Assembly (NCBI GenBank): GCA_027627225.1
Contig: CM051034.1
Location: forward strand, 50,476,081 to 50,540,080
Direction: 5' to 3'
DNA from: Congeria kusceri
Taxonomy: Eukaryota; Mollusca; Bivalvia; Myida; Dreissenidae
DNA length: 64,000 nt
Made by a program: the position numbers and the translations under genes. Positions 1 through 64,000 of the stretch are shown here, in pieces. The notes beneath the pieces are model-generated. The model ran no database searches. It had not been told where the DNA came from and was given only the letters and a program-made list of their open reading frames with translations. Every line of letters begins with the position of its first letter. Within the stretch, counting starts at the first letter, position 1.

Positions 1-3000
1 GTTGAACTCCAGTAAATAAAAGCAATGTTCAAAGCATACCATACATAAAATGCAGTGAACCTGTCTTTACAAGTAACTGTGTTTACAATTCAAAATCCAA
101 CCATTACTTAAATTTGCTTTTACACAATTACAACAAAAACTGTTACAAAAGTGCATGACTTTTAAACAAATCTTATTTACAAGAAGCATGGGCCTTATAA
201 AAGCTGAATTTACACCTCGATTGTTTTGTTTCCCGTTACCAAATTTATTGTGATATTATCCCCAAAGAACCTAGACCCCATCTCAAACCTCTGAATTAAA
301 GTCCTTAAAAGAGCCCACTTTATGCATGTACAATCCAAATTTGTATTGTACAGGGGTGGCAAAATCAATTGTCCGTATTGTCCCGGCCATCCGAGAGCAT
401 GAATGAACAAATGAAAAAATTACAGAATTTACTAAATACGAGGGATGTTCAAAAATAATGAAGACTTTTTATATTGTTTACAACTAAATAAACTTAATTG
501 AATAAAACCTATATCAAAATGAATGGGGATTCAAATGGAACATGTTTATCAAGTAATATTGTTAAATTAATTTGTTACGCGCCTAATCTATTTGATAATA
601 TAACCATGGTAACCGTTAAGCGGAGCACGCCATTTATTTGCATCAAAACAAGTAAATGGATCTTAAATTCTGTACGAAATAAGTATACTTACTTAAAAAA
701 AAATTAGTATAATGTCAGACAAACATACATTGACATCATACCAAAAGTTGGCTTCATTTTAAGATTGCCTATTAATAAAATCAATATTGATATGACGGTG
801 ATGCACAAGGTCCATTGAGAAAAAATGTAATTGTGAGATCAACTCTAAATTCGGGTGGTAATTAAATCAAATAAAGATATTTGTAAATCATCTAGGCAGA
901 CATATGATTTATCAACAAACCGCAGAGAATACAGCTTTTGAGTAGGGCACATGTTTTTACATAGTGCAATAGAATTTTCAGATGGCATTGTAAGCATTGA
1001 GACATGAATGGATAAGGAAAAAAGACGCGACGATGACGACGTCAATCAGCTTAAATTAGCTTGATCAGCACGGACAGTCAATAGTCAGGTAGCTATGAGA
1101 AATGTCTCCCTTGGTTTATTTCTCCATGATTCATGAATGTTCATAAGTAAGAAATAAGTAGAAAATGTCAATGACAAATGACATAATTATTTTAAGTTCC
1201 AGTGTACATGCAGATTTCAAATAAGACGTAAATATTATTTTATTTTATTTTAAATATTTCTAACAGGAATTTCCTTTCTTGATTCAGTAAAATAATGTAT
1301 GCATATGTTAACATTATTAACGTTTATATGCTAAATGTGTAATGTAATCAGACATACTTAAAATCCAGAATGTTTTAAAATATATTTTATATATTGGTAT
1401 TCAAAACGCCATAAAGCGCTCTGTACAAGTGTATGCGAGACACGTTATCATATTGCCTCAAGACCATGAGGAGAAAGGCCTCTTTACCGAGATCCCAACA
1501 TAAGAATCATTGATAAGATAATATTGAATAATAGTTAAATAATAATATTGAAACAAGAACATTTCCTTCGTGCCAAATCTTCCCTAAGTAAATGACGTTA
1601 ACGACGTCATTGAATTCCACCTGACGTGCTCCGGGTTGCCTATAGTGACTTCTCTTAAATGCCTGCCATTTTTAACAGAGAAGAGTAAAATCGCTTAAAT
1701 TTTGTAAATTGATGCAATATATATTCCAGTGTATTGCAATGCACTTTTTTTCTATGAAATAATTATATGTCTAAAAATATGAAAAAAATCTACATTATTT
1801 TTTATCATCCCTCGTAAATTGTGCTTTACGGACAACTTACAAAAAGCATTTTAAAAAACCAACAAGTAAGGAAATATGAGATATCGCCTCCCGTGTTGTA
1901 TAGCAAACCCTGGTATGTACAATTTTTAATATTTACCATATCTACAATTACGAGTAACAAGAGTGCCATTGTCTCAAAGATACGCCCATCAATGGAGCAT
2001 TTTTAGGGGTTTAGATGGAATGACTCAAGAGAGAAAATCCATCCATGATAGACAGAGATATGCTTCAGACAAAGTGGTAAGGATAGAATTCTTATATTTG
2101 ACATCTGACCTTGAATTGTGACCTTGAACTTTGACCTAGGGACCTAGTTCTTGCATTCGATACTCACCATGCTTATCACTTCTGCCAAGTTATTTAAAAA
2201 TCCATCCATGCTGGACAAAGTTATGTTCCGGACAAAGATCTCTCAACGCCCACCTGCTCGCCCGCTTGGGTACCCATAATATGACCCATTTTTCAAACAG
2301 GGGTATAAAATGCTCACCCATTATTGAAATAGAACATAGTTATGTAACCATGTAGCATTACGTTTTTGCATGTTTGCAAAATGTTTACCTGCATGAATTG
2401 TAACCTTGAGACGACGACAGTGTCATGCATCATTACCAAACAGCGAAAACATGTATTTTTTGTGATGCATCATAAAACAAATATGAGTATTTCAGAAGCT
2501 TTTGTGTAATTTTGAGATAAACGCTATTTGTGAAGTTTATCATTGCTATTTTATTATGCTTATTATGCTAATGTTCTTGATATGTTTGATTTTCTAAAAT
2601 AATATATTGCATATCCAGTTTATCTTAAAACTAATAGTTAAAAGTTGCATCAATTCAATTAAAAATTACATGTTATTATATCAATATTGTAATCATGAAT
2701 TTGACTCTGACAGAATGTACTTTACTTCAATTACTTCTTGCTTCTTTGTACAGGTCATAGTGTAAAAGGCAACAAATGCATTGAAATCATTAATTCTGAT
2801 ATATTTAATGTCTAATTTTTTCATAATAAACTGGATAAATAAATGCATCTAAATGTCATTAATTAATGCACCTTGCATTAAAATATATATAAAATGTTCA
2901 AGTATAATTATAATGTACTTACAAACTTGTTACATGTAATTACAATGCATGTTGCAAAGATTACAAATCCAGGGATGGGCTGGATATTGTATATGGTATA

Positions 3001-4049
3001 TACATTTCTATATTGTATCTCATATAGAAGTGTTAAGCAGATTACAAAGTTTTACACTCAACCCTCAAAACATAAAAAAAACACTAAATGGCTCTTAAAT
3101 GTTTTATAATTTTCTAACAAACTATCAAAAGCTATAAAAAGATCAATGTGAAAATTAAGGCAGACTTGTGCCACAAATTACGAATACCTTGTGAGACCTT
3201 AAGAGCTCTGTGCAAATATCACTCCATTTCTATCAAGCCTATCAGTGCAAACATTAAACACCAAAAAAAAAATCAAGCATGATTTTATTTGAATACCTGT
3301 AATGAGAACACTCAATTTTAACAAGAGATCTGATAAGGTTAACAACCCTGTTCTTCTCTCCAGATGTATGCAAACAAAATCCTATGTAATCAGGACACCA
3401 CGATATTTCCAAATAAATGAGACTGGGTCCACAGCCTAAAATGAGCAATAATAAATGCTGATAAGATGAATGCATTCAACACAGTCCCTCATTATGTCCA
3501 CGTGAAAGTCAAGGTCCTATAATCATAAATCTGCCTGCGTATTATACTAAACAAACTTAACTGCTCGGCCATTTAATCAGGGCGTAGCCAGTCTTGAAAT
3601 CTAAAGTAAGAACAATTCTAATGATGACCGAAAGTCTTCACAATAATATTTTGGAACGACTTGCCCATTGGGGCATAAGCCATACAATTTCAACTTGCCC
3701 GAATCTACCTGAACTTGTCCGAAATTAGGAAATGAAACCTAGAAATTACATAAACAATTCAAATAATAGTGATTTATGCAGTCAGGAAAATGGAAAGAAA
3801 ATCAGATGATGATATATTTAAAAGGAAACAATTCTGAATATACATTGTTGTATTTTTGATACATGATTCGTTAATTTCATTCATTTTGCATCTGTCATTT
3901 ACTTGCCCTTTCGGGCAGACCGGTCAACATTTTTTAAATTGCCCGAATACATTTGTACTTGTCACGGGCTTTGGGCAAGTGTGTTACTTCAAAGACTGTG
4001 AACGCTAACGCGCATTTGAAAAATTTACCAAATAAAGGGCTTATTATGC
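1..4049. other. Gene-free AT-rich stretch
   Basis: No reading frame here is long or protein-like, and I see no splice-linked exons. The only structured piece is a degraded repeat at about 2,035-2,320 (listed separately). The remainder is AT-rich non-coding DNA. Confidence 0.6.
2035..2320. repeat. TGACCT-rich dispersed repeat fragment
   Basis: The segment contains three spaced TGACCT half-sites (ctgacctt, gtgacctt, tttgacct) between 2,100 and 2,145, then two CATCCATG phrases and a GC-richer patch (cgcccacctgctcgcccgct). A related segment in the opposite orientation appears at about 10,895-11,105, with aggtcaaggtcaacgtgagg followed by gatggatggacaggac. From memory such TGACCT-rich segments are common in bivalve genomes. 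It is most likely an old transposon fragment. Confidence 0.45.
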
Positions 4050-7000
4050 ATGGTACCTGGAGCCAATGGTTTACACATGAAATACTGTAACTGCTTTGAT
4101 ACTAGACAAAAAGAACCTGGAGTCAATGGTTTACACATGAAATACTGTAACTGCTTTGATACTAGACAAAAAGAACCTGGAGTCAATGGTTTACACATGA
4201 AATACTGTAACTGCTTTGATACTAGACAAAAAGAACCTGGAGCCAATGGTTTACACATGAAATACTGTAACTGCTTTGATACTAGACAAAAAGAACCTGG
4301 AGTCAATGGTTTACACATGAAATACTGTAACTGCTTTGATACTAGACAAAAAGAACCTGGAGTCAATGGTTTACACATGAAATACTGTAACTGCTTTGAT
4401 ACTAGACAAAAAGAACCTGGAGCCAATGGTTTACACATGAAATACTGTAACTGCTTTGATACTAGACAAAAAGAACCTGGAGCCAATGGTTTACACATGA
4501 AATACTGTAACTGCTTTGATACTAGACAAAAAGAACCTGGAGTCAATGGTTTACACATGAAATACTGTAACTGCTTTGATACTAGACAAAAAGAACCTGG
4601 AGCCAATGGTTTACACATGAAATACTGTAACTGCTTTGATACTAGACAAAAAGAACCTGGAGCCAATGGTTTACACATGAAATACTGTAACTGCTTTGAT
4701 ACTAGACAAAAAGAACCTGGAGTCAATGGTTTACACATGAAATACTGTAACTGCTTTGATACTAGACAAAAAGAACCTGGAGTCAATGGTTTACACATGA
4801 AATACTGTAACTGCTTTGATACTAGACAAAAAGAACCTGGAGTCAATGGTTTATACATGAAATACTGTAACTGCTTTGATACTAGACAAAAAGAACCTGG
4901 AGTCAATGGTTTACACATGAAATACTGTAACTGCTTTGATACTAGACAAAAAGAACCTGGAGTCAATGGTTTACACATGAAATACTGTAACTGCTTTGAT
5001 ACTAGACAAAAAGAACCTGGAGCCAATGGTTTATACATGAAATACTGTAACTGCTTTGATACTAGACAAAAAGAACCTGGAGTCAATGGTTTACACATGA
5101 AATACTGTAACTGCTTTGATACTAGACAAAAAGAACCTGGAGTCAATGGTTTATACATGAAATACTGTAACTGCTTTGATACTAGACAAAAAGAACCTGG
5201 AGTCAATGGTTTACACATGAAATACTGTAACTGCTTTGATACTAGACAAAAAGAACCTGGAGTCAATGGTTTACACATGAAATACTGTAACTGCTTTGAT
5301 ACTAGACAAAAAGAACCTGGAGCCAATGGTTTACACATGAAATACTGTAACTGCTTTGATACTAGACAAAAAGAACCTGGAGTCAATGGTTTACACATGA
5401 AATACTGTAACTGCTTTGATACTAGACAAAAAGAACCTGGAGTCAATGGTTTACACATGAAATACTGTAACTGCTTTGATACTAGACAAAAAGAACCTGG
5501 AGTCAATGGTTTACACATGAAATACTGTAACTGCTTTGATACTAGACAAAAAGAACCTGGAGTCAATGGTTTACACATGAAATACTGTAACTGCTTTGAT
5601 ACTAGACAAAAAGAACCTGGAGTCAATGGTTTACACATGAAATACTGTAACTGCTTTGATACTAGACAAAAAGAACCTGGAGTCAATGGTTTACACATGA
5701 AATACTGTAACTGCTTTGATACTAGACAAAAAGAACCTGGAGTCAATGGTTTACACATGAAATACTGTAACTGCTTTGATACTAGACAAAAAGAACCTGG
5801 AGTCAATGGTTTACACATGAAATACTGTAACTGCTTTGATACTAGACAAAAAGAACCTGGAGTCAATGGTTTATATATGAAATACTGTAACTGCTTTGAT
5901 ACTAGACAAAAAGAACCTGGAGCCAATGGTTTATACATGAAATACTGTAACTGCTTTGATACTAGACAAAAAGAACCTGGAGCCAATGGTTTACACATGA
6001 AATACTGTAACTGCTTTGATACTAGACAAAAAGAACCTGGAGTCAATGGTTTATATATGAAATACTGTAACTGCTTTGATACTAGACAAAAAGAACCTGG
6101 AGCCAATGGTTTACACATGAAATACTGTAACTGCTTTGATACTAGACAAAAAGAACCTGGAGCCAATGGTTTACACATGAAATACTGTAACTGCTTTGAT
6201 ACTAGACAAAAAGAACCTGGAGTCAATGGTTTACACATGAAATACTGTAACTGCTTTGATACTAGACAAAAAGAACCTGGAGTCAATGGTTTATACATGA
6301 AATACTGTAACTGCTTTGATACTAGACAAAAAGAACCTGGAGTCAATGGTTTATATATGAAATACTGTAACTGCTTTGATACTAGACAAAAAGAACCTGG
6401 AGTCAATGGTTTACACATGAAATACTGTAACTGCTTTGATACTAGACAAAAAGAACCTGGAGTCAATGGTTTACACATGAAATACTGTAACTGCTTTGAT
6501 ACTAGACAAAAAGAACCTGGAGTCAATGGTTTACACATGAAATACTGTAACTGCTTTGATACTAGACAAAAAGAACCTGGAGTCAATGGTTTACACATGA
6601 AATACTGTAACAGTTTTGATACTAGACAAAAAGAACCTGGAGTCAATGGTTTATACATGAAATACTGTAACTGCTTTGATACTAGACAAAAAGAACCTGG
6701 AGCCAATGGTTTACACATGAAATACTGTAACTGCTTTGATACTAGACAAAAAGAACCTGGAGCCAATGGTTTACACATGAAATACTGTAACTGCTTTGAT
6801 ACTAGACAAAAAGAACCTGGAGCCAATGGTTTATACATGAAATACTGTAACAGTTTTGATACTAGACAAAAAGAACCTGGAGTCAATGGTTTATACATGA
6901 AATACTGTAACTGCTTTGATACTAGACAAAAAGAACCTGGAGTCAATGGTTTATACATGAAATACTGTAACTGCTTTGATACTAGACAAAAAGAACCTGG

Positions 7001-7490
7001 AGCCAATGGTTTATACATGAAATACTGTAACTGCTTTGATACTAGACAAAAAGAACCTGGAGCCAATGGTTTATACATGAAATACTGTAACTGCTTTGAT
7101 ACTAGACAAAAAGAACCTGGAGTCAATGGTTTATACATGAAATACTGTAACTGCTTTGATACTAGACAAAAAGAACCTGGAGTCAATGGTTTATACATGA
7201 AATACTGTAACTGCTTTGATACTAGACAAAAAGAACCTGGAGCCAATGGTTTATACATGAAATACTGTAACTGCTTTGATACTAGACAAAAAGAACCTGG
7301 AGTCAATGGTTTATACATGTACATGAAATACTGTAACAGTTTTGATACTAGACAAAAAGAACCTGGAGCCAATGGTTTATACATGAAATACTGGAACAGC
7401 TTTGATACTAGACAAAAAGAACCTGGAGCCAATGGTTTATACATGAAATACTGTAACAGCTTTTATACTAGACAAACAGAAAATGTTGAT
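4050..7490. repeat. 60-bp minisatellite, about 57 units
   Basis: Near-perfect 60-bp tandem units run for about 3.4 kb. Nearly all variation is at a few sites: GAGTCAAT versus GAGCCAAT, TTACACATG versus TTATACATG or TTATATATG, and CTGCTTT versus CAGTTTT near the right end. One unit near 7,312-7,326 carries a 6-bp insertion. Because 60 is a multiple of three and the unit lacks stops in one frame of each strand, both strands stay open for more than 1,130 codons. The plus frame reads a 20-residue unit containing MKYCNCFDTRQKEPG and the minus frame one containing PGSFCLVSKQLQYF. The common variants are amino-acid changing on both strands, neither frame has a signal peptide or splice context, and no gene flanks the array. 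I read it as a young homogenised minisatellite, not a protein gene. Confidence 0.95.
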
Positions 7491-7661
7491 GTTGAATTTT
7501 AAGTCTTATTTTTGCTTTTTAAAAACATTTTTGAGTCTTTTTTCAAAATACTGAAGAAATAACTGAATGAAGCACATTGTGCACAACTTCAAGCTACGTG
7601 TTCGTCTGCATTACAAGAAGCAGAATTTCATTAATTTATGAAACAGAATGAGGCTGATAAA

Positions 7662-7702
7662 TGTGGTAACTTTCACAGTACCGGTAACTTTCACAGTACC
7701 GT
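7662..7702. repeat. Short direct duplication
   Basis: The phrase GGTAACTTTCACAGTACC occurs twice back to back just right of the minisatellite. The sequence from here to about 7,965 shows nothing else of note. Confidence 0.7.
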
Positions 7703-7964
7703 ACACACAAATATAGTGCATGTTTAAGTCATAATCATTATGTAATTCAAGTTAACGGCAGTTAGCGTAGCGACGCAAAACAATGGTACATTTAATTTAA
7801 ATGAGTTTGTTTGTCACTAAACATTCGAAGCAATCTTGTCTATCGACTTGATAGATCAGCAAGTCATTTAGAGACTGTTTACGCTTCCACTTCAATATAA
7901 CCTATTAATGTTTTTAAGGTCACTTTTTTATTGATAAAAGTTATTAAAATAAAATATTGTCACA

Positions 7965-8045
7965 ATGGTGCGATAGATATAACCTAAGTGTGCCTCGTGA
8001 TTGGGAGATAACGAGTTTGATCCTAACTCAAAGACAGCAGTGATT
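7965..8045 (+). mobile_element. tRNA-like SINE head (degraded)
   Basis: A tRNA-like stretch begins TGGTGCGATAGATATAAC (possible A box) and continues to GAGTTTGATCCTAACTC, which resembles an RNA polymerase III B box (GGTTCRANNCC). It lacks a clean acceptor stem and sits about 400 bp upstream of a SINE central domain and tail at 8,437-8,636. It is better read as a SINE promoter remnant than a functional tRNA. Confidence 0.4.
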
Positions 8046-8436
8046 TGTTTTGCAATTTTTACAACTACATGTACCTGTGCCTTTGAACTAGGGGAATTTT
8101 AGCGAGACAAACCTCGAAACGGGGAAAATAGTTAAAGTTTTTTATACATGGTATCAGTCATTTTTTAAACTATTGTTTTTGCTTATAAACTCAGGTGCGA
8201 GTTATGTACAGTAGTACCATTACCGTTTTATTGTTGTCTTGAACACTGATTTTGGCTGCAGCATAATATTGAGTGTAAAAAGCAATAAAAGTCGTCAATT
8301 TCTAATGAAATACCAACCCAGCTTGATGGGAAATTTTGTCTTGTATTCGGGGACAAATTTGGTCATTTTAGGGGGAAAATGAAAGTTTGTTGCCAAGGGG
8401 AAACTGCCTTTACTCGGCAGTAAAAATAGCAGAAAA

Positions 8437-8636
8437 AATTCACTGAGACACCAAGTAGTGGTTCTACCCAGAAAACAGACTCTAAAGTGACACAATGCCA
8501 CTGGCATTCGACACAATCAGGCTTAAATAAATTGGTTTAAACAACACTGGCTTTCGACACAATCAAACTAATATAAAGTGGTTTAAACAACAGTGCTATT
8601 CGATGCAATCAAACAAAAATAAATAGGTTTCAACAA
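8437..8636 (+). mobile_element. SINE 3' part with triplicated tail
   Basis: The stretch CACCAAGTAGTGGTTCTACC and following bases match the central part of the complete SINE inserted at 55,540-55,717 (opposite strand there). After it, a 46-bp tail unit (CACTGGCATTCGACACAATC, then an AT-rich stretch and GGTTTAAACAA) occurs three times in tandem at 8,499-8,544, 8,545-8,590 and 8,591-8,636, with divergence between units. A further tail-like fragment lies at about 9,291-9,332. The conserved central motif recalls the MetaSINE superfamily; that assignment is from memory. Confidence 0.6.
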
Positions 8637-8728
8637 AGTGATTTTACTCAGACAAAAAACTTACTCAAAATGTCTTGATGTAACATTGACTGATGCAGTT
8701 GTTTCTGTCAAGTATCAAATTCATCATA

Positions 8729-8990
8729 TGAGGCGCGTCGTGGGTAAACCAGACTGAATGCATGTGCGTAAATTGTCGTCCCGGATCAGCCTGTTCAGTC
8801 TGCACGGGCTGATCCAGGACGGCACTTTCTGCCTACAGTGGATTTATGTTTAAAGAGACTTCATTGAAACAGAAAATATGATAAAAGCAGAAAGTGCTGT
8901 CCTGGATTAGCCTGTGCGGACTGCATAGGCTAATCCGGGACGACACTTTACGCACATGCATTAAGTCCGGTTTTCCCACCACGCGCCTCA
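8729..8990. mobile_element. 263-bp palindromic MITE, copy 1
   Basis: Terminal inverted repeats TGAGGCGCGTCGTGGG and CCCACCACGCGCCTCA are flanked by TA on both sides (8,727-8,728 and 8,991-8,992). Each half also holds an internal near-palindrome, for example GGATTAGCCTGTGCGG followed by its complement. No transposase reading frame is present, so this is a non-autonomous element. The TA duplication fits Tc1/mariner-like mobilisation. Confidence 0.85.
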
Positions 8991-11900
8991 TATATTATGT
9001 TACTTTGCTTCAACTTTCCTCCTTGTACAACATGCTTGCCACTTTGATTTTGCTCAAGACTCACTTCTGTTTCTTTGTTTGTTTGGATTTGTTTGCTGTT
9101 TTTTAACAGTATTTCAGTCATATGACGGTGGTCAGTTAACCTACTCACACTTTTCCTGGGCAAACTTAGCCGCTCTACCAAGGAAATGTAACTAAGTAAA
9201 ATTAAACAAGTAAAAAGATTTGTCGACCTTTACATTTCATACACAGATGTTCAGCAGTTTGTTTTCAGAGACTAAAAAAGTCCAGATGAAACATTGTCAT
9301 TCCACAAAATCAAGCTAAAATAAAGAGGTTTAAACTATTAACAATTTGAAAGTAATGTCCAAATGGTTGCCCAGGTCAATGTGTATCACCCAATTTAATT
9401 CCAACTAATTTTCAACCAATTGGACAGCAATTCTACTCTTTAACTATCTGGCCAGCCAATTTGCCGAGTGGACCATTTAAACACCACAGAACAACAAATA
9501 CACAAATCCAACACCATTTCTGATATTTAGGTAATAAATTAGTTGAAGTTAACCAAAAGGTGCCCAAATTCCAGATAACACTGTTTACACCCATCAATTT
9601 ATCTCACAATTTTAGATAGGTTTTTGACAGCTGATTTCAAAAGGCAGGTAACATTATCAATATTTGCTTATGTAAATGAATACAGCGGTCAGGCTGCAAG
9701 CGTCTTAAGACTAAGAATCAAACTTCAAGCACAGGTGAAAAAGTTTAGGGAACAACCCACTTGACTTGTCTGAAGCATGGGAATAAGTACAATCTATTCA
9801 GACAAATTTGTTATGTCCATGGGCAAATTAAAATTATGGCCGCTGGTCAAGTTAAAATTGCATGCATTGCCCAAATGGACATGTACATGTATAAGAATAA
9901 TGAAATTTTCATTTTGCCACAGGTGGTTGGTCCTACCAAATCTTTTAAAGTAATAAATGTATTTTTTAATAGGTTCATACTAACATAAGAAAATCACAAA
10001 AGCAGCAATACCCACGTGTAAATCAATCAATCAATCAATCAATCTATGTTTTTATTTGTAAATTTTAACGAAACACAAGTATAATACATGTGTAACTTTA
10101 TTCATCTTTCAAACATTAATATTTAATTACATTTATAAGCATTATGTGTCAGGTTACACAGGCATGCTGACTTCCATATCCAGCTACAGAAACCAGAGAC
10201 TCAGAAACAAGATGACCTTTTCAGCTCTATCAGCTGGAGCCAATATAGAGACTTAAGAGAATTAAATATATATGGGATTATCTGGCATAAAAGAACAGAT
10301 TTAGAACACAGCTGGGTACAATAAATCACACAGAAGAATGTAGCAGTATCCACTTAACCTATGAGGTTAGTTTTTCATGGACTCGAAAATTGGTTTACTC
10401 TAGTCTAGTACAGTCCAGTGGTTTTACAGATCGGTATTTTGTTGGGTATTTTGTTTGTTTCCGATCTATGATTTCAACAGTTTGTGGCATACATAGGGCC
10501 TTATTTAAATTGATTGAGAACATGCTTAATAAATAATGGCTAAAATACGCATGACCAATATTGTTGTTCCTTGTTACATGATCTTACATGTACATGTCTT
10601 GTGAAGGTTATTAAAATGTTCAGCCGTTCAATACTGATATGTGAACAACACAATCATGAATTGTTCTGTACTCTGCACACAAATGTTGGGTTAACAGTCA
10701 GTTGGCTCAATTATCCTTAATCAGGGGTGAGATATTGCAGTCATTTCTGAGACAAAAAGCACCCTACCCCTCTATGAGGATTTTAAGGCACTTGTTCACA
10801 GACTTTTGTATTTTTTGAAATATGGCTAGATCAAACAGTAAAAGTTAACCAAGAAATGGCACTTTTGGAATATTATAAGTGGCACTTTTGGAATATTATA
10901 AGTCCACATTAGGTCAAGGTCAACGTGAGGTTTGGTGATATGGGTGGATAGGGATAGGTCATAAGCAAGAACTGCGTAAGTATTGTAGTAAGTGGTGTTG
11001 GTGCTAGACGAAATGGTAAAATCTACTTAACCTTGTCACAGACAGATGGATGGACAGGACAATCACTTCATGCCTCCGAAATCAAGATGCCAGGGGCATA
11101 AAAATGTTGCTCCCACATGGATTCTGAACTTCAAACCTCCGGATCAAAATCTATCATTCTATCGACCATTCCGATTTATATACTTGTCCGTGTCTTTTTT
11201 TGCTTTATGTAAGTGATTCAAATGTTTAAACAATATCAATGAAAATAACAGAACCACTCCAAATTATTGTTTCCCATTACAAACGCTTGATAATTTTTTA
11301 CATTTCCACTGATGATTATTCATTAACAAAATGGTATTTACACTAATAATATTATTATTTCTATGTCATTAGTGTTATTTCCTCCTGTATATACACTTCT
11401 TTTAGTTTTGGAATCTGCGTCAAAATTGTCAATTCGTCGACTTCTCTTTTACATACAGCAATATGTGCATAATGTCAATGTAACACAATGGAAAAAAGCA
11501 TTAAAGCTGTAACTTGTACAATGTACAGTATTCAAATAAAAGGATGTTTACCTTGCAATTTTTAACACCGGAAACTGGATCAAACAGATTTGTAAAGAAG
11601 TTCAATTTGTATTCAAGGCACACAACAGCACAAATTCACGTACAAATATTATCACAAAACTAATCCTCAGCCGTTTTGGTAAGTCCTAAATCAGCCGTAA
11701 TAATCAATTTATTAAATGGCTCGGATTATTGACATGTATGCCTTTCCAATGTAAATATTTACAAATCAGTGAAATTTCAGATATAATGTAAGAAAGAGCA
11801 TTAAACTCCGATTTATTTCATCATTAGCATACAGTTTCATGTATACATGTATAATTAAGGTTAAATAACTTCATGTACCCATAGTTGAACTGCCATTGCA

Positions 11901-12110
11901 AAACTCAAAGGCCTAATACGTGTGGCGGAATTTAATCAGTCAGCTAATTGTCTGAACAGATCATGGGTCAATAGGGTTGGTAAATGTGTATATTATTTCT
12001 TCCTTGAGTTACAAATTCTATACAAACAGGTTGTTCAGTGTTAGAATAGAATGAAATTAATTCGTACATGTAATTAACTTCTTATTGGTGCATGCACCCT
12101 GGCAAGTTCA
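8991..12110. other. Gene-free stretch with simple repeats
   Basis: No supported gene. Visible structure: an (ATCA)n run at 10,020-10,044, a 23-24-bp direct duplication (AGTGGCACTTTTGGAATATT plus three bases) at about 10,857-10,902, and an inverted TGACCT-type repeat fragment at about 10,895-11,105. The rest is AT-rich DNA. Confidence 0.55.
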
Positions 12111-12112
12111 TA

Positions 12113-12375
12113 TGAGGCACGTCATGGGAAAACGGGTCTTAAAGCATGTGCGTAAAGTGTCGTCCCCGGTTAGCCTGTGCAGTCCGCACAGGCTAATTCG
12201 GGATGGCACTTTCCGCTTTTATGGTATTTTCTGTTTCAATGAATAGTCTTCTTACCATAAATCCACTTTGGGTGGAAAGTGTCGTCCCGGATTAGCCTGT
12301 GCAGACTGCACAGGCTAATCCGGGATGACACTTTACGCACATGCATTAAGTCCAGTTTTCCCACGACGCGCCACA
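12113..12375. mobile_element. 263-bp palindromic MITE, copy 2
   Basis: Same family as the copy at 8,729. The ends TGAGGCACGTCATGGG and CCCACGACGCGCCACA are bordered by TA at 12,111-12,112 and 12,376-12,377. Both internal palindromic cores (TTAGCCTGTGCAGTCCGCAC and TTAGCCTGTGCAGACTGCAC) are well preserved. The terminal repeats carry transition-type changes at CpG sites. Confidence 0.85.
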
Positions 12376-12517
12376 TATTTATTAAATTATACTTAATACT
12401 ATCATTTTTTTAATTAAATCATACGGCAATTTCAATATATGCAGAATCCGGCCTTTTGATGCAAGCAAATTTCAATGTACTCATTTTTGACTCCAACCAA
12501 TAATCTCCCTTGCATCA

Positions 12518-12607
12518 TTTTGATGCACTTGTTTTCCATTTGTTTTCCATTTTGATGCACTTGTTTTCCATTTGTTTTCCTTTTTGATGCACTTGTTTTC
12601 CATTTGC
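12518..12607. repeat. 32-bp tandem repeat, about 2.8 units
   Basis: The unit begins TTTGATGCACTTGTTTTCCA and repeats at 12,518, 12,550 and 12,582, the last unit being incomplete. Overlapping short frames on both strands derive from the repeat. Confidence 0.8.
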
Positions 12608-14282
12608 CAACTTCAAAAGCACTTGAAAATAATATTTGTACAATACTTAGCACAGCATAAAACAAGTATGCAAAAAAAATCAAGTTACTTTCTTTATCCT
12701 CGTTTACAAAATCAACTGAGATGGCTGTCAATAGTAACTTTTTTCAGTTTATTCATCTACAAATACATGATCAACCATTAAACCCACTCAAGCAAAAGTA
12801 TATGTTTACCAACCTGTACATTTCTGTCATATACTATTTGTTTTTTAAGTCTTAATTATTTTTACTACAACCTTGCTAATATACATGCACCAATGCATTA
12901 AAGCTCTATTGGTGATTTCGAACACCTGACTAAATTATCTGTGTTAGTCATTGTGGAATACCTAGATTTTGTAAATATTATGTACATGCATTATACAATG
13001 TGGTTACCAGTAGCAAAAGGATAAATATTCACTTTTCAAAATGGCTATGTATCAAACTTATTAACTCAGTAGTAAACTATACTGTTAGAATACACACACT
13101 ACTTGAATGGAAGCCTTTAATGTTAATAATTGCTGACATCAGCAAATAAATAATTTATTTATGGCGTTCTGTTTAGAAATGCAATAATTGCTATACATGT
13201 GCTACACGACAGTTAAATTTGTATACAAAGCATTGCATTGTTTTCAATAATTGATTCCACCAAGTACCACTATGACGTGTATTAAGCATAAACATTTTAA
13301 ATGGCCTTTGTAAGAACTGACAAAAGGGTATGAAAATTTATATGGCATAACCTCAATCTATTTGACATTTGAATGAATTGTATGACTAAAGACTTAAAAG
13401 TTGTTGTTTATGATCGGAAACCATTATAATGCCATTATGGAATGCGCATGTCAACACTATGTAGTGATGAAAAGGATTTAGCAGATCTGACAAAGCAAAA
13501 ATGTCAAAATGCAAAATAGTGAACTGTGTTCAGGGCTTATTTTCACCATTTTGTGAATATGACCTATACCCATGATATTGGGAATTTAGCTTTAATTCAC
13601 CTAGAACTGGGGAAAATTATAATTGTTTGATTAATAATATTTGAATAATTATAGATAATCTACATAAAATAGAATGTTCTGAACAAAAAACAGACCAGTA
13701 AAACAGTTATTACATGTACATCTTCGACAGTCTTTATTTCTACACTGAACACCTCTTATTTCCAAACATCTGAAAGTAAAACCATCCATTGGGATTTTAG
13801 GACTGGATTTGGGAAACAAAGATTCTTTTTGCCATTTGGAATATGACCCAATAACAGCTAGCTATAAAACTGGCAAAAAAATGCCTTATGTTTCAGTTTC
13901 AGTCCATTGTTGTGAATGTTCACTTTTTACCTAGATTTCTTGCGATAATTATGCAGCAGGAAAATTGAATGCCAATAGATTTGTGCAAATTTGATAATTT
14001 TAGGGAATGCAAACTTCAAACAATGGTTTAACGTACACCAATAACTGTTGCATACTTTTGGGGATTAAAAATTTACATAATTGTTAACATAAGCGGTTAA
14101 ATTAAAGTTATAAACATATCTTCGACATACACTCTAGAAATGAACATTATTATGACAAATTTTACTCATTGTATGTCATTTATCAAAATGTTATATTCAT
14201 TCACATAATGAAATAACCATATTGTTTAGCCTACATAATCGGCGCGCTCTATATAAATAGCAATTACAATGCTACAATTCAT
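12608..14282. other. Gene-free AT-rich stretch
   Basis: I see no gene, RNA or clear mobile-element boundary between the 32-bp tandem repeat and the 195-bp inverted-repeat element. Confidence 0.5.
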
Positions 14283-14477
14283 GGGGACGACAGTCGGTTA
14301 CAACGTACAATGTTGCCTGTTGAGCACGCAAGCAAAAAATATAAAGTGGTAAATTTCTGGTATTTTTCTGATAAATAAGCAAAACAAATATAAGCAAATT
14401 TGATTGAGCTTTATTTTCTATTATTTTATCATTGTGTAAAAATATTATTGTACGCTGTAACCGACTGTTTTGTCCCC
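14283..14477. mobile_element. 195-bp inverted-repeat MITE
   Basis: The left end reads GGGGACGACAGTCGGTTACA and the right end, reverse complemented, reads GGGGACAAAACAGTCGGTTA. The match continues to CGTACAAT, giving arms of about 29-31 bp with one 2-base gap. The interior is AT-rich with no reading frame. No clear target duplication is visible, so the superfamily is unassigned. Confidence 0.7.
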
Positions 14478-16845
14478 TTAAATTAATTCTAGTGAGTACA
14501 ACTACAGCAGGAAAATCCTTCTAAAAATAGCGTGCGGTAAAGCTGTGTTAATACACATGCATCAATTAGCGTCTGGAGAATCTTAAACCCAAGAATTGCA
14601 ATAAATGGGGAATTCATAAACTTACTGCTCATTCATTCCCGCTATTATTTTCTGACAATGTTAATTTGTTAAATTTGCCTAACAAATTCATCTATCAATT
14701 ATGCTTACGTAAATTACTAGTATTTAACTTATTCATGTATCACTGGTGAAAACATGGGGTGGTATATGATCTGTTTATTCACGGTACAGATATGAATAAT
14801 TATTGAGTTAATATCTCAAATTAACTTTGAGGGCCAATACGTTTTCTTATAGTGTCCGAAAAATCCAGTGTCCAAGAAGTCTCAATAGTAGAGACCGAAA
14901 AATCTGGATTCGAAAAGTCTCCTTAGTAGGGAAAGAAAAATATGGGGTCCGCGAAGTCACAGCTTGGTCCTCTTGCATTATATTTAGGGCAAAATGACAT
15001 CTCAATATTGATTTCTATGCCGATTGTCTTTTTTAAAGACATTTCTTGTTTTAAATATTCAAGTACAGGTATTGTAATATTCCCTAGTCATGGAAAACAT
15101 ACTTTTTCACCAGATTCTTTCTAAGACAGAAACAAGTCCTGCTTGAGTGTGTGTAGTACATTTTTATCGAGTGCACCGGGATTTTCTCCATATGGCCATC
15201 GCCCCCAGAAGACTTGTTAGTTGGGTTATGGGGGATAGTGCAAGATACAGGAGACGCCCCATTCCAGAGGCAACCCTGGGTCTTTTAGTGCCCAGTGTGA
15301 AGCACCTAGTACACTGCACCTCGTTGAACGTCTCAAGCGAAAGACGTTTAACGTCTCAAGCGAAAGACGAGTTAGTAGGTCAGGGTGTAGCGGGGGGGGG
15401 GGGGGGGGGGCTGTCCTGCTTGAGCCTGGGCAAGACTGAATAAATAAACAAAGATGGCAGCCGCAAGCCAGAGCACAAACTAACCCCTGGAACTAATTGC
15501 CACAAGCTGATTGCAGGTGCTGATATGCCTTAGAGGCTTCATCCCCTCCCCCTGAGAGATCATGTACATGTATGCAAACACTGTGTACATGTATGTATTA
15601 CTACTCCAAGAGAATGGGATAATCAAGAATATGGGGTGATTAATTAAGTGTGATGTACACACTGTGATAATGGTAAATCAATGTAATATATTATTCATCA
15701 GGGGTTGTTAACTGGAAGTGATTGCCATATGTGGAAAGGAGAAATCATGGAGATGGAGGTAGTGATGACCTAAAGCTAGGAAAGAAAATTACTGGAATTG
15801 AGATATTAGTGTACATGTACTTGTAGTAAAAAAATAATTACTACTACTACTACTACTAAAAATAATAATAATAATTATAATAATAATCTTCATGTGTATT
15901 GAAAACAGTGCGCATACAAATTTAAAAGTCACAATTTTACCCTAAAATCTTTGAAAGAAAAACATAACACGATTTGCCAAAATCCAATACGTCAATAAGC
16001 CAATATACCTTATTGCAACCTAAAATACACATAAAACAACACACATTCAGTCTTTATTCTGACAAAGTAGGGTATTTTTAATACCTGTAAAGTGTACATT
16101 AGTAAAATGCAGTACCAGCGAAAGCAAACATTATCTGCTGATTAATATTTGATTTTATGATCTTTTTACATCACTAACTAGCCTCGGGGACTGTATATAA
16201 TGACTTTTAACACGTCTGTCAGATGACGAGACAACTTACATACATTGTACAAGTACGTCAATACACAATACAGGTCAAACGATAGGGCAGGGAATCTACA
16301 TTAATTTCAAAGTAGCACAGATCAACCTGCATGTGGATATATCGCTATGAACAGAATTTTAAATGCTTCTGGAAAGTTCATATGACATTGTAGCTCTTTG
16401 TGGCTCTTAAACATTAAAACATGTATAGCATTTGATAATTGAACAAAATAATGAAAATATTCAAGCATAAAAGTGATGTTATTTCAGTGTAAAAATTTAA
16501 ACTATTACTTAAACTGCACTGTTTCTCCTACTAATGAAATAACACAATTTTAATAGACATAATATAAAATAATTGTCTGTAAAGTATAATTTGTTAGATA
16601 ACAAAACTATTATGAAGAATATTTATTTCCCTTTATTTTAATAATTGAACAGGTAATTAAAAGTTGCAGTGTTTTTCCACACTCAAAAGAAATGCTCTTT
16701 ACACCTGCTATTCTGAATTTCTTTCATACCAGTGGTTAAATAAATGTGAGTCATTTTCAAACACACATCCTTATCTGCCCAACTCCACAAGCTGTTACAG
16801 AGTGTAAATTCTGGATGAAAGGCATGGGTTGTTAAAACGCTATGC
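14478..16845. other. Gene-free stretch with repeat debris
   Basis: No supported gene. It contains a GC-richer block at about 15,150-15,420 with a 25-bp tandem duplication (AACGTCTCAAGCGAAAGACG, about 15,328-15,370) leading into a poly-G tract, and trinucleotide-like runs (ACT and AAT) at 15,839-15,890. Confidence 0.5.
15392..15410. repeat. Poly-G tract (19 G)
   Basis: An uninterrupted run of 19 G follows GTGTAGC. It can form quadruplex structures on the plus strand and is prone to sequencing-length error. Confidence 0.95.
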
Positions 16846-17215
16846 ATGTTCACTATAATGGCATCGAAATGTGTTAATGCTAGATTTCATTCAAAGAAAT
16901 TGGTCTGCAATGGGGTTTTTTCTTCAAATTTAGTTACATTGGTTGTCTTGTTCTTAGAATGGAATGATGGTTGTCCTGTTCTTAGAATAGAATCGTTATC
17001 TCGTCCTGAAATTCCAGCCTCTGAAGCCATAGGTCGCCATTTTGAATACATTTTAAACGTTTTTTGGTCCAAGCACGCGTTCAAGTATTTCAACGTCTCG
17101 TGCGCGATGGCAATCAATGAATCAATTAAAATCCAATTAACGACGTTGCGTACGTTTTCAATTGTATTGCGAAACGATGCGTTTGTTTACATTGAAAATC
17201 AGTGACCCAAATTTA
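16846..17215. other. CpG-richer patch, possible unrecognised exon or promoter
   Basis: The patch is richer in CG dinucleotides than its surroundings (for example AAGCACGCGTTCAAG and GTGCGCGATGG). It is open over 119 codons on the plus strand and about 76 on the minus strand. The minus strand contains ATTCAAAATGGCGACC, a plausible translation-start context, and a frame reading MASEAGISGRDND. A 19-bp phrase containing TGTTCTTAGAAT is duplicated at about 16,947 and 16,976. I recognise no protein family and find no partner exon. It could be a first exon or bidirectional promoter, or simply transposon debris. Confidence 0.2.
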
Positions 17216-20200
17216 CGCCAAATACCGGCGAATTGAACGATCTATCAACAAGTGTGAATTTACGCATAATTCTGCACTATCTTACCCATTTTTAATCCAA
17301 ACAATTGTTTAACTTCCAGGATAAGTCAAACCATTTCAGAACCACATTCCAGAAAATGGTGATAATCCAAATACCACTCTGGCACACTGATTAGCGAAAC
17401 ATAACATCATCGAAATGTGTACCAAACTATTGGACCATACCAGTTATTGGATAGGTGGAACGGTGGATGAGGTTATTTTTAGACGTATCGATATTTAGGC
17501 TTTCTTTTGTTGTAATCGGGTGTGTTTTGGATGCAAAATACAAGAATATGGACTTTGTGTTCATTTTCAGATGAATGAAGAGTTTAAAGTTGGAGCAAAA
17601 TAAATATGAAATGTTTTACCGAGGTGAAAATCATGGACTCGACCACTCACCTTCCGTCTGCATTGAATGTGGTTAACCGTAACTCGTGTATTCGGAGAAC
17701 GCATTTTACACGAGCAGTTATATGCCTTTTCTCAAATGTAACTAGATTAGTTGTAAACTATCTTTTTACATATTTTTTTTTACTTTTCTACCATTTATAA
17801 ATTACGTGGAAACATCAGGAATACAATTGTTTTATTATCAAATGGTATTGGCTAATATGCAATAGTCGGTTATACACGGCGGAAATATTATCTTCTTGAA
17901 AATTTCTAAATTATTCCAAATCAAATAAATACTATTATTTAATTACAATGTTTACAATTCTTGCAAACTGTTAAAAAAGCACATGTCATTCAGATTGTAT
18001 TTACGAAAAATTAGGAATTAACCTAAACACCGATTATTTTGTAAACAGTTTACCTGTACTTCCTATGTAATTTCTTTATCAGTTGCGTTTACTCATGAGA
18101 CTATGTAAATATTTCCACAAAACACAGTTGAACCCCCCATCCAACAATATATTAAAGTTAATAAAGTTTTCAGTGTAGTTATCAACAAAACGATGTCAAA
18201 ATCATAATACTGATAACTAACAGGCACATAGCCAGAGGTATAGGTCCTCCCACCGGGTGCATACATACTGGTGTAGAAAGTGACACCGAATAGAATAAAA
18301 TATTGCTGCACTAGATCATTGTCTACAAGTCCACACTCGGGAAGAAAACCTAATTTTTGAATTGTATTATTAAATTTTCTACATGTCCATGTCAATAAAA
18401 TGCACATTCATATACAATAAAACCATCAAAATTATGCGAGACAAAAGCAATTTTCGAAGAGAAACTGAGCTATTTATAAATGATTTAGGACTAAAAGAGT
18501 TATGAACTGAAATTAACTTTGTTAACAAGGCTGCAGTAGAGTATTGTACACACAAATTTAAAGAAATGTATATGTAAGTGTATTAAGCAACATTTATTCA
18601 ATTGCAATGGCAGAATTGAAAAATAGTTGAAGTGTTTCGCAGTTCCTCCGGGTTTCCCCATACAAATGTTACGTTATGGCATAGTTATTTTGGTGAATAT
18701 CAGTGGCGTATTCAAGCGTACTCCAGGACCCGTATTCACAAAGCTACTTAGGGAAAAACTTAAGTATATTTCTTAAATTCATAAAATTCCTTAATTCTTT
18801 AGCTTTTTCATTTATACCTCTTTTACATTAGCAAGTTTCAAACTAATAAATATCGCTCAAATGTTTCATATTTTACCCTTTCGTAAACAGAAATCTTTAA
18901 ATTTTACATATAAAATTTGATCTGAAATTTTCACTTAAGTACAACTTAAGTTAAGCTTACAGGCCTAGGTTAAGGAATGTCTGGCGTCTCCGTGGGGTAT
19001 TCCACTCTGTGTATTGGTCAACCATAAAATCTCGTATCATTATCTGCAATCTTCAAAACGTTTTCTCTCAGCTGACTGAGCAAAGGCTAAAGGCACTGTT
19101 TCATCTGCAGCAGTGTATTGACCTGATAAGGGTCATAGCAGGGTGCCAATACACTGGGGTATAATACCCCTGATTTGAGGGGGGGGGGGGGGGGGTGAAA
19201 TAAAGAAGGATTAAAGTTGGCCTTTACGTAAACTAATGAGTCTCTGACCAGTTCACTTGTACACTCAAACCCTACATTTTAGAGGGGCTTGCATAATAAT
19301 AATATTTGAATGTTATATATTTTATTTTTTATTTTTTTTCCAAATGTTTGTTATTAGTATTGTGTTTTTTTTTTTAAATATTAAACAAATAATTGGTCTG
19401 CAGATCTACTAACTGGATACACTATTGAATAGCAAATATTATTTAACCACCAATCTAGGTTATTACAATAAAAGATGCCAATAAACTATTACCACCATTG
19501 AAACTGTTAGCTGATCTACCTTTTAGTGAAACAGCGTTTTATATAAAACAAATATATTATCTATTTTTAGCGATATATCATCATTTTACATATCTTTAAC
19601 TAATACACCATTTTTTTAACAGCAAAAAGATCAAGAATCACGATATGACTGATTGAAGTCTTCAGCTCGCCAAACGTGAAAACAGGCAAGGGAGGTAACT
19701 GTTGCAAACTAATTGCACAATCCAACCACAGTGAGCTCCACTGCTATGTAGAAAAAGCCGGTGCGTAGCAAGACAAGAGTTATTGAAGGCAAGTGCAAAG
19801 TACAATAATCTAGAAAAAAAGCATTAATACACTATATCAGTGGTCAATACATTCGGAATATGCATTTTACAGGATGCGAATGAAAACGTATCGAATTAAA
19901 GACATTGCATAATTTGCAGATAAGTAGCATACATATGGAGAGTGATGTATACATGTATATTGCATAGTAATCTTATTTCCAATGCGTATTTTATATATTT
20001 TGCCACATTTTAAAGAAAATCGGAGTAAACATACCCCATCAAAAAGTTTAATTTATAGACCGATGGTCTAACGTAAAATCGTTTATCAAGAAATTCACAG
20101 GGGGTTAAGGTAGATCGTACGTTACTAACTGGTATAGTGTAAGTGAGGAAAAAACTAACTGTTACCAACAATGGCGGATTTCCGCAGATTTTTTAAATGT

Positions 20201-20734
20201 TTTACAGAAGATTTGTGGAAGGTTATTATATTAATCTTCTAGATTCGACTTAATCATTATGCGCAGGATGATCTAGAGTTATTCATTTGCCCTCGGTATA
20301 AATTGTGTAGCTGCACTGGTAAGAATAAAAAGTTATTGAAGAGTTTTTACGCAATTGCTTGATGCTTTACGTATTGAACGGCTTAATATTTCTGGTTTTT
20401 TTTGGCAATTAAAAAAGTTTTACAAGCACTGTACGTATAAAGGATAATTCGAACAGCTTTGGCGTACACCTTTCTTAATCCCCTGAATGTTTCGTAAAGG
20501 CACTCATCATATATGCATCGAAATTCGAAATGTAATCCCCCTTTTCACAACTGGGGAGTACAGTAACCCCACTTACCGTAACTGGTACTAATGAAATTAT
20601 CACGAAATATATATGCATATGGCAACTGCAACTGAGAACCAAGTAAAATAGTCATTTTATGTTAAATTAAAGAAACTGAAATAACTTTTGAATGCATGTG
20701 TTTAAAGTAAAATGATCGCCTTCGTGTGTTAATT
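17216..20734. other. Gene-free stretch with poly-G tract
   Basis: No supported gene. A 17-G run lies at 19,179-19,195. The rest is AT-rich DNA with no splice-consistent exons and no inverted-repeat boundaries that I could define. Confidence 0.5.
19179..19195. repeat. Poly-G tract (17 G)
   Basis: A run of 17 G follows CCTGATTTGA; it is a quadruplex-capable, length-unstable tract. Confidence 0.95.
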
Positions 20735-21527
20735 TCATTTCTGTCTCTCTACCCACATCTGTCTCCCTACTCACCACTGTCTCCATACCCACTGCTGTCT
20801 CTCTACCCATCACTATCTCTCTACTCACCTCTGTCTCCCTACCAACCGCTGTCTCCATACCCACCTCTGTCTCCCTAACAACCTCTGTCTCTATACCCAC
20901 CTCTGTCTCCATACCCACCACTGTCTCTACCAACCTCTGCTTCCTACTCACCTCTGTGTATACCCACCTCTGTCTCCCTACCCTCCACTGTCTCTCAATC
21001 CACCTCTGTCTCCACGCACACCTGTCTCCCTACTCACCTCTGTCCCATAACTGACCTCTGTCTCCCTTCCCACCTCTGTCTATCTACCCCCCTCTGCCTC
21101 CCTTCCCACATATGTCTCCCTACCAACCTCTGTCTCCCTATCCCCCTCTTGTTCCCTAACCACCTCTGTCTCCGTACCCACCCGTGTTTCTCTACATACC
21201 TATGTCTCTCTATCCATCTCCGTCTCCTAACAACCTCTGTATACTCACCCATCTTTGTCTCTCTTCCCACGTTTGTCTCCCTTCCCACCTCTGTCTAACT
21301 ACCCATCTCTGTCTCTCTTCCCACCTTTGTCTCCCTTCCCACCACTGTCTCCCTTCCCACCTCTGTCTCTCTTCCCACCTCTGTCTCCCTTCCCACCTCT
21401 GTCTCCCTTCCCACCTCTGTCTCCCTTCCCACCTTTGTTACCCTTCCCACCTCTGTCTCTTTTCCCACCTATGTCACCCTTCCGAATTCTGTCTCCCTAC
21501 CCAGCTCTGTGTCCATACCCACCTAGG
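20735..21527. repeat. 18-bp pyrimidine-rich minisatellite
   Basis: Degenerate units of TCTGTCTCCCTACCCACC repeat for about 790 bp, with several 15-bp and indel-bearing units. The left part is more degenerate and a block at about 21,300-21,440 is nearly homogeneous. The minus strand reads six-residue repeats such as GRETEV, and plus frames read LCLPSH or SPFPPL repeats. Frames change along the array because of indels, so I do not call a protein. Confidence 0.9.
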
Positions 21528-21970
21528 TTTTTTTGTTAATATCATTTTTCTTTTTTCTTTAAAAGCCGTACCTTCCAGCTCATGACGTCAATTCCATGTT
21601 CATCGCCTTAAAATGTGTTGATCTGAAACTCGATGCTCTATACTAATATCGCGTTTAGCTGAAACTATTTTTCAAGCTACTCAAGTTGTCATTTAAACAT
21701 GTAGACACTTGAACATTATACAAAAACATATACATAATATAATAATTGTTAACGATTTCGTTTGAAATCAAAGGCGATGACCCTAACGGAATTCCGTAAA
21801 TGTGTACGTGTTACACAAAATATATAACACAGGCACGTTAAGCCTATTGACTTATCTGATAGTGTTGCTCTGTTTACTCGGATACAGTTCGACGACTGGC
21901 TGACTGGTTAAAATTGCAAATTAAAAACAGTGACAATATTAAGTAATATAACGTAATTTGTATGTTTAAC
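21528..21970. other. Upstream flank of P1
   Basis: AT-rich DNA preceding the first gene of the tandem family. It is expected to hold the P1 promoter, but I see no convincing TATA or initiator element to position it. Confidence 0.3.
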
Positions 21971-22020
21971 AGGTAGTTTAACAACGTCGGCTTACTGCGT
22001 CTTCGCTTAAAGGAGAAAAG
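21971..22020 (+). promoter_or_regulatory. P1 5' untranslated exon (3' end)
   Basis: The sequence CTTCGCTTAAAGGAGAAAAG is followed by the splice donor GTATTG. The same exon-end motif precedes P2 (31,688), P4 (49,890), P6 (61,869) and an orphan site (61,629). Every matching coding exon 1 begins with a splice acceptor just before its ATG. Conservation at the exon end across paralogues supports a spliced 5' leader. Its upstream limit cannot be seen. Confidence 0.5.
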
Positions 22021-22615
22021 GTATTGCTTATAGATATCTATAATATATTACAAAAACGAAATGCAAACACGTACTTATATTGATTGTGAAATCGAAAGTA
22101 GTGATTTAAATTACACTAATAAAGATGAAATTAAATGTTTAACTTTGTAGCCTATTGCGTATTTATATATATGCAATAATGACATTAAATAATTATAATT
22201 TTAAACCAATTTATGTATCTATATTTTTCCCGTGTCTTAAAACGCATAACTGAACTCTCCTTGCAGTTATCTCCCATGTTAAGTTTATGTGTTAAAGATT
22301 CACATGTAAATATAAAAAAATTTGATGGTGTTACATGAGAGTTATAAATGCTTGTTACATATACAATAGACCGTGTTACATATACACTATACCCTGTTTT
22401 TTTGTCATTTACACTAAAAATGTACCAAGCTGTGGCTCACAACTGTGCTTACTTGCGCGATCTGTACATTAACACATTGTAATTCTTACCAATCAATATA
22501 AGATGTAACCGTCATTCTAGTTATGTTGTTAAAGTTATGATGATTTATAATGTGCAGCTATGCAGAGCTTTTCTATGTGTAATTACATTATTTAAGAAAG
22601 TATCATTATTTCAGG

Positions 22616-23503
22616 ATGGCTACGTCTTCAGACACGTGCGGACTTTGCTTTGCAGAGGCCGTGTTTGGGTTTTGTGAAAACTGTAGTCTTCGGCTTGGCG
22701 AAAAATGCTTTTCTAATCATAAGAAAGTCGTTATATTTACAGACCATATAACTTTCCCTTTGGACAAATCAAACCAAAATTCCATTAAACCAGTACCGAT
22801 AGAAAGAGACATACACGAACGAAAATGTCCAGCGCACGAAACTGACACGCTGTCGCTATATTGCGGAAAGCATGACGTCACCATTTGTGGTCGCTGTATT
22901 CTTGCAAATCACATGGCTTGTAAAGCTGACATCATTGATTTACAAAAAACAACGTTTGATGAGCAAAAGATAAATGAACTTCTATGTACTCGGAAACAAG
23001 TCGAGGGTGAAATAGGTGAGCTACAAGTTCGGGTAGACGAAAATGTCAAACTGAATGATGAATGTAAAACAACGTATATAAACTCAATTAAAGATTTCCG
23101 AAAGAAAATTGATGCTAGACTTGACCAATTACAGTTACTTGCAGAAAGGGCTGGAGAGAACAAGCACAAAGAAAATATGAAAAGTCTTACTGAAATTGCA
23201 AAGGCGTGCACAGACGCAACTCTTCGAATGCAGGAAGGAAACGAGCTAATTAAAGAACTGTCTCAGAAAAAACAGGAACGATATTTGTTCATATCTTCTA
23301 AAAGACTTGAAAACGAACTGAATGGGATCAGAACAACTATTAAGCAGTGTAAGGCCAAAATCCACATTGCACAATTTACCTTTAAAGAGCACCCTAAAAT
23401 TGTAAATACGCTTCAAAAAGAAATTAGTGAAATTGGAACGCTCCAAGAGGCATGTGATGGGAGCGAAGAAGTAGTTGAATTAAAACCAAATCTCGAAGTG
23501 AAA
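22616..23503 (+). CDS. P1 exon 1: B-box/B-box/coiled-coil protein
   Basis: This exon encodes 296 residues before the donor GTAAGT at 23,504; reading past it adds ten residues and a stop. The acceptor TTATTTCAG lies immediately before the ATG, so this is the first coding exon. Residues 8-44 form a B-box1-like site (C8, C11, C20, C23, C31, H35, H44). Residues 71-102 form a B-box2-like site (C71, H74, C83, H86, C91, C94, H99, C102). About residues 112-290 are charged heptad-rich sequence typical of a TRIM coiled coil, with the phrase GTLQEACDGSEEV near the end. No RING precedes the B-boxes, unlike classical TRIM ligases. Exon 1 ends in phase 0 and joins the zinc-ribbon exon at 24,568. By family analogy it is likely a cytoplasmic multimeric scaffold or ubiquitin-pathway protein; substrate unknown. 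It differs from P6 at 13 of 296 positions. Confidence 0.85.
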
Positions 23504-24247
23504 GTAAGTACATTTACAATATATTCAATGACTTAAATCAATTATGTAAGAATTTTTTCCGCGCGGAATCCGTGTATCACCGATTCTGTCTGTGAGGCGA
23601 AATAATAAAATACCTAAATTGAATATATCTCTATCTAAACTATTTCATGCACATATACATATTTAAATGTGCGGTCATTATTGGACGTGTTATAACATTT
23701 AAACAAAGTCACAATAAGCTAGAAAAAAACTTTCAGTAAAAGCAATTTAGCAGCAGTATTTTGCCCCAGGACTTTGTTTCGAGTGTAAATTCAACAATGC
23801 AAATCAAGCAAAGTAAACTCTGTTTCATCGATACAACTAAATTTAATTGTAAAATGGCCGTCCAATTTTGACTTTGTTGAATTTTGACTTTATTATTTAA
23901 AATAATACAACCGTTTCACTCTAACTTAGAAACATCCACATATTGTTTCTTGGATTTATCGAGTCAGTTTTAATGACACGTATTGACCATCATGCTTATA
24001 TTTTAATGAATGTACATATATTTTGAAGAAATTTCCTTTATTGAACAAAGCAAAGCAATATAAATTATCTGGTCAGAGCCCTATCGTTGACACTGATTTG
24101 CGGTTAATTTTGAGGTATTAATATAATCTGTAGCTCGCCCCAAAATAATTACACAAATACTTACTTATTTGGATTGTGCTGAGTAAGTCGATTTCTGTTT
24201 TCATCTACAAAGACTTTACGTGGACTTGACATGTTGATTAATATATA
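23504..24247 (+). other. P1 intron 1, 5' part
   Basis: Intronic sequence after the GTAAGT donor. It is closely matched by the start of the P6 intron (63,685-64,000) and more loosely by 56,272-56,870 in P5. No further exon is evident before the zinc-ribbon exon. Confidence 0.6.
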
Positions 24248-24510
24248 TGAGTTGCGTCGTGGGAAAACAAGTCTTAATGCATGTGCGTAAAGTGTCGTCC
24301 CGGATTAGCCTGTGCAGTCCGCACAGACTAATCCAGGACGGCACTTTCAACTTTTATGGTATTTGCTGTTTTAAGGAAGTCTCTTCTTAACATAAATCTA
24401 ATGTAGGCGGAAAGTGCCGTCCTGGATTAGCCTTTGCGGACTGCACAGGCTAATCCGGGACGACACTTTACGCACATGCATTAAGTCCGGTTTTCCCACG
24501 ACGCGCCTCG
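24248..24510. mobile_element. 263-bp palindromic MITE, copy 3 (in P1 intron 1)
   Basis: Same family as the copies at 8,729 and 12,113. It sits in P1 intron 1 between TA dinucleotides (24,246-24,247 and 24,511-24,512). The duplicated locus in P5 has the uninterrupted site GATTAATATATATGTACAG at about 56,861-56,879. This defines both boundaries and the TA target duplication directly, and shows that insertion came after the duplication or was lost cleanly from the other copy. Confidence 0.92.
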
Positions 24511-24567
24511 TATGTACAGTTAGCATACTATTTCAATATACCTGTAAATACTTGTTTAATATTTCAG

Positions 24568-24631
24568 AATATACTCTGTGCCCAATGCGGCGCCTGTATA
24601 CCAAAAGGGTGGATGTTTTGTCCTGTGTGTG
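24568..24631 (+). CDS. P1 exon 2: zinc ribbon
   Basis: The exon is bounded by the acceptor ATATTTCAG and donor GTATGT and is 64 nt, entering in phase 0 and leaving in phase 1. It reads NILCAQCGACIP, then KGWMFCPVC. The ligand pattern is C-x2-C-x10-C-x2-C, typical of short zinc ribbons of the type CPNCGxxL..FCPxCG. P5 has a homologous exon with the same cysteine spacing although most other residues differ, which argues for selection on the zinc site. In the predicted protein it lies directly after the coiled coil, where P2 and P3 have a RING exon. Its role is inferred to be protein or nucleic-acid binding. Confidence 0.75.
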
Positions 24632-27292
24632 GTATGTTAACCTTACATATTTTAGAATGCTATTTCACGATACATCTCGTCAGTTTTCAAATTGTATTTT
24701 CCTATCTACTTTAACTACTACATAACAACCACAACCACAACCGCTACCACCATCGTAGAACATACTGTAGTACAATAGATTTGATTCCAGTGAACACAAT
24801 TTACCGTTATACACGCTATAGAGATCATTGTTCTTAAAGATTCCATCAATATATAATAGTGTCTGGAACAGATGAACAGTTCAATTGAAAAAAAGAAGAA
24901 AAAGAAAGAGCCTTCTTTTTAAAGTTCTTTCTATATTATGAAATACCGTGGAGATGTCACCTTACAACAGGCATTATTATTACTGTAGTGTTTTTCTCAC
25001 CTGTGCACGAGGCGATTATGAGTGACCTATTGTGGCAACCGGCCGTCGTCGGTCGTCAACAATCTACTCCAAATATCATCTAAAACACCTCGGTGGATCT
25101 TAACTAATAACAAACATAACCTCCATTTTAGACACTGAGTTATTTTAATATTTGTTACGTTTTTCGCTTATGTCGACTTTACATGATCCTGTAGATTTCA
25201 GATATGGTATTCAGTATGAGGATAAGAGTATGTTAGACAAGAACAATATCTCTGTCTAGGATTTGATTCATTTATGGCCCTTTTGGACAAAGATAATGTC
25301 TAAGTTGAGTTTGCTTATTAGGTTCCCTTATCCTGAAAGCAACTGAACATGTAGTATTGCGACGTTTCTGAGATCATTAATTACAATCATTCATTTTTGG
25401 AACTTAGGTGTGCTACCTAGGACCTCTTATACCCTCTTGTACGCTGTTGTTATAACTGGTTTGTTCAATACCCATTTTGTTGTTAATATTAAATAACATA
25501 TTTATTGTTTATTGATCCTTTGTCGATATCGCATTTATAACGAGAAAAACACGCACGAACTGATATTTTTTACATTAAACACCATTACATGTTATCTAGA
25601 ATATAACAGGTTACTATTATACAAAAATAAAATCTGACATCAAGATAACAGTTCAGCCCTAGAAATGATGAACACTATCAGTCTGTCCAGAAAGTGACAT
25701 CAAGATAACAGTTCAGCCCAAGAAATGATGAACACTATCAGTCTGTCCAGAAAGTGACATCAAGATAACAGTTCAGCCCTATAAATGATGAACACTATCA
25801 GTCTGTCCAGAAACAGTACTAGTGTTATCGCGTTGTCATAATTATGAACCTTTTATCCAAATATGCACGGTGTACATTAAAACCATTTATTATAAACCTG
25901 TTTAAAATCTTAACCAAATACATGCTTTATCAATCGGTGAAATACATGTCGACAGAACAAAATCCCGTATTATGCTACTCGCTATTTTTCCGATCCCGTA
26001 TTACCATACTAGCTGGACTACTTTTTTAATGACGTCATCATAGAGTTATGTAAACATACTAATTTTTTGTTCTCGGTCGCTAAACTAAAGCATTACTTTA
26101 AATGCGGACACCAAATTGAATGTCAGCTACAATGTCTCAGAAATTTACGATCGACAACTGAGTTTTAAACCGGCAACAGCACATGACTGTTTAACTTCTG
26201 ACCTGGAACACGACCACTACGAACGCCGCCATTTATGATTTAACCCTCACAAATCCCTAAAATTCTCAATCGTTCCGTCGCAGCGTTTCTATCAAAAACC
26301 ACTTTGCCAAGTCCCCAACACAGAAACAAACGAGACTTCGCATAACAGAAAATGACGGCCTTTTATTAATTGCGATCAATCCAGAAAAGTTAAGAGTTGA
26401 TACACATGCCATGTTTTTGTTCCACATCCTGTTTCATGTTTGTTTACATGATGACGTCATTTATATTATTCTTACGCATCCTACACAATCAAAATACGGC
26501 GTACCATTTTAGTTATTATTGTAGTTTTTAAACAAATAACACACGGGATGTGCACATTTTCAGTTTGTTGCGGTATATGATAAAAAGAATATTACCTTAG
26601 TCAATTCTTCCAAGAGAATAAGTCTTGTGGCTTGCGTTATTTAGTATCACACTCGAGGCACCGCCTTTGGTGTGATACGTCATCACACAAGCCATTCGAC
26701 TAATACATACTCTGGGAATAATTGACTAGCATATTATTCCGTATGTATTCGCTTGTATATAAGTAAAGTAAATTTACTCCACAATGCTGCATGAGCTCAC
26801 GGTGATGGCATTGTGCTGGATTAGGTCAGGTTGTTGAGTTCAAAATGGCAACTTTATCACGAATTTATACGTGAATTTATACAATGTGTAAGTATATAAC
26901 CCATATTTTGTAATGTGTTACGTGTAAAAATAAATTTTATTTATGTTTTCAGCTTCCAGACTATTTCAGTAATTAGATAACTTAAGTTGAAGACACGGGA
27001 GTGTACTGACGTTATTGTTCAAATGGCTATTCTTTATTTAAATCGGATTTATTTGTTGTGTTTTGAAGAAATCATACCGCGTTTTATGTTCTATGTTGTT
27101 AAAAAATAATTTATCTTCCCGTTTATAATGTTTCCTTCTGACTTATATCCTTGATATTATTAAATATACGAGTCGTACGTTATTGGTTATAATGTAAACA
27201 ATTTAACATGTATTTAATAACATAAAATCATAGATATTCATATTGTTTGTTTGAATGTCTTAATTAGTTTTTATCTATTTAGTTGCTTGCAG
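24632..27292 (+). other. P1 intron 2
   Basis: This long intron contains a degraded bivalve repeat at about 25,000-25,110 (GGCCGTCGTCGGTCGTCAAC, also at 57,845), the tripled 60-bp unit at 25,636 and AT-rich sequence matched in P5. No other exon fits the phase 1 entry before 27,293. Confidence 0.5.
25636..25813. repeat. 60-bp unit, three tandem copies
   Basis: A 60-bp unit beginning GACATCAAGATAACAGTTCA occurs three times with two or three substitutions. The corresponding P5 intron (about 58,400-58,458) has a single diverged copy, so the amplification is specific to the P1 locus. Confidence 0.9.
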
Positions 27293-27315
27293 AGCTAGGA
27301 CTAAACTCTATGTAG
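27293..27315 (+). CDS. P1 exon 3: terminal codons
   Basis: The acceptor TTGCTTGCAG is followed by a phase 1 continuation: the G left by exon 2 completes GAG, and the frame reads ELGLNSM then TAG. In P5 the homologous exon (59,093-59,115) reads ELGLNYV and stops at the identical position. Phase match and conserved stop in both copies support this tiny exon, which would make the P1 protein about 324 residues. A possible ATTAAA polyadenylation signal lies about 80 bp downstream. Transcript evidence is needed because an exon this short could be coincidental. Confidence 0.5.
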
Positions 27316-28464
27316 GTTGTGAACAGTACAACTGTAGTTGTGAGGCTTATTTGCCTTATACTCTAAGCATTGTTGTTACATTCTCAGAACTGTTAAAGGG
27401 GTATTAAAACATTGAATGTCGTCCTGTAAAATCATAAAATGGTATTCGTTTACTTTTGTTCAAACTAACCACGGCCTGAAATTTTCGTCTTTGCCATTAT
27501 TGCCCTCTTGTTCCTTTTGACCGTATCGTAATAATAATTTGCAGTTATCATACTTGAAACTGATATGCGATGACGAATCTCTTTGTTTGTATCTACATGT
27601 AAATATAATACGCTCTATTGAATTAAAAAAAAAATCATTATTTCACATTTTCTGACTATTAAAAACAATTCAGAAACATGGTTTAGTAGTTTTACTGCTT
27701 CATTGCGTAAAATGATTTTACCGAAAATAAATACATTTAAGCAATTTGTTTAAGATTAAACAACAAAAAGTCAGTATCTTACTCAAAAGAGGACGAGTTA
27801 ATGAGGGTTTCCTTCTATAATATATCATGTGAAAAAACATTTAGAAGATATCTTTAGTCGGCTATGGCATTGTTTTTCAGGTCCCTGGAAGTCGAAATAA
27901 AACAAACATAAACAAAACATATTAAAGGCACCCTCGTTTTCGTCTGTATGTAAATTATATGTACACAGTCTAATTTATTTCTGATCGAAGTACAATGTTT
28001 ATCATTTGTTTAATTAAAATGCATAAACGTAAACTAAGAAGTTTTGCGATGCGATTTAAATACAATCTTCATAGATCTACGTTATAGGGCAGACAACTGC
28101 TAACGGATCTGCGAGTATGTAATAAAAAATGACATCTATGCCTTTATATTAGAGTTTCAAACAACGAAAAAAGGTCCGAAATAAATAATGTATTAGCAAA
28201 TACATTAGTACACCAATTTTGCGTAAGAAAACAGTTTAATCCTACAAGTTAAATAAACAAGCACGTTGGAAATTATATTGAAAAACGACATTCTTATGAA
28301 TCTATAGGACAGCTACATTTAAAATGTAATATCATTGAAAAAGTTTGTGTCACACTCGATATATTACTCAGAAAACACTATTCTGTTCTGGCGAACGTTC
28401 GTTTCTTGTAATCGGAAATTATTCAAATAGAATTGGTTTAATTCTACGACTATTCCATGCTTAT

Positions 28465-28760
28465 GCAATACAATGTTATGAGGTAGTTTTTATTTGCATT
28501 TACATGTATTAATCCTGGTCTAAGTGCAAGTTTCGGCATACCGTTAAATTGGTTTAACAATCACCCCATATGGTTTGCGGTGACCACAGTTTTAATCATA
28601 TATGTGTTCTGTGTTTGTGTTGTGTTGTTCTCATTGCGTTGTGTTGTATTAGTTATTGGCCACTTGCCTGAAATAAAGCACCCTAGGACTTATGGTATTA
28701 TAAAATGTTGGCTACTATTCGTCACTTTTATAACACTGAGTTCATGTATTACCCAAGATT
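28465..28760. repeat. Dispersed repeat family R, copy 1
   Basis: The block shares GGTTCGGCATACC-like and ACAGTTTTAATCATAT-like phrases with 60,300-60,590 (duplicate locus) and, more distantly, with 35,455-35,720 beside P2. Presence at the unrelated third site marks it as a mobile or dispersed repeat. The class is not identified. Confidence 0.5.
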
Positions 28761-29224
28761 TGAGAATATTATTTAATGAATTTGGCACATGTGTAAGATT
28801 CTGGCATCAGATATGACTATATCACAATTAATTATGGACATTTAATAGCAGTGTAAGTAGAACATAAATATATTAACTCAAATAATATGCATAACACAAC
28901 TTGAATAATTTCCAATCAGGGACTTCAATGCTCAAGAAGGTAATTTAACTAAATTTAAATATTTAGGCCTATATTTGGGCTTTATAAAATTACGAAAACG
29001 TAAAAAACTACATCTTTGTGCTATTTAAACAAAAAGGCATAACGTCAAAAAAAGGATAATACATCATGACGTCATTTTGACGTCAAACTGTAATATTAAA
29101 TTACTAGAAATGAGTGCACATACATAAAAACGCATGACGAATAGAGTGATAAAATAATAATAAAGGGATTATACTAATAAAAATTAATCCTCAAAATGCT
29201 AATAATATAAAACTATTTTTTATT

Positions 29225-29475
29225 GATAGCAATGATGAAATGTTGGTGATGTGAGTATAAAGATGGTATCGATGGTACTGATGATGATAATTATGTTATT
29301 GACGATGATGAAGATCGTGATTATGATGGTTGTGGTGATGATTGTAATGGTAATTAAACTGAGGATGTTGTTATGATAATGTTATGATGATGATTATAGT
29401 GGTGGTGATATTAAGTTGATGCTGATGATGATGATGATGGTGATGAGGATGTTGAACTAATTGACGAGGTTGAGG
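29225..29475. repeat. GAT/GTGATG-rich microsatellite
   Basis: Degenerate GATGAT and GGTGATGAT runs. The homologous tract in the P5 duplicate is at about 61,000-61,225 and differs in length and interruptions. Confidence 0.85.
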
Positions 29476-29574
29476 ATGATAGTACTTATGATAATGGCAG
29501 TGTTGCTTTTTTGTTTAAATGTAATAAGGGCGACATTTTGCTAGAGAGAAATATTATAAAAAGAAACATGATTT

Positions 29575-30078
29575 CTTGAAGGGACTTTGTCATCAAAAAA
29601 GGCCTCAAAGGGGCAATTTATAAAACAAATCTGAAATTTAGATATTAATACTGGCATATAATAACGGTTTAAACAGGGTAAATATAATGGAAAAAGAGTG
29701 TAGACATTCTGAGGTAAAAATAAATTTTTAATATGGGTTGTGTTTTTTTGGCCCTTTTCCTGTTTACATTTTGACGTCAGAATTGTGAGCATTTGGTATA
29801 AGCATATTTTACACACGACTCCTTTCCAAGCATGATAGCGCAGTAAAGCGCGGTCTACTTTCATGTGTTCGAATGGCTACTACGTCGTGAGTTCAATACC
29901 CGCTTGGGTTTTGAATTTTTTCAGACTTTTTTGCTTATTGGTTTTTATGAAATATCTAAGTGTGTATTATATATATATATATTTTTTTAATGCACATGTC
30001 TTAGTTAAGCGAGTTTTATCAAATAATAATTTATTTTGCAATAGGTTGCCAATGTTTCGATGACATAGTCCCTTTAAG
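29575..30078. mobile_element. 504-bp element with 20-bp inverted ends and tRNA-like core
   Basis: The left end is CTTGAAGGGACTTTGTCATC and the right end, reverse complemented, is CTTAAAGGGACTATGTCATC, a match of 18 of 20. The duplicate locus at about 61,330-61,380 lacks this block. Inside, about 29,830-29,905 is tRNA-like, with GATAGCGCAGTAAAGCGC as an A-box-like part and GAGTTCAATACCC as a B-box-like part. A related end (GATGACATAGTCCCTTTTAA) occurs alone at 57,449. It may be a DNA-transposon-derived element that captured a polymerase III promoter. Confidence 0.65.
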
Positions 30079-30185
30079 TATCAAATCATAACACATGCAC
30101 ATATTAGGAACTATTAAAGTGCTGTTTATAATTCTGAACAGTGTTCAATTCAAAATATAGAGCGAAATTTAATCATAATAGTAAA

Positions 30186-31511
30186 GTGACATAGAACTGC
30201 CTTACGATAACCACTTAAGGTTCGCCAAAATATTCGTGTTCTAATAAGCGTTTGCGAACAGATTCGTGGTACCACTGACTTATCATGATATTTATCTGCA
30301 TATTAAGATAGCGTTTGCGAATATTTTTCTGCAAGATATTTTATTATTATACTAAATGGCCTTTAAGTGCCCTAAACTGACATAAGATACATTTTCTTGG
30401 GGTTGCGAGGTCTTTCGAATTATCTTACTAACACGTATATTATCATGCTAATTATCTTACAACGCGAATCTTAACTAGTTAATATTCGCGGTATCACTTA
30501 ATTTGTGCTCAAAGTCTTCCGCATTATCTTACTAACACAAATATTATCATGATAATTATCTGACCACGCGAATCTTGACTAGATAGTATTCGTGTTACAG
30601 TCACTAAATTTTAATGTTTCGAAAATGTATTTGCAAACCAGTTCGTGTTGCCAGTTATCAAACGCGAATATTATCACGATAATTATCTTACAACGCAAAT
30701 ATTAGCACGTTAATATTCGCGATACCACTTAATTTTTATGTATCGCAAATGTATTCGCAAACCAGTTCGTGATGCCAGTAATCTAACCCAAATATAATCT
30801 CGATAATTATCGCAAATCTTAACACGTTAATATTCGCGATACCACTTAATTTGTGCGAGGTCTTCCGCATTATCTTACTAACACGAACATTATCATGTTA
30901 ATTATCTGACAACGAGAGTCTTAACTGGATAATATTCGTGTAATCGAGGTCTTCATTATCTTACAAACACGAACATTATCACGACAATTATCTTACAACG
31001 CAAATTTTAACTAGATTATATTCGTGTTGCCACTTAATTGGTGCGTGAGGTCGTTCGCATTATCTTACTAACGCGAATAGTATCCTGATAAATTTTATTC
31101 ACAAACCAATTCGTGTTGCCAATTATCTAACACAAATATTGTCATGATACTTATCTTACAACGCAAATCTTATCTAGTTAATATTCGCGATACTACTTAA
31201 TTTTCATGTATTGCAAATGTATTCGCAAACCAATTCGTGTTGCTAGTTATCTAACACGAATATTATCGTAATAATTATCTTACAACGCAAATTTTAACTA
31301 GTTAATATTTGTGATATCACATAAGTTTTTATTAATTGAAATTCTAATGTCAGTTCTGGGCAATATCAGGCCTGTTTTTCATTAAGCAAATAAATATCTT
31401 ACGCCGAAAAAATTCGCAAACGCTATTAAGATTTAAGATAAATAACACGATACGTAACTGGTAACACAAAAATGTTGACGAAGTAGTTATCGTAAGGCAA
31501 TTCTTTGCCAC
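30186..31511. mobile_element. 1.3-kb long-inverted-repeat element with internal tandem array
   Basis: The ends are inverted copies: the left begins GTGACATAGAACTGCC and the right, reverse complemented, begins GTGGCAAAGAATTGCC, both continuing TTACGATAAC. Similarity extends about 130-150 bp inward, with TAGCGTTTGCGAAT in both arms. The middle holds roughly ten degenerate units of about 110-130 bp with the phrases ATTATCTTACAACGC, TTCGCGATACCACTTAA and TTCGCAAACCA. The P5 duplicate lacks it: the uninterrupted site is near 61,450-61,460. Flanking ATAATAG on both sides may be the target duplication. No transposase frame is present. Confidence 0.75.
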
Positions 31512-31649
31512 CATATAATAGAACTAAAATGAGGACATTATCCAGTGTTATCTGCCCTTTTCGCATCGTTTGTAAAGGCCATAGTTCGTCGTGTGCAGAA
31601 ATAAGTGTTCTACTTTATTTTGAACGTCATAGAAGTAACATTTATTCCG

Positions 31650-31688
31650 ACAGAGGGTCATAGATTTTCTTCACTTGAAGAAGAGGAG
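31650..31688 (+). promoter_or_regulatory. P2 5' untranslated exon (3' end)
   Basis: CTTCACTTGAAGAAGAGGAG precedes the donor GTATGT and aligns with the leader exon ends of P1, P4 and P6. The duplicated flank at 61,600-61,629 has the same motif. Confidence 0.45.
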
Positions 31689-32610
31689 GTATGTATATGT
31701 GTAACTTCGTTTAATACTTATAGTAGAAGTAATTGAACGGTGAACACGTCAACAATATATTTTAAAATCGAAAGTAGACAAGCAAATCTTGCCCTTTGTG
31801 CTTATTAAAAAGTAAAATCTTACATTTTTTAAAGTCAGAAAAGCTCTTTTATTTTAAGTTGTCTATTATATTCATTTTGCAGCAATAAAACCAAAATAAA
31901 ATAATACACAAGGTGAAATAAGAGCAAATTATGAATGATGTAATCTTCTTTCATTTTGGCAGTAATGTGACATTTATTGTGGTCTAAACCGTATTATTAC
32001 CACTGTTTATTGACGGATACTGATATATATGTATACTCGGAGGATTTTCCTAATAAAGGAATCGGAAAATACTTTTTAATAATAATTTTATTTTTTAAGG
32101 GCACGACTTTGGGTACGACTTGGCTCTAAAGCCATAGAACTATTGGAGGTATAACAAATTGCTTATTGGGTTGTCTCCCCTATTTTTACGCGGTTATTTA
32201 AAGGTAAGATTGGGTTACATTAAGCTTAAATATATTCTATCTGTTTACATTATTATTGTTGTCGTAGTACGAAAGCTACGCAATACGCTATGCTTTTAAA
32301 AGTTTCGGAATGCTAACTCTATTCATATTGTTTATCTATGCATGTGATACCAGTGAAGGTGTTGTATTCCTTGTCACAGCTTTATGACCTGCGCCTTGCG
32401 CCCATAACCTTTTTTTTATGCATTTATTAAGAAAATGGTTTGCGTGGAATTTCAATGTTTTCGTGTCAATATTTAATGTTCTGCTAACCTGTACGTCCAC
32501 TTGAAATTAACCTAATTAACCCTAAAAATATACGTTCAAATTCTAGTACGTGAAAGTGAACGATTTTGATTATTATATCTATTTTCATATGATTCCGTTT
32601 CTTTTTTCAG

Positions 32611-33499
32611 CCGTTTCCGTTCAATAACGATGTCTTTCGACGTGTGTGGTCTTGCTTGAACGAACCTGTGTTTGGATTCTGTGAAAATTGTAGTATTCGA
32701 CTTGGCGAGAAATGCTTTGCAGTTCATCAAAAAGTATCTATATTTACTGACCATAATATATTCCCGTTGGTTAAATCAAACCAGACCGCAACTATCCCGG
32801 CACAGAGAGAAAATGACATTCACGAACAAAAGTGTTCTATTCATGAAACCGACACTCAATCGTTTTATTGTGCTAAGCACGGAACCACGCTTTGTGGACG
32901 CTGCATGCGAAACGATCACAGGCCATGCTTGGATGACATTATTGACCTTCACGATGTTAGGTTTGATGAACATCGGATGAATGAACTTATGAAAACACTG
33001 AAACAATTTGAAGAAGAAATTAACAAAATAGAAGTCCGTATTGCTAAAAACAACCAATCAAAGGATGAATATAAGGCAACATGTATGAAATTAAATTCGA
33101 GAATATTGCGCAAAGTTGCAAGCAAGACTTGATCAGCTAAGAGAAATAGCAGAAAAAAACACGCACGATAAACACAGTGAGAATGAAAACATTCTGCACA
33201 AGTTTGAATATAAATGCTTGGAAACCAAAAACCGCATTCAAAAAGAATGTGATTTTATTAAAGAATTGTCACAAAAAAAATCACGAGCGACGTTTATTTG
33301 TCCTTTCAAAATAATTGGGGAATGACGAAGATTAAATAAATGCAGTTATTCGACAGTCGAACTTGGAAAACATTTTAAAATACACCTTTGTAGAGAAAAC
33401 AATAATTGAACGTACCAAAACGACTTCACTGACATTGGCACGATTCAAGAGGAATGTGACGGAAGTGAAGAATTTGTTGAAGACAAAACTAATAAAGAG
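32611..33499 (+). pseudogene. P2 exon 1: broken B-box/coiled-coil exon
   Basis: The acceptor TTTTTTCAG lies at 32,602-32,610 and ATG at 32,630. After MSFDVCGL one base is missing in what should be the C11 codon, so the frame breaks. The downstream frame then reads LNEPVFGFCENCSIRLGEKC, the B-box1 remainder, and the B-box2 ligands are preserved. A second frameshift occurs at about 33,090-33,115, inside the coiled coil, and a third in the A-rich run near 33,276-33,284. The donor GTAAAC follows AATAAAGAG in phase 0. P2 is closest to P3 and P4, sharing DDIIDLHDVRFDEHR-type sequence. The breaks are clear, so this copy is not expected to make the full protein, although assembly error in A-runs could explain one of them. 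Confidence 0.8.
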
Positions 33500-34170
33500 G
33501 TAAACAGTATTGTATATTACAAGTAGCCCTCATTACAAACGAGATTACCAAAGTCAACAATGCTCGATCTAATAGTTTTCTTTTCTATTATATTTCGAAA
33601 CTGCTTTCTCGGCAGTTGCTAATTTTCTTATACTTAACGTTTATCTCCGACATCAAGACTGTGTCGGCTTTGCTTCTGGTGTTATACACATGTAGTCCAT
33701 CTCGTACGCTTACATACATTGCCTTATTTCCTCTAGCTCAAAACTGAATAACATTAATCAAAGCAGAGGTGTTTAAACTGTATCTACACGAACACGTGCG
33801 CTGTTTAACAAGGGCATTGGTGTCAAATCAAAATGTAAACTTTGAAACAAAGCCGAATACATCTGACCTAACTGATGGTATGACTCATACCGAAATATAT
33901 ACTGAACAAAAAAACGTTCGCTATGTGTGAATGTGGATAATGGTTTAATGTTTGAAGAGATTTGACTGAAATCTTGTGTTTGTTGTATACGTTTGTCTTA
34001 TTAATATACTGGAATTAACTGGTCGATTTTACAATAACCCCATGTATTTATGTGTGTATATCTCTTACGTAACCGTGACAATTAGGCATGCGCTGTACGA
34101 ACGTTCCTTAATTGGTACAGTATATTTCACAGTCTTTCAGCTCAATGCTTTGTCACACTGATATTACCAG
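33500..34170 (+). other. P2 intron 1
   Basis: Intron between the B-box exon and the RING exon. I see no additional exon and no mobile element with definable ends. Confidence 0.5.
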
Positions 34171-34337
34171 GTCACTCCAGAGGAAATAAACGGACCATGT
34201 CCTATTTGGAAGGAAAAATATACCCAACCTAAGAAGCTTGTTTGTAGTCACATCTTATGTACGGAGTGCATCGACATATCGCTGTTGATAAAAAATAGTT
34301 GCCCCTACGTATGGACGAGCTTGTGGGATCATCAAAG
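34171..34337 (+). pseudogene. P2 exon 2: degraded RING finger
   Basis: Bounded by the acceptor ATATTACCAG and donor GTGTAC. It reads VTPEEINGPCPIW, then KLVCSHILCTECID and a final SCP segment. The C-x-H-x2-C-x2-C core of a RING is intact, but the second cysteine is W, and an extra base near 34,307 shifts the frame at the last CxxC. Ignoring that base, the 3' end reads ACGIIKG, resembling the sequence that follows the RING in DTX3/DTX3L-type ligases. The exon is 167 nt, one more than the 166-nt P3 exon. It enters in phase 0; the P3 exon leaves in phase 1. Confidence 0.7.
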
Positions 34338-34571
34338 GTGTACACAGCTGCTGCGTATGCTACAAGGCTTTAAATTACCCTTTGGTAATACATATTTGTT
34401 GTGAAAACATTGAATGTTAATCGAAATAATGCAAACAGTCCCACGTGTACTTTTTTGTGCGAATATTTACATGTTATATATAACCGTTACCTATATTTTG
34501 ATGAGTTTGCTGCATTGCATTTATTTAGTGAAGCTTTTATTCATCAAGAGCATATTTTCGACTAATTTTAG

Positions 34572-34679
34572 GTGATCAGCCTCCTGGCGACTGTGTCGAG
34601 AGTTAATGGGTACTGCCATGGATACGAAACCTTTGGCAAAATAAGCATTATATACGAGTTTTCGAGTGGACTGCAATCG
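34572..34679 (+). pseudogene. P2 exon 3: Deltex C-terminal domain, part a
   Basis: Follows the acceptor AATTTTAG and ends before GTACTT. A phase 1 entry gives GDQPPGDCVES and then a frameshift; the next frame reads HGYETFGKISIIYEFSSG. The QPPG motif and GYETFG-x-I-x-I-x-YEF pattern are hallmarks of the first half of the DTC domain. The 108-nt length is one off the expected phase, consistent with the visible break. Confidence 0.75.
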
Positions 34680-34964
34680 GTACTTGTTATCAGTAATGTA
34701 AAGCAACGTTCAACATGAGTGTGCGTATACATTGTCAAAGGTAATTTAACGAGACAAACTCTGGTATACTACAAATAACTCGGTGCAGTTCATATTGATA
34801 TACATTGTTGGAGAAATTTAAGTTTAAATTATCAATGTTGTATTTGTTATGAATTATTTGATTTAAATTATGAAAACACATTCGCGTGCATTCAGAAGCA
34901 AACGTATTGATTTCTGTGTAAATACAAATAAGGTTATATGCTCGCATTCAATTAATATTTCTAG

Positions 34965-35178
34965 GAAAATCATCCGTCTCCTGGTAAACCATACGAAGGG
35001 ATACATCGAAGAGCTTTAATCCCTAACAACACGCAAGGACAAAAAATTAGCAGAATGCTTGAAGTTGCCTTTCAAAGGAAGCTGGTGTTCACCATTGGAA
35101 CCTCGCGCACGACAGGTCAAGAAGGAGTTATAACGTGGAACGATATCCACCATAATCTGATTACAGACCATATTCGCA
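34965..35178 (+). pseudogene. P2 exon 4: Deltex C-terminal domain, part b
   Basis: Follows the acceptor AATATTTCTAG and is open throughout. It reads ENHPSPGKPYEGIHRALIP, then LEVAFQRKLVFTIGTS and VITWNDIHHN. The HPxPGKPY, FTIGTS and WNDIHH motifs are diagnostic of the DTC fold, which in Deltex ligases binds ADP-ribose/NAD and cooperates with the RING. Donor is the GTAAGG at 35,179. This is the best preserved DTC exon in the window and makes the Deltex assignment secure even though the copy as a whole is broken. Confidence 0.85.
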
Positions 35179-35454
35179 GTAAGGTTTAAAAGCAGTAATT
35201 AAACTCAACGTGTTAAGAAGATGCATAAAGCATACATCAGACATAATGATCATCCAATCATAGTACTGTATTTAGTTTACTACATATATGTAAAATGATG
35301 TCTATTGTTCATATGAAAAGTTTTATGTAATATACGAATATAAAATTGAACTCTAAATTTACATGTTAATGTCATGGAATAAATATTTATGCAATCGATT
35401 ACATATATGTTTAAATCTGTAAAGATACATTACATCTTCCCTTCGAAACGAATT

Positions 35455-35720
35455 TTATTCTGGGCTACGTGTAAGGTTCGGCATGCCTTTGAACCGGTTT
35501 AAACCGCAATGCATTGCATTGACCTTTCCTAGGCTGTAACTACAGTTTAATCATGTTTATTTTTTGTGTTGTGTTAAATTTATAAAAATGTATACAATTA
35601 GTCACTTGCCTCAAATAAAGGACTAGCGCATAGTAATATAGGTTTCTGTCCTGTTGGTGTTTCTGGAGTTTCATTATTCCTATATTTATAAATTTCACTG
35701 AGCCTTTAATTGTTCGGAAA
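35455..35720. repeat. Dispersed repeat family R, copy 2 (P2 intron 4)
   Basis: It shares GGTTCGGCATGCC, CACTTGCCTCAAATAAAG and GTTTCTGTCCTGTTGG-like segments with the blocks at 28,465 and 60,300. It lies inside the intron between the last two DTC exons. Confidence 0.45.
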
Positions 35721-35829
35721 TATGCGCATGCAAACTTTCCACTGGTCACATTATTTACTACATTGCGTGAATATTTATTAACATACTTGATGTTATTCAC
35801 ACATTAATCCATGTTATATTTCACTTCTA

Positions 35830-35951
35830 GATTGGGTTATCCCGACCCAACATATCTAGACAGAGTGACTGATGAGTTGAAAGCTAAGGGAGTAACGCTG
35901 GATGACGTTGACACAACAGATGAACTGGAAGGAACCTTGTCATCTGACTGA
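35830..35951 (+). pseudogene. P2 exon 5: Deltex C-terminal domain, end
   Basis: Follows the acceptor CACTTCTAG. After one carried base the frame reads LGYPDPTYLDRVTDELKAKG, continues for about 20 acidic residues and stops at TGA (35,949-35,951). GYPDPxYLxxVxxELKAKG is the conserved C-terminus of DTX3/DTX3L-like DTC domains. The splice phase from exon 4 does not fit exactly, another sign of decay. Confidence 0.8.
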
Positions 35952-38499
35952 TGTGTTACAACAACGTTTGTCTACACATCAAAGGTGATATTATGTCTTA
36001 GAAACCCGATTACTTACTTATGATTTTAATATTTAATTCGTTAGCTTTAGCGTTAGCTCTACCAAACTGAGTAGTAACACCTTGTTTATCAGTCAGTTAT
36101 ATAAAAAAACGTATCGTCGTTTATTTGAAGCCTTCTAAAAGCCTTTAACCTATCAAGCCGATTGACGACTATGAAACAAAATACAAAGTATGGATGTTTA
36201 ATTAGTTGTTGTTGGTTATAATTCGTTTAATATTGAATGAATATTTTGATTTTTGATTATTATGACAGGTACTGATATCATTATTATGTTTGCTGTTGCT
36301 ATTGGTGTCATTAGTACTTTAGCCAAGGAGGAATTGATTCTGTGGACATTGGTTTTTCTGTATGTTAGTGAACGTTATTAGCTATGATAAGCTTATGGTA
36401 GTGATCCGGATCGGGGTCCAGATCGGGGTTTGTAGGCAAATTATCTGCTTTGGTGGAATTATGCACTCTGATCTCCAAGTAAGCTTTCTGTTGATAAAAG
36501 TATGTGATTAACATATTTGCTTGTAAGTCAAATATAATTTGTTCATGACTCTTTGACACCAGCATTGATTCTTGATCTGTACGTTTGTTACTAGGGTTAT
36601 ACAAAAGGTTGCAGCAGGAAGATGTCTCAGGCCTATAACAAAACGTATCACAACAATGACACAAAATATATGTAAACAAGTCGAATATGAATTGTGTGTT
36701 TTGTTGGAATGTCCTTTATATCATATTTTTGGAAGCATGATACAATTATTGAGCTTTAAAATCAATTCGAAATCTTGCAATATGAATCAGCATGATAATG
36801 CTAAACCTATTGTAACCAGTGTACAACACAAAATTATAATTTTGTCTAAATAAGTTCCATATTTGTGTCTGTGTTTTGACGATTGTATGCGTGTTTTGAT
36901 GAATATTCTGATCTAAAAGAGCACAATTTATTTAATAAATGTAGGCATAAAACAACTTTTGTTTGGATTGGACCGTAGAACTGTGTATTGGAAACGTGCG
37001 TTTTGTTAATTGGAGACGTGTTTTTTGTTATTAACTTTTGAAGTCTGATGCCTGACTAAAGTAATGCAGTTTTGTTTGCATTTGACTGTAGAAATGTGTA
37101 TTGGAAACGTGTGTTTTGCTTATTGGAAACGTGTGTTTTGTTTATTGGAAACGTGTGTTTTGTTATTAACCTTTGACGTCTGATGCCTGCCTAAGAAATG
37201 CAGATTTGTTTGCATTTGACTGTAGAAATGTGTATTGGAAACGAGTGTTTTTATTTATTTATTGGAAACGTGTGTTTTGTTATTAATTTTTGACGTTTGA
37301 TGCCTGTCTACAGTGATGCAGTTTTGTTTTCATGTGGCATCGCAAGGTAACAATGTCAATGTTAATATATGTGTATATATGTTTTTAATAATAAAGAACT
37401 ATATCATGTTTTTTACCGTGTTAATTTATACTTTGTAGACATAGTGTTGCCAATTTTCTGACATTGCATTGTACAAGTAATCCCAGCTCGTTCACAGTGC
37501 TTACACGTAAGTACTGTATTGCCTTACTACCTTAACAATATAGTATTCAGTAATAATACAAAACAAGTAACACGTTTGTTCCCAAGTCGTGTAAATACGG
37601 TTATGAAATTGCGATATTTCAATAAATATCAGAAACAACACATTTATAATCCATACTTGTACTTAGATAGTACCAATTTTAACAGCTCTCGATCGGAGAG
37701 AGCAGAATACCACCAAGATTGGTAACTCTACTTTGTTGAATTTTTCAGTGAGAGTTTACCTCTCTTTCTCATTATTCCCAAAATAAAGAATCCTATAAAA
37801 ATGCTGCCTCCAAACGGTGATCAGAATCTTCTCCAAAATCTAGTAATTTCTTAATTGGTCAAGTTCCAACTTTCTCCAAAGATTTCATCGGAGGAGCTAA
37901 TAAATATAATTAACAGCTGTTATCGTTATATATTATAACACGGTTATCACTAGACTGTGTAATTTTATAATTGTGGCTACACGCAGCTTATTGGTCGGAC
38001 GCTGTTCATTTGAACTTCAACTGGTGAGATTTTTCACATAGTTATCCTTTGGTTTTAATATTTCAATTCTTCCTGCTGATACATTTGCAATTATTTAGTG
38101 CACCACATCTTTTTGATACATTAAGTTCAGTCTCACTATGGATGCTCTTGTATAAAAATCTTGTACGTCAATTTTAGGCACGTTGCGCACATCGAAATGC
38201 AAAAATCAGCACAAGTAATTAAATTGTTAAATGTGTTTTACTATAAACAATTTAATATAGACCGTACAATACAAGAAATTAAAGAACCTGCCATTAACCG
38301 CACCAGCATGTATAATCGGAACACAAGACAGGATGTTTATAATTTAGTGTACATGTTAAACGTATGCATTTACTTGATTTAAAAAAGTATTTGTAAGATG
38401 GTATTTAAAAGTTGGTTCAATACGCTATCATAAAAATAACAAATAAAAATTACCAAATGTAGACAGGACCACAACATTTGAAGAAAACAGATCTCCGCT
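35952..38499. other. P2-P3 interval, left part
   Basis: No supported gene. It contains the tandem repeat at 36,955-37,340; the remainder is AT-rich. Confidence 0.5.
36955..37340. repeat. Nested tandem repeat, about 130-bp unit with 22-bp sub-unit
   Basis: A unit running from GCAGTTTTGTTTGCATTTGA through TTATTGGAAACGTGTGTTTT to GACGTCTGATGCCTG repeats about three times. Within it, the TTATTGGAAACGTGTGTTTT sub-unit is itself repeated one to three times. Confidence 0.85.
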
Positions 38500-38504
38500 A
38501 AAGC

Positions 38505-39860
38505 CTGGGTCACACATAGGTCGCCGACCGATTACCGACCTCCGACAACTAAAATTTGCGGCAACCGTCAACCTCTGGCGACCAAAATCCAGAAAAAAGC
38601 AATGGAATTTTAGTCGGAGACTGGTCGGCGATATCAAAGACTGGTCGCCGACCTGTCGTGCGAAAAGTCGGCGATCGTCTTCCGACCATCAGCAACCATT
38701 GGTTGGCGGCTAGGTGGCGATTGGTTGGCAACTGATTGTCGACGCTCGGAGGATAAAAAATTAGGATTATTCGATATTTAACTCAGTTCTAGGATTGTCC
38801 TCATTGTTGAAAAACGTTTGCCTATAAATTATATATTTGGCTTTGGGCTATATGTTGATGTGTGCCTTGTGAAAATTAAAAAAACAACTGAATTTATTCG
38901 TCTCGATTTGTTGATTATTTAATTGAATTATATTTGTTATATTATTATCCTCTACTATGTCCCGCAGCACATTCTAATGTTAAGGTAAACTATCAAGTGC
39001 ACTTTCTATGACCGGTAATATCATCTTGTCCCTACCCTGCTGCTAACACTTCTAAATTATAACAATTACGTTTCGTGTCACTTTTAAAAGAAAGTTGTAA
39101 AAATGTGCCTTCATTTTTTAAATGTGTTTTGGAGATTAAGGTAACTCGGCGAACGGTCGTAAGATGGTCTGCGACTAATCGCCGACCAGTCGGCAATCAG
39201 TAGGCGATCAACCGTTGACCAGTCGGCAATGAAAAATTGGTATTGGAAAAATCACACTTGGTCTGCGACTAGTCGGCGATCGTCACAGACCAGGCTGCGA
39301 TTGATCGCCGACTAAATAAAGACAAACGAAAACCTTCTCATGACCTGTTTTGGCGGCAAAAGGTCTTCTATTGCCTAGGTCACATATAGGTCGCCGACCG
39401 ATTATCGACCACCGACAACTAAAATTTGCGGCGACCGTAGTCAACCTCTGGCGGCCAAAATCCAGACAAAAGCAATTTTAGTCGGAGACTGGTCGGCAAT
39501 CGATCCAAGATTAGTCGGCGACCGATTGTACGAAAGACGGCGATCGTCTTACGACCATCAACAACCATCAACGACTGGCGGCAAAAGGCTTTCTATAGCC
39601 GAGGTCACACATAGGTCGCCGACCGACTAAAATTTGCGGCGACCATAGTCAACCTCTGGCGGCCAAAATCCAGACAAAAGCAATTTTAGTCGGAGACTGG
39701 TCGGCGATCGATCCAAGATTAGTCGGCGACCGATAGTACGAAAAGACGGCGATCGTCTTCCGACCATCAACAACCATCATCGACTGGCTGGCGACTAGTT
39801 AGCCATTTGTTAGCGACCAGTTGGCGATTGGTTGGCGACTGGTTGTCGATGCTCGGTGGG
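38505..39860. repeat. TCGCCGAC-rich self-complementary repeat array
   Basis: Three units begin GGTCACACATAGGTCGCC or a close variant at about 38,509, 39,379 and 39,603. Each contains both GTCGCCGACCGATTA and its approximate complement TTAGTCGGAGACTGGTCGGC, so units can fold on themselves. The second and third are adjacent units of about 224 bp; the first is separated from them by about 870 bp that includes AT-rich sequence. No protein frame accounts for it. It is probably a MITE or foldback family. Confidence 0.7.
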
Positions 39861-41364
39861 CGGAATTATGACTATTTGATATTGTTGGTATATTGTATAA
39901 CCAAAGTTTTCTCATGCATTCATGTATTCTCACAAGTCAGAATAGCGCAAATGGTTAGAATACAGTCAATTGTCATTTGTTTTTAAAAACACTCATGCCT
40001 TCGATGCACACACTGGGTTTTCTTTTCTTTAAGTGTTCTGTTTTTTGTTTTTTTTTTAAATTAAATATCTTATAATATACTTAATTATTCATGTTTTATT
40101 ACTTTATACACATTTTGTTGATTGCAGTTATTCAATAGTAATATTTAAATTGCTGAAGGAGATCACTTTATCTTAGACTTAGACCCTTTAAAAATGTATG
40201 GACAAATGCGGTGATTCGAATCATCACCAAAATCTAATTAAGCTTTTATTGCCGGATTTCCAGCCTTCCAAGACTAGTTCATGCTATATATTTCATTACT
40301 TTGCCGTAATGTAGAAGACGTACAAATATGCAGATACATAGACAGGCGGACAGACAGACAGACACACAGGCAGACGGCTGGCCGGACAGACAGACAGGTA
40401 GACAGAACTACGCCGGTAACGCATTAATTAATTAACAGAGGTAATATTGTGCACCAGTCTACAACACGTGTTCAAAAGTGCTATTTAAAATTTGACAAAA
40501 AACGAATATGTAATAGTCGATTTGTTCAAAGCGATTTTACTTCGCTGAATTTCCGTTTGCCTTTGAACGGATGACACTATTGTTATTTAATTCATTTAAT
40601 GAAAACAGCTGCAATCACTTAGATCTTTGGAGTTCGATATAAAATTCGAGGAAACAGTGCTGTATTCCTATATGCACAGAATATCGCGGACAGCATGTCC
40701 GTATGTATATGCGTTTAAATTTATATTTTCTCTGTCCCTAATGATTTAATTGTTATAACAACATCTATATAATGTTTTTTTCTAAACGTTTGATGATAAC
40801 TCGGTATATAAACTATATATTACATATAGGCTGTTTGCATATTGTAACAAGTATCTTGGAGTTAGATCAATTTAATTGTTAAAAATATCAAATTATTACA
40901 ATTTTATATCATGATGTGATCAAATTTCAAAGTTACTCAAGCAAAGTTTAAACTATAATACACACCGTTAAAATTACCAATATATTATTGGACTAAGTAC
41001 GATTTCTCGAAGGATTGATATAAATGGGGTATATACATTGTCCCAGTTTGGCCTTCAACTAACAAGATGCATGCATTGTGGGACAAACATTAGATTGCAA
41101 TGCGTCCCATGCGCCATGTTGGTATAAACAAGACATAACCGATTATATAAACATATACATGAACATGTAGGTTATTACGACATCTAGATCCCAATTCATT
41201 GGAAGGACAGTGTTTAATTTTTGAATCGTTAATCATTTTAATAGTAATTCCTGTTAGTGTACATCAAGCGTTTGATTTTGCATCAGCGTAACAATAATAC
41301 AATTGTTGAAAGTAGTGAAGATCTCATCAATTATTTCAACATAAAATACGCAATCGTTTTACAG
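39861..41364. other. Upstream flank of P3
   Basis: Apart from the GACA microsatellite I see no structure. No leader-exon motif like those of P1, P2, P4 and P6 was found, consistent with P3 being a dead copy. Confidence 0.45.
40330..40408. repeat. GACA-type microsatellite
   Basis: Degenerate GACA/CAGA repeats (GACAGACAGACAGACACACA) with C-rich interruptions. Confidence 0.85.
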
Positions 41365-42244
41365 AACAGCATGCGGCATCAATAGATGCTTGTGGATTTC
41401 GCTTTATGGAACCCGTGTTTGGATTTTGCGAAAATTGCTGTGTTGGACTTGGAGAGAGATGTTTTTCTAATCACAAGAAAATTGCTATATTTACTGACCA
41501 TGTCATATACCCGTTGCATGAATCCACCCAAACTTCATACAACCCGGTGAAAATAGAAAACGACATCCACGAACAAAAATGCTCCATTCGTGAGACCGAC
41601 ACAAAGTCTCTATATTGTAAGAAGCACGATGTCACAATTTTTGGGCGTTGCATGCGTTCAGACCACAGGCCTTGTCTGGATGATATAGTTGACCTTCATG
41701 ATGTAAGATTTGATAAACATCGTACAGATGAACTTAAGACAACACTGAAAACATTGGAAAACGAAATAAGTGCGATAGAAGCCCGCATTGCTGAAAGCGT
41801 CAAAACAAATAATGAATGCAAATCAAAATACATGAAAGCCATTCGAGAATATAGCAAAAGGTTGCAAGCGAGACTTGACCAGTTGCGAAAAATGCAGAGA
41901 AAGCTATTCAACACACACTAAATGAAAGCAATATTTGTCGACTAGAAAGCAAATGCAAGGAAGCCAAACTCCGCCTTCAAACTCAAAGCTCTTTAATAAA
42001 CGAATTTTCACACAAGAAACACGAGCGACATGTGTTTATTGCGTCAAAAAGATAGGGGAAGGACGTGGATGAACTCAATACAATGATTCGACAGTCGAAC
42101 GTGGAAAACAGTATTGTAGAATTCAACTTTTTGCAAAATACAGCAGTGGAACGTGCACTGCAAAACGATTTCAATGAAATTGGAACACTACAAGAGGCGT
42201 GCATTGGAAGTGAGGAGGTGATTGAAGATATACCTGAGAAAGAG
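41365..42244 (+). pseudogene. P3 exon 1: broken B-box/coiled-coil exon
   Basis: Follows the acceptor TTTTACAG. The only ATG aligned with the family start (41,371) is one base out of frame. The family frame reads AASIDACGFRFMEPVFGF, so C11 is also lost (R or F in its place). B-box2 lacks C91 (VTIFGRC). A frameshift lies near 41,888 (RKMQRK), and an in-frame TAG replaces the leucine codon of KRLGKD at about 42,052. The normal GAG|GTAAAC donor is GAG|GCATAA. A MITE begins about 20 bp further on. Five independent lesions make this a clear pseudogene. An open frame from an internal ATG (41,406) still covers about 171 codons. Confidence 0.85.
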
Positions 42245-42265
42245 GCATAAATATTTAACAATATT

Positions 42266-42493
42266 TGACGCGTGTCGTGGGAAAATTGGGCTTAATGTAT
42301 GTGAGTAAAGTGTCATAGATTAGTCTATGCAGTACGCACAGGCTAATCCGGGACGACACTTTCCGCCTACAGTAGATTTATGTTTAGAAGAGACATCCTC
42401 GAACAGAAAATACCATAAAAGCGGACTGCACAAGCTGACCATTGAAGACATTTACGCACAAGCATTAAGCACGGTTTCCAACAACTTGCCTCA
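42266..42493. mobile_element. 263-bp MITE family, deleted copy 4
   Basis: The left end TGACGCGTGTCGTGGGAAAA and right end CAACAACTTGCCTCA match the family, and both internal cores are recognisable, but it is about 35 bp short and highly diverged. It lies just inside P3 intron 1. Confidence 0.7.
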
Positions 42494-42895
42494 TTAAAAT
42501 TTTATTATTTAATATTGGAATATTCGATGCCATCCTAAATTTTCTCTGAGCTTACTTAAATGTTGGAAGATATTGTCTGATCTAACTGTTTTTGTTTTCT
42601 ATTTTAATTTTCTGTTTTCCTAAACATAGAGTAAATTGTGAAAATTATCAATTCTATTATGATGAATTTTAGGTTGAAATAATACAACTGTATGTTCGTA
42701 TGTGGCTCTTCTAAATTATTTAACATAGCGAATGCTTGTATTAAATGATGTTGATTGTGTTAAAGCCATTTGCGATACTGATCAAATTGGATACACATAT
42801 AAAATAATTATTAAAGTAGAACATTGTAAAATATTACAAAGTAAACTGAATCTTGCTGCTATTCCTATATAATGGCGTTTAAAACAATTGTAGAT
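42410..42895. repeat. Direct duplication, source copy (P3 intron 1)
   Basis: From AAATACCATAAAAGCGG in the right half of the MITE through to TGCTGCTATTCCTATATAAT, this intron-1 segment is repeated at 44,519-44,995 at high identity and in the same orientation. Confidence 0.85.
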
Positions 42896-42923
42896 CAATG
42901 TGTTGTTATTTTGATATTGACAG

Positions 42924-43089
42924 GTAGCTGTAGAGGAACAGACTGGAACGTCTGCTATTTGTATGGATGAGTATTCTAATCTCAAGAAGCTTGGCTGTGG
43001 TCACATCTTCTGTTCAGATTGCATCGACCAATCGCTGAGCTTCGAACCAAGTTGCCTTGTGTGTTTTCACGTCTTAGGGATAATCAATG
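42924..43089 (+). pseudogene. P3 exon 2: RING finger with one lost cysteine
   Basis: Acceptor TTGATATTGACAG, donor GTATGC; 166 nt, phase 0 in and phase 1 out. The frame is open and reads VAVEEQTGTSAICMDEYSN, then LGCGHIFCSDCID and SCLVC. It is a C3HC4-type RING in which the first cysteine is replaced (TSAIC rather than TCAIC-like), while the C-x-H-x2-C-x2-C and C-x2-C pairs are intact. The sequence ends GIIN, just before the DTC linker. Confidence 0.8.
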
Positions 43090-43192
43090 GTATGCGACAA
43101 TACCGGATTCGTCAAAATAACTACTAGTATAACGACATTTGAATTACATATAATAGTTGTGATTCCACTGTACTTCGAAAACCAACAAGCAG

Positions 43193-43290
43193 ACATCCCA
43201 AATAAATCTGGGAAGAGGACTGTTACACGAAAATCGGGTCGCTGTACTGGATATGAAACGAAGAGGATACTCATTACATATGAATTTTTT
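43193..43290 (+). pseudogene. P3 exon 3: Deltex C-terminal domain, part a
   Basis: Acceptor CCAACAAGCAG. A phase 1 entry gives GDIPNKSGKRTVTRKSG, then GYETKRILITYEF and a stop in place of a donor. GYET..ILITYEF matches the first DTC strand pair. The QPPG motif has changed to IPNKSG. Confidence 0.65.
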
Positions 43291-43587
43291 TAGTAGACGC
43301 AAATCTGTAGGTATAAATATTTAAGACTCGTGTATGGTTACATTGTCGATACAACCTGTACAATACATGAATATGTTTGTAAATGATACAATGGAAACTA
43401 ACGTCGAGACAAATCCTGACAATTTACATTAAATCAAACGGCAAAACAATAATGCAGGTTATTCAGATAATCAAATGCGAATAAATTTTATTATATTCGA
43501 AATATACAAGAAAGTAAGTTTTGAAGGCGTGTTCATCATTATAAAAAGTGCAAATTAGTATGTGGTAACTATATGTATTTGTTCCAG

Positions 43588-43783
43588 GATATACATCTGT
43601 ATCCAGGTGAAATTATCCAGAGGTAACTCGAACCGCGTATCTACCTGACAATGAGCAAGGACAAAACATATGTAGAATGCTAAAAGTTGCATTTCAAAGG
43701 AAGCTAGTGTTCACCATTGGAACACAGGGAGCGATAATGTGGAATAGCATCATTCACAAAACGAACTATAAACCACATGCTAA
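43588..43783 (+). pseudogene. P3 exon 4: Deltex C-terminal domain, part b
   Basis: Acceptor TTTGTTCCAG. A phase 0 entry reads DIHLYPGEIIQR and stops; one missing base relative to P2 restores the frame as RTAYLPDNEQGQNICRMLK, continuing VAFQRKLVFTIGT. The catalytic-site motif is altered to WNSIIHK compared with WNDIHHN in P2. The donor GTATGT leaves phase 2. Confidence 0.75.
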
Positions 43784-44471
43784 GTATGTATTAATTATAA
43801 TGTGTCAAGATAATTTTTTTTTGTCGTATTTAAAATCTCTACATCTTTTCATATGTATGACACCATTAAACTTGTATTGATGTGTCGTGATACTGATTTA
43901 ATTTAGTACAGTATCACTGTTAACGTATTTTCACAAGTACCGCATTTTTATATTTTATAATGGGCATATAAGAATCTATATTCACGTACTTGTAATAGGA
44001 AAAATTAGAAAAATGATAATTACGTACCATAAGCATATACAATGTACATGTAATGCAATGTCTCGTCCGATTATGAATCTTTCATTATTAATTTCCACTA
44101 TTATTGTTACACATAACGTGAACTTCAATTGTACATTGATGGTATAGGGTAGATGTATGTATAAATAATTTATAAACTGTATATTTGCAAGTTTTCATTT
44201 AACATTGTTTGTTTAACGTTGACAGTAGCATGACCATACATTTGATACCGGTAATTGTTTTTTGTATAACTAGCTACAATCTGACCGAATATTATATACA
44301 TTTTAAAATTATCTACGAGTCATTATGAAATCCCCGTAAATTGTCACTAAAATTAAGACACAAATATATTCAACTCAAGTTTATATGTTTTAATAATGCA
44401 AACGTTTATATCTGCCTGATATTCTTGTGAATACGTGAATCCTCGCTGTAATGGGTACGTTCATTCTACGT

Positions 44472-44520
44472 TTGGCTATCCCGACCCAGGATATCTTGAA
44501 AGAGTTCCTAAAGATCTGGA
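44472..44520 (+). pseudogene. P3 exon 5: truncated Deltex C-terminus
   Basis: The frame reads FGYPDPGYLERVPKDL and then runs into MITE-derived sequence (AAATACCATAAAAGCGG), giving a stop within three codons. The acceptor position reads TCTACG instead of an AG. The exon was cut by the 0.48-kb duplicated segment that starts here. Confidence 0.8.
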
Positions 44521-44995
44521 AATACCATAAAAGCGGATTGCACAGGCTGATCAGGGAAGACACTTTACAAGCATTAAGCACGGTTTTCCAACAACATGCC
44601 TCATTTAAATTTTATTATTTAATATTGGAACATTCGATGTCATCTTAAATTTTCTCTGAGCTTACTTAAATGTTTAAAGATATTGTCTGATCTAACTGTT
44701 CTTTTTTCTATTTTAATTTCCTGTTTTCGTACACATAGAGAACATTGTGAAAATTATAAATTCTATTATGCTGAATTTTAGGGTTGAAATAATACAACTA
44801 TATGTTTGTATGTGGCTCTTCTACAAACATAGCAAACGCTTGTTTTAAATAATGTTGATTGTGTTAAAGCCAAATGAGATATTGATCAAATTGGATACAC
44901 ATATACAATAATTATTAAAGTAGAACATTGTAAAATATTACAAGGTAAACTGAATCTTGCTGCTATTCCTATTTAATGGCATTAAAACAATTCAA
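44519..44995. repeat. Direct duplication, inserted copy truncating P3
   Basis: This copy of 42,410-42,895 begins exactly where the P3 DTC exon is cut. It contains half of a MITE and part of P3 intron 1, so it is a templated copy of nearby sequence rather than an independent transposition. Confidence 0.85.
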
Positions 44996-45048
44996 TACGT
45001 TTGGCGAAAAACGTTTAATTTTAAAAGCAATCATCCTTTAAGAACTTA

Positions 45049-45610
45049 ATGTTAATGTTAAGGCCTTCTAACATTGCACCTAATAGCGTTGTGCACAATT
45101 CTCAGCAGGGTGACGTTTTAATAAACTTCAATACAGATCAGGTGCATTTTTATGGTTATGCGAAAGTTACTTTATTTGGGATTAAAAACGATACCTCTAG
45201 ATTAGGTTTTGAGGTCGTGTTGCCTTGCGGAAATGTTGACGCATTAGATCCAGTAAGTTGTTTTAAGTGTTACATAGAGCACACTGACCGGTGTCGCGCA
45301 GTAGGAGGTCCGGTTTTCATTGGACTAAAACAGCCTAGAGAAACACTTAAAAAAAGCTTAATCTATTGCGAATATATTTGAGGAGTCTGTTTCTTTGGCG
45401 GGCCTAGACGGTCAGGGGTATTCCGCATTCCGCAAAGTCTTTACGTCCCACAGGCGCTACAACCCAGAAATAGTTCGCAAAGTCGGCATGGAAGTGGTCT
45501 GAGGTGTTTTTTTTTTTACGCAGTATTCATTTCCAAACGCCTACAGATTTTGCTGACAAAGTGTTAGACTGTGAATAGGATACAGGCCAGAATGTCTTTT
45601 GTATGTAACG
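45049..45610 (+). pseudogene. Tyrosine-recombinase-like fragment
   Basis: The open frame 45,049-45,381 reads MLMLRPSNIAPNSVVHNSQ, then FGIKNDTSRLGFEVVLP and PVFIGLK. A second frame from about 45,360 reads IFEESVSLAGLDGQGYSAFRK. It is followed by a VRKVG motif near 45,474 and a frameshifted, stop-containing remainder to about 45,600. The order (arginine-containing N-part, FHGIKND-like motif, AGL..GYSA, then VG.W) resembles the C-terminal catalytic half of tyrosine recombinases carried by mollusc Crypton- or DIRS-like elements. It is recognised by pattern only. It is frameshifted and truncated, and no element ends were found. Confidence 0.45.
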
Positions 45611-47418
45611 TACAACATGTCAGTATTTTATAATCAGTATTATTCGCATGTATTATATAAATGCATACACGTTTTTGCAGGTGTATTTTATGCATAGTGC
45701 GCTCTGGTCTAGTTTTTAATGTTTAGATATACTGTATTCTATTTGTATTGTGTAAATAGTGTGTTCGTTATCGCGTGGTTTATTCTCCTTTTAACTTTTG
45801 TATGTGCAGTTACACTAACTTTGTAAATGCTAAGTTTTCCCAGGAATAATTATGTAGTTCATACACCATTGTTTTGGCGAGTTTCCGAGTTCACGAAATG
45901 CCATGCTCATACTTTTACTACCTAAATGATGCGACTAGCTGTGACATAACTACCAGCATCGAGTTTTCTTTAAAAACCGTTGACTTATTATTTTGGCATT
46001 ATTATGTTTATGATTTATTGTTAAAAATAAATTCAAGTTAATCGATTATCTGTCTTGGTGAAATTATGTTTCCAAAATTAGTAGTCACCAGATAAATGTC
46101 GTTACCTTGGCATTGCTACGTCACAGATATGATGACGTAGCTCTGCGTTCTTGGCTGTTCAATTTGTTTGTTGATATTGAGAAAATATGTGTGGTATATG
46201 GTTGTATACTGCATTTTGGTGAACACAGTGAACATGGCATAATTATGTTTATGATTTATTGTTAAATAAATTCAAGCTAATCGATTATTTGTCTTGGTGA
46301 CGTATATTTCCTCGAATCGTATAGATAGGCAATAGAGGCGGAAATAGTGAATGTAATAAGAAGCATATCATATAATGTTGCTGAATACACACACTATTTT
46401 GAATGTATCTACACCGTGCATAGTCTTCAAAGTAGTTAAATTATACCATGTAATTTTGTGCCGTTCTTCTTGTAAATGTTCAAAAATGACCGAAATTAAG
46501 ACACTTGAGATCAACGGATATCTTTACTAAAATGTTATCAACAACGGGTTTTCATCACTTTCCAAATACAAACATTTACAACATCAGTTTACCAATACAA
46601 TTATTACATTTGAAAATATTTTTACTTTATCAACAACGCCGAATTTCGGATACAAACACATTCTAGTTATATTCTTCGTTAAAATAGAATAAAATGGAAT
46701 ATATGTCACGTCACATTTTTGTTTGAGTGGACGGAAGTATGTGTCTGCTTGAAAATTATGTCATGTTTATATACTTTTAGATTTTTTTTATTTAACGTGT
46801 ATTTTTTTAGCAGGACAAACATTTACATTTGTTTATATTCTTTCATTTAAATTGTGTGCGTGTATTGGGAACACATATGGCGATTCCGTAAAAATGGCGA
46901 CACAGAAATAGAATGCTCACATTTAAAATGACGACCCCATCGTAATTTTTAGCGGGCAGTGTGCGATACGTTGGAGAAAACCATCTCGTAAAACTGGAGT
47001 GCCGTTGTTTATCCTAACCGGTGTGTGTATTTAATGTTGAACAGACTCACAATCCTTGCCGATGAGGACATAGCCACTGGCACAAGACGTTAAATCAACG
47101 AATAAGATTATTCAGATAACTTAACGAACTTAATTTTAAGCGTTTTTAATTAGAATTATTTATTAATACGTAAAGCAATATTGGTACTCGGCATTTTTGC
47201 GAACGCACACGTATTTTTTCTTGGGTCTAGGTCTATTATTTATTCTTAAATCTTAGAATGGATTGACGAATACGGGCCCCGCACTTACCTCAAAATGACT
47301 TCTAACTGGGCTCTATGACCATAGTCTCGTTACGGACTAAAATAGAATATTCCTGAGGTGGAATATGTTTGATTAACTTGAGCCGTACCGTACATACAGT
47401 GTCTCGAAGAAATTTGTC
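45611..47418. other. Gene-free stretch with a 70-bp direct duplication
   Basis: A segment reading TTATGTTTATGATTTATTGT and ending TGTCTTGGTGA is present at about 45,999-46,062 and again at 46,238-46,301. No gene is supported elsewhere in the interval. Confidence 0.6.
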
Positions 47419-48742
47419 TTAAGGTAGCACAACTCTAACGGGCAATATTTCAAACCTAATTTTAATATTATTTCCATTATCTTTATTACATCACTGATCT
47501 TAGTACACATTTTGAGTGTGGCTTTCCATGCAAATTTTTTGTGTTCAAAATGTTTAGGACAACCCCCGTTTTCAACTTGTTTAGTTATTATTTCAGTTAA
47601 ACAAACTTTTGTTTCAAAATTCAGTTCCCAGGGGGTACACAAAATGACATCCGCACCCTGCAACGTTTTCAGCTCTGGGACAACACACCGTACATCAACA
47701 ATATATGTCTGATTTATTATCTTCTTTTCCATTCATCTTCATGTCAACAATGTATTTACTGTGCTACAAAATCAGCTGCAAAAATAATTTTAAAACAATC
47801 CAATAACTGATTGTGTCCACTACATATTTTACAATATACATAAAAACCTTTCTAGTATATGTGAAACCCAAGCTAGTAAGCCATATTTTTCAGCGTTAGC
47901 AAAATTAATGTAAAAACTGTGTAATTACTGAATGGATCCGTATTAGTATGCTGATCATGAAGAAACCCTGATGCACACATTCATAAGCAAATGGCACACA
48001 TATTAAGTATAAGTACTCAACTATTTAAGTGTCTTAAGGCTTCAAAACGAAGGGACTGACACATCATACATGTACTTCATGACTTGTATGTTCATTTACT
48101 TACATATACATGTATATAAATATGGACAAACACAAATACATGTAAATAATATTACTTATACTAATATATTAATTGTACATTTAAGCAATACAATTTATGA
48201 ATAACGTTCTGATTTTATGAGCAATTATTTATATATTCAGAAATTTCAAAATAAAAGTACAATTCTTTCAATTTCTTGTCTTATTTACACGTGTTTGATA
48301 TCCTTATTGTCAAGATTCAAACTGGTTCATCATATGTACGATCTGGTGACGGTTATTTATTTTATTTGGCTCCATTTTCTTTTAGTAAGCATTGCCTTTT
48401 CGTTCGTATTTATAATTTTCCTCTGGCAGTTTTTTTTTTATAGCACGAACAAAATGTGACTTTCGGTTTCGATTTCTACACATTTTTCATTATGTCATTT
48501 CATTTATCTGTTTGCATTTCGTCAGAAGTATATATGTAATACTAACATGTATAAAATAATGTGATTATATAAAAGCATGTTCTTTTATTAAAAATATCAT
48601 GTGTCAATAATAAAAATATCATGACAATAATCGGAACCAAACGGGCATATTACGAACTTGTTAACGAAATTTTCCGACAGTCACCGATATCGGCCGATCC
48701 AAGAAAATAACGAGGGAAATTATTAGAGTTGTACTACCTTAA
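47419..48742. mobile_element. 1.3-kb element with TTAA ends
   Basis: The left end TTAAGGTAGCACAACTCTAA and the right end, reverse complemented TTAAGGTAGTACAACTCTAA, match at 19 of 20 positions, both starting with TTAA. TTAA targets and ends are characteristic of piggyBac-type elements. A 119-codon minus-strand frame (47,373-47,732) starts inside and reads through the left end; it has no recognised domain. Most of the interior is AT-rich, so this is probably non-autonomous. Confidence 0.7.
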
Positions 48743-49137
48743 CTAATTATTGATGCATGTCTGAAGTTCTGAGTTTCTTAACTGTTAAACAATCTTAAGT
48801 TGTATGTTGATTTGTACAACCAGGTGTACAGTATGTAAAAATGCAAGTGAGAACAGTTATAAACATGGACACGTCGATCCAGGTAAATCACAAGATTTAT
48901 AAATGCAGACGATTGCAGCATGTTTATGAACAGAAACCATGAATCCCCCTGTTTATAATAAATGGCTGATCCCCTCATTATCAACAAAATTTAAACCGAC
49001 TGTATTGTGCGATTTTATTGACCTGGCACTCTTGAATATTCCGTGCTTTTTTGTAAATCTATTTTAAGCTACTAACCCAGATAGGAGACTCAGACATGAA
49101 TACTAGTATGTATTTATTAAATCCTTATAACGTAACA

Positions 49138-49575
49138 GTTGATACTGTGGTGCAGTAGTAAGTACGCAAAATTTGTAAGCATGATGTTTTGGGTTCGATT
49201 CCCATAACAGACACTTTTAATTTTTTCACTTTATTTATTTATTTTAATATGTTTAATTGATCATTTTGCTGTCGTCATCAGAATCTCATCATCAACCTCG
49301 ATTTTGATACAGAAGTGAGCTGCATCGATACTGCGAGAGAAACAGAGTCTTTGTGTATGCATGTTTATGTAGAAAAAGTAATTAAACTAAGAAAAATAAA
49401 AAAAGGAAAGAAAATAAAATAAAATAAAAAAATGTCACGAGAATAAGTGATGTTGAAGTAAAAGAAAATAAGAAAAAAGAAAGATTTTAGCTGGACTCAA
49501 ACCACAGTCATTGTGATTAAAAATCTAAAACACTATCGACGGCGCTATTCTTCCCGACACTTGCTGATGGGGGGT
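49138..49575. mobile_element. Element with two opposed tRNA-like heads
   Basis: At 49,145-49,215 a tRNA-like plus-strand stretch has an A-box-like TGGTGCAGTAGTAAG and B-box-like GGGTTCGATTCCC. At about 49,500-49,560 a minus-strand stretch has GAATAGCGCCGTCGATAG and GGTTTGAGTCC. The space between is AT-rich. Neither folds as a full tRNA by eye. The inverted arrangement suggests a foldback SINE or two insertions. Confidence 0.45.
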
Positions 49576-49860
49576 TTTGTTATATGACTATGAAATCCTT
49601 GCTTTACACGCTAGATAAACGTTAAACCAATATAAATAAAACAGCCGAGGGCTACCGGAGATTAATGAGTGGCAGATCAATAAAATCGTACAATACTGGA
49701 TAAGCAACAGCCTCTGTGTATTTATAGATAACAAAAGCGTTATCGGTTAATAACATATCAAGTTTATCAGTTCGCCCAGATAGTTGAAAGAGATAAACTC
49801 TGCATACTCTAAATACAAATCGAATAGTGCAGTGTAAAACGTGTATGTATACATGTACGG

Positions 49861-49890
49861 GATTGTTTAGCTTCGCTTGAAGTAGAAAAG
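49861..49890 (+). promoter_or_regulatory. P4 5' untranslated exon (3' end)
   Basis: CTTCGCTTGAAGTAGAAAAG is followed by GTATAT. It matches the P1 leader exon end at 18 of 20 positions. The leader intron to the acceptor before 50,994 is about 1.1 kb. Confidence 0.5.
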
Positions 49891-50993
49891 GTATATTTTA
49901 ATAATATTCATTTGATGACAAAAACTGGAATTTACTCGGGTGATTGATTCATTTACAAATCGAAAGTAGACATAAAAAGTGCTGAAGCTGTTGTTAAATA
50001 ATACATCTACATACTCAAGTGTCTGGCTACGTAGCCTATCTCAGAGACATCTTCTTTTAATTCTGAGGTTATACTATTTTTTATTACTGCTATGACCGTT
50101 TTTCATTCGTTTCGCAGATTATTTTAAACACATTCTGGTCATGTCTGGGCGAAATTGTAATTTGTTACGGTAATCTCCCCTGATAAGCTTAGTTACAAAT
50201 GCCTTCAAGTTGTTTGTCGATGTATACATGGATATCAGTGTTATATTATATGCATGCCTAATAAAGTACGTGTAAATAATATATATACTATAACGATATG
50301 TACTGTAACATCAGTCTAAAAGAGAATTTTAGTCGTAAATATATGCATAAAGGAATTTAAAATAAGTTACTAAGTAATATTTATGACATACTGTGTTTTT
50401 TTACATTTCGTTGCTTGTAGAAATACGCTCATTATATATTGCATAACATATTATGCACCAGGGTTTGCAAAACACAATGTATTTCACTGATGGTATTTAA
50501 CTTAAATGTTTTAACGATTGTGTTTTTTGCATATTTATTTTCAAAGGAAATATTTAGTTGATGTCAGTAAACGCAAGGTGCTTAGCCATATACCAATGCA
50601 TGCATCAAGTTTTGAGTATCGACAAAAACAAAAACTGTTAAATCATCCGTTTATTTTAATATTAATTAACTATTTAAGTTACTGATTAAAACAAATCATG
50701 TTTAAAAACATGGAATAACCCAAGCGATGATAGATATATCGAGTAAACAATTGTAGTAATATCTGTTGATGGATTAATATCACAGTTAACATTTTAATAT
50801 TTCGACTCGGTAAATACGTAACGTTCAATAACACGTGAAAGTGAAAACTTTTGTTTGTTATAGATATTATTTCTGTAACTTTCGTATCGAAATATTGAAA
50901 TCGCACATCATACTATTTTTGTGACATTGCACAGGGGTATCATTTGCCTGTTTCTGGATACCGCTTATTTATTTCAGAGAATTCTGTTTATTC

Positions 50994-51877
50994 ATGATGG
51001 CCACATCCTCAGACGTGTGTGGGCTTTGCTTGAACGAGCCTGTGTTTGGTGTCTGTGAAAACTGTAGTATTCGACTTGGCGAGAAATGCTTTTCTGTTCA
51101 TAAGAAAGTATCTATATTCACTGGCCATATCATATTCCCGTTGAACGAATCAAACCAAACTGCAAATATCCAAGTACCGAGAGAAAACGACATCCACGAA
51201 AACAAATGTTCGGCTCATGAAACCGACACGAAATCTTTGTATTGTATGAAGCACGATGCCACAATTTGTGGACGTTGCATGCGTTCCGACCACAGGTCAT
51301 GTCTGGATGACATTATTGACCTTCACGATGTCCGGTTTGATGAACACCGAACAGATGAACTTATGACAACGCTGACACAATTAGAAGAAGAAATAAACAC
51401 AATAGAAACCCGTATTGCTGACAACTTCAAATCGAATGATGAATGTAAGGCAACATGCATGAAAGCAATTACAGAATACAGCAAAAAACTGCAAGATAGA
51501 CTTAATCATTTGCGAGAAATAGCAGTAAAAGCCGTGACAGTTAAGCACAAACAAATGAAAATAATATTTGTCAAGTTGAAAATAAATGCAAGGATGTTAA
51601 ACAACGTATTATAAACGATTGTGATTTTATAAAAGACTTGTCAAAAAAGAAACACGAGCGACATTTGTTTGTCATGTCCAAACGATTGGGCAAAGATATA
51701 GATGAAATCAAAACAGTAATTCGAAAATCAAACTTAGATAATAACATTGTCAAGTTCAGGTTTGTAGAAAATTCAGCAGTTGAACATACAATGCAAACCG
51801 AATTCAGTGATATTGGGATGCTTCAGGAGGCATGTGATGGAAGTGAAGAGGTGATTGATGAAAACTCTGATAAAGAG
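50994..51877 (+). CDS. P4 exon 1: B-box/B-box/coiled-coil, one frameshift
   Basis: Starts at ATGATGGCC after the acceptor TTATTTCAG; either ATG could be used. The first 206 codons are open and carry both zinc modules with all ligands (CGLCLNEPVFGVCENC, then KCSAHETDTKSLYCMKHDAT and CGRC). The frame then shifts by one base near 51,548-51,555 in an A-rich run (AAGCACAAACAAATG). The other frame continues the coiled coil as KKHERHLFVMSKRLG and ends GMLQEACDGSEEV, then GAG|GTAAAC in phase 0. It could be a genuine frameshift allele, an assembly error, or a truncated 206-residue product. The rest looks conserved, so I keep it as a gene. It is closest to P2 and P3 in sequence but lacks their RING and DTC exons. 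Confidence 0.65.
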
Positions 51878-52493
51878 GTAAACGATGGTTGAATATATAT
51901 ATGGGCATGACGACATAACCCGCCAAATAATGCTGAATTGATTTCTTTCCCACTGAGGTGTTTCATACCAGAACTACTACCACAATTACTTCTATTACTG
52001 TTTTCTACTAAGGCTTACAATGTTAACTTGTAAACTTGCTCTTTTTAAATGGTACTTCGTAAGCGCTTAAGTAAAATTTAACTGTTCAGTATTTTTTTAA
52101 ATACTTATACGTAATTAAAACAAACAAACACAATATTGAAAACTGAATTTGTTGTGATATTATAGTTATTTTCTAATACTACCTTTAATCTTATATTGAA
52201 ACTACTACTTCATTTGCTTCTACATTGATTGTACTGCAACTTATATTTTGCCACTCTTAACGTGGATTTACTTGAGTAATATATGTGAACATGTAAGTCA
52301 GTACTTTAACATGTTTGTATTATGAAATTGTTGATGAATTTTAGACTTATTAGCAACTAAATAGTATGCATGTATAATAATATGATTTAAGAAATAATAA
52401 TAGCATGTAATATTATGTTTATAATAATCTGTCAAATCATGTAAAGTATACAATGGCGATTTCAAGTTCAACAGTATATGTTTCTTGTTACAG

Positions 52494-52601
52494 CAACTCG
52501 TTAGCGGTAGTGCAAAGGAAGATGAACATACAGTTAATAACAGGTCTATATACGATGAACGAATAAGCAATGTTGTGTATTGTATAGAACATGGTGTCTG
52601 A
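52494..52601 (+). CDS. P4 exon 2: terminal exon
   Basis: Acceptor TTCTTGTTACAG, phase 0 entry, open for 35 codons to TGA. It reads QLVSGSAKEDEHTVNNRSI and ends VVYCIEHGV. The phase agrees with the P4 exon 1 donor. It has no similarity to the RING, zinc-ribbon or DTC exons of the neighbours, and no domain is recognised. It would give P4 a bare B-box/coiled-coil protein of about 330 residues if the frameshift is not real. Confidence 0.45.
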   Translation, partial: QLVSGSAKEDEHTVNNRSIYDERISNVVYCIEHGV

Positions 52602-53326
52602 GGGATATACAAACAAATAAGTTGTACCCACAAAAAAGGTTACAGGCTATGTCCATAGTATTTGAAAACCCGGAAATTCTTCTTGTTGACGGGGTCTACT
52701 ATCAAATAATGATATCATTATTAGGCAAACCAATGGCTGAGAAATGTGAAATCAGTGACAGTGACAGTGTTTTATATAATTGCATAAAGTAATATGTGGA
52801 TCACATGTATCATATTGCAAAATCTGATATCAACAATACTACAAACTATTTATTCACAAATAAATAGAATAGAAGGAAAGCGTTATTAAAGAAAAACAGT
52901 TCAGGTGTATAAGCCTCGCATAATGATCTTATTTATCTTAATTCAACACTAACCTAGTATTCTCGATATGCAGACGCGCTGACTCAGTAATATTTTTTGG
53001 TTAAATAAAAATATTTCACGATGAAAAGTAGTCACAAATGTTTGTTTATTTAATCTAAATATAGTGTTTCCTTTGTCATTTGTATATGTTTATATCTGTT
53101 AATTCAGAATAGTTTCAGTGTATGTAATAATGACATTAAATAATTATAATTGTGAACCAATCTGTGTATCTGCATTGTTTCCCTTGTCTTAAAACGCATA
53201 ACTGAACTCTCCTTGCAGTTATCTCCCAGGTTACGTTGTATATGTTACAGCATCACATGTTACCATTAAAATTATTGATGATGTTACATGAGTGTTATAC
53301 ACGGTTGTTGCATAATACACTATTAT

Positions 53327-53439
53327 ATAAATATCACAGCCCATAGAGGGTGATACAACGTATTGTCAACCCGAGTATAGTAATGTCAACCGAGGGTTGA
53401 CAATACGTTGTATCACCCTCTATGGGGTGTGATATTTAT
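53327..53439. repeat. Near-perfect 45-bp-arm inverted repeat
   Basis: The left arm contains CCCATAGAGGGTGATACAAC and GTATTGTCAACC, and the right arm is its complement with one or two mismatches, around a loop of about 20 bases. It sits at the left edge of a block of about 1.1 kb absent from the P6 copy, so it may mark a foldback-element end. Confidence 0.85.
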
Positions 53440-54904
53440 TTTATTATACCGAACAATAAAACGAGGAAACTTAGGCATGATCACTTAATTTATAGATCTA
53501 CTTTTTTGAAATGCCCTTTAAAATCAACTAATAACTTAAAAGTGTTAAAGCTAATTTACCACGGATAATTTCATTATTTAAGATGTGTATATGTATGAAA
53601 CATTTATGGTTCGTAAACAATACAATAGTGAAATAAGAATACTGCAGAAACAGCATTCCGTACTTTCAAACAGTTTGCAAACACCGGTGAGTGTATACAG
53701 TGCATTTATATTTATATGTGTCATGCTTAAAAGATTGCGTATTCGATAGGAAGTTTCTACAGCGCGTTCGTTTTAATCAGTAATATACATGGCGAAATAC
53801 GTGCGAAAATGATTGTTGGATACAAAACAAAATTTTATACTTGATGGGAAGTGTTTAATGGATATTCAGAACAAATGAACGCGATAAATGTGTGCAGTAG
53901 AGTAGTGCAGTAACGAAACAAACAAGTTTTCTCTCGCCTGACATAGGATTGTGCTCTGTCGTGTTTAATTGTATTTAATTACTCGCGTAACACATAATGA
54001 AAGAAACCATGCATCGGCGTTATCTAAACGTATTTTGGACGGCAATGCGGATAATCGGATACAGGTTTGGAGACAAAATACGATTTAAAATATACGTTCT
54101 GACCAGTCATGGCGATTTCAAAAACAAATCGCGTTTCTGGTTAGTACGGCTCGCATGAAATAAAATATGGCACAATTTTGTGGATTCTTGAAAATGAATA
54201 GCAAACGCGTGTTGCTGGACATTAATTGTAAAAGCAGTGGACTGGCGTTAGCATTACTAAAGGTAAATGTTGTTATGTTTTGAGAAACGGTTGTTCTATT
54301 TTTAGCTCCAGGAGAGAGTGACAGTATACTGCCGCATGTGACATTACGAATTGATTCATGATAGGTATGTGTAAATTTAACATGGGCTAGTCACGTGAGG
54401 TATCAAAACCCTGTTATATATACACTATATCCTGTTTTTTTTTGTCTTGAAATAACGATTTAATATTCGATCCAAATATATTTATAAAGACTAAGTTTTG
54501 ACAATACAATCACCCCCTTTACAGAAATGTGTAAGCAAAAGTAAATTTGTTAGCTTTCTAAGTTATGTACTTGTTTTTAGATTTACGAATCAATAATCAT
54601 TGTTTAATTGTGTATACTACATTCGGTTTAAATTTTGTTGATAATAAGGGGATCAACCATTTATTGTAAATAGGAGGAATCATGGTTTTCTGTTTACAAA
54701 CACGCTGTAGTCGTCTGCAATTTAAATTGCTTTATTTACATGTATCGATTAGTCCATGTTTATAACGGTTCTCACTTGCATTTTTACCGATTGTAATAAA
54801 TAAAAAGCCAGTTGTATTGTTGATATACCACTCAATGCTCCCTATTCATGACAACGGTATTGTTTGATTTCGTAATTAGCCATTGGTTTATCAAAAAAAA
54901 TTAC

Positions 54905-54945
54905 AAAAATGCTTTTCCAATAATACGAAAGTCGCCACATTTACA
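54905..54945 (+). pseudogene. Relic of exon 1 upstream of P5
   Basis: AAAAATGCTTTTCCAATAAT and the following 20 bases resemble the KCFSNHKKV..FT coding segment of exon 1. See the better preserved copy at 62,553. It is too short to code for anything. Confidence 0.6.
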
Positions 54946-55197
54946 CAAACAATGTACCAAGCTGTGGCTCACAACTGTGTTATAAAATATATGATCGTTC
55001 TATAAAGTAACGTTTTGTTACGTATGATCACGGCTATTGGCATTCTGCTTGCCTACATGCGCGATGTAATTCTTACCAATCAATATATGAAGTAACCGTC
55101 ACTTTAGTTATATTTTTACATTTATATGATGATTTATAAATTGAAACTCTGCAGATTTTTTAAAAATGTGTTATGACATTATTTAAGGAATTCCAGG

Positions 55198-56271
55198 ATG
55201 GCTAAGTCTTCAGACGCGTGTGGACTTTGCTCTGCAGAGGCCGTGTTTGGCATCTGTGAAAACTGTAGTATTTGGCTTGCCAAGAAATGCTTTTCTAAGC
55301 ATAACAAAGTCGTTACATTTACTGACCATATACTTTCACTGTTTGATAAATCAAACCAAAAGTCAATTATACCAGTACCAATAGAAAAAGACATATACGA
55401 ACGAAAAGGTTCAGCGCACGAAATTGACACGCTGTCGCTATATTGCGGAAAGCATGACGTAACGAAATGCGGACGCTGTTTTCTTGCTTATCACATGGCT
55501 TGTAAAGCTGACATCATTGATTTACATAAAACAACGTTTAGTTTAAACCTATTTTATTTTAGCTCGATTGCATCGAAAGCCGAAGGCTTATAGAGACACC
55601 TCGAGTCCGTTTCCTGGGTAGAACCAGTACTTGGTGTCTTTGGGGGAGATCTTGAGAACGCTCCCAGTAAGGTTCGAACCCGGGACCTCCCGATCGCTAG
55701 GCGGACACCATATCCAAAAAACAACGTTTGATGAGAATAAGACAAATGAACTTCTATGTACACGGAAACAAGTCGCGGGTGAAATAAGTGAGCTTCAAGT
55801 TTGTTTAGACGAACATGTTAAACTGAATGATGAATTTAAAACGCCATACATGAACTAAATAAAAGAATACCGCAAGGAAATTTGTGCTAGACTTGACCAA
55901 TTACAGTTACTGGCAGAAGGGGCTGGAGAAAACAAGCACAAAGAAAATGTGAAAAGTCTTGCTGAAATTGCAAAGGCATGCACAGACGCAACTCTTCGAA
56001 TGCAAGAAGGAAACGAGTTAATTAAAGAACTGTCTCAGAAAAAACAGGAATGAAATTTGTTTATATCTTCTAAAAGACTTGAAAACAAATTGAATGGGAT
56101 CAGAATAACTATAAAGCAGTACAATGCCAAAATTCACATTACAAAAGTTACCTATAAAGAGCGCCCACAACTTGTAAACACGCTTCAAAAAGAAATTAGT
56201 GAAATTGGAACGCTCCAACAGGCATGTGATGGGAGCGAAGAAGTAGTTGGTTTAAAACCAAAACTATCTAA
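55198..56271 (+). pseudogene. P5 exon 1: SINE-disrupted B-box/coiled-coil exon
   Basis: The start and acceptor are conserved (GGAATTCCAGG then ATG). Lesions: C71 of B-box2 is G (ERKGSAHE); a 178-bp SINE interrupts codons after HKTTF at 55,540; TAA at about 55,857 replaces a serine codon in the NSIK segment; TGA at about 56,051 replaces an arginine codon. A deletion of about 138 bp relative to P1 also joins TTAAAACCAAA directly to sequence beyond the normal donor, removing the splice site. P5 therefore cannot make the family protein, although its zinc-ribbon exon remains intact downstream. Confidence 0.9.
55540..55717 (-). mobile_element. tRNA-derived SINE inserted in P5 exon 1
   Basis: On the minus strand it starts GGATATGGTGTCCGCCTAGC, then GGGTTCGAACC (B box), a central CACCAAGTACTGGTTCTACC motif, and ends in an AT-rich tail (AATAAAATAGGTTTAAACT). 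It is flanked by a perfect 12-bp target duplication, AAAACAACGTTT (55,528-55,539 and 55,718-55,729), and P1 and P6 show the uninterrupted site. The central motif is shared with the remnant at 8,437. From memory it resembles the MetaSINE central domain. Confidence 0.92.
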
Positions 56272-56926
56272 ACTATTGTGTGCACAGATACATATTAAAC
56301 TGTGCCGTCATTATTGGACGTGTTATAACATTCAAACAACGTCAAAATAATCTAGAATAAACTTTAAAAAAGCAATTTAACAGCAGTATTTTGGCCGAGG
56401 ACTTTGTTTCGAGTGCAAGCTCAACAATTCAACTCAAGCAAAGTAAACTCTGTTACAATTAAATTTAATCGTAAAATGGTCGTCCAATTTTGACTTTTTT
56501 TTGAATTTTCACTTTATTATTTAAAATAACAAAACCGTTTCACTCCAACTTAGAAACATCCACATAATGTTTCTAGGATTTTTGGGGTCAGTTTCAGAAA
56601 CATGTATTGATCAACATGCTCACATTTTAATGAATGTATTTATATGGAAGAAATTTACTTTATTGAACAAATTAAGCAATATAAATTATCTGGTCAGAGC
56701 CCTATCGTTGAGACTGACTTGCGGTTAATTTTGATATATAAATAAAATGTTGGTAAAGCTCGCCCCAAAATAATTACACAAATACTTACTTATTTGGATT
56801 GTACTGTGTTGGTCGAGTTCTGTTTTCATCTACAAAGACTGTACACGAACTTGACATGTTGATTAATATATATGTACAGTTAGAATACTATTTCAATATA
56901 CATTTAATACTGTTTTAATATTTCAG

Positions 56927-56990
56927 AATATATTTTGTAGATTTTGCAACGAATGGCTGCTAAAAGAGCAGCGTTTTTGTAATAATTGTG
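56927..56990 (+). pseudogene. P5 exon 2: zinc ribbon (intact exon in dead gene)
   Basis: Acceptor ATATTTCAG, donor GTATGT, 64 nt, phases 0 and 1 as in P1. It reads NIFCRFCNEWLLKEQRFCNN and a final C, with C-x2-C-x10-C-x2-C spacing. The non-cysteine residues differ strongly from P1, so the exon diverged under constraint on the zinc ligands before P5 died. It could still be used if joined to another first exon by recombination. Confidence 0.7.
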
Positions 56991-57734
56991 GTATGTTATA
57001 GTTACCTATTGTAGTATACTATTTCCCGATACATTTCGGGAGTTTTCAAATAGTATTTTGCTGTCTACTTTAACTTCTACACAAACACCTACAACCACAG
57101 CCGTCACAGCGTAGAACATATTGTAGTACAATATATTTGATTTCAATGAGCATAATTTACCGTTATACACGCTATGAAGAACATTGTTCTTGAATATTCC
57201 ATCAATATATAATAGTGTCTGGAACAGGCCAACTGTTCAATTGAAAATAATAAGAAAGACCCTTTTTTGAAGTTGTTTCTATTCTACGAAATACTGTGGA
57301 GATGTCATCATAAAACTGTATTGTTTTTCTCACCTGTGAACGCCTCTTTTTTCATTATATATAACCTTTTTTAACCATTATTATATGTCAGTATTAATAT
57401 CTTAATTACATATTTATTTAAGAAATTGCCCCCTTGAGGCCCTGTTCGATGACATAGTCCCTTTTAAGAGGAGTCGAGTCCAAAACATTTCGGGACGTAC
57501 GTCATTATTATATATATGCAAACCAGCGTTCATTAATTTATTTATTAAACCAAGCTGTATTTTTAAGAATTTATATATTGTATCTGCCTTTTGTGTCCGC
57601 GTTACATGAAACCTATCCAGATCGTGGGACGCAGATAATTGTAAAAACTTTCTGGACAAACAAGCACAATAATTTTGAATCACATTTCGTTTTTGATCTT
57701 GTTAATTAGAAAAAGATAAAACTGAGCCTATTCC

Positions 57735-57900
57735 GTTTACAGTCGGTGTTTGGTGAACAACTGGTCATGCAGTTCCTGTCCGACAGCGACTTCACGGACG
57801 ACCCCCTCCTGCCATGAGTGCCATGAGTGACCTATGGTGGCCACCGGCCGTCGTCGGTCGTCGTCGGTCGTCAACAATTCACGTCAAACATCTTCTCTGA
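57735..57900. repeat. GC-richer repeat fragment in P5 intron 2
   Basis: Includes CGGTCGTCGTCGGTCGTCAA, also found at about 25,043 in P1 intron 2, and a private GC-rich stretch open for about 25 codons (SVFGEQLVMQFLSDSDF and onward to TGA). The latter lies after a TTTACAG but is out of phase with exon 2, so I do not call it an exon. Confidence 0.4.
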
Positions 57901-59092
57901 ACCGCCTTGGTGGATCTTAACTTATAACACTCATAACCTCCATTTAGACACTTAGATATTTGAATATTTGTTACGTTTTTCGCTTATGTCGACTTTTCAA
58001 GATCCTGTAGATTTCAGATTTGGTATACAATATGATGAGAAGAGTATGTAGGACAAGAACATAACACTGTCAAGGATTTGATTCGTTTATGGCCCATTTT
58101 GACTAAACAAATTCATTTGTTTTCTAAGTTGCATTTTTTTTTTTAGGTCAATTGATCTTGAAAACAATTTAACATATAGTATCCCGACATAGGTGTGCTA
58201 CCTAGGACCTCTTATGCCCTCTTGTACATTGTTATTTTTCTAATAATCATTGTATTGTTAATATTAAATAACATTTGTATTGCATATCGATACCGCATTT
58301 ATAATGAGAAAAAATAGCACTAACTGATATTTTTACATAAGACACCATAACATGTTATCCAGAAAATAACTGTAGGTTACCATTCTAAAAAATAACAACG
58401 ACATAAATATAACAGTTCGGACTTAGAAATGATAAATACTATCAGTCCGTCAAAAACCAGTAGACTAGTGTTATCGCATTGTAATAATTATGAAACTTTT
58501 ATCAAAATATGTACCGTTTACATTAAGACCATATACCCCATTACATGTATGCAAAGTTGCAAAATTTGACAATTTGAAATTCTTCACATTTATTCGCTTG
58601 TATATAAGTAAAATAAATTTAGCCCATGGTGTTGGCAAAATTCCAACCTTGGTCATGAATGTTTACAATTTATTTCAGGTATATAACCCATATTTTGTAA
58701 TTTGTAACGTGTCAAACTAAACTGTATTTACAGGTTTTCAGGTACCTAAACTGTTTATTACTTGACTTAAATTGAAGAAACGGCAGTGTATTGACGTTAT
58801 TGCTCAGTTGTAAATGGCTCTTCTTTGTTTAAAACGTGATTTATTTGTTGTGTTTTGAAGAAATCATCCCGCGTTTTATGTTATATTTTGTTAAAAAAAA
58901 ATATTTTCCCGTATATAATGTTTTTCTTCTGACTGACTTATTCCCTTGCTATTGTTAAATATACAAGTCGTACGTAAATGATTATAGTATAAACACTTTA
59001 ACATGTGTTTATTTTAATAACATGTTATCATAGATACTCATATTGCATGTTTGAATGTCTTAATTGTTTTTTATTTATTTAGTTGCTTGTAG

Positions 59093-59115
59093 AGCTGGGA
59101 CTAAACTATGTGTAG
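59093..59115 (+). pseudogene. P5 exon 3: terminal codons
   Basis: Acceptor TTGCTTGTAG, phase 1, reads ELGLNYV then TAG, exactly parallel to P1 27,293-27,315. It is listed as part of the dead P5 copy. Confidence 0.45.
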
Positions 59116-61128
59116 TTGTGAACAGTGCAACTGTAGTTGTGAGGCTTATTTGCCTTATACTCTAAGGAATGTTGTTACATTCTCAGAATTATTAAAGGGA
59201 TATTAAACATTGAGTGTCGTCCTGTAAAATCATAACATGTTCTTCTTTCACTTTTGTTCAAAATTACCTCGGCAGTACCATTATGGCCATCTTGTTTATT
59301 CTGACCGTATCGTAATAATAATTTGCAGTTATCATACTTTAAACTGATATACGATGACGAATCTTTTTGTATGTATCTACATGTAAATGTAATACACTAT
59401 ATAAAATAAAAAAATCATTATATCACATTTTCTGACTATTAAAAACAATTCAGAAACATGGTTTAGTAGTTTCATTGTTTCATTGCGTAAAATGATATTA
59501 CAGAAAATAAATACATTTAAGCAATGTGTTTTAAGAATAAACAACAAAGTCAGTATCTTACTCAGAAGGGGGCAAGGATTTCCTTCCATAATATATCATG
59601 TGCAAAAAAACATGTTTTATTTAAACGATATCTTTGGTCGGTTATGGCATTGTTGTTCAGGTCCCTGTAAGGGGAAATTAAACCAACATAAACACACATA
59701 TTAAAGGCCGCCAAGTCCTTCGTGTTGGTCTGTGTGTAAATTATATGTACACAGTCGAATTTGATTATGATCCAAGTACAGTTTTAATCATTTGGTTAGT
59801 AAAATGCGTAAACGTGAACTAAGAAGTTTTGGGATGCGATTTACCTAAAATCATCATAGATAGGGAAGACAACTGCTAAAAGATCTGCGACTATGAATGA
59901 AAATTAACTTCTATGCCTTTAAATTAGAGATTTACACAACAAACAAAGGTCATAAATAAAGAATGTATTGCCAAATGCATCAGTACACCTAATTTGCGTA
60001 AGAAAACAGTTTAATCCTATAAACTAAAACAAACAAGCATATTCCCGTACGTAGGAAATTATATGGAAAAATGACATTCTTACAAGTCTAAAAAAAGCTA
60101 CATTTAAAATGTAATAATAATAATAATAAATAATAATAATAATAATAAATTTTAAATGTAATACCATTGAAATAATTTGTGTCACACATTATTTGTTACG
60201 CAGAAAATAATATACTGTTCTAGTGAACTTTAGATTCTTGCAATTTGATTATTATTCAAATATATCAGGTTTACATCTATGACTATTTGATGCTTATGCT
60301 ATGCAATGGTATGAGGTTAATTTTTATATGCATTTACACGTATTAATCCTGGTCTCAGTGAAAGGTTCGGCATACCTTGAAACTGGTTTAACAATCACCC
60401 CAATATGCTTTGCGTTGACCACAGTTTTAATCATATATGTATTCTGTTTTGTTTTTTTTGTTTATCATATTTCGTTGTGTTGTATAAGTTTTTCTCAAAT
60501 AAAGCATCCTAGGGCCTATGATATTATACCAGGTGTAATACTTTTCGTCAGTTTTTATAACACTGAGTTCATGTATTGCCTAAGATTTAAGAATATTTAG
60601 TTAATGAACTTGGCACTATTCTGTAATCGGATATGACTATATCACAAGTAATTATGAACATTTCATAGCAGTGTAAGTAGAACATAAAGATATTAACTCA
60701 CATAATATGCATAACATAACTCAGAATATTGTCCAGTCAGGGACTTCAATGCTCAACACTGTGCTATCACTCAATTTTAATATATAGCCCTATATTTGGG
60801 CTTTATCAAAATTACGAAAACTTAAAAAACTACATCTTTGTGCTATTAAAAAAAACAGGACATTTTGACGTCAAACTGTAACACTATATTACCAGAAAAG
60901 AGTGCACTGTCATCAAAAAGCATGCAGAATAGAGGGATAAAATAATAATAAAGGGATAATAAAAATGAAAATAAATCATCAGAATGGTAGCAATGATGAA
61001 TATGTTGGTGATGGGAGTATAAAGATGGTTTTGATGGAACTGATGATGATGATAATGATAATCGTGATTATGATGGTTGTGGTGATGATGATGGTAATAA
61101 AAGGGAGGATGATGTTATGACGATGTTA

Positions 61129-61162
<34 letters not shown>

Positions 61163-61599
61163 GGTACTGATGTTGATGCTAATGATGATGTTGATAATGA
61201 TGGTGATGATGATGATTAATTGACGATGTCGATGATGATAGTTATGAAAATGATGGCAATGTTGGTTTTTGACGTTATGTCATTTTGTTTAAATGTAATA
61301 AGGGCGACATTTTGCTTGAGAGAAGTATTACACAAAAAACTTAACTTCTTAAAAATGAAATCATTGAATATGAACATATTAGGGCCTATTACAGTGCCGA
61401 TTATAATTATGAACAGTGTTCAATTCAAAATATAGAGCCAAATTTGATCACAATAGAATACGGAACTAAAATGAAGAAATTATCCAGTGTTATCTGCCCT
61501 TGTCGCATCTTTTGTAAAGGACGAAGTTCGTCGTGTGCAGAAATAAGTGTTCTATTTTATTTTAACGTCATAGAAGTAACATTTATTCTGACAGAGGGT
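59116..61599. other. P5 3' flank
   Basis: No gene. It matches 27,316-31,640. It contains an AAT microsatellite at about 60,110-60,150, dispersed repeat family R at about 60,300-60,590, and a GAT/GGT microsatellite at about 61,000-61,225. Confidence 0.55.
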
Positions 61600-61629
61600 T
61601 ATACATTTTCGTCACTTGAAGAAGTGAAG
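61600..61629 (+). promoter_or_regulatory. Orphan leader-exon end (P2-type)
   Basis: GTCACTTGAAGAAGTGAAG is followed by GTATTT. It is the duplicate of the P2 leader exon end (31,688) but now lies 240 bp upstream of a P1-type leader exon. It could serve P6 as an alternative first exon or be unused. Confidence 0.4.
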
Positions 61630-61825
61630 GTATTTATGTGTATAACTTAGTGTAATACTAATAGTCGCAGTAATTAAACGGTGAACACGCCAACACTCTA
61701 TTTTGAAATCGAAAGTACACATGCAAATATAATCGCAGGATTTTGTCTAATAAAGAAATCGGAAAATATTGTGTTATTATTTTTTTTAAGGGCTCGACTT
61801 TGGGTACGACTTGGCTATAGAGCGG

Positions 61826-61869
61826 TAGTTTAACAACGGTTAACTGTGTCTTTGCTTAAAAGAGAAATG
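61826..61869 (+). promoter_or_regulatory. P6 5' untranslated exon (3' end)
   Basis: TAGTTTAACAACGGTTAACT leads to TTTGCTTAAAAGAGAAATG and the donor GTATTG. It aligns base for base with the P1 leader exon, with a few substitutions. Confidence 0.5.
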
Positions 61870-62552
61870 GTATTGCTTATAAATATCTTTAAAACCTTAC
61901 AAAAACGAAATGCAAACACGTACTTATATTGATTGTGAAATCGAAAGTAGTGATTTAAATTACAATAATAAAGACGAAATAAAATGTTTAACATTGTAGT
62001 CTCTTTCGAATTTATCTGTATGTAGTAATAACATTAAATAATTATAATTATAATTTTAAAACAATCTATATATCTATATTTTTCCCGTGTCTTAAAACGC
62101 ATAACTGAACTCTCCTTGCAGTTATCTCCCATGCTAAGATGTATATGTTAAATCTTCACATGTAACTATTCAAATGTTTGATGGTGATACATGAGTGTTA
62201 TACACGGTCGTTACATATACACTATACCTTGTTATATATACCGGTACTCTTTTATTTTTGTCTTGAAAAAACGATTTAAAATTAAAGCCAAATATATTTA
62301 TCAAAACTAACTTTTGATAATACAATCACCCCCTTCACAGAAATATGTAAGCAAAAGTAAAACTTGTTAGCTTGATAAGTTATGTACTTGTTTATAGATT
62401 TACGAATCAATAATCCTTTTTTAATTCTATATACTATTTAATAAGTAGCCAATTGTATAGTTTATATATAGTTTATACACCACCCAATGCTCCCTATTCA
62501 TGACAACGGTATTGTGTGATTTCGTAATTAGCCATTGGTTTCTCAAAAATTA

Positions 62553-62594
62553 CAAAAATGCTTTTCTAGTCATAAGAAAGTCGCTACATTTACA
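62553..62594 (+). pseudogene. Relic of exon 1 upstream of P6
   Basis: AAAAATGCTTTTCTAGTCAT and onward through AAGAAAGTCGCTACATTTAC matches exon 1 codons for KCFSNHKKV.IFT (62,883-62,922) at roughly nine of ten bases. It lies in the leader intron about 240 bp before the real exon 1. P1 lacks it because of a deletion that joins its leader intron directly to CATTTACACTAAAAATG. Confidence 0.75.
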
Positions 62595-62796
62595 CTAAAA
62601 ATGTACCAAGCTGTGGCTCACAACTGTGCTTACTTGCGCGATCTGTACATTAACACATTGTAATTCTTACCAATCAATATAAGATGTAACCGTCATTCTA
62701 GTTATGTTTTTAAATTTATGATGATTTATAATGTGCAACTCTGCATATCTTTTCTATGTATAATGACATTATTTAAGAAAGAATCATTATTTCAGG

Positions 62797-63684
62797 ATGG
62801 CTACGTCTTCAGACACGTGCGGACTTTGCTTTGCAGAGGCCGTGTTTGGGTTTTGTGAAAACTGTAGTCTTCGGCTTGGCGAAAAATGCTTTTCTAATCA
62901 TAAGAAAGTCGTTATATTTACAGACCATATAACTTTCCCGTTGGACAAATCAAACCAAAATTCAATTAAACCAGTACCAATAGAAAGAGACATACACGAA
63001 CGAAAATGTCCAGCGCACGAAACTGACACGCTGTCGCTATATTGCGGAAAGCATGACGTCACCATTTGTGGTCGCTGTATTCTTGCAAATCACATGGCTT
63101 GTAAAGCTGACATCATTGATTTACATAAAATAACGTTTGATGAGCAAAAGATAAATGAACTTCTATGTACTCGGAAACAAGTCGAGGGTGAAATAAGTGA
63201 GCTACAAGTTCGGGTAGACGAAAATGTCAAACTGAATGATGAATGTAAAACAATGTATATAAACTCAATTAAAGAATTCCGAAAGAAAATTGATGCTAGA
63301 CTTGACCAATTACAGTTACTTGCAGAAAGGGCTGGAGAGAACAAGCACAAAGAAAATATGAAAAGTCTTACTGAAATTGCAAAGGCGTGCACAGACGCAA
63401 CTCTTCGAATGCAAGAAGGAAACGAGCTAATTAAAGAACTGTCTCAGAAAAAACAGGACCGATATTTGTTTATATCTTCTAAAAGACTTGAAAACGAACT
63501 GAATGGGATCAGAACAACTATTAAGCAGTATAATGCCAAAATCCACATTACAAAGTTTACCTTTAAAGAGCACCCTAAAATTGTAAACACGCTTCAAAAG
63601 GAAATTAGTGAAATTGGAACGCTCCAAGAGGCATGTCATGGAAGCGAAGAAGTAGTTGAATTAAAACCAAAACTCGAACTGAAA
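62797..63684 (+). CDS. P6 exon 1: B-box/B-box/coiled-coil protein
   Basis: Intact 296-codon first coding exon, acceptor ATTATTTCAG directly before GATGG, donor GTAAGT at 63,685 in phase 0. All ligands of both zinc modules are present (C8, C11, C20, C23, C31, H35, H44, then C71, H74, C83, H86, C91, C94, H99, C102). The coiled coil runs to GTLQEACHGSEEV. It differs from P1 at 13 of 296 residues, and the 200 bp upstream of the ATG is nearly identical to P1, pointing to recent duplication or gene conversion. Downstream exons lie beyond the window. By resemblance to P1 a zinc-ribbon exon is expected about 1.1 kb after exon 1, at 1 kb if the MITE is absent. Confidence 0.85.
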
Positions 63685-64000
63685 GTAAGTACATTTACAA
63701 TATATTCAATGACTTAAATCAATTATGTAAGAATTTTTTCCGCGCGGAATCCGTGTATCACCGATTCTGTCTGTGAGGCGAAATAATAAAATACCTACAT
63801 TGAATATATCTCTATCTAAACTATTTCATGCACATATACATATTTAAATGTGCGGTCATTATTGGACGTGTTATAACATTTAAACAAAGTCACAATAAGC
63901 TAGAAAAAAACTTTTAGTAAAAGCAATTTAGCAGCAGTATTTTGCCCCAGGACTTTGTTTCGAGTGTAAATTCAACAATGCAAATCAAGCAAAGTAAACT
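63685..64000 (+). other. P6 intron 1 (truncated by window edge)
   Basis: Nearly identical to the start of P1 intron 1, including CGCGCGGAATCCGTGTATCA. No exon before the edge. Confidence 0.7.

Follow-up and report, generated by a model that had tools for sequence, protein, structure and literature searches.

The window analyzed here is a 64,000-nucleotide stretch of the genome of the bivalve Congeria kusceri (GCA_027627225.1, contig CM051034.1, positions 50,476,081 to 50,540,080), whose plus strand carries six copies, P1 to P6, of a first exon coding for two tandem B-boxes and a putative coiled coil. This exon is intact in P1 (22616..23503; 296 codons, donor GTAAGT, phase 0) and in P6 (62797..63684), whose gene runs beyond the window end. 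The remaining copies are broken: P2 (32630..33499), P3 (~41372..42242; start codon and two B-box cysteines missing), P4 (50997..51877), and P5 (55198..~56266; an insertion of ~190 nt, stops, and a deleted splice donor). Their longest stop-to-stop frames measure 179, 200, 229, and 138 codons, respectively, versus 317 in P1 and 316 in P6, where 296 are needed. The first-pass annotation had given all six members this front end; the exon does occur six times, but in four of the six it is no longer open. Pairwise DNA alignment as a means of counting exon 1 frameshifts was rejected, since it produced 33 false frameshifting indels in an intact control copy at such divergence. Breakage was therefore judged from open-frame lengths and tblastn breaks, and indel counts from DNA alignments were retained only for the P2 RING and DTC (Deltex C-terminal) exons (94 to 97% identity) and for the size of the P5 insertion.

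Profile searches with the B-box model PF00643 scored above the cut-off in P1, P6, P2, and P4, reached 13 bits in P5, and recovered no match in P3; in an alignment of 11 proteins, 13 Cys/His positions of the B-box pair never vary. An AlphaFold model of exon 1 predicts a helix at residues 116 to 217 (pLDDT of 74 to 86 over 121 to 210; overall 67.5, pTM 0.33). A Foldseek search with this model gave nothing at E <= 0.001, and its weak fold matches list Toxoplasma conoid proteins first, followed by B-box and KAP1/TRIM28 structures. The nearest proteins to exon 1 are all from Dreissena polymorpha (47 to 63% identity), and searches seeded with this exon alone recovered D. polymorpha proteins only (three in one search, two in another). 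The dN/dS ratio of exon 1 is 0.16 to 0.22 in five pairs of intact copies excluding P1-P6, at dS values of 1.7 to 2.3 that are near saturation.

Downstream of exon 1, the copies differ. P2 is followed on the plus strand by a RING exon (34171..34337) with a 1-nt insertion and a lost zinc ligand (CPIW, where its relative L028 has CPIC) and by three DTC exons, namely, exon 3 (34572..34679; a 5-nt deletion versus L028), exon 4 (34965..35178; a 1-nt deletion versus L028), and exon 5 (35831..35951), which carries the stop; the RING exon and DTC exons 3 and 4 are thus all frameshifted. P3 retains a RING exon region (42924..43089, end approximate; +) without its first zinc-ligand cysteine (SAIC), remnants of DTC exon 3 (43210..43287; +) and exon 4 (43590..43800; +; a stop close to the start, the loop and IHHKT motif altered), and a stretch like DTC exon 5 of P2 (44474..44518; +). 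The RING-plus-DTC C terminus ascribed to P2 and P3 is accordingly present as exons in both but damaged in both. The splice phases originally given hold wherever they were checked: exon 1 ends in phase 0, the RING exon in phase 1, and the next DTC exons in phases 0 and 2. For P4, to which the first-pass annotation assigned a unique terminal exon, a tblastn search (E <= 0.01) of the interval up to P5 recovered neither a RING or DTC exon nor a zinc ribbon.

P1 has a different continuation, a mini-exon of 64 nt (24568..24631; +; phase 0 to 1) that codes for a C-x2-C-x10-C-x2-C zinc ribbon, followed by a tiny last exon (25202..25236; +) ending in TAG; the spliced model measures 328 aa, and DTC exon 5 is a conceivable source of the last exon. 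P5 has the same ribbon exon (56927..56990; +) and a match to the tiny last exon of P1 at 58018..58052 (+), placed by alignment offset. As the first-pass annotation proposed, this ending characterizes P1 and P5, and we find it also in P6, just beyond the window. In P1 and P6, exon 1, the ribbon exon, the splice sites, and the last exon are all open. Joining of exons in every copy of the C. kusceri genome was modeled from sequence.

The arrangement of these copies is that of a segmental repeat. P1 to P5 form a five-gene unit of ~40 kb, whose first copy spans 21972..61823 (+); a second copy starts at 61824, and P6 is its P1. Exon 1 starts recur at offsets of 40.2 to 41.3 kb between the two copies, which are mostly 92 to 98% identical, and P4 of the second unit has an unbroken exon 1 frame of 324 codons. 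An inverted copy of the unit lies 0.8 Mb away, in a block at 51.32 to 51.37 Mb that is possibly a duplication or an assembly duplicate. Hence, the six-member family described earlier indeed comprises six plus-strand copies of exon 1, but P6 represents no sixth kind. Genome-wide there are at least 133 exon 1 matches, 52 of them full length without stops, and 118 lie on a single chromosome. Together with the duplicated unit, the inverted duplicate, and the dead copies, these numbers give good support to the birth-and-death evolution suggested at the outset. To annotate six genes with three kinds of tail here would be an error, overlooking pseudogenes and a segmental repeat; we infer instead a single ancestral RING/DTC tail in successive stages of loss. 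A tail close to exon 1 is not general, since neither RING, ribbon, nor DTC was found in the 2.7 to 3.0 kb behind four other exon 1 copies (L035, L037, L038, and L039).

An intact member, which we call gene Q, lies 41 kb beyond the window. It has five exons and 499 codons in a frame continuous across four GT-AG introns (phases 0/1/0/2), and in this one frame Pfam recognizes both a RING (33.1 bits) and a DTC domain (155.8 bits) above their cut-offs; the B-box scores 23.5 bits, slightly below the cut-off of 24.1. Comparable fusions are found in other bivalves. Mya P0014 (LOC128241603) aligns with Q along its length (32%, E = 9e-95), its B-boxes being recognized through this alignment rather than by Pfam score, and further fused homologs are Ruditapes P0012 (annotated "DTX3L-like"), the contig proteins P0010 and P0016, and Mytilus trossulus P0018 (LOC134692234; B-box, macro, RING, DTC); fused proteins are encoded on contigs of 1.9 to 2.4 kb. 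The Mya, Ruditapes, and Mytilus proteins share the order B-box, RING, DTC, with the macro domain as an addition in P0018, whereas the live members in the window lack RING and DTC. In D. polymorpha, P0001, P0002, and P0050 combine B-box and DTC without a RING match. Gene Q and these fused homologs thus lend indirect support to exon 1 being spliced onto RING and DTC exons.

The closest PDB structure to the DTC domain of gene Q is that of human DTX3L (3pg6; E = 2.8e-38), which likewise has a RING followed by a DTC. Compared with the DTX3L residues H707, Y719, and E733, as named in a passage of PMC11460948, gene Q by our own count keeps the first histidine of IHHKT and the glutamate before LKAKG, has Phe for Tyr719, and is one residue shorter before IHHKT. 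The RING-less D. polymorpha proteins have neither the IHHKT motif nor the DTC glutamate, so a DTX3L-like working is not possible for every member. The hallmark of the DTX family, a RING directly followed by a DTC, is found in gene Q and, as damaged copies, in P2 and P3 but not in the P1 and P6 models. In contrast to DTX3L/PARP9, the present family has a TRIM-like B-box/coiled-coil front and many copies, with some members lacking RING or DTC. Unlike in macro-domain ligases of the DTX3L/PARP9 type, none of the nine DTC sites at 50.5 to 51.5 Mb has a macro match in the 30 kb preceding it on its strand, the macro list being a lower bound. Across the exon 1-rich chromosome, DTC exons sit downstream of B-box or macro exons; 4 of its 62 DTC sites have both, and some relatives carry macro exons between the B-box/coiled-coil exon and the RING-DTC cassette. 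TRIM (RBCC) proteins resemble exon 1 in their tandem B-boxes followed by a long predicted helix but have the RING N-terminal to the B-boxes; here, B-box 1 comes first in exon 1, the RING follows the coiled coil as exon 2, and the C-terminal domain is a DTC.

Regan et al. (2021) list, in passages of PMC8382680, the orthogroups OG268 (Deltex C-terminal; 257 genes, 13.1 per bivalve versus 3.6 in other mollusks) and OG708 (B-box-type zinc finger; 135 genes, 8.9 versus 0.1); those passages mention neither a B-box-Deltex fusion nor a ribbon exon. Such a fusion was also absent from the titles and abstract openings found in the open-license literature, and the parts of PMC9210306 and PMC7955679 that we consulted hold nothing on a B-box/Deltex family. 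The earlier suggestion that this mix is undescribed is half right: that literature yielded no account of the fusion, yet the architecture is already in public annotation and the DTC expansion was reported in the passages of PMC8382680.

We found nine copies of the ribbon exon (four P1-type and five P5-type), all of 64 nt, with four cysteines and CAG/GT borders. That the ribbon was captured from an unrelated gene seems to us doubtful, if conceivable: in Pfam it comes closest to Zn_Ribbon_1 (24.5 bits versus a cut-off of 25), and the C-x2-C-x10-C-x2-C spacing is common among zinc ribbons. Against capture, the ribbon exon of P1 and P6 occupies the slot of the RING exon with matching phases and RING-like cysteine spacing. 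Furthermore, when 127,768 six-frame positions were scored against the second half of the RING, the P5 and P1 ribbons ranked third and fourth, behind only the RINGs of P3 and P2. Some similarity extends beyond the cysteines, as with these columns omitted P5 ranked 274 and P1 3668 of the 127,768 (shuffle p of 0.003 and 0.021), a modest signal. A RING profile HMM placed the P5 ribbon frame 6th of 2029 (E = 0.3), with that of P1 not among the best 12. In L033, a nearest exon 1 relative outside the ribbon types (its exon 1 being 67% identical to that of P1), a complete RING lies 158 nt after the exon 1 match. The ribbon exon of P1 and P6 is probably a half-RING.

This mini-exon is also a hotspot of divergence. 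Among three P1-type copies, it diverges 6 to 8 times faster than the introns while keeping its four cysteines: P1-P6 differ at 6/64 ribbon versus 19/1634 intron positions (p = 2.3e-4), P1-L034 at 14/64 versus 44/1627 (p = 8e-9), and P6-L034 at 12/64 versus 47/1627 (p = 8.5e-7). Between types, P1 and P5 differ at 27/64 versus 124/968 (p = 2.5e-8). These comparisons draw on four sequence types in nonindependent pairs and on a hotspot noticed post hoc. Exon 1 of P1-P6 is likewise faster than the introns (22/888), and this pair, taken by itself, has an equally dense window where exon 1 ends (6 differences). Of the 32 pairwise P1-type ribbon differences, 31 fall in amino-acid-changing codons, and diversifying selection appears to be the best reading of the sequences. 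Its main rival, which we regard as possible at best, is that divergent ribbon donors passed on sequence by gene conversion, or that old variants persisted, without selection. The locus is heavily duplicated, and NG86 estimates for the P1-L034 ribbon give a raised dS (0.13, from very few sites) along with dN (0.30). Moreover, L034, whose exon 1 is broken, shares two residues with P5 (Q15 and R16) and two with P6 (T5 and N11); short conversion tracts or common ancestry could give both patterns. Speaking against conversion, no whole P1 or L034 ribbon recurs elsewhere among the nine copies (donors may be lost or unassembled), that of P6 is repeated only in its inverted duplicate, and the divergence peak is confined to about one exon (60-nt windows, 24300 to 24989).

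Building on the exon family, the duplicated unit, its dead copies, the intact frame of gene Q, and the fused bivalve homologs, all read from sequence, we favor, with some confidence, a chromosome-wide, fast-turnover family of bivalve Deltex-type E3 ligases that couple a RING-DTC cassette to a TRIM-like exon, with P1 and P6 being noncatalytic and their ribbon under selection. The homology to DTX3L would, by analogy, link the family to ubiquitin and ADP-ribose. In Q-type members, the B-boxes and coiled coil would assemble the protein, the RING would recruit ubiquitin-loaded E2, and the DTC would bind ADP-ribose, such that ADP-ribose or ADP-ribosylated targets might be ubiquitinated as in DTX3L and DTX2. 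P1 and P6 would have lost RING and DTC; of the RING exon, a half-RING would remain that makes up a single zinc ribbon. Their 328-aa product may act as a noncatalytic partner or decoy of its paralogs. Selection would have diversified the residues between the ribbon cysteines, pointing to contact with a partner that itself changes quickly and may belong to a pathogen; an immune role of the locus is possible.

Ordinary decay would instead make the locus a graveyard of a duplicated Deltex/TRIM-like family, with P1 and P6 recently truncated and functionless and the ribbon a chance open stretch. We judge this unlikely. The four broken copies among six of exon 1, the damaged RING and DTC of P2 and P3, and a P1-P6 exon 1 dN/dS of 0.37, which indicates no strong constraint, are what decay predicts; the fully open P1 and P6, the 9/9 ribbons that keep length, cysteines, and borders despite the differences between types, and the concentration of P1-type differences in amino-acid-changing codons are not. 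Large introns, intervening copies, and the 18 DTC sites (of 62 chromosome-wide) whose upstream 30 kb contain a macro exon but no B-box exon might suggest that the B-box and the RING/DTC exons belong to separate adjacent genes. The intact, phase-consistent frame of Q and the fused proteins of Mya, Ruditapes, Mytilus, and D. polymorpha and of the short contigs make this highly improbable.

The family so favored would bring together TRIM-like scaffolds and Deltex ligases directed at ADP-ribose, two protein modification systems, in one expanded bivalve cluster; DTX3L and PARP9 are under study as vertebrate interferon-response factors, according to PMC11251020. The ribbon mini-exon offers a defined target for direct tests of diversifying selection and partner recognition. 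More tentatively, an E3-ligase family may have given rise to noncatalytic members by trimming its RING to a half-RING, and this 21-residue ribbon might now be a recognition surface that varies under diversifying selection around four fixed cysteines. It would be borne on a TRIM-like scaffold, in a cluster of chromosome scale that swaps B-box and macro fronts on a Deltex cassette. If true, this would be a bivalve innate-immunity gene complex with its own fast-evolving mini-exon.

The window (C11:50476081-50540080 in a 1.55-Gb genome) carries six plus-strand exons encoding two B-boxes and a coiled coil (exon 1; copies P1 to P6), as the first-pass annotation had described for a six-member tandem family. 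With neighboring sequence added, however, P6 proved to start a second copy of the unit formed by P1 to P5: exon-1 starts are offset between the units by 40.2 to 41.3 kb, and most matching pieces are 92 to 98% identical, with some shorter ones at 86 to 92%. The gene unit also occurs in inverted orientation at C11:51320001-51370000 (L019 to L023), with up to 99.4% identity to the second unit; either the unit was duplicated recently with inversion, or the block is a haplotype that the assembly did not collapse. Several repeats lie in the window and just past it. A 60-bp minisatellite (window positions 4055 to 7481; 57 copies, 97% match) is open on both strands for >1,140 codons. A second, different 60-bp minisatellite has 3 copies after P1 (25635 to 25813) and extends over about 4 kb after P6 (L009/L010; 65822 to 69843 in continued window coordinates), a large copy-number shift between units. 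Mutually matching palindromic MITE-like elements of about 170 to 290 bp, mostly matching in both orientations, lie at 8710 to 8998, 12108 to 12394, 24238 to 24514, and 42253 to 42425, and one of them is hosted by P1 intron 1. An 18-bp tandem repeat (20740 to 21524) shows marked strand asymmetry, and the GC skew is -0.37 across 20001 to 22000.

Exon 1 requires 296 codons, and the longest stop-to-stop frames at this exon are 317 (P1), 316 (P6), 229 (P4), 200 (P3), 179 (P2), and 138 (P5) codons. P5 exon 1 has an insertion of ~190 nt and has lost its splice donor, and the unit 2 counterpart of P4 is unbroken (324-codon frame). Behind P2 and P3 lie a RING exon (exon 2) and exons of the Deltex C-terminal domain (DTC; exons 3 to 5). 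Compared with the relative L028, which is 94 to 97% identical and whose own exon 1 is broken, P2 has a 1-nt insertion in the RING exon, a 5-nt deletion in DTC exon 3, and a 1-nt deletion in DTC exon 4, and its RING lacks one cysteine (CPIW versus CPIC). The P3 RING lacks its first cysteine, and P3 DTC exon 4 has a stop near the beginning. The RING/DTC members of the window are therefore pseudogenes. P1 and P6 each yield a 328-aa model with GT-AG introns, composed of exon 1, a 64-nt zinc-ribbon exon, and a tiny last exon, and as judged from these sequences are the candidate live genes of the window.

An undamaged counterpart of the RING/DTC members, gene Q, was found 41 kb beyond the window (C11:50581493-50593663). 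It combines exon 1, a RING exon, and three DTC exons across four GT-AG introns in phases 0, 1, 0, and 2, giving 499 codons without a stop. A Pfam comparison run on Q recovered DTC (155.8 bits) and RING above the cutoff, but the B-box fell slightly below it (23.5 versus 24.1). A search with the RING-DTC part of Q (E ≤ 1e-10) recovered 46 proteins, four of which (P0010, P0012, P0016, and P0018) have precomputed labels for both B-box and DTC; P0014 of Mya arenaria, which aligns with Q over its full length (32% identity, E = 9e-95), is a fifth by alignment. The contigs bearing P0010 and P0016 measure only 1.9 and 2.4 kb, a size compatible with spliced transcripts. On this indirect evidence, fusion of the B-box/coiled-coil exon with RING and DTC is probably real. 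As a query, exon 1 of P1 recovered only three proteins among 5.8 billion sequences, all from Dreissena polymorpha (47 to 63% identity), and exon 1 of Q two, likewise from D. polymorpha. Three proteins of that species (P0001, P0002, and P0050) have B-box and DTC with no RING match; because the IHHKT motif and the glutamate of DTC are missing from them as well, they are probably inactive as ligases. P0050 contains three tandem repeats of the stretch that opens its DTC region (GTPEHADES...GQQS), a pattern resembling triplication of an exon.

Genome-wide, we counted at least 133 exon-1 matches (118 on C11), 93 DTC exon matches (83 on C11), and at least 120 macro domain matches. By a strict count, 52 of the 133 are full and stop-free (start at or before position 6, end at or after 281); this count flags L033 as containing a stop, although its first 295 residues are open. 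According to PMC8382680, Deltex C-terminal genes are expanded in bivalves (257 genes; 13.1 per bivalve versus 3.6 in other molluscs), as is a B-box orthogroup (135 genes; 8.9 versus 0.1). We scanned upstream of the 62 DTC exon-4 sites on C11 (from the 93 DTC matches) on the same strand for up to 30 kb or to the next DTC, using 118 of the 133 B-box matches and the 29 of the 120 macro matches close to DTC sites. The sites divided into 21 with B-box alone, 18 with macro alone, 4 with both, and 19 with neither; where B-boxes are crowded, nearness to DTC proves little about linkage. One spacing, of 16.8 to 16.9 kb, recurs at four of the sites. Of the four long frames that precede RING-DTC at L026 and L027, three match the macro domain. 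Among seven loci beginning at an exon-1 copy, the following 2.7 to 3.0 kb contain a RING in one (L033) and a ribbon in two (L034 and L036), with neither present over that distance at L035, L037, L038, and L039. In a tree built from 30 RING-DTC cores, with 25 taken from the 46 Q homologues and 5 from our own sequences, a single clade of the 7 B-box-linked cores was rejected (AU P = 0.0058, after an earlier, discarded tree had been seen). Such scatter fits repeated exchange of front ends, and it also fits repeated loss from a B-box-macro-RING-DTC ancestor, a state kept in Mytilus P0018.

The zinc-ribbon exon occupies the place of the RING exon, being exon 2 with the same phases (0 to 1). Eight RINGs, from our own and from retrieved sequences, were used to score 127,768 six-frame positions. 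With the second half of the RING, the ribbons of P5 (rank 3) and P1 (rank 4) came behind only the P3 and P2 RINGs; against the first half they were unremarkable (ranks 6107 and 21238). With the cysteine columns removed from the second half, the ranks were 274 (P5) and 3668 (P1), with shuffle P values of 0.003 and 0.021, and a profile HMM on the P5 ribbon gave E = 0.3. At L033, whose exon 1 is 67% identical to that of P1, a full RING lies 158 nt after the exon-1 match, followed by DTC exon 3. On balance, we lean toward derivation of the ribbon from half a RING.

A DNA search recovered nine ribbon copies in the genome (four P1-type and five P5-type), all of 64 nt, with the pattern C-x2-C-x10-C-x2-C and flanked by CAG and GT. 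In four pairs this exon diverges faster than the introns: P1 and P6 differ at 6/64 ribbon sites versus 19/1,634 intron sites, and P1 and P5 at 27/64 versus 124/968 (P = 2.5e-8). L034, a third P1-type copy (C11:46.955 Mb), differs from P1 at 14/64 versus 44/1,627 (P = 8e-9) and from P6 at 12/64 versus 47/1,627 (P = 8.5e-7). Across the 3-kb alignment the ribbon is the densest 64-nt window for P1-L034 (14; runner-up, 7) and P6-L034 (12; runner-up, 8), and for P1-P6 it is tied with an exon-1 window (6 each). Over the three P1-type pairs, which are not independent, amino-acid-changing codons hold 31 of the 32 differences. A comparison of P5 with its unit 2 counterpart, in both of which exon 1 is broken, gave differences at 1/64 ribbon sites and 87/2,094 surrounding sites; as fewer than 3 ribbon differences were expected, this is a weak control, which gives no sign of a mutation hotspot. 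Diversifying selection is the best explanation of these patterns. Its main rival, gene conversion or old shared variants, draws on the elevated ribbon dS and on residues that L034 has in common with P5 (Q15 and R16) and P6 (T5 and N11); on account of this sharing we rate it a shade less unlikely than we otherwise would. The broken exon 1 of L034 also counts against diversifying selection.

By homology, Q-type members would carry out ADP-ribose-guided ubiquitination as in DTX3L, with the B-box/coiled-coil part serving as a putative assembly platform. By our own placing of residues on the alignment, Q matches DTX3L at its His and Glu (residues described in PMC11460948) but has Phe in place of Tyr719. 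P1 and P6 have neither RING nor DTC and so are probably a partner, adaptor, or decoy. Together with the interferon role of PARP9/DTX3L described in PMC11251020 and PMC10221186, the expansion and turnover of the family suggest that it may have an immune role.
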